Notes under the pieces: generated by a model | What the model was told of the DNA's origin: nothing | The model's input: only the letters and a program-made list of their open reading frames with translations | Databases searched by the model: none | Part shown: positions 1 to 26,199 of the stretch, one piece after another | How the letters are laid out: each line of letters begins with the position of its first letter | Position numbering within the stretch: the first letter of the stretch is position 1 | Source: a virus | DNA: 26,199 bases | IMG/VR virus record: IMGVR_UViG_3300008110_007408 | Coordinates: 1-26,199 of that record | Reading direction: 5' to 3' (one strand) | Made by a program: the position numbers and the translations under genes

Positions 1-50
1 TCTCACGAAGGCCTTGCAAAGGCCCCAGGCTCCCATTACATCAATCCCCC
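1..50 (-). tRNA. tRNA-Ala(UGC), 3' part outside the window
   Basis: On the minus strand the sequence starting at 50 gives a G-rich acceptor strand, a D arm with a GGG loop and one imperfect stem pair, and a clear anticodon arm. The anticodon arm is a 5-bp stem around the loop TTTGCAA, so the anticodon is UGC (Ala). The variable region begins before base 1, and the T arm and acceptor 3' strand lie beyond the window edge. It follows tRNA-Arg with a 12-base gap, so the two are probably co-transcribed and processed. Confidence 0.75.
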
Positions 51-62
51 AAATTGTAAAAC

Positions 63-137
63 TGGTCCGCCCGCCAGGACTCGAACCTGGAATAAAAGCT
101 TAGAAGGCTTCTGTGATATCCCTTTCACCACAGGCAG
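63..137 (-). tRNA. tRNA-Arg(UCU)
   Basis: A full cloverleaf can be drawn on the minus strand. It has a 7-bp acceptor stem (CTGCCTG with CGGGCGG, using G-U pairs), D stem GTGA/TCAC with an AAGGGATA loop, a 5-bp anticodon stem around CTTCTAA (anticodon UCU, reads AGA), and T arm CCAGG-TTCGAGT-CCTGG. The discriminator A is followed by an encoded CCA. AGA is a common Arg codon in A+T-rich phage genes, so the tRNA probably supplements the host supply. It lies downstream of the HNH gene on the same strand. Confidence 0.93.
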
Positions 138-142
138 ATAAC

Positions 143-172
143 TAATCCAGAGTATATCTCAACTCTGGATTA
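143..172 (-). other. Perfect 11-bp hairpin between HNH gene and tRNAs
   Basis: TAATCCAGAGT and its exact complement flank an 8-base loop. It starts 9 bases after the HNH stop codon and 5 bases before the tRNA-Arg 5' end. No T-run follows on the minus strand, so it is not a normal intrinsic terminator. It may be an RNA processing or stability element separating mRNA from the tRNAs. That role is inferred. Confidence 0.55.
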
Positions 173-180
173 ATGTCAAC

Positions 181-741
181 CTAAGATTTCAGAATCCTAC
201 TATGTTTGGGCACACCACTCATTAAGTACTCCATTTGATCTGCAAGAATGTTTCTATTTTGCAAAATCATGTTTTCAAAATGATTAGGTTCGTATGGTAC
301 ATAGAGTAATTCCATACGTGCTTCTTTTAATGTTTTGTTATCTTTTTTGTTATTACACGGGTTACATGCAGTAACAACATTAGTCCACGTATTAGCACCA
401 CCCTTACTCTTAGGCGTGATATGATCACGGCTTAGTAAGTGATAGTTAGGAAAATGACCGCCGCAATACGCACATACATGACGGTCACGACCAAACAATG
501 TTTTGTTAGTCAATGCAACCTTGCCGTGTTTACTTACGTCAAATCCATGACCTTTAATTGCAATGATGCTAGGAGTTTCAATATAACTAGTACGGCCGTC
601 GTTTTGAACTCCACCACGAAACTTTGCTACTACTTCACCTAAAGACCAAGCAACCATACCTTTAGCGTGATAAGTAATTGCACTTTCGTGGGAAATCCAG
701 TGTCTTGGAATTCCACTTATATCCAACGCTAAAACTGACAT
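181..741 (-). CDS. HNH endonuclease
   Basis: A 186-aa HNH nuclease. The central module has CAYC and CNPC zinc-binding pairs around the SRDHITPKSKGG segment, followed by N-x-V-x-A-C, the usual signature of the phage/cyanobacterial HNH family whose members start with MSVLALDI. I placed the start at 741 rather than 777, because AGGAGA sits 6 bases before this ATG and the family alignment begins here. The likely role is DNA nicking or cleavage, as a free-standing mobile nuclease or in DNA metabolism. It lies between small genes upstream and tRNAs downstream on the same strand. Family assignment is secure; the biological role is not. Confidence 0.88.
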   Translation of the reverse strand: MSVLALDISGIPRHWISHESAITYHAKGMVAWSLGEVVAKFRGGVQNDGRTSYIETPSIIAIKGHGFDVSKHGKVALTNKTLFGRDRHVCAYCGGHFPNYHLLSRDHITPKSKGGANTWTNVVTACNPCNNKKDNKTLKEARMELLYVPYEPNHFENMILQNRNILADQMEYLMSGVPKHSRILKS

Positions 742-1013
742 GATTTCTCCTTTTAAGTTAAGTGTATTTAGACACACTCATTAGGGTTCAGCACTCTACC
801 GTCGAGAGGTAGCGCCGTGTTCATCTAATAAATGTGTATGGTAAAGCAAACTGGTACCACCTTTCAGGGGTGAGGCATAGTGTTCTGCCAATTTGCTTTA
901 TCATTCCCGTTTTACTCTGCTGTTACCGCCAGCGTTTTCATCAGGGGCTCCGCCCGTTCTGTGCATGTTTATAGTGCGCACTAAGACCTCGTTCCTTACA
1001 CACTTTAAACGTG
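742..1013 (-). other. Non-coding, structured stretch upstream of HNH gene
   Basis: About 270 bases with no convincing gene. By eye it is rich in hairpins: CTACC/GGTAG with a 7-base loop near 796-812, a three-way-junction candidate at 840-902, GCTG/CAGC near 918-932, and GGGC-GGA-GCCC near 943-954. It is more G+C-rich than the flanking genes. A 21-codon open frame (ATG on the minus strand near 966) crosses it but has no ribosome binding site. It could be a 5' regulatory leader for the HNH gene or a separate small RNA. It matches no RNA family I can name. Confidence 0.4.
840..902. ncRNA. Candidate structured RNA (three-way junction)
   Basis: GGTAAAGCAAACT at 840-852 pairs with AATTTGCTTTATC at 890-902 over 13 positions with one mismatch. 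The stem encloses two smaller hairpins: CCACC around 857-873 and GGCA/TGCC around 874-889. The minus-strand fold is equally good. No conserved tRNA T-arm sequence is present, so this is not a tRNA. Strand and function are unknown. Confidence 0.35.
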
Positions 1014-1031
1014 TTAAGATTCTAACACGTT
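1008..1031 (-). other. Perfect 9-bp hairpin over the stop of the 50-aa gene
   Basis: AACGTGTTA and TAACACGTT flank a 6-base loop, and the stop codon of the small gene is inside the stem. No T-run follows on the minus strand, so termination would be weak. It may protect the 3' end of the small mRNA. Confidence 0.45.
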
Positions 1032-1166
1032 ATCTATTTTATTGTCAACCTTTTCAATATAACCATATTGCAACCTTAATCTTTCAAATTTTTCTCTTAT
1101 CAATTTGTCAAGTTGTTCATCTGATAACATATGGTCGTTGACAAACTTATCATTTTTGTAATTCAT
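1014..1166 (-). CDS. Small hypothetical protein (50 aa)
   Basis: A 50-codon frame starting MNYKNDKFVND and ending DNVLES. Its ATG at 1166 is preceded by GGAG at a good distance (8 bases). The protein is highly charged and probably helical in the middle (EQLDKLIREKFERLRLQYG), with no cysteines and no membrane segment. It begins 20 bases downstream of a strong minus-strand terminator, so it probably has its own promoter or is reached by read-through. The stop codon lies in a perfect hairpin. I do not recognise a family. Phage genomes carry many such small regulators or inhibitors, but no function can be assigned. Confidence 0.6.
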   Translation of the reverse strand: MNYKNDKFVNDHMLSDEQLDKLIREKFERLRLQYGYIEKVDNKIDNVLES

Positions 1167-1185
1167 TTGTTGTTCTCCATATAAC

Positions 1186-1219
1186 AAAAAACCCTGGGAT
1201 CTTTTCAGAGCCAGGGTTT
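1186..1219 (-). terminator. Intrinsic terminator
   Basis: Minus-strand AAACCCTGG and CCAGGGTTT form a perfect 9-bp stem with a 13-base loop, and the 3' arm runs directly into six T residues. It closes the transcript of the 42-aa gene and the peroxiredoxin-like gene. Confidence 0.85.
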
Positions 1220-1241
1220 AGATATTCTTACTACGAAAACT

Positions 1242-1370
1242 CTACTTATCTAAACCCCCCAAAACCTCATTAATATTACGGTCACTTGTTAAGGCATAAA
1301 ACCCTACAGGCATCCACACCATTAGTGATGGTTGCTTTCTAGTTATATGTGTACAAGTAAAGTTTCTCAT
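1242..1370 (-). CDS. Small hypothetical protein (42 aa)
   Basis: A 42-codon frame starting MRNFTCTHITRKQPSLM, with a compact hydrophobic middle (VWMPVGFYAL) and the end NINEVLGGLDK. There is no useful Shine-Dalgarno. The ATG is instead preceded by CTAAATA eight bases upstream, the same layout as several other genes in this window. A terminator follows 23 bases after the stop. It lies 54 bases downstream of the peroxiredoxin-like gene. No family is recognised. The composition reads like protein rather than chance, but a short frame without homologues remains uncertain. Confidence 0.42.
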   Translation of the reverse strand: MRNFTCTHITRKQPSLMVWMPVGFYALTSDRNINEVLGGLDK

Positions 1371-1424
1371 AGTAATTTTATTTAGTCCTGATTCAAAATA
1401 TTATACTTTTTAATGCAATAAATG

Positions 1425-1931
1425 TCAACTTTTTATTGACCCAAAAGCTTGTTTTAATTTATACATCATTTCAGAAACGCTGTTAACAATGTCTAAATTA
1501 TCTTCTGACACATACTGTATTGTATCTTCATCATCCACAATACACAATGTTCTTAGTGCCCTTTTTGACTTTATATCTACTCCTAAATTTTCAGATAAAC
1601 TTAGCTTTGGCGATTGTATGTTGTCAGAAAACAACCACATCGTCGGTGTCATGTTAGTAGATATAGATTGCCAAGCTTTAGTAGAGAAGTCAGGATTCAC
1701 AGAACCTATTAGTAGTGTCACACCGTTTTTTGCAAGTTCTTGTGTTATTTTATTGAAGTTAAGTAATTCTTCAGGAAACACATAGGAAAAATCCTCTGGA
1801 TAAAAAACAACGATTTTCCATAATCCTTTTAGTGTAGTTTCAGTTACTAACTTTCTTCCGTTAGGAGAACTTTCATTTGGTTTAATTGCATTTACTGCAA
1901 ATGGTCCTAACTTTTCGCCTATGTTCTTCAT
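1425..1931 (-). CDS. Peroxiredoxin-like protein lacking the catalytic cysteine
   Basis: A 168-aa homologue of the AhpC encoded at 3320-3844. The N-termini match (MKNIGEKLGPFAV versus MKTIGDKVEAFAV), as do the strand after the active-site loop (VTLLIGSVNPDF versus AVLLIGSTDNEF) and the later RALRTLCIVDDE segment. The active-site loop reads PEDFSYVFPEE where peroxiredoxins have PKDFTFVCPTE, so the peroxidatic cysteine is phenylalanine at residue 52. The C-terminal resolving cysteine is also missing. It cannot act as a normal 2-Cys peroxidase. It may bind AhpC as a partner subunit, act as a chaperone-like protein, or be decaying. I chose ATG 1931 from the alignment with AhpC; a frame from 1961 is possible but adds residues absent from AhpC. 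The stop of the DUF2061 gene is 8 bases upstream. Confidence 0.82.
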   Translation of the reverse strand: MKNIGEKLGPFAVNAIKPNESSPNGRKLVTETTLKGLWKIVVFYPEDFSYVFPEELLNFNKITQELAKNGVTLLIGSVNPDFSTKAWQSISTNMTPTMWLFSDNIQSPKLSLSENLGVDIKSKRALRTLCIVDDEDTIQYVSEDNLDIVNSVSEMMYKLKQAFGSIKS

Positions 1932-1936
1932 TCTAG

Positions 1937-1944
1937 TATTTATT
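1937..1944 (-). promoter_or_regulatory. Late-promoter-like AATAAATA before peroxiredoxin-like gene
   Basis: Minus-strand AATAAATA ends exactly 5 bases before the ATG at 1931 and lies inside the 3' end of the upstream gene. The spacing matches the layout seen at 16405 and 16428. T4-like late promoters use TATAAATA at -10. The function here is inferred. Confidence 0.4.
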
Positions 1945-2122
1945 CTTGAACTTTGCCCCATTTAAGTTTGAGCCAAAGTCTTTCGTGAATGTAGTGAGCT
2001 AATGTCATCCAAATGTTAATAATAATAGCCCCCGCAAGACCAGTGTATATTCCTGTTATTATAGTTGCTGTAATGCGCCATGTTATGGCACGTATAATAG
2101 TTCTTTTGTGTGTTTCTGTCAT
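1940..2122 (-). CDS. DUF2061 small membrane protein
   Basis: A 60-aa protein with the DUF2061 pattern: an N-terminal basic segment RTIIRAITWRI, two hydrophobic stretches (about residues 17-38 and 40-48 of a predicted hairpin), and the diagnostic end HERLWLKLKWG. It is predicted to sit in the inner membrane. The biochemical role of this family is unknown. The ATG follows AGGAC with acceptable spacing, just after a strong terminator, so a promoter must lie at or within that short gap, or transcription reads through. It is followed closely by the peroxiredoxin-like gene. Confidence 0.85.
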   Translation of the reverse strand: MTETHKRTIIRAITWRITATIITGIYTGLAGAIIINIWMTLAHYIHERLWLKLKWGKVQE

Positions 2123-2134
2123 ATTTTTGTCCTA

Positions 2135-2156
2135 TAAAAAAGCCCCTTACGGGGCT
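2135..2156 (-). terminator. Intrinsic terminator after the AhpC-AhpD operon
   Basis: Minus-strand AGCCCC-GTAA-GGGGCT is a perfect 6-bp G+C-rich stem with a tetraloop, followed by six T residues. It lies 2 bases beyond the ahpD stop codon. Confidence 0.92.
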
Positions 2157-2158
2157 GA

Positions 2159-2677
2159 TTAATTACTTAACACTCTTGCTACGGACGTTATGACTGCTGC
2201 TATTCGTCCAATGTCACGTAATTGTTCTACCGTGTATCCTTCTTTCTTAAGTGTTTCATAATGTGACTTAACACAAAAATGGCACTTACCTACAATGCTT
2301 GCTGCTAAACTATATGCCTCAAATCTTGCTTTAGTTGTTCCACCATGACTTGCAATTGCATTCATACGTAGTTGTGGTGGCAAACCTTTGAGTTGCTCAT
2401 CATCAGCCATTTCAACAAATGGATACCAAATGTTGTTTTGTGCCATTAAACTTGCTGCTGTTAATGCAGCATCAGCTTCTTTACGATCTGCTAGTTGACT
2501 ATGAACCCAAGTCCATAGTTTTGAATTACCTGTTGCGAATGCTGCTGCAAGCGCAACTGCCTCAGCCTCTTCAACTGGCAATGTGCTACGTTTAATTACT
2601 GCATCAATATTTAGTTTAGTATCCTTAGCATATTCAGGAATACTTTGTTCTTTTAATGCGTCTACCCATACTGTCAT
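2159..2677 (-). CDS. ahpD: AhpD-type alkylhydroperoxidase
   Basis: A 172-aa protein of the AhpD family, which reduces peroxides through a CxxC pair and in mycobacteria recycles AhpC. The catalytic signature is intact: Glu in RFEAYS, then 12 residues on the first cysteine of GKCHFCVKSH, the second cysteine three further, and the His four beyond that. This is the spacing of M. tuberculosis AhpD (E118, C130, C133, H137). Length also fits. The start at 2677 is supported by AGGGGAAACAAA before ATG; the frame from 2704 runs into the upstream gene. Its ATG overlaps the cytochrome stop (ATGA), so it is translationally coupled. It is last in the operon and is followed by a terminator. A phage copy is unusual. 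Confidence 0.92.
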   Translation of the reverse strand: MTVWVDALKEQSIPEYAKDTKLNIDAVIKRSTLPVEEAEAVALAAAFATGNSKLWTWVHSQLADRKEADAALTAASLMAQNNIWYPFVEMADDEQLKGLPPQLRMNAIASHGGTTKARFEAYSLAASIVGKCHFCVKSHYETLKKEGYTVEQLRDIGRIAAVITSVARVLSN

Positions 2678-2961
2678 TTTGTTTCCCCTAAACTTAAAAT
2701 CCAATTTGTTAAAATTAATATTTCTGCATCAGTCAATGTAGGATGAGCAGGCATTTTACCTTTACCGTTTCTAATCACATTTTTAATGTGTTCAGAATCA
2801 TTGCGATTTTTTTCTGCTACTCGTACAAATGCAGGCGGATAGCTGATACCAATGTGCTGCACACTATGACATCCCAAACAGGCTCTCTGTTTGGCTAGTG
2901 CTTCTCCTTCGTTTGCCCAAGCAGAAATACTAAAAAACATCAACAAAATGCTATATTTCAT
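2674..2961 (-). CDS. Secreted small c-type cytochrome
   Basis: A 95-aa protein with a signal peptide (hydrophobic residues 4-16, likely cleavage after AWA). A single haem-binding CLGCH (Cys28, Cys31, His32) follows, and Met70 in GKMPAHPTLTD is the expected axial ligand. The C-terminal helix DAEILILTNWILSLG is typical of class I cytochrome c (c551/c552-like). The mature protein of about 79 residues would be exported by Sec and matured by the host Ccm system, acting as a periplasmic electron carrier. It overlaps its neighbours by ATGA on both sides, between the SGNH-like gene and ahpD, which suggests stoichiometric co-expression. Partner oxidases or reductases cannot be named from sequence. Confidence 0.9.
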   Translation of the reverse strand: MKYSILLMFFSISAWANEGEALAKQRACLGCHSVQHIGISYPPAFVRVAEKNRNDSEHIKNVIRNGKGKMPAHPTLTDAEILILTNWILSLGETK

Positions 2962-3332
2962 TTTGTTAATGCTCCCAATTGTCTATATCCTTTATATGTA
3001 GGGTGTACCTTATCCGCAGAAAGTTCTGGTATTATAATGAAAGTATCACCATAATGTCTAGCAATTTTCTTTACAATTTCTTGCTTTTCAGGTTTGATTG
3101 CAGGAACTATCCAAAACACTTGATCCGAATTTACAAAACTTCTTAAAGCAACTAATTCAATTTCGGTGTTAAGATTTTTAAAATCATTACTACCTAAACT
3201 AATGATTGTAGTTTTGGCGGGTCTGATTTTTTTAACATATGCATCATTCCAGTCTTTGCTGTTGATACCGCTTTGAGCATAAGCCACACATTCAGTGCGT
3301 ATTTGGCTTACGCCCTTTGCTATACTCTGCAT
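2958..3332 (-). CDS. SGNH/GDSL hydrolase-like protein, clipped N-terminus
   Basis: A 124-aa protein with most SGNH-hydrolase blocks: MQSIAKGV at the N-terminus matches GDSIAxGV with the Gly-Asp lost but the nucleophile Ser kept. SLGSND is block III (Gly/Asn), and DKVHPTYKGY is block V (Asp/His). The first beta strand, normally about seven residues before GDS, is absent because the ATG at 3332 lies within the 3' end of ahpC, overlapping it by 13 bases. A TTG at 3338 is a possible alternative start. Substrates of phage members are unknown; esterase action on glycans or lipids is the family's usual chemistry. It may be inactive without the full block I. The stop overlaps the cytochrome start as ATGA. 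Confidence 0.72.
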   Translation of the reverse strand: MQSIAKGVSQIRTECVAYAQSGINSKDWNDAYVKKIRPAKTTIISLGSNDFKNLNTEIELVALRSFVNSDQVFWIVPAIKPEKQEIVKKIARHYGDTFIIIPELSADKVHPTYKGYRQLGALTK

Positions 3333-3844
3333 GGGCAAAGTTCGCCAGTTTGCAAAGCGTCTAATACACGTAATGTTTCATCTGGGTTGCGACCAACATC
3401 TAGGTTGTTTACTGTAACATGTTGAATAACGTTATTTGGGTCAACGATAAATGTTGCACGTAGTGCTGCACCTGCAGGCTCATAGAAAATACCAAGTTGA
3501 TCTGCTAATGATAGTTCTCCACGTGCTACATCAGCAAAACTCCAGCTATTAGTTTTCTTCAAATCTTCATGTGCATTACGCCATGCTAATTTGCAAAACT
3601 CATTGTCTGTGCTACCGATTAACAAGACTGCATCACGGTCTGCGAAGTCATTATTTAATTTGTCGTATGCTACGATTTCAGTTGGGCATACGAATGTGAA
3701 ATCTTTTGGATAGTAAACGATTACTTTCCACTTGCCTTCAAAACTTTTTTCTGTGATTGTTTCAAATGCACCATCAACAGTCAATGCACTTGGCTTTACA
3801 CCTGTTACTGCAAATGCTTCTACTTTATCTCCGATAGTTTTCAT
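3320..3844 (-). CDS. ahpC: AhpC, 2-Cys peroxiredoxin
   Basis: A 174-aa typical peroxiredoxin that reduces hydrogen peroxide, organic peroxides and possibly peroxynitrite in the cytoplasm. The active-site loop PKDFTFVCPTE carries Thr50 and the peroxidatic Cys53. The conserved Arg in GAALRATFIV is present, and the C-terminal ELCPC supplies the resolving cysteine. The start is supported by AAAAGGAGACACAC before ATG at 3844. It heads the operon ahpC - SGNH-like - cytochrome c - ahpD. Because ahpD is in the same operon, AhpD rather than AhpF may be the reductant, as in mycobacteria; that is an inference. Confidence 0.94.
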   Translation of the reverse strand: MKTIGDKVEAFAVTGVKPSALTVDGAFETITEKSFEGKWKVIVYYPKDFTFVCPTEIVAYDKLNNDFADRDAVLLIGSTDNEFCKLAWRNAHEDLKKTNSWSFADVARGELSLADQLGIFYEPAGAALRATFIVDPNNVIQHVTVNNLDVGRNPDETLRVLDALQTGELCPCRV

Positions 3845-3864
3845 GTGTGTCTCCTTTTAAAAAA

Positions 3865-4209
3865 TTATCTTTGCGCCCTACAATTAGGGCATATAACAAT
3901 TAAGTTATCCTCTTCGTTATTGTGAGTATTATTGTCTTTATGGTCTACTACAAGTGGAATTTCTTTACCTGCATGTAAATCATTATAACATATCTCACAA
4001 TGTTTACCACGTTTTTCTATTAAGTACTTCTTAACATACTCTGGAACTTGACGCCATGCAGTAGTTGTTTCGTGTTCCTTCCATTCTTTAATTAAAAGGC
4101 GACTACGATATTCTGCTTGGCATTTGTTATTACAGTATTTGTTAGTAAAACTGTGGCCCTTTACAGGATTGTTTCTACCACAGTTTAGACAAGTAAAACA
4201 AGAATTCAT
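3865..4209 (-). CDS. HNH endonuclease, probably degenerate at its C-terminus
   Basis: A 114-aa HNH protein. The N-terminal half has two zinc-ribbon-like pairs (CLNC near residue 7 and CNNKC near 26). The second half has CEIC, then the first HNH histidine in VVDHKDNN, the asparagine in EEDNL, and the final CPNC. In this family the last motif is normally CPNCH followed by 15 or more residues. Here it is CPNCR and the protein stops four residues later, so the third H of the motif is lost. It is likely a dying mobile nuclease that sits just upstream of ahpC. The start has no clear Shine-Dalgarno. Confidence 0.8.
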   Translation of the reverse strand: MNSCFTCLNCGRNNPVKGHSFTNKYCNNKCQAEYRSRLLIKEWKEHETTTAWRQVPEYVKKYLIEKRGKHCEICYNDLHAGKEIPLVVDHKDNNTHNNEEDNLIVICPNCRAQR

Positions 4210-4314
4210 TTATAGACCATGTTGTAAAGCACTTTGTAATATTTACTGCTCTAGTGCTCCTATTATATACTACTATATTGCGTTTTCAATTTGTTTGGGT
4301 AAATTTGTTTTATA

Positions 4315-4321
4315 TTAAATA
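4315..4321 (+). promoter_or_regulatory. Late-promoter-like TTAAATA before the glycosyltransferase gene
   Basis: TTAAATA ends 6 bases upstream of the ATG at 4328 and no Shine-Dalgarno is present. It lies in a 118-base divergent gap whose remaining bases are A+T-rich and hold nothing else I can recognise. Confidence 0.4.
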
Positions 4322-4327
4322 TATTTT

Positions 4328-5203
4328 ATGAATACCTTTGTACTAAACCCAAATGTATATGATGTTGTATTTTTAAGTTACGATGAACCCAATGCCGAAG
4401 AAAACTATAAACATTTACTTTCTCTGAAACCAAAAGCAAAAAGAGTTGACGGAGTTAAGGGCAGTGATGCGGCTCATAAGGCTGTCGCAGATATATCAAA
4501 AACAGATAGGGTAATCATCGTAGACGGTGATAACAAAATTTCTGCAAACTTTTTTCGCTTCAATGTTTATACCAAACCACATTTTGATTGGACTGACTAT
4601 GTTTTTAGTTGGAGTAGTTTCAATCCCGTAAACAATAATTGTTATGGTAATGGTGGTATCAAGTGCTGGCCTGTGCATTTGTTAAAAGAAATGCGTACAC
4701 ATGAAGCAGGCGATAGTGTTGATTTTCAGCTTGATAAATATCTAGAATTAAATAGGATCGGCAGTGAAACCATAATCAATCAAAGTCCACAGCAAGCCTT
4801 TCGTGCAGGATTTAGAGATGGCATGAAATTATTAGATATTGGAGAGAAAGATTTTGAAAAGATGGATTGGCGAAACCGTGAAAGATTGTATAACTGGATG
4901 CACTTAGGAAGTGATGTTAAGAACGGCTTGTGGGCAATATATGGTGCTAGATTAGGGGCATTCTTATTGCTTAGAGGCTATGACATAAGAGTGTTAAATG
5001 ATTTTAGTCAGTTGGACGAAATATTTGAAATCTATAGCAGAATAGCATCAAATAATTTAAAACACGAATGTGATATATTAGGAAAAACATTTAATAGCAA
5101 ATATGTGCATGACGTTTTAAGTAGTGACAAAAGTGCAGAAATGAAAAGAAATTATATTGCACCAAAACGAAGTGATGAAGAATTTTTAGCGTTCCCGCAA
5201 TAG
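4328..5203 (+). CDS. GT-A-like glycosyltransferase family protein
   Basis: A 291-aa protein of a family I recall from marine phages whose members begin with a FLSYDEPNAEEN-type segment. A Rossmann-like N-terminus is followed by VIIVDGDNKI (about residues 62-71), which has the DxD-type metal/nucleotide-sugar site of GT-A enzymes. A second conserved block follows (FSWSSFNPVNNNCYGNGG, then KCWP). The likely role is transferring a sugar to a phage or host surface target; the acceptor is unknown. It begins the alternating-strand cluster, has a late-promoter-like element but no Shine-Dalgarno, and is 14 bases ahead of a radical SAM gene. Family identity is moderately sure, enzymatic role less so. 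Confidence 0.65.
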   Translation: MNTFVLNPNVYDVVFLSYDEPNAEENYKHLLSLKPKAKRVDGVKGSDAAHKAVADISKTDRVIIVDGDNKISANFFRFNVYTKPHFDWTDYVFSWSSFNPVNNNCYGNGGIKCWPVHLLKEMRTHEAGDSVDFQLDKYLELNRIGSETIINQSPQQAFRAGFRDGMKLLDIGEKDFEKMDWRNRERLYNWMHLGSDVKNGLWAIYGARLGAFLLLRGYDIRVLNDFSQLDEIFEIYSRIASNNLKHECDILGKTFNSKYVHDVLSSDKSAEMKRNYIAPKRSDEEFLAFPQ

Positions 5204-5217
5204 AAATAAGGAAATTG

Positions 5218-6189
5218 ATGCAAATACCATTTGATAAAATAGTGAGGTTTGGGCAACACACAATGCTAGAACATCCTCTTTTTTCTGTAAGTTGGATACT
5301 AGGAAGATTCTGCAATTACAAATGTAGTTATTGTTGGCCGTATGCAAACAGCGATACCCCTGATTATCAATCACTAGAAGTTTACAAACACGCAATAGAT
5401 CAAATCAAGTTACAAGCAAGGCAGAATAAATTTACTGATTTTCATTGGTCATTTAGTGGTGGTGAACCTACTGCATACAAACACTTACTTGAATTAATAA
5501 AACATTTAGAAGATGGTGTAACTCCATATCAAAGTATTCATATGACTACTAATTTAAGTCCTAGTAAGAAATGGTGGAGTAAATGGTGTAATAGTACTGA
5601 CCTTCTTCAACGTAAATCAATTACTGCTAGCTACCATAGTGAGTTTGCAAATGAAAATGAATTTGCAGAAAAATGTTTATACTTAATGGGCGAGAATGTA
5701 TATGTGACTATCAATCAAGTGATGGTGCCTAGTCAATTCTATGACTTATACGAACGATGCAAACGTTTTTACGATAAAGGAATAAATGTAACACTGAAGC
5801 CACAAAGTAATGAAAGTGCAAATGCAATTGTAGATGGTTATACGTCTGAGATGATAGAGATAATGCAAAAAGGATTTCCACAACAAGTAAATGAAGAAAA
5901 TCTTTATCAGATACGATTGTACGACGGTGATAACAATGAATACAAGTTTGATCAGGCCGAAAGATTTAATGCTTTCGGCTTTAACCAATTCACCAATTGG
6001 CATTGTAATAGCGGATATCAAAGTGTTATAATACGTGGCAATGAAGTTAAGCGTGGCTATAGTTGCAGTGACTTTAGATTAGGCACACTAGATAAAGGAT
6101 TTGGATTGTTTGGCAATCCTGTAACCTGTATTACAAACAGGTGTGTAAGTAGTGCAGACAGTAAGATACCAAAATGCAAATTGACCTAG
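5218..6189 (+). CDS. Radical SAM protein with C-terminal cysteine-rich tail
   Basis: A 323-aa radical SAM enzyme. The [4Fe-4S]-binding CNYKCSYC is at residues 32-39 (CxxxCxxC) and the SAM-contact FSGGEP at 79-84. The last 70 residues carry further cysteines (WHCN, YSCSD, VTCITNRC, PKCK) that could ligate an auxiliary Fe-S cluster, as in SPASM/twitch enzymes. It generates a 5'-deoxyadenosyl radical; the substrate is unknown. I start it at ATG 5218, preceded by AAGGAAATTG. Its stop overlaps the methyltransferase start by 16 bases, so the pair is coupled. The N-terminal layout resembles the protein at 12571-13518. Confidence 0.9.
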   Translation: MQIPFDKIVRFGQHTMLEHPLFSVSWILGRFCNYKCSYCWPYANSDTPDYQSLEVYKHAIDQIKLQARQNKFTDFHWSFSGGEPTAYKHLLELIKHLEDGVTPYQSIHMTTNLSPSKKWWSKWCNSTDLLQRKSITASYHSEFANENEFAEKCLYLMGENVYVTINQVMVPSQFYDLYERCKRFYDKGINVTLKPQSNESANAIVDGYTSEMIEIMQKGFPQQVNEENLYQIRLYDGDNNEYKFDQAERFNAFGFNQFTNWHCNSGYQSVIIRGNEVKRGYSCSDFRLGTLDKGFGLFGNPVTCITNRCVSSADSKIPKCKLT

Positions 6190-6767
6190 AACACATTATG
6201 TTTTGGATGGACGCTATAAGAAATAGTGAGGACCCAAAACGCACATTAGAAAGTTTTTGGAAGGGTCAGATTCGCAGCAAAGAATGGTTAATCAAAGAAC
6301 TAGGAGTTTTTATAGGTAAACCTGTCAGTATCGACATATTCGGGGGCTGGAACGGTGTTCTTGCTAGCATGTTGTTTCACGCACCCTATCCAGTAAAATA
6401 CATTCGTAGTATTGATATTGATCCTAAGTGTGAAGAAATAGCTAATACTATGAATAAGCTTGAACAGATGCAAGGTCGTTTTAAAGCTGTCACTGCAGAT
6501 ATGTGTAACTTAAGAAGTGATGCTGATGTTGCTATTAATACAAGTTGTGAACATATAAGCCAAGATCAGTACGAACAATGGTTAACATGTTTACCACACA
6601 ATAGTTTGTTAGTATTACAAAGTAATAACTATAATATTTACGAACACATACGAACTGCAGATAGCATTGAAGAATTTGTAGAACAAAGTAAGTTAAAAGT
6701 GTTTAAAGCTGTAAAACTTGACTTGCCTTTATACGAAAGATATATGATAATAGGTAAAGTATCCTAA
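6174..6767 (+). CDS. SAM-dependent methyltransferase-like protein
   Basis: A 197-aa protein with class I methyltransferase features: a glycine-rich motif I variant after a beta strand (VSIDIFGGWNGVLAS, residues 51-65), an acidic motif II at SIDIDP (79-84), a DMCNLR motif III-like segment near 109, and INTSCEHI near 121 in the motif IV position. The methyl acceptor is unknown. It overlaps the radical SAM gene upstream by 16 bases and probably works on the same substrate. Its stop codon shares four bases (CTAA) with the stop of the convergent gene on the other strand. Confidence 0.78.
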   Translation: MQIDLEHIMFWMDAIRNSEDPKRTLESFWKGQIRSKEWLIKELGVFIGKPVSIDIFGGWNGVLASMLFHAPYPVKYIRSIDIDPKCEEIANTMNKLEQMQGRFKAVTADMCNLRSDADVAINTSCEHISQDQYEQWLTCLPHNSLLVLQSNNYNIYEHIRTADSIEEFVEQSKLKVFKAVKLDLPLYERYMIIGKVS

Positions 6768-7807
6768 ACGCTTAATTTTGGATTATTAAGTCTATTATCA
6801 AAGTTACCACAGTTAGCAGCGCAAGTTGCAATTCTACCCTCACTATATTTTCTTCCGTCCCAACTCTGTTCTACTTTAGAAAAAAATTCATTATCTAGAA
6901 TATCATACCAGTTATTATTATATAAGTTTAAAAAATGTTTATATTCTTCCCATAGTTTGTCCCAACCATCCTGAATGTTTAACGGTTTTTTTGCATAAGA
7001 GTAGGATCCTAAAAAACAACAAGGAACCAAGTTTCCTGAACTATCAATATAAAGAGACTTATTAAATTTTGCAAAACAATCAATCTGCGTATCCTCACTT
7101 TTTTTCAACCACTCATCAACACGTATTAGTGGTTGAAACACAACTTCATGCTTAAAAGTTTCATCGGAAGGAGGTTCTATTAAAGTTCCATCAGAACCAA
7201 AAAACTGTCTGCCTAAGATAGCATCAGTAGCAAATCTATGACTACGTATAGTTTCAAACTTTTTAAATCCGAATTCAACTGATTTTTTTCTAGCCAAGTC
7301 TATTTGATGTTGATTATGTTTAAATGCAATGAATTTCCACGTAGCGTTGCCACCTGAATTTATAAAGGCACACGCATTTTCAATTACTTTGTTAAAATTT
7401 ACATTAACACGATAGATATGATTAGTATCCTCTAGACCATCAATTGCGAATATTACCTCACTTTTATCTCCTAATGCATCTGCCAATTGATTCCAAAATA
7501 CTGTGCTTTTCATTCCACCGTTTGTGCTAATTTTTATTAAAGCATTTGTTTTGGATCTAATTTTTTTAATCACATCAATAAAATTAGGAGCTGCACATGG
7601 GTCGCCCATAGACCCACTGAATAATATTTTATGTAATCCATTATAAACGTCATCAGGTATTCTGTCAAAAAAATCAGTATTTAAATAAGTTTCCAAAAAC
7701 CAACTATGATCGTTTCCATATAATTCACGTGTGCATTGGGGGCAATTAGCATTACAAATACTGCTATTTTCAATGTCAAGGTTAGTTATTTTGTCGTAGA
7801 ATTTCAT
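6764..7807 (-). CDS. Radical SAM/SPASM protein, paralogue 1
   Basis: A 347-aa radical SAM protein. CNANCPQC (Cys18, 22, 25) binds the SAM-cleaving cluster; GSMGDP replaces GGEP. The C-terminal third holds a SPASM-like set: IDCFAKF, LVPCCFLG after a strand-turn IDSSGN, and CAANCG near the end, enough for auxiliary clusters. It is a clear paralogue of the protein at 17080-18159, sharing FA-DGLEDT-H-YR and FKHN-HQ blocks. SPASM proteins usually modify peptides or proteins, but anaerobic sulphatase-maturase and sugar enzymes also exist, so the substrate is open. The start overlaps the end of the kinase-like gene by 26 bases, so coupling is likely. Confidence 0.9.
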   Translation of the reverse strand: MKFYDKITNLDIENSSICNANCPQCTRELYGNDHSWFLETYLNTDFFDRIPDDVYNGLHKILFSGSMGDPCAAPNFIDVIKKIRSKTNALIKISTNGGMKSTVFWNQLADALGDKSEVIFAIDGLEDTNHIYRVNVNFNKVIENACAFINSGGNATWKFIAFKHNQHQIDLARKKSVEFGFKKFETIRSHRFATDAILGRQFFGSDGTLIEPPSDETFKHEVVFQPLIRVDEWLKKSEDTQIDCFAKFNKSLYIDSSGNLVPCCFLGSYSYAKKPLNIQDGWDKLWEEYKHFLNLYNNNWYDILDNEFFSKVEQSWDGRKYSEGRIATCAANCGNFDNRLNNPKLSV

Positions 7808-8474
7808 GTTTTTTAACTATGTCTGCTATTAGTTCATTTGGATAATTAGACTTAAAACTTAGGAAGGCTAGTTTTTGCAGTTCTACAGAATTATAAGGTG
7901 TATGTAAATCTAGCTTTAAATGCTTTAAAAATTCTTCCATTTTTTCTTGACGTTCGGAACTTATTTGTATTAAAAAATCTTTAATTATTATAGATTCGTT
8001 CTTGTCAAAACAAAAAAACCAGTTAAAGGGTATTAATGTTTCATCATGTACAACCCAACTATTAGGGTGTAAACTAAATTTAAATATTCCTGCATCCCAC
8101 ATTTGTTCAATCCGTAGTAGCCATTGTTCTTTCCAATTCTGCAATACACCAAAACCTTGTGTGTAGAAGTCAGCTCCATGCCATTCAATAAAGATATGTC
8201 GTTTTATTTCATCTATATCAATAATTTTAAGTGTTGGTATATTATTTGTATTTGCTACACCATGGAATTTCATTTCACGAAGAAATCTTTCATACAATAA
8301 TTCTTCGGTCCATAATTCATTTTCTCTTATAAAAGAATGATAATTCTTATCCCTATTAAAACTCATGCATAAGGTTTTACTATCTGGGCTTATATACGGT
8401 GTGTAAACTAAATTAGCACGAACATTTTGACTACCGTCCCAATTATATAGGTAACTCCAATCACTAAAATTCAT
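7782..8474 (-). CDS. Conserved phage protein, possibly kinase-fold
   Basis: A 230-aa protein that I recognise only as a recurrent family in uncultured marine phages. Segments suggest a remote link to the phosphotransferase/protein-kinase fold: a hinge-like HIFIEWHG (93-100), FSLHPNSW (133-140) resembling the catalytic-loop DLHPGN of aminoglycoside-kinase-like enzymes, and NWFFCFD (151-157) in the place of the metal-binding DFD. The usual catalytic Asp before the HP is replaced, so activity is doubtful. ATG 8474 is chosen because GGAGAAAAAT precedes it. It shares a divergent promoter region with the gene at 8522 and is coupled to the radical SAM gene downstream. Confidence 0.6.
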   Translation of the reverse strand: MNFSDWSYLYNWDGSQNVRANLVYTPYISPDSKTLCMSFNRDKNYHSFIRENELWTEELLYERFLREMKFHGVANTNNIPTLKIIDIDEIKRHIFIEWHGADFYTQGFGVLQNWKEQWLLRIEQMWDAGIFKFSLHPNSWVVHDETLIPFNWFFCFDKNESIIIKDFLIQISSERQEKMEEFLKHLKLDLHTPYNSVELQKLAFLSFKSNYPNELIADIVKKHEILRQNN

Positions 8475-8489
8475 ATTTTTCTCCAAGAA

Positions 8490-8505
8490 TATTTAGCTAT
8501 AAATA
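8490..8505. promoter_or_regulatory. Back-to-back late promoters (CTAAATA minus, TATAAATA plus)
   Basis: On the plus strand TATAAATA (8498-8505) matches the T4 late -10 element exactly. It is followed by CCTAT and an AGGAG ribosome site before the ATG at 8522. On the minus strand GCTAAATA (8497-8490) immediately abuts it and is followed by GGAG and ATG 8474. The two adjoining elements drive the two divergent genes. Confidence 0.6.
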
Positions 8506-8521
8506 CCTATAGGAGAACAAA

Positions 8522-9304
8522 ATGATTCGTGGTATCGGGGGCATTCCTTATATTAATTTAGATGATCATATTGACGTAGCAGGTTTTAAAGAGTTGCACT
8601 ACAAAATTTGCAAAGGTATCGTATATGCGGAACATAAGAAAGAAGGCAATATGGTACAACCTGGTGGATTTGATGATGCATATCAAGTTCCATTTAAGCC
8701 AATATTCCAAGTGTTAGAAGAATATCATAATCTTCCTGAAGATCATGAGATTCGGGTTATTGGCAGAGAGATTGGGGAATATAATAATCGTGATAAATTT
8801 ATATTATTTCTCAAATTAGCAATGGGAGCTTATGATGCATATCAATTTGTTTTCCTTAAAACTGAAGCAGGTGGTTGGGATAGTCGTTTTGAAGAAAAAA
8901 GTTGGACTCCTGATGTTAAATACTTTCCTGAATTAAAACTTTGGTTAGAAAACTTAGTTACTTCAGGTGTGTTCAAACATTTGGGTCGCATTATTTTCTT
9001 TAAGGCTGAACACGATTGTTACATGCCATTGCATCGTGACTTAATTTACCCTGACGAAAATGATTATTTTGACCACCGGCACGAATTCATTCATATCAGA
9101 CCTAACTTAGATAAACCGTTTTATATTTGGGATCGTCAACTTGATGAGAAAGTTCTTGTTGAAAGTTGTGCTACATTTTTTAATGATCACGACTGGCACG
9201 CAGGTGGACGTACACACAAACAAACTTACAGTCTAAGAATCGATGGTATATTTACTGATGAGTTTCGTAAAAAAATTAAAATAGACCACCTAAATTATTA
9301 TTGA
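8522..9304 (+). CDS. Aspartyl/asparaginyl hydroxylase-like Fe(II)/2OG oxygenase
   Basis: A 260-aa protein with the double-stranded beta-helix signature of aspartyl/asparaginyl beta-hydroxylase-like oxygenases. The iron ligands are read as His171 and Asp173 (MPLHRDL) and distal His226 (NDHDWHAGG), with Arg239 (SLRIDG) as the probable 2-oxoglutarate anchor. The strand between holds FIHIRPNLDKPFYIWD. The expected reaction is O2-dependent hydroxylation of a side chain or small molecule. It is a single gene between two minus-strand blocks, with a canonical late promoter and ribosome site. Its 3' end overlaps the convergent radical SAM gene by 7 bases. Confidence 0.8.
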   Translation: MIRGIGGIPYINLDDHIDVAGFKELHYKICKGIVYAEHKKEGNMVQPGGFDDAYQVPFKPIFQVLEEYHNLPEDHEIRVIGREIGEYNNRDKFILFLKLAMGAYDAYQFVFLKTEAGGWDSRFEEKSWTPDVKYFPELKLWLENLVTSGVFKHLGRIIFFKAEHDCYMPLHRDLIYPDENDYFDHRHEFIHIRPNLDKPFYIWDRQLDEKVLVESCATFFNDHDWHAGGRTHKQTYSLRIDGIFTDEFRKKIKIDHLNYY

Positions 9305-10758
9305 TTTAATTTTAGATTTTTGTATCTATTTAAATTTTTTATCCTGTTAAGCCAAGTTTCTCCTTCCGCTTCTTCGTGATATAAAATTCTCCTTTCAATT
9401 GCCTCTTCAGGTGATAGTAAAAGTTGACTTAGCCCAAAGTTATTAATTAAATTAATGTCGTTTATACTGTTAAAAAAATCGTTAGCCATTTCTTTAGCAG
9501 TTATGTGATTAAAACTTTCATTTTCCCACGCAATAGTATCACTGTAAAGTGTATGAAAATCTCCCCAATGTTTGTCAGTATTCTCCATACCTTGCATTTT
9601 GTAGCCGTATTTTGGTAAGTCCATTGACATTTTACTAGGTTTTAATGACGTACTGTTTGGTGCAGGAATTTCTAATCCCCAGACTAAAGTGCTTTGATTT
9701 GACAACCAATGTTTTTTTAACCAATCAAAGGTATTTTGTTGCGATTGTACAGTTTCTTTAGGCAAACCAACAACTAAAGCAATTGTAGCTCTAAATGGTA
9801 ATTGGCTATCTCTATAATATTGTCCTATCTCAAGAAGTCCATCCTGTAATCTATCGGTTTTAATTCCTTTACCTATGACCTTTGATGTTTCTTGGTTCAT
9901 ACTTTCGACTCCATAAAAATGTCCCAAAAATCTCATTCTAGCTAAATGTTCTCTGTCTTGTTTTCTAAGAACTAATAAATCTGCTCTTATAAAACCTGAT
10001 AGGTAAGGTTGAAATGAAAGTTTTTCGGTCGCATCTGCAAATTTTATAATTTTCTCTGTTGTGTCGTTAAATGTTTCGTCTGCCACTAGATATTTGCTTA
10101 TACCATACAAATCGAAATTTTTTTGCAATTGCAACTTGTAATCTTCTGCATCTCTTGTATAATCTCCCTTAACGCCTAATATAGGAAAATTACAATAAGG
10201 ACATTCAAATTTACAACCCCTTGACATTTCCACTCCTGTCCATTCTTCGGGAACTAAATAATCTCTAGGTTCATATTCAACATATAATGATTTCATAGGA
10301 GCAGATGGATAAAATACTGACCCGTCAACTACTTTTTTTCCGTTTACAATAGTGAATTTAACAGATGAGCCATTACTAAACAAGTATTTTAACAATACTA
10401 ACATAGCGTTTTCACCATACCCTGTGATAAAGTAGTCTGCTGCATTTGTCATCATTTCAGGTAAGTATTGACCACCAACTAAAATTTTTATATGAGGAAA
10501 ATTTTCTTTTATCCAATTGCAGTAAATATCAAATTCTTTTGAAAAAGTACCAAAATTGCAACTAGCACCGATAAATTTTAAATTTTCGTCATATCTCTGT
10601 CTAAAAATAGTTTGCAATTCATCTAACGAAAAATGGTTAGCGTAATTAATCACTTCGATATTCCAACCATGCTGCCTTAAGAAAGAGGCAATTCTATGAG
10701 CACCTAAACTTCTGTATGGATGATGCTCCTCTAAACTAAAAATTACGGCTCTAAACAT
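9298..10758 (-). CDS. B12-binding-type radical SAM protein
   Basis: A 486-aa protein with an N-terminal Rossmann domain like the cobalamin-binding domain of class B radical SAM methylases (residues 1-130, including KILVGGQYLPEM and the FITGYGENAML block). The radical SAM core follows, with CKFECPYC at Cys182, 186 and 189. Later segments (VADETFND, GVESMNQET, ALVVGLPKET) are typical of this class. Family members methylate unactivated carbons or build C-C bonds; some do not use B12. I use ATG 10758, overlapping the upstream oxygenase stop by 8 bases; an in-frame TTG at 10767 is less likely. The coupling suggests sequential action with the oxygenase. Confidence 0.88.
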   Translation of the reverse strand: MFRAVIFSLEEHHPYRSLGAHRIASFLRQHGWNIEVINYANHFSLDELQTIFRQRYDENLKFIGASCNFGTFSKEFDIYCNWIKENFPHIKILVGGQYLPEMMTNAADYFITGYGENAMLVLLKYLFSNGSSVKFTIVNGKKVVDGSVFYPSAPMKSLYVEYEPRDYLVPEEWTGVEMSRGCKFECPYCNFPILGVKGDYTRDAEDYKLQLQKNFDLYGISKYLVADETFNDTTEKIIKFADATEKLSFQPYLSGFIRADLLVLRKQDREHLARMRFLGHFYGVESMNQETSKVIGKGIKTDRLQDGLLEIGQYYRDSQLPFRATIALVVGLPKETVQSQQNTFDWLKKHWLSNQSTLVWGLEIPAPNSTSLKPSKMSMDLPKYGYKMQGMENTDKHWGDFHTLYSDTIAWENESFNHITAKEMANDFFNSINDINLINNFGLSQLLLSPEEAIERRILYHEEAEGETWLNRIKNLNRYKNLKLNQ

Positions 10759-11239
10759 ATTCCACAATTTGTAAACTAACTTTTGGTATAGAACTTAAGT
10801 TTGCACTACCATGTATTGCTAAAGGATCATCAAATTCAAATATATCTCCTGCTTTGTAATCTTTAATTAAAAAATCTTTATACATGAAAATGTGACCAGG
10901 TACGTAATCTTGATATGGAATCCACAATCTACGCACTGACCCACTATCATCTTTAAAAGTATCTTGATGCAACGGAAATGTATAGGTAGGATTTAATTTA
11001 ACGAACCACCAATTTAAATTTCCTGAATTATGTATAGGAAGATCGATGTTATGCAACCCTTCAAATTTACTGTAGAAATAAAACTTTGCCCCTGCAGACT
11101 CAGTTAAATTCCATTCATCATATTGTTTTTTACTTAATTTGTTTTCTTCTGCACCCGGTCTAACTTGACCATCAGTAGTAAGTATTATATCTAATATGTG
11201 TGGTTTAACCCAATCTTTATAATTCCCTAAGTGTCTCAT
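10751..11239 (-). CDS. Fe(II)/2OG oxygenase-like (cupin-fold) protein
   Basis: A 162-aa protein of oxygenase type: Phe-Pro-Leu-His91-Gln-Asp93 forms HxD, and AIHGSAN supplies His143. The intervening strands (RRLWIPYQDYVPGHIFMY and YKAGDIFEFDD) fit a jelly-roll. The arginine usually anchoring 2-oxoglutarate is not obvious near the C-terminus, so the co-substrate is uncertain. I start at ATG 11239: upstream frames from 11356 run into the oppositely oriented gene, and a TTAAATA element lies 8 bases upstream. It is coupled to the B12-type radical SAM gene downstream by an 8-base overlap. Confidence 0.7.
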   Translation of the reverse strand: MRHLGNYKDWVKPHILDIILTTDGQVRPGAEENKLSKKQYDEWNLTESAGAKFYFYSKFEGLHNIDLPIHNSGNLNWWFVKLNPTYTFPLHQDTFKDDSGSVRRLWIPYQDYVPGHIFMYKDFLIKDYKAGDIFEFDDPLAIHGSANLSSIPKVSLQIVEYV

Positions 11240-11241
11240 AA

Positions 11242-11254
11242 GATAAGTATTTAA
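11242..11254. promoter_or_regulatory. Overlapping divergent late-promoter-like elements
   Basis: The start codons of the two divergent genes (11239 minus, 11256 plus) are only 16 bases apart. Minus-strand TTAAATA (11254-11248) ends 8 bases before ATG 11239, and plus-strand GATAAGTA (11242-11249), a weaker match, ends 6 bases before ATG 11256. The two elements overlap. Neither gene has a Shine-Dalgarno. Confidence 0.45.
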
Positions 11255-11255
11255 C

Positions 11256-12644
11256 ATGTCTGACCGCATCAAAACTTTTATCAAAATTATAGAAGAACGA
11301 ACCGGTTCGCCTACATTTTGTGTATTACCTTGGTTACATGTTGCGACAAGACCCAATGGCGATGCTCGTTTGTGTTGTGGAGCTAATGCTAGTGGTGCTA
11401 GTACTGGTGATTACATGATCGGACTAGTTAAAAACAACACTGGACTGCCTGCCAACTTTGGTAAAGATTCTATTAAAGACGCATTCAACAATCAATACAT
11501 GCGTGATGTTCGTTTAAGTATGTTAAATGGACGTATTCCCGCTAGTTGCACTAAATGTTTTGAAGAAGAAAACAATGGTGTAGTAAGCAAAAGATTATGG
11601 GAACTTTATAACTGGGATAAAGAAAACATTAATTTTGATGATTTGATAAAGCAAACAAAAAAAGATGGGTTTATCACACCTATTATTCGTTACTTTGATT
11701 TACGTTTAGGCAATACATGCAATCTAAAATGTGTAATGTGTAGTCCACATGATAGTAGTAGGTGGATGCAAGATTATGAAAAACTGATTAGTAATACAAA
11801 AAGTGACGTAATAATTAAAAACATAATATTTAATCCTGAGAAGTTCAATAATAATTGGTATGATAATGAAGAATTTTGGAATGAAATATTTGAACAGATT
11901 CCTAATATAAAGCAATTATATTTTGCTGGTGGAGAACCACTAATGATCAAAGAACATTATAAATTTTTAGATGAGATCATTAAGCGTGGATATAACAAAC
12001 AAATTAGTTTAAGATACAACAGTAATGGTACTTATGTAGATGAAGATATTATAAAAGTTTGGAGTCAATTTAAAGAGGTAAAGTATGCTTTTAGTATAGA
12101 CGGTATATTTGAAAGAAATGAATATATACGTTATCCAACAGACTGGAATGATATAGAACGTAGTTTGGAACTATTAGATTGTACTCCTGATAACATTCAT
12201 GTTAGTATAGCATGTGCAGTACAGATTTTAAACATAAAACATATAATCGATTTTGCTAAATGGAAACTCAGCAAAAACTATAAGAAAATTAATAAGTACA
12301 AGATTGATGAGTATGAAGCAGGTGGAGGTTTAATAAATCTTCATTTAGTTTACATACCAACATTCTTATCAGCACGAATTCTTCCAAAAGAAGATAAGGC
12401 TGAAGTGAAACAGATGATATTAGATTTTAAGGATTGGTTATGGAAAAATTATACACAAGACGACAATTTTTGGCAGGTAAACCCATATGGATGGAAGCGA
12501 TGGCAGGCTATCTTAAGTTTCTTAGAAGCAGAAGATCACAGTAAGTTGTTACCTGATTTTACTGAATACATTAGAAATCTTGATTCGATTCGAGAAACAA
12601 ATTTTTCTCAGACCTTCCCAGAGCTTGCACATTTACTTTTGTAA
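11256..12644 (+). CDS. Twitch-type radical SAM protein, paralogue 1
   Basis: A 462-aa protein with auxiliary-cluster cysteines ahead of the radical SAM core: Cys22 (FCVLPWLHV), Cys40-Cys41 (ARLCC) and Cys98/Cys101 (SCTKC). The core follows with CNLKCVMC (155-162) and AGGEP (224-228). This inverted order is what phage 'twitch domain' radical SAM proteins show. It is a paralogue of 14419-15684. Reaction and substrate are unknown. The gene starts 16 bases from the divergent oxygenase gene without a Shine-Dalgarno. Its last 74 bases overlap the end of the convergent radical SAM gene. Confidence 0.9.
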   Translation: MSDRIKTFIKIIEERTGSPTFCVLPWLHVATRPNGDARLCCGANASGASTGDYMIGLVKNNTGLPANFGKDSIKDAFNNQYMRDVRLSMLNGRIPASCTKCFEEENNGVVSKRLWELYNWDKENINFDDLIKQTKKDGFITPIIRYFDLRLGNTCNLKCVMCSPHDSSRWMQDYEKLISNTKSDVIIKNIIFNPEKFNNNWYDNEEFWNEIFEQIPNIKQLYFAGGEPLMIKEHYKFLDEIIKRGYNKQISLRYNSNGTYVDEDIIKVWSQFKEVKYAFSIDGIFERNEYIRYPTDWNDIERSLELLDCTPDNIHVSIACAVQILNIKHIIDFAKWKLSKNYKKINKYKIDEYEAGGGLINLHLVYIPTFLSARILPKEDKAEVKQMILDFKDWLWKNYTQDDNFWQVNPYGWKRWQAILSFLEAEDHSKLLPDFTEYIRNLDSIRETNFSQTFPELAHLLL

Positions 12645-13518
12645 GAGGAACATCTGCTGCACAAGTACAATAATCTCTTGTGCATAATATAGGCGTATCT
12701 GGTAGTGTAAACGTGCCATTATAAATGTTCCCTAAACTTCCTCCTACTCTACAAGTAGCACGATGCACTTCACCGTCCCAGTTAATCATCAAGCTTTCTA
12801 ATCCAGCAGTGCAAGCCCAACCCTTAAATTTATTTTTATGAAATTTTATTATATCATTGGCATGCATCTTCTCACGATTGTCAATGATACAATTAGGAGC
12901 TACTGTAGCATCTTTACTTAATATCCAATCTAGATCATTTTGTTCATAACGCATATCATCAAATAGGTTGTGATCATCGTTAGTCCAACGAATTCTACGA
13001 ATTGCATAAGGAATATTATAACCATCTAATTTTCTTGTTGCACTTCTAACTTCAGTCATTTTGTCAGGGTGAGCCATAATGTTGATCATGCACGGTTTAC
13101 GCATACCGGGTTCTGCATCACATGATGCGTAATTTAAAATCGTATTTAATACTCTATCCCAATCTTTTTCAAAGTGTAAACTAAAAACTATATGATGTAC
13201 CGGTAATCTTAGATAGTATAATGATGTCCTAGTACCATTCGTAGTAACGTTAATCCAACTTTTGTCCCGTTTAACACAGTAACTAACTAATTCTTCAAAG
13301 TCAGGATGAACAGTTGGCTCTCCACCAGTGAAGCTTATTCGTGCATTATTAGGTAATTTGTCTACTGCTGCTTTAAGAATATTAATGTCAGTATGTGGAC
13401 TGAAATTATCATGAATGAGCGAAGGACAATACTCACAGTCGTAGTTACATCGTTTGCCTAAGTTCCATTCAACCTTCATCATATGTTGATGGTAATATGC
13501 ACTTGTAACTTTATACAT
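12571..13518 (-). CDS. Radical SAM protein with C-terminal auxiliary cysteines
   Basis: A 315-aa radical SAM enzyme: CNYDCEYC at Cys24, 28, 31; FTGGEPT at 63-69; VTTNGT following as in most family members. The C-terminal region has WACTAG, MINWDGEVH, RATCRVGG, LCTRDYCTCAAD, a SPASM-like pattern that could hold one or two clusters. It resembles the protein at 5218-6189 in N-terminal layout. The ATG overlaps the end of the unknown upstream gene and has AAGGGA nearby, so it is part of the minus-strand operon from 16405. Its substrate is unknown. The 3' end overlaps the opposite twitch gene by 74 bases. Confidence 0.9.
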   Translation of the reverse strand: MYKVTSAYYHQHMMKVEWNLGKRCNYDCEYCPSLIHDNFSPHTDINILKAAVDKLPNNARISFTGGEPTVHPDFEELVSYCVKRDKSWINVTTNGTRTSLYYLRLPVHHIVFSLHFEKDWDRVLNTILNYASCDAEPGMRKPCMINIMAHPDKMTEVRSATRKLDGYNIPYAIRRIRWTNDDHNLFDDMRYEQNDLDWILSKDATVAPNCIIDNREKMHANDIIKFHKNKFKGWACTAGLESLMINWDGEVHRATCRVGGSLGNIYNGTFTLPDTPILCTRDYCTCAADVPLTKVNVQALGRSEKNLFLESNQDF

Positions 13519-14422
13519 TTAAAATTCCCTTCGATCCTGAATCTCTGACATAAGTTTCATATAACATATCAGTATTTTTGAAACTAATTTCTAAAATATT
13601 TACTGTCTTATTAAAAAAATTTTTATTCCAAAGTAATTTGCATTGATGATTCGGAACATACCAATCGCTAGCTTTATTGTGAAAGTCTAACAAGATATCA
13701 GTAATAATTATTTGTCCCAATGGGTATTTTCCTAAACCCAAAGCGTTTAAATTATCTTTTGGAACGAGGTTTGATGTGTTTAAAGCCCAATTGTAAAATT
13801 TAATGTTATCAACTAAAGGTATTCCTGGTTCCACACAAAAAGACATTAGCGTTTCAGAATTTATTGTACTTTGAATTGACAAATCATCTAAAGTATCATT
13901 GTCTTTAGCAATGTTTATCCAATCTTTTCCTAATGTTCCATAACCTAAGTTTAATCTTCCCCATTTAATATCTGTATCTAAAAAAATTTTATATTCTTCT
14001 TTAATAGGAGCAAATTGTTCTTCTACTAAGTTTAAAGTTAAACTTGAATCGTATTCATGAAAGGGATTATTTAATTTGCTTTCTATTGCATGTATTAAAT
14101 CATTTATTCTATCCCAAACTTTATTCTCATAATTAGGTACAAAATGATTATGTAATCTGTTTAAATAATCTTGATTAACTTGTTTTGGTAATTCTGCATT
14201 AACTTCAATACAACATGTAGTTAGTTCATCAACCAAATCATCAAAAGACAGCAAGTTAAAGTTACATACTCGTATGTTGTTATTTTCAAGATGCATTTTT
14301 TGCCAAATATGCTGCACAGGGTTATCGTATAGATGGTAATGTAAATCAAATACGGTGTCTTGTTTCTTACATTTAATTACAGCAGTATTATAACCTATTT
14401 TATTGTGATAAAATTCTTTCAT
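13511..14422 (-). CDS. Conserved phage protein of unknown function
   Basis: A 303-aa protein with no catalytic motif that I can recognise. Segments such as YLNRLHNHF, RLNLGYGTLGKDW and LDTDIKWGR resemble a family I recall in marine phages, always as hypothetical. There is no signal peptide, membrane segment or cysteine motif. It lies in the middle of a four-gene coupled operon (QueC-like, twitch radical SAM, this gene, radical SAM) and overlaps both neighbours (ATGA at its start, eight bases at its end). It could be the substrate-binding partner, or a structural component of the modified target. That is conjecture from position only. Confidence 0.7.
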   Translation of the reverse strand: MKEFYHNKIGYNTAVIKCKKQDTVFDLHYHLYDNPVQHIWQKMHLENNNIRVCNFNLLSFDDLVDELTTCCIEVNAELPKQVNQDYLNRLHNHFVPNYENKVWDRINDLIHAIESKLNNPFHEYDSSLTLNLVEEQFAPIKEEYKIFLDTDIKWGRLNLGYGTLGKDWINIAKDNDTLDDLSIQSTINSETLMSFCVEPGIPLVDNIKFYNWALNTSNLVPKDNLNALGLGKYPLGQIIITDILLDFHNKASDWYVPNHQCKLLWNKNFFNKTVNILEISFKNTDMLYETYVRDSGSKGILNV

Positions 14423-15684
14423 ATATAATTTTTAAACTCAGGGGTCACTTCAACAAATTTTCTGCTATTTCTGCTATTATCAAGTCTACGATTAAATTCG
14501 ACAGTATCAGCCCATAAATGGTGTTCATCCTTAGCAAACATGAAGTTAATGATACCATTAATCTGCTCGTCTGTAATGCCTAATAATTTTGGATGTTCTT
14601 TAACTAATTTGTATTCAGGTAGTTCACGTTGCACTAGTCTTAGTCTATTATAAACAGTGTTTTTCAAATCAATTGGTAACGTTTGTACGCTTAATACATT
14701 CGGATACTTAACCATATTTGTATAAAATACGATACCTAAATCATCTAAAAAATACTTAATCATTTTGTCTAGTACTAACGCATTACTAACTTGCACTGCA
14801 ACTGCCCCAACTATTCTGCTTATGTTTGGTAATTCTTGTATTTGTTTAATATTATTAATTAGTTCGCTCCAACTTGCATTACCTCGTATGTATTCATAAC
14901 TATCCCCTATGCCGTCTATACTAACGTTTACTGCGACGGATTTAAATTTAGGCCAATATTCAAAAATGTTTCTATTGTTTTTACCCAACATACTTAAGTT
15001 TGTTGCATACTTAATTTCAATTTGATGACCATACGGAACAAGCATATCTAAAATCTTATAGTGTTGTGGATCCATCAATGGCTCACCACCTGCAAACTCT
15101 GCCCTGCGAAAATAAGGAATAACTTTAGAAAAACTATCCCACCAATTTAGGTTATCATCAAATTCTTTAAGATGCGGTTTATTAATCAGATTTAAATCAT
15201 GTATCTTTTTTGGAAGGAAATTATTTTCTTTAATATAAAATTCCTCAACTTCATTCCAATCATTCCAACTAGTACTATCCATTGGATGACACATTCTACA
15301 TTTTAAATTACAAAGGTTGTTTAATTTAATTTCCATCGTAGGAATTTGAAACGGCATTGTATAATCGTCGTTTAGCGAATCCAAAGCGTTAGGATATAAA
15401 TTTATTCTTGCTTCTGGAATAACACCCTTAATATGTCTTTGTCTTAAACTTTCTACACCCTGATCTTCTAAACTAAAACAAGGTTCACATTCTTTTGGTC
15501 TTTCATCATTCAATACTTGCCTACGAATTCTTAACATAGATTCGTTATTCCATATATCCTCTAGGCTATCTTTTTGAATAAATCCTATTGGATGACTACG
15601 ACAACAAACTTTAATTGCACCATCTTCTCTAGTCGCTAACCCTGTAAAGGGATGCATACAAAATGTTTTACTTTGACTGTTCAA
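14419..15684 (-). CDS. Twitch-type radical SAM protein, paralogue 2
   Basis: A 421-aa protein with the same architecture as 11256-12644: auxiliary cysteines Cys9 (KTFCMHPF), Cys27-28 (IKVCC) and Cys66/Cys69 (ECEPC) before the core CNLKCRMC (125-132) and AGGEP (198-202). A TTG start at 15684 is chosen because the first auxiliary cysteine lies upstream of the first in-frame ATG and a GAGAG element precedes the TTG. It overlaps the QueC-like stop by 17 bases. The reaction is unknown. SPASM/twitch enzymes commonly act on peptides or proteins, or build small cofactors. Confidence 0.88.
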   Translation of the reverse strand: MNSQSKTFCMHPFTGLATREDGAIKVCCRSHPIGFIQKDSLEDIWNNESMLRIRRQVLNDERPKECEPCFSLEDQGVESLRQRHIKGVIPEARINLYPNALDSLNDDYTMPFQIPTMEIKLNNLCNLKCRMCHPMDSTSWNDWNEVEEFYIKENNFLPKKIHDLNLINKPHLKEFDDNLNWWDSFSKVIPYFRRAEFAGGEPLMDPQHYKILDMLVPYGHQIEIKYATNLSMLGKNNRNIFEYWPKFKSVAVNVSIDGIGDSYEYIRGNASWSELINNIKQIQELPNISRIVGAVAVQVSNALVLDKMIKYFLDDLGIVFYTNMVKYPNVLSVQTLPIDLKNTVYNRLRLVQRELPEYKLVKEHPKLLGITDEQINGIINFMFAKDEHHLWADTVEFNRRLDNSRNSRKFVEVTPEFKNYI

Positions 15685-16405
15685 TCGCCCACTCTCTTTC
15701 TAAACACCAAAAGCATTTATTACATACTGGCACATAATCTCCTTGTCTATAATTTTTATAATTAATATCTTCAAATTTTGCTTCACAACTTCTTGTTAAT
15801 TTAAAAAGATCCATAATATCTAAATTTTTATATTGTTTTAGTATCCAATCTTTTTCTATGAATCTAAATGGGTGTATAGCGTATCCATTCATATGTTTCA
15901 TAATTCGTAAATGTTGATTATGTTCGTTAGGATCAACATCACGTTCCTGCATACCGTTAAAATTCACATTTTTAGGATTTCTAGTCACTGCATTATAATA
16001 TGCTTGAATTTTGTTTTGGTGGCAAACGTATTCGCTGTATGCTCTTATTTGAATATTGTCTCCGCTTACATTTTTATTATATTCATCTACTAAATTAGGA
16101 CCTGTATTCTCATATTCTAGTTCAGGAGCAATAAAATTAATATGTCTGTACCAATTAAAATAATTAAATTTTTTATATAACCATTCATACACTACTCTGC
16201 TATCATAAGATTGCCAAGGTTTTGTTTTCCAACATCTTACATGACTTACTATATGAATTGAAAGTTTTGGGTTAATCTCTGAGGCTATCTTACAGAGTAA
16301 GAAGGTCAGTAACGCACTGTCTGCGCCGCCGCTTAAACTTACTGCTATTCTTGACCATTTTTCGTCAAATGGAATTTTAACCCCATCTATATTATATTCA
16401 AACAT
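15668..16405 (-). CDS. QueC-like PP-loop ATPase
   Basis: A 245-aa PP-loop (N-type ATP pyrophosphatase) protein: SLSGGADSA at residues 23-31 is the adenylation loop. The C-terminus has the HPFRFIEKDWI segment and four zinc-type cysteines, Cys207 (RSCEA) and Cys228/231/234 in CNKCFWC followed by LER. That is the layout of QueC, which turns 7-carboxy-7-deazaguanine into preQ0 using ATP and ammonia. No QueD, QueE or FolE is in the window, so a role on another carboxylate is equally likely. I use ATG 16405 (an extended frame to 16447 would cross the divergent promoter). It heads the minus-strand four-gene operon. Confidence 0.8.
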   Translation of the reverse strand: MFEYNIDGVKIPFDEKWSRIAVSLSGGADSALLTFLLCKIASEINPKLSIHIVSHVRCWKTKPWQSYDSRVVYEWLYKKFNYFNWYRHINFIAPELEYENTGPNLVDEYNKNVSGDNIQIRAYSEYVCHQNKIQAYYNAVTRNPKNVNFNGMQERDVDPNEHNQHLRIMKHMNGYAIHPFRFIEKDWILKQYKNLDIMDLFKLTRSCEAKFEDINYKNYRQGDYVPVCNKCFWCLEREWAIEQSK

Positions 16406-16410
16406 AGTTT

Positions 16411-16422
16411 TATTTATAAATA
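16411..16422. promoter_or_regulatory. Perfect palindromic bidirectional late promoter
   Basis: TATTTATAAATA is its own reverse complement, so TTATAAATA reads in both directions. On each strand the element ends exactly 5 bases before an ATG (16428 plus, 16405 minus) and neither gene has a Shine-Dalgarno. This is the clearest case of the layout that recurs in the cluster. Confidence 0.55.
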
Positions 16423-16427
16423 TCGCT

Positions 16428-17102
16428 ATGCTGACAAAATTACACAAAATAGACTACATTGATTCCATTATAGCGCAGGTTAATGCAATGGATTTTGATT
16501 TTAAAAGAAAGACTTTAAATTACACTGACGGTAATATACTTTCGGGTGATTATAAAATTTTGCCCGAACTTGAAAATACTCCCATAGGTAATTTTTTAAC
16601 TGAATTAGGTGATATAGGTGAAGCAAGATTGCTAGTGCTAGAGTCTGGCGAAACCTATACGGCTCACACTGACCCAGATGATAGACTTCATTTAGTAATT
16701 TCAACTAACCCAGATTGCTATCTAATTGATTTAGATAAATTGCACATGTATCATTTACCCGTTGACGGACACATTTGGAACATGGATACTGGTGTAAGAC
16801 ACGTTGCATGCAATTTTGGAGGTAAGCCTAGAGTACATTTAAATGTCAGACATAAACTTCCTAAATTTAATAAACCTGGTTGGGATATTAAAGTTTCAGG
16901 TGGAAACTTTGATTGGAAGCAAGAATTATACGACGGTATTATGAGTCATATAAACTATAGTATTAAAAATAAAGTTATTACGGGTTTTGAAAAAGTGAAC
17001 GAAAGACAGGTTTATGTGAATTGTAGTATGGAAGAATATATGAATTTAACTACGATGATTGCAAAAAAGGGTTTTGTAGTTACAGGGAATCCCTTGATAT
17101 AA
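16428..17102 (+). CDS. Aspartyl/asparaginyl hydroxylase-like protein
   Basis: A 224-aa protein. His80-Thr-Asp82 (YTAHTDPDDRLHLVIS) and His125 (MDTGVRHVACNFG) make up the iron-binding triad, and Arg135 or Arg141 in KPRVHLNVRHKL is the likely 2-oxoglutarate contact. This is the pattern of aspartyl/asparaginyl beta-hydroxylase-like cupins. The C-terminal 80 residues are an extension of unknown role. It is divergent from the QueC-like gene through a palindromic promoter. Its 3' end overlaps the convergent SPASM gene by 23 bases. Substrate unknown. Confidence 0.8.
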   Translation: MLTKLHKIDYIDSIIAQVNAMDFDFKRKTLNYTDGNILSGDYKILPELENTPIGNFLTELGDIGEARLLVLESGETYTAHTDPDDRLHLVISTNPDCYLIDLDKLHMYHLPVDGHIWNMDTGVRHVACNFGGKPRVHLNVRHKLPKFNKPGWDIKVSGGNFDWKQELYDGIMSHINYSIKNKVITGFEKVNERQVYVNCSMEEYMNLTTMIAKKGFVVTGNPLI

Positions 17103-18159
17103 TTTGTTTTGTGGGGCTACTTACTTTTGCATTTTTTCCGCACACTCTTGCACAAGTAATAAGTTTATCTTCGTTCCAATATTTTTCCCAAATAGTTTGA
17201 TATTCATCTGCTTCTATAATTTCTTTGACACTTCTATTCGCAATATCTAACTTAGGTAATCCACCTAAACTTGCTACTAATTTATAATGCTGATTTAAAA
17301 TCTCTTGCTTAACAGGAATAGCATCTCTTTCATGACTTATAGGTACATAAGGTAAACTACTTAAATAACAACAGGGCATCAAATGCCCAAATGCATCAAG
17401 ATAAATTTCACGTTCTTTTTTAACAAAGCAATCAATGACAGTATTTTTAATTTGTTCTTTGTAAGTTTTTAAAATACTGCGGTCTATAAATTTTATTTCA
17501 CTATAATTGCTTGGCTCAAGGTAATGAGTAGTTTGTTTATTTTTATCCCAAACAGGAAATTTAGTTTCTAGTAAAAATCTGCTACTGTCTTTTGTTGTAA
17601 AAACTTCAAAACCCAAAGAAGCTGCTAATTCTCTAGCCTGTTCTACTTGATGTTCGTTGTGTTTGAATCTTATGAAAGCCCATTCAGCCTTTCCACCTGC
17701 TTGTATGAAAGCAGTAGCATTATTGATTATTTTATTAAAATCTGTTCCTATTCTATATAAATGATGAGTATCTTCTAAACCATCAAGTGCAAAAACAACT
17801 CCATGATCTTTTGGTAAAACGTTTACTAAATCTCTCCACCAGCTAGTATCACGCAAACTTCCATTAGTATGAATCCTAAGAACAATCGCAGGGTTTACGC
17901 TCTTAGTGTACTCGCACATTTTTGGTAAATCATTATTTAATATTGGATCACCAAAATTTCCACAAAAGTATATTTTGTCGATTTGTTTTAAAACTTGTTC
18001 GTTGATTGCGGTTTTATATAGATCAAATGACCAATTATTAATTTTTACCAAATCATTTTTAATACCGCCGTGGATATTTCTTATGCACATTGGGCAGCTA
18101 GCTTGACAGTTATTTGATATTTCTAGGTGTATGTTTTTTAATTCATCAAATTTAAACAT
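17080..18159 (-). CDS. Radical SAM/SPASM protein, paralogue 2
   Basis: A 359-aa radical SAM protein: CQASCPMC (Cys18, 22, 25), GNFGDP in place of GGEP, and C-terminal SPASM-like cysteines in VIDCFVKK, LMPCCYLS (after the strand-turn YLDAFG) and CARVCG. It shares FALDGLEDTHHLYR and FKHNEHQ with the paralogue at 6764-7807. It is a single minus-strand gene between two plus-strand ones. The ATG is preceded by CTAAATA at 7 bases and no Shine-Dalgarno. It probably carries out a related reaction to paralogue 1 on a different substrate. Confidence 0.9.
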   Translation of the reverse strand: MFKFDELKNIHLEISNNCQASCPMCIRNIHGGIKNDLVKINNWSFDLYKTAINEQVLKQIDKIYFCGNFGDPILNNDLPKMCEYTKSVNPAIVLRIHTNGSLRDTSWWRDLVNVLPKDHGVVFALDGLEDTHHLYRIGTDFNKIINNATAFIQAGGKAEWAFIRFKHNEHQVEQARELAASLGFEVFTTKDSSRFLLETKFPVWDKNKQTTHYLEPSNYSEIKFIDRSILKTYKEQIKNTVIDCFVKKEREIYLDAFGHLMPCCYLSSLPYVPISHERDAIPVKQEILNQHYKLVASLGGLPKLDIANRSVKEIIEADEYQTIWEKYWNEDKLITCARVCGKNAKVSSPTKQIISRDSL

Positions 18160-18166
18160 TGTGTGA

Positions 18167-18180
18167 TATTTAGTTAAATA
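18167..18180. promoter_or_regulatory. Adjoining divergent late-promoter-like elements
   Basis: Minus-strand CTAAATA (18173-18167) ends 7 bases before ATG 18159. Plus-strand TTAAATA (18174-18180) ends 5 bases before ATG 18186. The two elements are back to back in a 26-base gap, with no Shine-Dalgarno on either side. Confidence 0.45.
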
Positions 18181-18185
18181 TTTTG

Positions 18186-18746
18186 ATGTTCAAACTTATA
18201 GACTATTCCACTGATTTAAATTTAGATACTTTTTACCAAAACGCTAGGTCTCGAGGATATGATAATAACGGCAGTGAGTCTATACTAGTTAATAGTTTTA
18301 GGAATGAACATGATTTTAAACTTTGGATATTATATTATAATGGCATTGCAGTGGGAAGTACAGCTACTCATAGTTTAGGTATTTTACCCAACTCATATCG
18401 AATATGTGTAAGGACATGTGTTTTTACGGATTTGTTACCCACTCATCATACATTGAGAACTATTAATAATATTCGTCAGCATCAGCACGTTACTGCTCAG
18501 TTTTTTATACCAGCATGTGTACTTTATTGTCCAATTGAATCTGATTTATATATAACTACTCATTCTAGTGAAATTGCTAGCCAAAGACTAGTGCATGAAA
18601 TATTTTGTCCTACCTTAGCAGAACAAGGGTGTTTAGAAAAAACCCACGAACTAGATTATCGTGGGCATGTACAGACTTTTTGGAAGCTTGATAAATTTAA
18701 GTTTATGCAACAGCTTGATCAGTTTCCAAAATGGAATTTTTCTTAA
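18186..18746 (+). CDS. GNAT-like protein of unknown function
   Basis: A 186-aa protein whose middle (FKLWILYYNGIAVGSTATHS, followed by NSYRICVRTCVF) resembles the beta4-beta5 region of GNAT acyltransferases. The typical Q/RxxGxG/A acetyl-CoA loop cannot be identified, so catalysis is uncertain. A related phage family carries a YRIxxRxC block. It begins 26 bases from the divergent SPASM gene behind a TTAAATA element with a 5-base spacer. I use ATG 18186; the TTG three bases upstream is not needed. Its last 44 bases overlap the end of iscU on the other strand. Confidence 0.6.
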   Translation: MFKLIDYSTDLNLDTFYQNARSRGYDNNGSESILVNSFRNEHDFKLWILYYNGIAVGSTATHSLGILPNSYRICVRTCVFTDLLPTHHTLRTINNIRQHQHVTAQFFIPACVLYCPIESDLYITTHSSEIASQRLVHEIFCPTLAEQGCLEKTHELDYRGHVQTFWKLDKFKFMQQLDQFPKWNFS

Positions 18747-19107
18747 CGTAATCAGCTATTGCTGCTTTGATTGCATCCTCTGCTAAAATACTACAGTGAA
18801 TTTTAACAGGCGGGAGCGCAAGTTCTTCCGCAATTTGCGTGTTCTTAATTTGCCCCGCTTCATCAAGCGTTTTGCCTTTAACCCATTCCGAAACGAGCGA
18901 CGAGCTTGCAATCGCCGAGCCGCAGCCGTAGGTCTTAAATTTTGCATCGGTAATAATTTCATTTTCAACCTTAATTTGAAGTTGTAGCACATCACCACAT
19001 GCAGGCGCGCCAACTAAACCTGTACCCACATTAGGGTCAGCCTTATCTAATTTACCCACATTACGTGGATTTTCATAATGATCTATAACTTGATTTGAAT
19101 AACTCAT
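18703..19107 (-). CDS. iscU: IscU iron-sulphur cluster scaffold
   Basis: A 134-aa protein aligned over its length with bacterial IscU: Cys37 and Asp39 (GAPACGDVL), Cys62 (TYGCGSAIASSS), His104-Cys105 (IHCSILAEDA) are the cluster ligands, and LPPVK at 98-102 is the HscA-binding motif. It assembles [2Fe-2S]/[4Fe-4S] clusters from IscS and iron donors. No iscS, hscA or iscA lies in the window, so it must use host partners. It sits next to a cluster with seven Fe-S radical SAM enzymes. Its 3' half is far richer in G+C (about 54% by hand count over 18811-18930) than the neighbouring genes, so it looks recently acquired from a host. Start supported by GAGGAGCAAAT; ATGA overlap with the gene upstream. 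Confidence 0.95.
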   Translation of the reverse strand: MSYSNQVIDHYENPRNVGKLDKADPNVGTGLVGAPACGDVLQLQIKVENEIITDAKFKTYGCGSAIASSSLVSEWVKGKTLDEAGQIKNTQIAEELALPPVKIHCSILAEDAIKAAIADYVKKNSILETDQAVA

Positions 19108-19664
19108 ATTTGCTCCTCATCTTGTTCTAATACTACCCAACCTAACTTAAATAAATCCTCTTTTACTTCATCGGTTACATAACTCTCAGTGACAAATTTT
19201 TCTTTACGTAAATTATAAAGAAGTTTGCCTTCTTGTGTCATTTCATTGTAAGTTTCATCAGGGATGTCGCCTTGAATGCCACTGCAATACCAATCCAAAT
19301 AATCACCTTCGCCGCGCAAATCAGCAACGATACCACCTGCATATCTCCAACTGCAACTCCAGCTATCTTCCATTAATATTGGCATAACTTCGTTTTTACG
19401 AAAACTGTTATTACACAATGCTGCATAGATGTTTTGCGCATAGTATTCGTCCTTACACTTTTCTACAATGTAGTCACAAGCACGGAGGTCATACTCTAGA
19501 TTATTTTTAGCCCAATTTGGATCCAGTTCCTGTTGCTCTTTCAGGTTAAAGAAATTTGTATAAAATTCAGCCAATGTATCTCCAGCCTCTGCATTTTCAG
19601 GGATCTTTGCTATTTTTCTTTTTAAATTTGCTTCACGATCTTTATTTGTCGCTAGCTTCTTCAT
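19104..19664 (-). CDS. Conserved T4-like phage protein, function unknown
   Basis: A 186-aa protein with the block SWSCSWRYAGGIVADLRGEGDY, then LDWYCSGIQG, which I recall as strongly conserved in T4-like marine phages and cyanophages. There is no known activity, signal peptide or membrane segment. The conserved cysteines and tryptophans suggest a compact fold. I start at ATG 19664 (an in-frame TTG lies just upstream). It overlaps the DUF2452 gene by 23 bases and iscU by ATGA, forming one operon with them. Confidence 0.8.
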   Translation of the reverse strand: MKKLATNKDREANLKRKIAKIPENAEAGDTLAEFYTNFFNLKEQQELDPNWAKNNLEYDLRACDYIVEKCKDEYYAQNIYAALCNNSFRKNEVMPILMEDSWSCSWRYAGGIVADLRGEGDYLDWYCSGIQGDIPDETYNEMTQEGKLLYNLRKEKFVTESYVTDEVKEDLFKLGWVVLEQDEEQI

Positions 19665-20079
19665 CAAACACCTCTACCCAAGTATAATCACCTAACCATT
19701 TAACTCTTGTTACGTAATCAATGTGATCCGGAATGCCAGTAGTCCATTGCTTTGGTCCTGTATGTAATAATACATTCTTATTTAGTTTTTTGTCAAATGC
19801 TAACCAGTATATTTGATTATGATAAACTTGAAATTGGTATTCGCAGCTATGAACCATATCTGTTAAGTCCAATCTGCGTTTTAATTGTTCTGCTTGTTTC
19901 TGTAGCACACGAACCATTTCCATTATCCGTTCGTATTCCTGCTGCGCATGTAACCGCGCAACATTAATCATTATATCTTTTTGTTTTTCAACAGGTACAA
20001 GTTCAAACTTCGGAGCCCCGATTTCCATCGGGTAAGTTAAACTATAATGTTTGTCGGGGTCCGAAGGTTGTAGTTTCAT
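19642..20079 (-). CDS. DUF2452 phage protein
   Basis: A 145-aa protein matching the DUF2452 pattern: YPMEIGAPKFELVPVEK at the start, a helical middle with repeated Glu/Gln/Lys (HAQQEYERIMEMVRVLQKQA), and the later WLGDYTWVEVF segment. The family is widespread in T4-like phages and some bacteria, with no known activity. The ATG is one base beyond the stop of the wall hydrolase gene, so translation is coupled. The 3' end overlaps the WRYAGG-family gene. Confidence 0.8.
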   Translation of the reverse strand: MKLQPSDPDKHYSLTYPMEIGAPKFELVPVEKQKDIMINVARLHAQQEYERIMEMVRVLQKQAEQLKRRLDLTDMVHSCEYQFQVYHNQIYWLAFDKKLNKNVLLHTGPKQWTTGIPDHIDYVTRVKWLGDYTWVEVFDEEASDK

Positions 20080-20080
20080 A

Positions 20081-20728
20081 TTAAGCTTTTGCTAATACTT
20101 GCGGTTGCTTTTGTACTTTCTTTTTTGGTTTTTCATAAAAGATATGGTTACCAATTTGTGCAACCTTACGATAAGGCCACATAGGATTTACCCATAAGTT
20201 ATGAAAAAACAATACTGTACTAGGTACAACATCTTTATACGAATCATATGCTAATACATTATATGCAATGCGTTCACTTTGTTTGTATCTAGGATCATTT
20301 ACATTAAGTGGGCGGCGATCACTTTCACACACCCAGCTAAACTGGCACAGTTTTACCTTTTTGTGACCCTCATCATCAATTTCAGGATCATTGTCAATTG
20401 GAATTAAGACAGTGCTCACCTGATAAACTACTGAACAAGGGTTAGGTGCAAATCCATGATTGACACGGTTCATTACAACTCTTGCAACAGCTTGTTTACC
20501 TTTTTCTGGTTCGCTGCCTGCTTCATAAAATATATTTGTAGCCAAACATTTTAATTGTTTTTTGTCTACTGGTTTTGGCTGAGGTTTAGCCACAGCAACT
20601 TGTTGTTGCTCTTCCTCTTCAAAAATAACCTCATTGTTAGCCATAATTAAAATGGCAGAAATTAAAATCAAAATTGCTGCTAGTACGTTTTCTACACGCG
20701 GATTGCGTAAAAAAGTTATTAGTTTCAT
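20081..20728 (-). CDS. SleB-type cell wall hydrolase, membrane-anchored
   Basis: A 215-aa protein with one N-terminal transmembrane segment (residues 13-30), a charged Pro/Gln linker (35-57), then the Hydrolase_2/SleB domain: CLATNIFYEAGSEP (catalytic Glu69), KQAVARVVMNRV, CQFSWVCE, and a late FFHNLWV segment. SleB-like enzymes are lytic transglycosylases or amidase-like peptidoglycan hydrolases. The N-terminal helix could act as a signal-anchor so that the enzyme is exported before lysis, as in SAR endolysins; this is inferred. AAGGAAAATT precedes the ATG. Confidence 0.88.
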   Translation of the reverse strand: MKLITFLRNPRVENVLAAILILISAILIMANNEVIFEEEEQQQVAVAKPQPKPVDKKQLKCLATNIFYEAGSEPEKGKQAVARVVMNRVNHGFAPNPCSVVYQVSTVLIPIDNDPEIDDEGHKKVKLCQFSWVCESDRRPLNVNDPRYKQSERIAYNVLAYDSYKDVVPSTVLFFHNLWVNPMWPYRKVAQIGNHIFYEKPKKKVQKQPQVLAKA

Positions 20729-20787
20729 AATTTTCCTTTCCGAGTAATAGTTTACACTATCCTCTATTAAAAGACAAGAATAATGGT

Positions 20788-20804
20788 TTTAACTTTTTGT
20801 TAAA
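20788..20804. other. A+T-rich hairpin in the 20729-20807 gap
   Basis: TTTAAC and GTTAAA flank a TTTTT loop. It lies just after the stop of the gene at 20808. On the minus strand no T-run follows, so it would be at most a weak terminator. The rest of the 79-base gap only carries the ribosome site for the wall hydrolase. Confidence 0.35.
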
Positions 20805-20807
20805 GTT

Positions 20808-21584
20808 TTATTCTAAAAGATCCCAACAATCGCAATTACAATCAATAACTTCTTGTAATGCCTGACTTGGGGTTTGAACTACTGTCGTAGATGTATTAAA
20901 AATATCTACATTTGGAGGAATTATCCAATTTGGTGTATCAAGATTTCCTGGGAAAGGATAATCCGGATCACTGCTACCGCCGGTAACTTTTGTAATAACT
21001 CCTGAAGCAGTTGATATAGTTTGAGGTCCCACAGTACCGGTGCCACCCTGACTTATGATATCCTGAGTAATATTTTTCTCCGAAATGTCATTATCAAGTT
21101 CCAAACCACATAAACTTAACCTGTTTGCGTTACGAATTTCACGCATTAACGCTATTATACTTTGCCCTCCATAAGTTAATTCATTTGCAATAGCTTCCAA
21201 AACGCTTACTGTATCGTTTTGATTTGTTTCTAAAGCAAATGAGTTCATTGTCTCTACAAAAGAAAAAATTGATAAGTTTGATGCTGTTAAAGTTTGAGCG
21301 TATGTAGGCCCAGTAACTGTAGAACTTAAACCTGCATCAGTTCTTAATGTATCTTCCTTTGAAAGACTTGATCCAATAGAACTCCAAAGACTATTTAATT
21401 CTGCTACTGCTGAAGCATTAGCACTATTATTAAAAATACTTGAAATTTCTGTGTTTGCATTATTTATTAATGTAGCCATGTTTGACCCGGTGTTAGGTGG
21501 GGTCAAATTTGTAACCATTTGGCTATATATTGTTGACAACGTAGAAGTTTGTAATTGTTTAATTAACGCCTCGATTCTATCCAT
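20808..21584 (-). CDS. Probable virion-associated protein, unknown
   Basis: A 258-aa protein rich in Ser, Thr, Asn and Gln, a composition common in tail or baseplate proteins. There is a helical N-terminal half (IEALIKQLQ, then a heptad-like SFVETMNSFALE region), a Gly/Thr-rich middle and a Pro-rich segment near 215-225. It ends in a cysteine-dense tail (VIDCNCDCWDLLE), which could bind metal or form disulphides. No family is recognised. It overlaps the upstream gene by 8 bases and is in the PAAR-led block, so a spike- or baseplate-associated role is plausible but unproven. Confidence 0.65.
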   Translation of the reverse strand: MDRIEALIKQLQTSTLSTIYSQMVTNLTPPNTGSNMATLINNANTEISSIFNNSANASAVAELNSLWSSIGSSLSKEDTLRTDAGLSSTVTGPTYAQTLTASNLSIFSFVETMNSFALETNQNDTVSVLEAIANELTYGGQSIIALMREIRNANRLSLCGLELDNDISEKNITQDIISQGGTGTVGPQTISTASGVITKVTGGSSDPDYPFPGNLDTPNWIIPPNVDIFNTSTTVVQTPSQALQEVIDCNCDCWDLLE

Positions 21585-22785
21585 TTTGGCAATTTGCTAC
21601 GACCTGACTAAATTTTTGAATATCCACGTTTTTAATATTTCTTATTTGCATCATTGCATATGAAAATGCTCCGCAAGCAATTGCTAAGCTAGGAGACAAA
21701 ATAGAAGTTAAATAACTTCCATATCCTTTATTGTTTAGTGAAGAATTAACTCCATTTGATGCGTAAATATTATAATAAACTTTGCTGCTTGTAGTATTAG
21801 TTCTATACTCCGGAACAACTAAACTAGTGTAACTTGTAGGAAATATTTTTGCTGGATTTAATAAATCAGCCAATGAGTTTAAATTTTGTGTTTGGCAATT
21901 TAAGATTGTTAAAATATCTTTTAAATCATTACTAACCAATACAGAAAATGCTCCAAATATTTTTTGTTCCTGAATAGCAGTTACATCTGAGCCATTGATG
22001 ATAATATCTGTAATTTCTGTGGTGGTCAATCCACTGTACACTAAAGCAACAGTAAGAGCCTCTGTTACCGCATTGTTTGCATTAAGTGTTTTTAAAAAAT
22101 TACTCGGCAAACCAAATTTGTCTATCGTGTTTAAATTTATTACTTTGCCTGATTTTATTAAATCTTGACCCCAAAATAACATCGATTGATTAACTCCTGC
22201 AATGTCCGCAGTTGTTAAATCATTCATATTACTAAAAATGCCTTTTAAAAAAGTTTTACTATTTACAAATGTGTTGATGGTTTGGTTTGTTTGTACTTTA
22301 TAACTGTAGCAATTTATAAAATCTTGACAAAACTGCCTATAAGAGTTTAATTGTGACGCAGGATTTATGTTTCCACTCAACGATGCGTTTGCCCTTCCTG
22401 CAAGATACTTTATGAAACCCAAACCATTTAAATATCTATAACTGTCAATTGCAATTGTAGCTCCGACAATAGGATACGTAGATGGTGCTGAATTTCCTAA
22501 GGCAGGTATTGTACTAGATCCTATTTTATTTAAATTAGCTAAGACTGTAGCACTAACAGGTAATGCTACCGCTAGTGACATTGCATTATATAATGTGTTT
22601 AAAACAGTATTTGATATTACTGAACCGTTAGTAACAGATGCGGGAAGTCCTAACGGAGTAGCGAATCCAATATTGTTATTAGTGGAAGTGAAAACACCGG
22701 TGTTTGCTGCATATGTTCCTACACCAGATATTAAACAAGAAGATACATTTACACTTAAGGGAGATTGTTGACCTTGTAAACTCAT
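21577..22785 (-). CDS. Probable structural protein next to PAAR
   Basis: A 402-aa protein beginning MSLQGQQSPLSVN, with blocks GSSTIPALGNSAPSTYP and YRYLNGLGFIKYLAGRA. I recall this family from T4-like marine phages as a virion-associated hypothetical. It is Asn/Ser/Thr-rich and lacks catalytic motifs. The ATG at 22785 overlaps the PAAR stop (ATGA), so I prefer it over the TTG at 22791. The fixed position next to PAAR suggests a spike, baseplate or tail-tip component. Confidence 0.75.
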   Translation of the reverse strand: MSLQGQQSPLSVNVSSCLISGVGTYAANTGVFTSTNNNIGFATPLGLPASVTNGSVISNTVLNTLYNAMSLAVALPVSATVLANLNKIGSSTIPALGNSAPSTYPIVGATIAIDSYRYLNGLGFIKYLAGRANASLSGNINPASQLNSYRQFCQDFINCYSYKVQTNQTINTFVNSKTFLKGIFSNMNDLTTADIAGVNQSMLFWGQDLIKSGKVINLNTIDKFGLPSNFLKTLNANNAVTEALTVALVYSGLTTTEITDIIINGSDVTAIQEQKIFGAFSVLVSNDLKDILTILNCQTQNLNSLADLLNPAKIFPTSYTSLVVPEYRTNTTSSKVYYNIYASNGVNSSLNNKGYGSYLTSILSPSLAIACGAFSYAMMQIRNIKNVDIQKFSQVVANCQNG

Positions 22786-23063
22786 GGGCAAAATATGTCA
22801 GGGCTACCTGTGACGATACTATGTCCACAGCTATTTCCCGAACCTACTCTAAGCACAGGACATCCCTCAGCAAAAACACTTGGACTACCATTTGTAGTCG
22901 TAGCCGCACGATGCGGCGGGTGAGGGTCACCCCATGGTGCGTGTGGTGTTATTCGGCTTACATGTAAGCCTACTGGTATACCATTCGCAAATACAGTCCC
23001 TGCACCTCGCATTATAGCTCCGCCGGGTTGATCTGTATCACCTTTTCTACTTAATTTTGGCAT
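22782..23063 (-). CDS. PAAR-domain spike-tip protein
   Basis: A 93-aa PAAR-repeat protein like T4 gp5.4, which caps the central spike of contractile tails. The pattern shows MRGAGTVFANGIPVG, later SPSVFAEGCPVLRVGSG, and metal-binding His/Cys residues (HVSRITPHAPWG, CGHSIVTGS). The first 14 residues (KLSRKGDTDQPGG) give the usual lead-in. The start is supported by AGGATAAGG. It is co-transcribed with the two genes downstream, and its presence indicates a contractile tail. Confidence 0.92.
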   Translation of the reverse strand: MPKLSRKGDTDQPGGAIMRGAGTVFANGIPVGLHVSRITPHAPWGDPHPPHRAATTTNGSPSVFAEGCPVLRVGSGNSCGHSIVTGSPDIFCP

Positions 23064-23065
23064 CC

Positions 23066-23365
23066 TTATCCTAATATAATTTGCTTTTCAGGTACTTGTA
23101 TACCGGTAGTAGCTTCAATATACTTTACCTTTACTTGTTCATTCGTATCAGCAACAATTGCGACACTATTAATATTTAGTCTAAAAATACCGTTCATATC
23201 TGTAGTAAATAGGCTAGGAACCATTCCTATACCCTTTTGACTAGGAGCAATGCTCACAGGCTCACTGATTTCAACGGTTTTATCAGTAATTTTTATGACT
23301 TTAGCGACTAATTCTTCTCCACTATTTAATTTGAACGAATATACTTCATTTATGTTAAGATCCAT
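23066..23365 (-). CDS. Sm-like small phage protein
   Basis: A 99-aa protein with a small beta-barrel, Sm-like pattern: YSFKLNSGEELVAKVIKITDKTVEIS at the N-terminus (Sm1-like), followed by VSIAPSQKGIGMVP and a second strand set. I recall related proteins in T4-like phages, with no experimental role. It may bind RNA or form a ring, but that is fold-based inference. It is preceded by GGGATAAAC, 2 bases after the glutaredoxin stop, in the nrd operon. Confidence 0.7.
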   Translation of the reverse strand: MDLNINEVYSFKLNSGEELVAKVIKITDKTVEISEPVSIAPSQKGIGMVPSLFTTDMNGIFRLNINSVAIVADTNEQVKVKYIEATTGIQVPEKQIILG

Positions 23366-23367
23366 GT

Positions 23368-23592
23368 TTATCCCATTAATTTTCTATGTAATTCTGTATA
23401 TCCACCAATTAATTCTTCGTCAATGAATATCTGCGGCACTGCACGTGCATTTGGCACTGCTTCTAATAATTGTTCTTTAGACCAGTCTTTAGTTATATTT
23501 CTTTCTTCAAACTCAATACCCTTTAACTTTAATAAAGCCTTGGCTTTATCACAAAAAGGACACATGTCCTTACTCCAAACTATTGCTTTCAT
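23368..23592 (-). CDS. Glutaredoxin
   Basis: A 74-aa glutaredoxin: active-site CPFC near residues 11-14, the cis-Pro in AVPQIFID, and GGYTEL near the end, all standard. It lies between nrdB and the Sm-like gene, so it probably reduces the C-terminal cysteine pair of NrdA, giving the phage its own electron donor for deoxyribonucleotide synthesis. A good GAGGAAAAA ribosome site precedes the ATG. Confidence 0.95.
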   Translation of the reverse strand: MKAIVWSKDMCPFCDKAKALLKLKGIEFEERNITKDWSKEQLLEAVPNARAVPQIFIDEELIGGYTELHRKLMG

Positions 23593-23601
23593 TTTTTCCT
23601 C

Positions 23602-24705
23602 TTATAAAACTGGTAACGCATCGTAATCTACAGTGTCACTCATAACACCAATTACGTAGTTTGTACTTTCGTTTTCTTGTAAAGCAGTTTGCTTTTTATT
23701 GATATTCACATGTTTATTGAACCATGGAATAGGACTTGTTTTTGGATGATTTTCTAAATACTTAATACCAATATCCTTAAGCCTGTTAAAAGCAGTCCAG
23801 TCTACAAAATCTTTAAGTATATCTGCATTTAGTCCTATTACAACACCCTTACTAAAAAGATAGTCAGCCCAATCTTTTTCTTCTTTGATTACCTCTAAGT
23901 ACATATTGTAAACTTCCTGTTCACATTCGATTTTTGCTTTTGCAAACCTTTCATCTTCTTTCACCACTTGATTAATTAAATATGCAGTCCATTCAGTGTG
24001 CAGTAATTCATCTTGTAGTATAAGACTTATAATATTACCATTACCAATGTATATTCTATTCTCCACCATTGCAAGACTAGTAGCAAAACTAACCATAAAA
24101 CGCAATGCTTCTAGTGCGTAACTTGCATTTAGTGCCATCCATATAGCTTTAATATGACTTTCTTCACTAACTGCTTTTTGAGATGTTTCCTTAAAACAGT
24201 TCAGTTGATGTAACTCCTCGTAGTAACGACCAACATTTGCTGCCATTTCAATAATTTCTTTTGTGTCATGTATCTTGTTAAATTCTTCTTTAGGTACACC
24301 ATACACATTACGAATGATATGACTATATGATTTGCTATGTATATTAGTTTCAAAGAAACTCCAGTTGTTAACTAGTGCTTCTAGTTCTGGAATACTAATC
24401 ACTGGACTGAATACTTGTGAGGGCGCACGACCTTGTATACTATCAAGTGCAGTTTGACGCAATAGATTACTAGTAAAAATATGTTTTACTGCCTCACTAG
24501 CTTCTTTATGATCAATCTTATCTTTAGTCAAAGTTATTTCTTCAGGCACCCAAAAAAATCCACGTGCTGTTTCTTCGTATTTGGCAATTTTGGGATATTT
24601 TACCTCCTCAAATCTTTGTACTGTTACAGGCCCTGCAGGATCCAAAAACATTGTACGTTTTAAATAATTTGTTTGTTTTGTTAAATTATATTGTTCTTTA
24701 CTCAT
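23602..24705 (-). CDS. nrdB: Ribonucleotide reductase class Ia small subunit
   Basis: A 367-aa R2 subunit that houses the diiron-tyrosyl radical cofactor. Expected ligands are visible: Asp in ALDSIQGR, Glu and His around the FETNIHSKSY segment (with the radical Tyr), Glu in ALEALRFMVSFA and EXXH in DELLH. Between the second Glu and its His there is one residue more (ETNIH) than in E. coli (ETIH). The C-terminal tail that docks on NrdA is present. ATG 24705 overlaps the nrdA stop (ATGA), so the nine upstream bases in frame are not used. Confidence 0.95.
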   Translation of the reverse strand: MSKEQYNLTKQTNYLKRTMFLDPAGPVTVQRFEEVKYPKIAKYEETARGFFWVPEEITLTKDKIDHKEASEAVKHIFTSNLLRQTALDSIQGRAPSQVFSPVISIPELEALVNNWSFFETNIHSKSYSHIIRNVYGVPKEEFNKIHDTKEIIEMAANVGRYYEELHQLNCFKETSQKAVSEESHIKAIWMALNASYALEALRFMVSFATSLAMVENRIYIGNGNIISLILQDELLHTEWTAYLINQVVKEDERFAKAKIECEQEVYNMYLEVIKEEKDWADYLFSKGVVIGLNADILKDFVDWTAFNRLKDIGIKYLENHPKTSPIPWFNKHVNINKKQTALQENESTNYVIGVMSDTVDYDALPVL

Positions 24706-26199
24706 AATACACATGCCTCACAAGCTTCTTCATCTTCTAAAGGTTCTAGTTTTGTAAACTCAATTACGTTATCTTCTTTTAGTGCAGCCTTTGATCCCAC
24801 TTTGTTTATCAAACTATAGTAAATGGTTTTTAGTCCCCATTTATAACCTAACATTAAGTTTTTCGCTATCAGCGTAGCACTAACTTTACCTTCTGGAAAA
24901 AATGCAGGATTATAAAAAGTATTTGTGCTGATACTCTGATCAATGTAAGCTGCCAAAACGGCTGACGTTTTTAAATAATCTACACAATCCTGTTGTTCCC
25001 ACATTAATTGATAACGATTCTTTAACCTCTTGTATTCTGGCACTACCTGAACAAAACTACCAGCTTTACTTTCTTTGACGCTAATTAATTCCATTGGCAA
25101 TTCAATGCCATTAGTAGAATTTAATACTACACTAGAACTTTCAACTGGTGCGATTGCCATTAATGTAGCATTACGAATACCGTATTTTTTTAATTTCTCA
25201 CGTAGTGCTTCCCAATCCATGCTAGGACTAAAATCTGTTAGTTCGTTAACTCCTTCTGCTCTACGCTCCCAAGGAAAAATGCCCTTGCCGTAGTATGTAC
25301 GACTACTGTTCTTGCATGCTCCACGTTCTTGTGCTAACTCGACACTAGTTTCAGTAAGATAATATGCTTGATGTTCCATCCAACGTTTTACTTCTGCAAG
25401 CCCATCGGCTGTTCCATACTTTAAATGGCGCTTTGCATGCCAATATGCTAAATTAGTAATGCCGACGCCCAATGGTTCAAAATCTTCATTTGCTAATTTA
25501 CTTTGAACACTTAAGAAGTCCTGATAATTTAACAAATTACTTAAACTGCGCACAAGAACTCTACAAGCTTTTCGCATATCTTGTGGATTTTTAAATGCGC
25601 CCCAATTAACACTACCCAATGTACAGAGAGCGATACGCCCATTTACATCTTCAATTCGCTGAAATGGTTTAGTAGGCAATAGTATTTCTTGACAAAGATT
25701 ACTTTGATATATTGGATCAACCGTAGTATCAAAAGGGCCTTGATTAATTACGTTATCTATATTAACCATGTAGATACGACCTGTATCTGTCCTTTCTTTC
25801 AATATACCATTTTTGAATATTTCTACGGCTGGTAAAACCTTTTTACGTAATCCTTTTTTATGTTCATATATATTATACAAACGTTCGAATTCGTTTGTGT
25901 CACTATAGAATGCTTCATACAAATCAGGAACTTCGTGTGGATCAAATAGTGTTATGTTCTGATTATTCTTATAACGATTCCAAAACATCTTATTTACGAC
26001 TACACTATAGTCTAATTGGCGCACACGTGTTTCTTCTGTACCTTGATTATTCTTTAACACAATTAAATCTTCAAACTGATAATGCCAAATAGGAAATGTA
26101 ACCGTACAACTTGCATTGCGCACACCCCCTTGACTACAACTACGTAGATCGGCGAACCATTTCTTTAGAAAAGGGATCATACCAGTATGTTTAATTTCA
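24702..26199 (-). CDS. nrdA: Ribonucleotide reductase class Ia large subunit, 3' part
   Basis: About 499 codons are present; the 5' end lies beyond base 26199 and the frame is open to the edge, so the ATG at 26180 is internal. Catalytic landmarks: SNLCQEILLP carries the thiyl-radical Cys and the Glu, GRIALCTLGSVN carries the second redox Cys, KTIYYSLINK gives the radical-transfer tyrosine pair, and EACEACVL is the C-terminal cysteine pair reduced by glutaredoxin. It heads the operon nrdA - nrdB - glutaredoxin - Sm-like - PAAR and provides dNTPs for phage replication. Confidence 0.95.
   Translation of the reverse strand, partial: EIKHTGMIPFLKKWFADLRSCSQGGVRNASCTVTFPIWHYQFEDLIVLKNNQGTEETRVRQLDYSVVVNKMFWNRYKNNQNITLFDPHEVPDLYEAFYSDTNEFERLYNIYEHKKGLRKKVLPAVEIFKNGILKERTDTGRIYMVNIDNVINQGPFDTTVDPIYQSNLCQEILLPTKPFQRIEDVNGRIALCTLGSVNWGAFKNPQDMRKACRVLVRSLSNLLNYQDFLSVQSKLANEDFEPLGVGITNLAYWHAKRHLKYGTADGLAEVKRWMEHQAYYLTETSVELAQERGACKNSSRTYYGKGIFPWERRAEGVNELTDFSPSMDWEALREKLKKYGIRNATLMAIAPVESSSVVLNSTNGIELPMELISVKESKAGSFVQVVPEYKRLKNRYQLMWEQQDCVDYLKTSAVLAAYIDQSISTNTFYNPAFFPEGKVSATLIAKNLMLGYKWGLKTIYYSLINKVGSKAALKEDNVIEFTKLEPLEDEEACEACVL

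Follow-up and report, generated by a model that had tools for sequence, protein, structure and literature searches.

The window analyzed here, bases 1 to 26,199 of the 35,423-base IMG/VR record IMGVR_UViG_3300008110_007408, belongs to a group of large, T4-related aquatic phages that is uncultured. On its minus strand (1425-3844), two AhpC-like peroxiredoxins, a carboxymuconolactone decarboxylase-family protein, and a cytochrome c form an oxidative-stress-like cassette. Positions 5215-18159 form an island in which seven or more radical-SAM genes are accompanied by a QueC-like gene, an Asp/Asn hydroxylase-like gene, and further small genes; many of these are arranged in divergent pairs of the short-gap type described below. 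The gene set is common to five related records (G003-G006 and G012) and looks like a protein- or peptide-modification locus.

TAAATA sites were listed on both strands of the entire record with their distance to the next ATG, the gap being the number of bases between TAAATA and ATG. Eight sites in the whole record have a gap of 5-8, opening seven ORFs of 162-359 aa and one of 42 aa, and all eight belong to the nine starts for which the original prediction had proposed a TAAATA-type box 5-8 bases before the ATG and no Shine-Dalgarno (SD) sequence. The ninth start, 11256, fits less well, as it has TAAGTA, with one mismatch, at gap 6. The absence of an SD applies to all nine, with no AGGA, GGAG, or GAGG just upstream of any. 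The pair at 8474/8522, set apart as normal, does have SD sequences, but both starts also carry TAAATA, at gaps 15 and 16; start 741 on the minus strand carries it too, at gap 23, and in all three cases the SD lies between box and ATG. We therefore describe one box in two spacing classes:

1379-1384, minus strand: TAAATA late box, gap 8, ATG at 1370 (42-aa ORF)
1937-1942, minus strand: TAAATA late box, gap 5, ATG at 1931 (peroxiredoxin-like gene)
4316-4321, plus strand: TAAATA late box, gap 6, ATG at 4328; a box at gap 4-8 in 8 of 19 distinct homologous starts
11248-11253, minus strand: TAAATA late box, gap 8, ATG at 11239
11244-11249, plus strand: TAAGTA variant box, gap 6, ATG at 11256 (radical-SAM gene); a weak case
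16411-16416, minus strand: TAAATA late box, gap 5, ATG at 16405; half of the palindrome TATTTATAAATA
16417-16422, plus strand: TAAATA late box, gap 5, ATG at 16428 (Asp/Asn hydroxylase-like gene)
18167-18172, minus strand: TAAATA late box, gap 7, ATG at 18159 (radical-SAM gene)
18175-18180, plus strand: TAAATA late box, gap 5, ATG at 18186
8490-8495, minus strand: TAAATA box, leadered class, gap 15, SD TTGGAG, ATG at 8474
8500-8505, plus strand: TAAATA box, leadered class, gap 16, SD AGGAG, ATG at 8522
765-770, minus strand: TAAATA box, leadered class, gap 23, SD AAAGGAG, ATG at 741 (HNH protein)

Three divergent pairs of the window lie 16, 22, and 26 bp apart. Two full back-to-back boxes occupy each of the two wider gaps, and the 16-bp gap contains one full box and the TAAGTA variant, which is mildly enriched at gap 4-8 in the family (17 versus 5.3 expected). 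The 42-aa ORF (1240-1370, minus strand), with its gap-8 late box, has a terminator-like inverted repeat just downstream (about 1190-1215) and is possibly a small late gene.

The check initially proposed for this pattern, scoring TAAATA-N5-8-ATG against shuffled sequence, does not bear it out: the 8 occurrences compare with a mean of 6.9 in dinucleotide shuffles of the whole 35.4-kb record, so the count is not enriched, and a raw-count test alone would have rejected the pattern. Only the coincidence with gene starts, and not the raw number of motifs, is informative. With a naive gene caller, TAAATA at gap 5-8 precedes 7 of the 95 candidate start ATGs in the record versus 1 of the 1,369 other ATGs (about 4e-8 by our own simple binomial arithmetic), and the sole box among the latter opens the 42-aa ORF, which is under the caller's length cut. 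The raw count, equal to that of the shuffles, speaks for chance matches in A+T-rich intergenic DNA, but the sites lie at gene starts far beyond expectation in the window, in the family, and in an independent set, and T4, of similar GC, has none. The comparison of start ATGs with other ATGs rules chance out, and we regard what probability it retains as negligible.

The family set consisted of nine records (1.06 Mb), and a second, independent set consisted of 77 loci. Among ORFs of 80 aa or more that for the most part do not overlap, the in-frame ATGs within the first quarter were taken as candidate starts, with all other ATGs as the control; gene starts were thus called by a simple rule, and the records are fragments. 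In the nine records, TAAATA occurs at gap 4-8 before 80 starts (4.5 expected), with a peak at 5, followed by 4; it drops to a trough at gap 9-13 (6 versus 4.2 expected) and has a second mode at gap 14-30 (121 versus about 17 expected). SD sequences are found at 0 of the 80 short-gap starts and at 66 of the 121 starts at gap 14-30. The independent loci yield 92 short-gap occurrences versus 2.9 expected. TAAATA is the most enriched of all 4,096 hexamers at gap 4-8, above AGGAGA and AAGGAG, and neither the 14 other permutations of its letters nor the other single-base variants tested come near its enrichment at this gap. The two 5' bases of the T4 octamer are weakly conserved in the family, A being the commonest base just before TAAATA. 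In sequence, a leaderless gene is expected to have a -10 box that leaves zero to a few leader bases and to lack an SD, and the 80 starts at gap 4-8 show both features. Late genes with a T4-type promoter are expected to be preceded by the core TATAAATA or NATAAATA/NTAAATA, and this core, too, is present.

The boxes are unevenly distributed over gene contexts. In the two sets, 27% and 54% of divergent starts carry a short-gap box, versus 4.6% and 1.5% of the co-directional starts whose gap is below 20; T4 has 0/12. The start choice in this count favored a box or an SD, so that the percentages are slightly generous to both. At those short-gap sites that do lie at co-directional starts, readthrough mRNA with a longer leader would coexist. 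With short-gap boxes, two divergent genes could have back-to-back promoters within a common gap of 12-41 bp, and divergent gaps of this size with boxes on both sides occur in the window (22 and 26 bp), in its relatives, and once in the Pelagibacter phage HTVC008M (26 bp). At nine loci, divergent genes are 38-41 bp apart with two short-gap boxes between them, in one case as the inverted repeat CATGAAATATTTA-N13-TAAATATTTCATG; such gaps could also be operators.

Both arrangements are conserved among homologues, which also keep their protein starts. The gene at 16428 retains a box at gap 4-8 in 12 of 13 distinct homologous starts, and the leadered arrangement at 8474/8522 is conserved in a related locus. 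For the radical-SAM gene at 17080-18159, the viral collection contained 598 related stretches, of which 80 loci were retained. Homologues of this gene without a co-directional neighbor ahead have ATAAATA 4-7 bases before the ATG (nine loci), and those inside operons, among the same 80 loci, have no ATAAATA upstream. Late genes belong to the short-gap class in the long relatives, namely, the portal gene in G005 and the large terminase gene and two virion protein genes in G004.

The window is tied to G005, a 186-kb record, by NrdA (82-85%) and a PAAR protein (85%), and G005 encodes T4-type portal, protease, and capsid genes together with a gp55-type sigma. A gp55-family late sigma (phrog_234) is found in six long relatives with E values of 1e-22 to 1e-25; these proteins are divergent from T4 gp55, scoring 78-88 bits with the model that gives 233 for T4. 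No gp55 is present in the window's own record, which is partial. T4 late promoters are classical, and the sliding clamp gp45 and gp33 co-activate them. The clamp models phrog_223 and PF02916 have no match in the relatives, but they also miss PA5oct, 121Q, Atu_ph07, and, in part, HTVC008M; models that miss named jumbo T4-like phages are too narrow, and the clamp search is therefore uninformative.

T4 late promoters are located at -13 to -6 from the transcription start (PMC1524935), the box preceding the start by roughly one turn of the helix (PMC2988020). With the box at -13 to -6, transcription would start 6 bases past its final base, and a gap of 5, the commonest in the family, places +1 on the A of the ATG. 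A pyrimidine is usual at position -1 of a transcription start, and T or C precedes the ATG in 91% of the sites at gap 5 and in 75% of those at gap 4, versus 49% over all starts in the nine records. At the larger gaps, A stands at -3 in 78% of gap-7 and 62% of gap-8 sites (only 14 and 8 sites, respectively), which fits a start at that position and a 3-base leader. In 78 of 80 genes of the leadered class, the SD core begins 5 or more bases past the box (fewer than 5 in the other 2), which puts the SD inside the predicted transcript. We infer that the trough at gap 9-13 arises because leaders from such gaps would exceed the length that leaderless initiation tolerates yet leave no room for an SD.

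We propose that TAAATA would be a T4-type late promoter core, acting as the -10 box for a gp55-family sigma on the host RNA polymerase, without a -35 element. In the leadered arrangement, 14-30 bases would separate box and ATG, often with an SD in the leader, as in T4. In the short-gap arrangement, RNA polymerase would start on the A of the AUG or up to about three bases before it, and 70S ribosomes, which take leaderless mRNA (review, PMC9031893), would load directly on the 5'-end AUG of mRNAs that are essentially without a leader. A box 4-8 bases before the ATG and the lack of an SD imply that these mRNAs should begin at the start codon, unlike those from which T4 produces its late proteins. 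Leaderless late mRNAs, anticipated from the nine starts of the window, are thus supported as the best reading by the T4 geometry, the -1 pyrimidine, the SD positions, the gp55-type sigma, and the late genes; they remain a prediction, no RNA 5' ends being available. With the motif, its two-mode spacing, the lack of an SD in the short class, the conservation, the late structural genes, and the sigma genes of the relatives all directly observed, we consider a gp55-type late promoter programme with leaderless and leadered classes highly probable, even though no transcript has been mapped; its exact +1, its timing, and leaderless translation are inferred.

Without RNA data, it cannot be excluded that the boxes are late promoters but that the main transcripts start elsewhere, or that +1 is offset from that of T4, leaving ordinary leaders or an internal start codon; the divergence of the clade's gp55 from that of T4, noted above, is compatible with such an offset. 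We find this unlikely, since the gap peak of 5 reproduces the T4 geometry exactly, with a pyrimidine at -1 beside A, since the SD positions of the leadered genes are consistent with a start about 5-7 bases past the box, and since homologues keep their protein starts. A/U-rich leaders can aid ribosome binding, and the complete lack of SD sequences at the short-gap starts would also be expected if TAAATA near the ATG were an A/U-rich translation signal that replaces the SD on longer transcripts, rather than a promoter. However, the enrichment concerns one exact hexamer and not A/T richness, as all 14 letter permutations fall short. Moreover, TAAATA shows a second mode at gap 14-30, there accompanied by an SD, is concentrated at divergent starts and not within operons, and is the core of the T4 late promoter, which makes a translation signal quite unlikely.

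A further arrangement is known from the leaderless genes of Actinobacteria and Deinococcus-Thermus, in which a -10 box lies a few bases before the start codon and there is no SD (PMC3160421, PMC12340547), and host sigma-70 boxes adjoining the start codon might likewise drive leaderless genes here. Those bacterial genes, however, use the host box TANNNT, whereas the phage family uses the late box TAAATA. TANNNT is in fact depleted at gap 4-8 (456 versus 573 expected), and TATAAT reaches only 32 versus 19.7, while TAAATA reaches 171 versus 7.3. An enrichment of TANNNT or TATAAT just upstream of starts, as host sigma-70 leaderless genes would require, is not met, and this explanation is very improbable.

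The family and T4 (gp55, gp33, gp45; TATAAATA at -13 to -6) have the TAAATA core in common. As in T4, the box is found on portal, terminase, and virion genes, relatives have a gp55-type sigma, a leadered SD class exists, and no -35 signal is needed (none was sought). What T4 lacks is the large short-gap class without SD seen in the family. The expectation that this would be unusual among T4-like phages holds, with no such class in T4, Syn9, P-SSM2, KVP40, K566, phiM12, 121Q, PA5oct, and Phosso. The T4 sections have 0 sites versus 1.4 expected at gap 4-8 and 20 versus 2.9 at gap 21-30, and the short-gap counts of the jumbo phages are 1 versus 0.2 (Phosso), 3 versus 1.8 (PA5oct), and 1 versus 0.7 (121Q); those of Atu_ph07 (4 versus 1.5) and Xanthomonas phage X1 (2 versus 0.1) are both small. 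Atu_ph07, Phosso, PA5oct, and 121Q are the nearest named relatives of G004 and G005 (portal identity of 48-54%, trees) and have a gp55-type sigma and leadered TAAATA boxes as in the family, but little or no short-gap class.

The short-gap class reappears in HTVC008M (14 versus 0.9 expected, 11 at exactly 5), where the genes concerned include those annotated as gp13-type head-tail adaptor, tail completion, and baseplate proteins. Mosig has 7 versus 1.9 expected, 6 of them at gap 5, and Melnitz has 3 versus 0.7, all at gap 5, beside a large leadered class. HTVC008M and the pelagimyophages thus resemble the family in this class but form a separate clade: in the portal and terminase trees, HTVC008M, Mosig, and Melnitz fall on the T4/cyanophage side, and G004 and G005 fall with PA5oct, Phosso, Atu_ph07, and 121Q. 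Ribosomal protein S21, encoded in G003 (19669-19824) and HTVC008M (91228-91431) and also in PA5oct, Atu_ph07, and Phosso, was considered as a partner of the short-gap class and rejected as not discriminating, since it occurs with little or no such class and was not found in G004 and G005.

It is reasonably likely, in our estimation, that T4-superfamily phages have at least twice independently, in the aquatic jumbo group and in the pelagimyophages, moved gp55-type late promoters flush to start codons, and that host ribosomes make some of their late proteins, among them portal and terminase, from leaderless mRNAs. Both T4 late promoters and bacterial leaderless genes driven by a neighboring -10 box are known; their combination was not found in the literature searched. 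In the open literature searched, outside which most subscription journals lie, leaderless late genes have not been reported for T4-like phages, and the late genes of HTVC008M or the pelagimyophages are not described as leaderless. The paper on phage AR9 describes phage transcripts as often leaderless, yet the AR9 leaders have 26 bases or more (PMC5312081). In a survey of pelagimyophages, late promoters could not be predicted (PMC7029224), and the short-gap class offers a reason for the failure of the usual late-promoter search in these phages.

If correct, this would be a new T4-type expression strategy in which a late sigma programme feeds leaderless translation. Leaderless late mRNAs may sustain late phage translation when SD-led initiation is limiting, or they may suit hosts that tolerate leaderless mRNA. 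The short-gap box also supplies a rule by which start codons and operon heads could be called correctly across this large group of uncultured phages, and the prediction can be tested in the cultured pair HTVC008M and Pelagibacter HTCC1062.

Two minor features of the record deserve mention. The second peroxiredoxin has its best matches in Burkholderiales (70% identical to Cupriavidus), a weak hint, from sequence similarity, of a possible Burkholderiales host. In addition, nrdA is split into two ORFs near a single N (about 26180 in the window, the gene extending in the record up to 27015); it is intact, with 773 aa, in a near-identical record, and the break is probably an assembly error.
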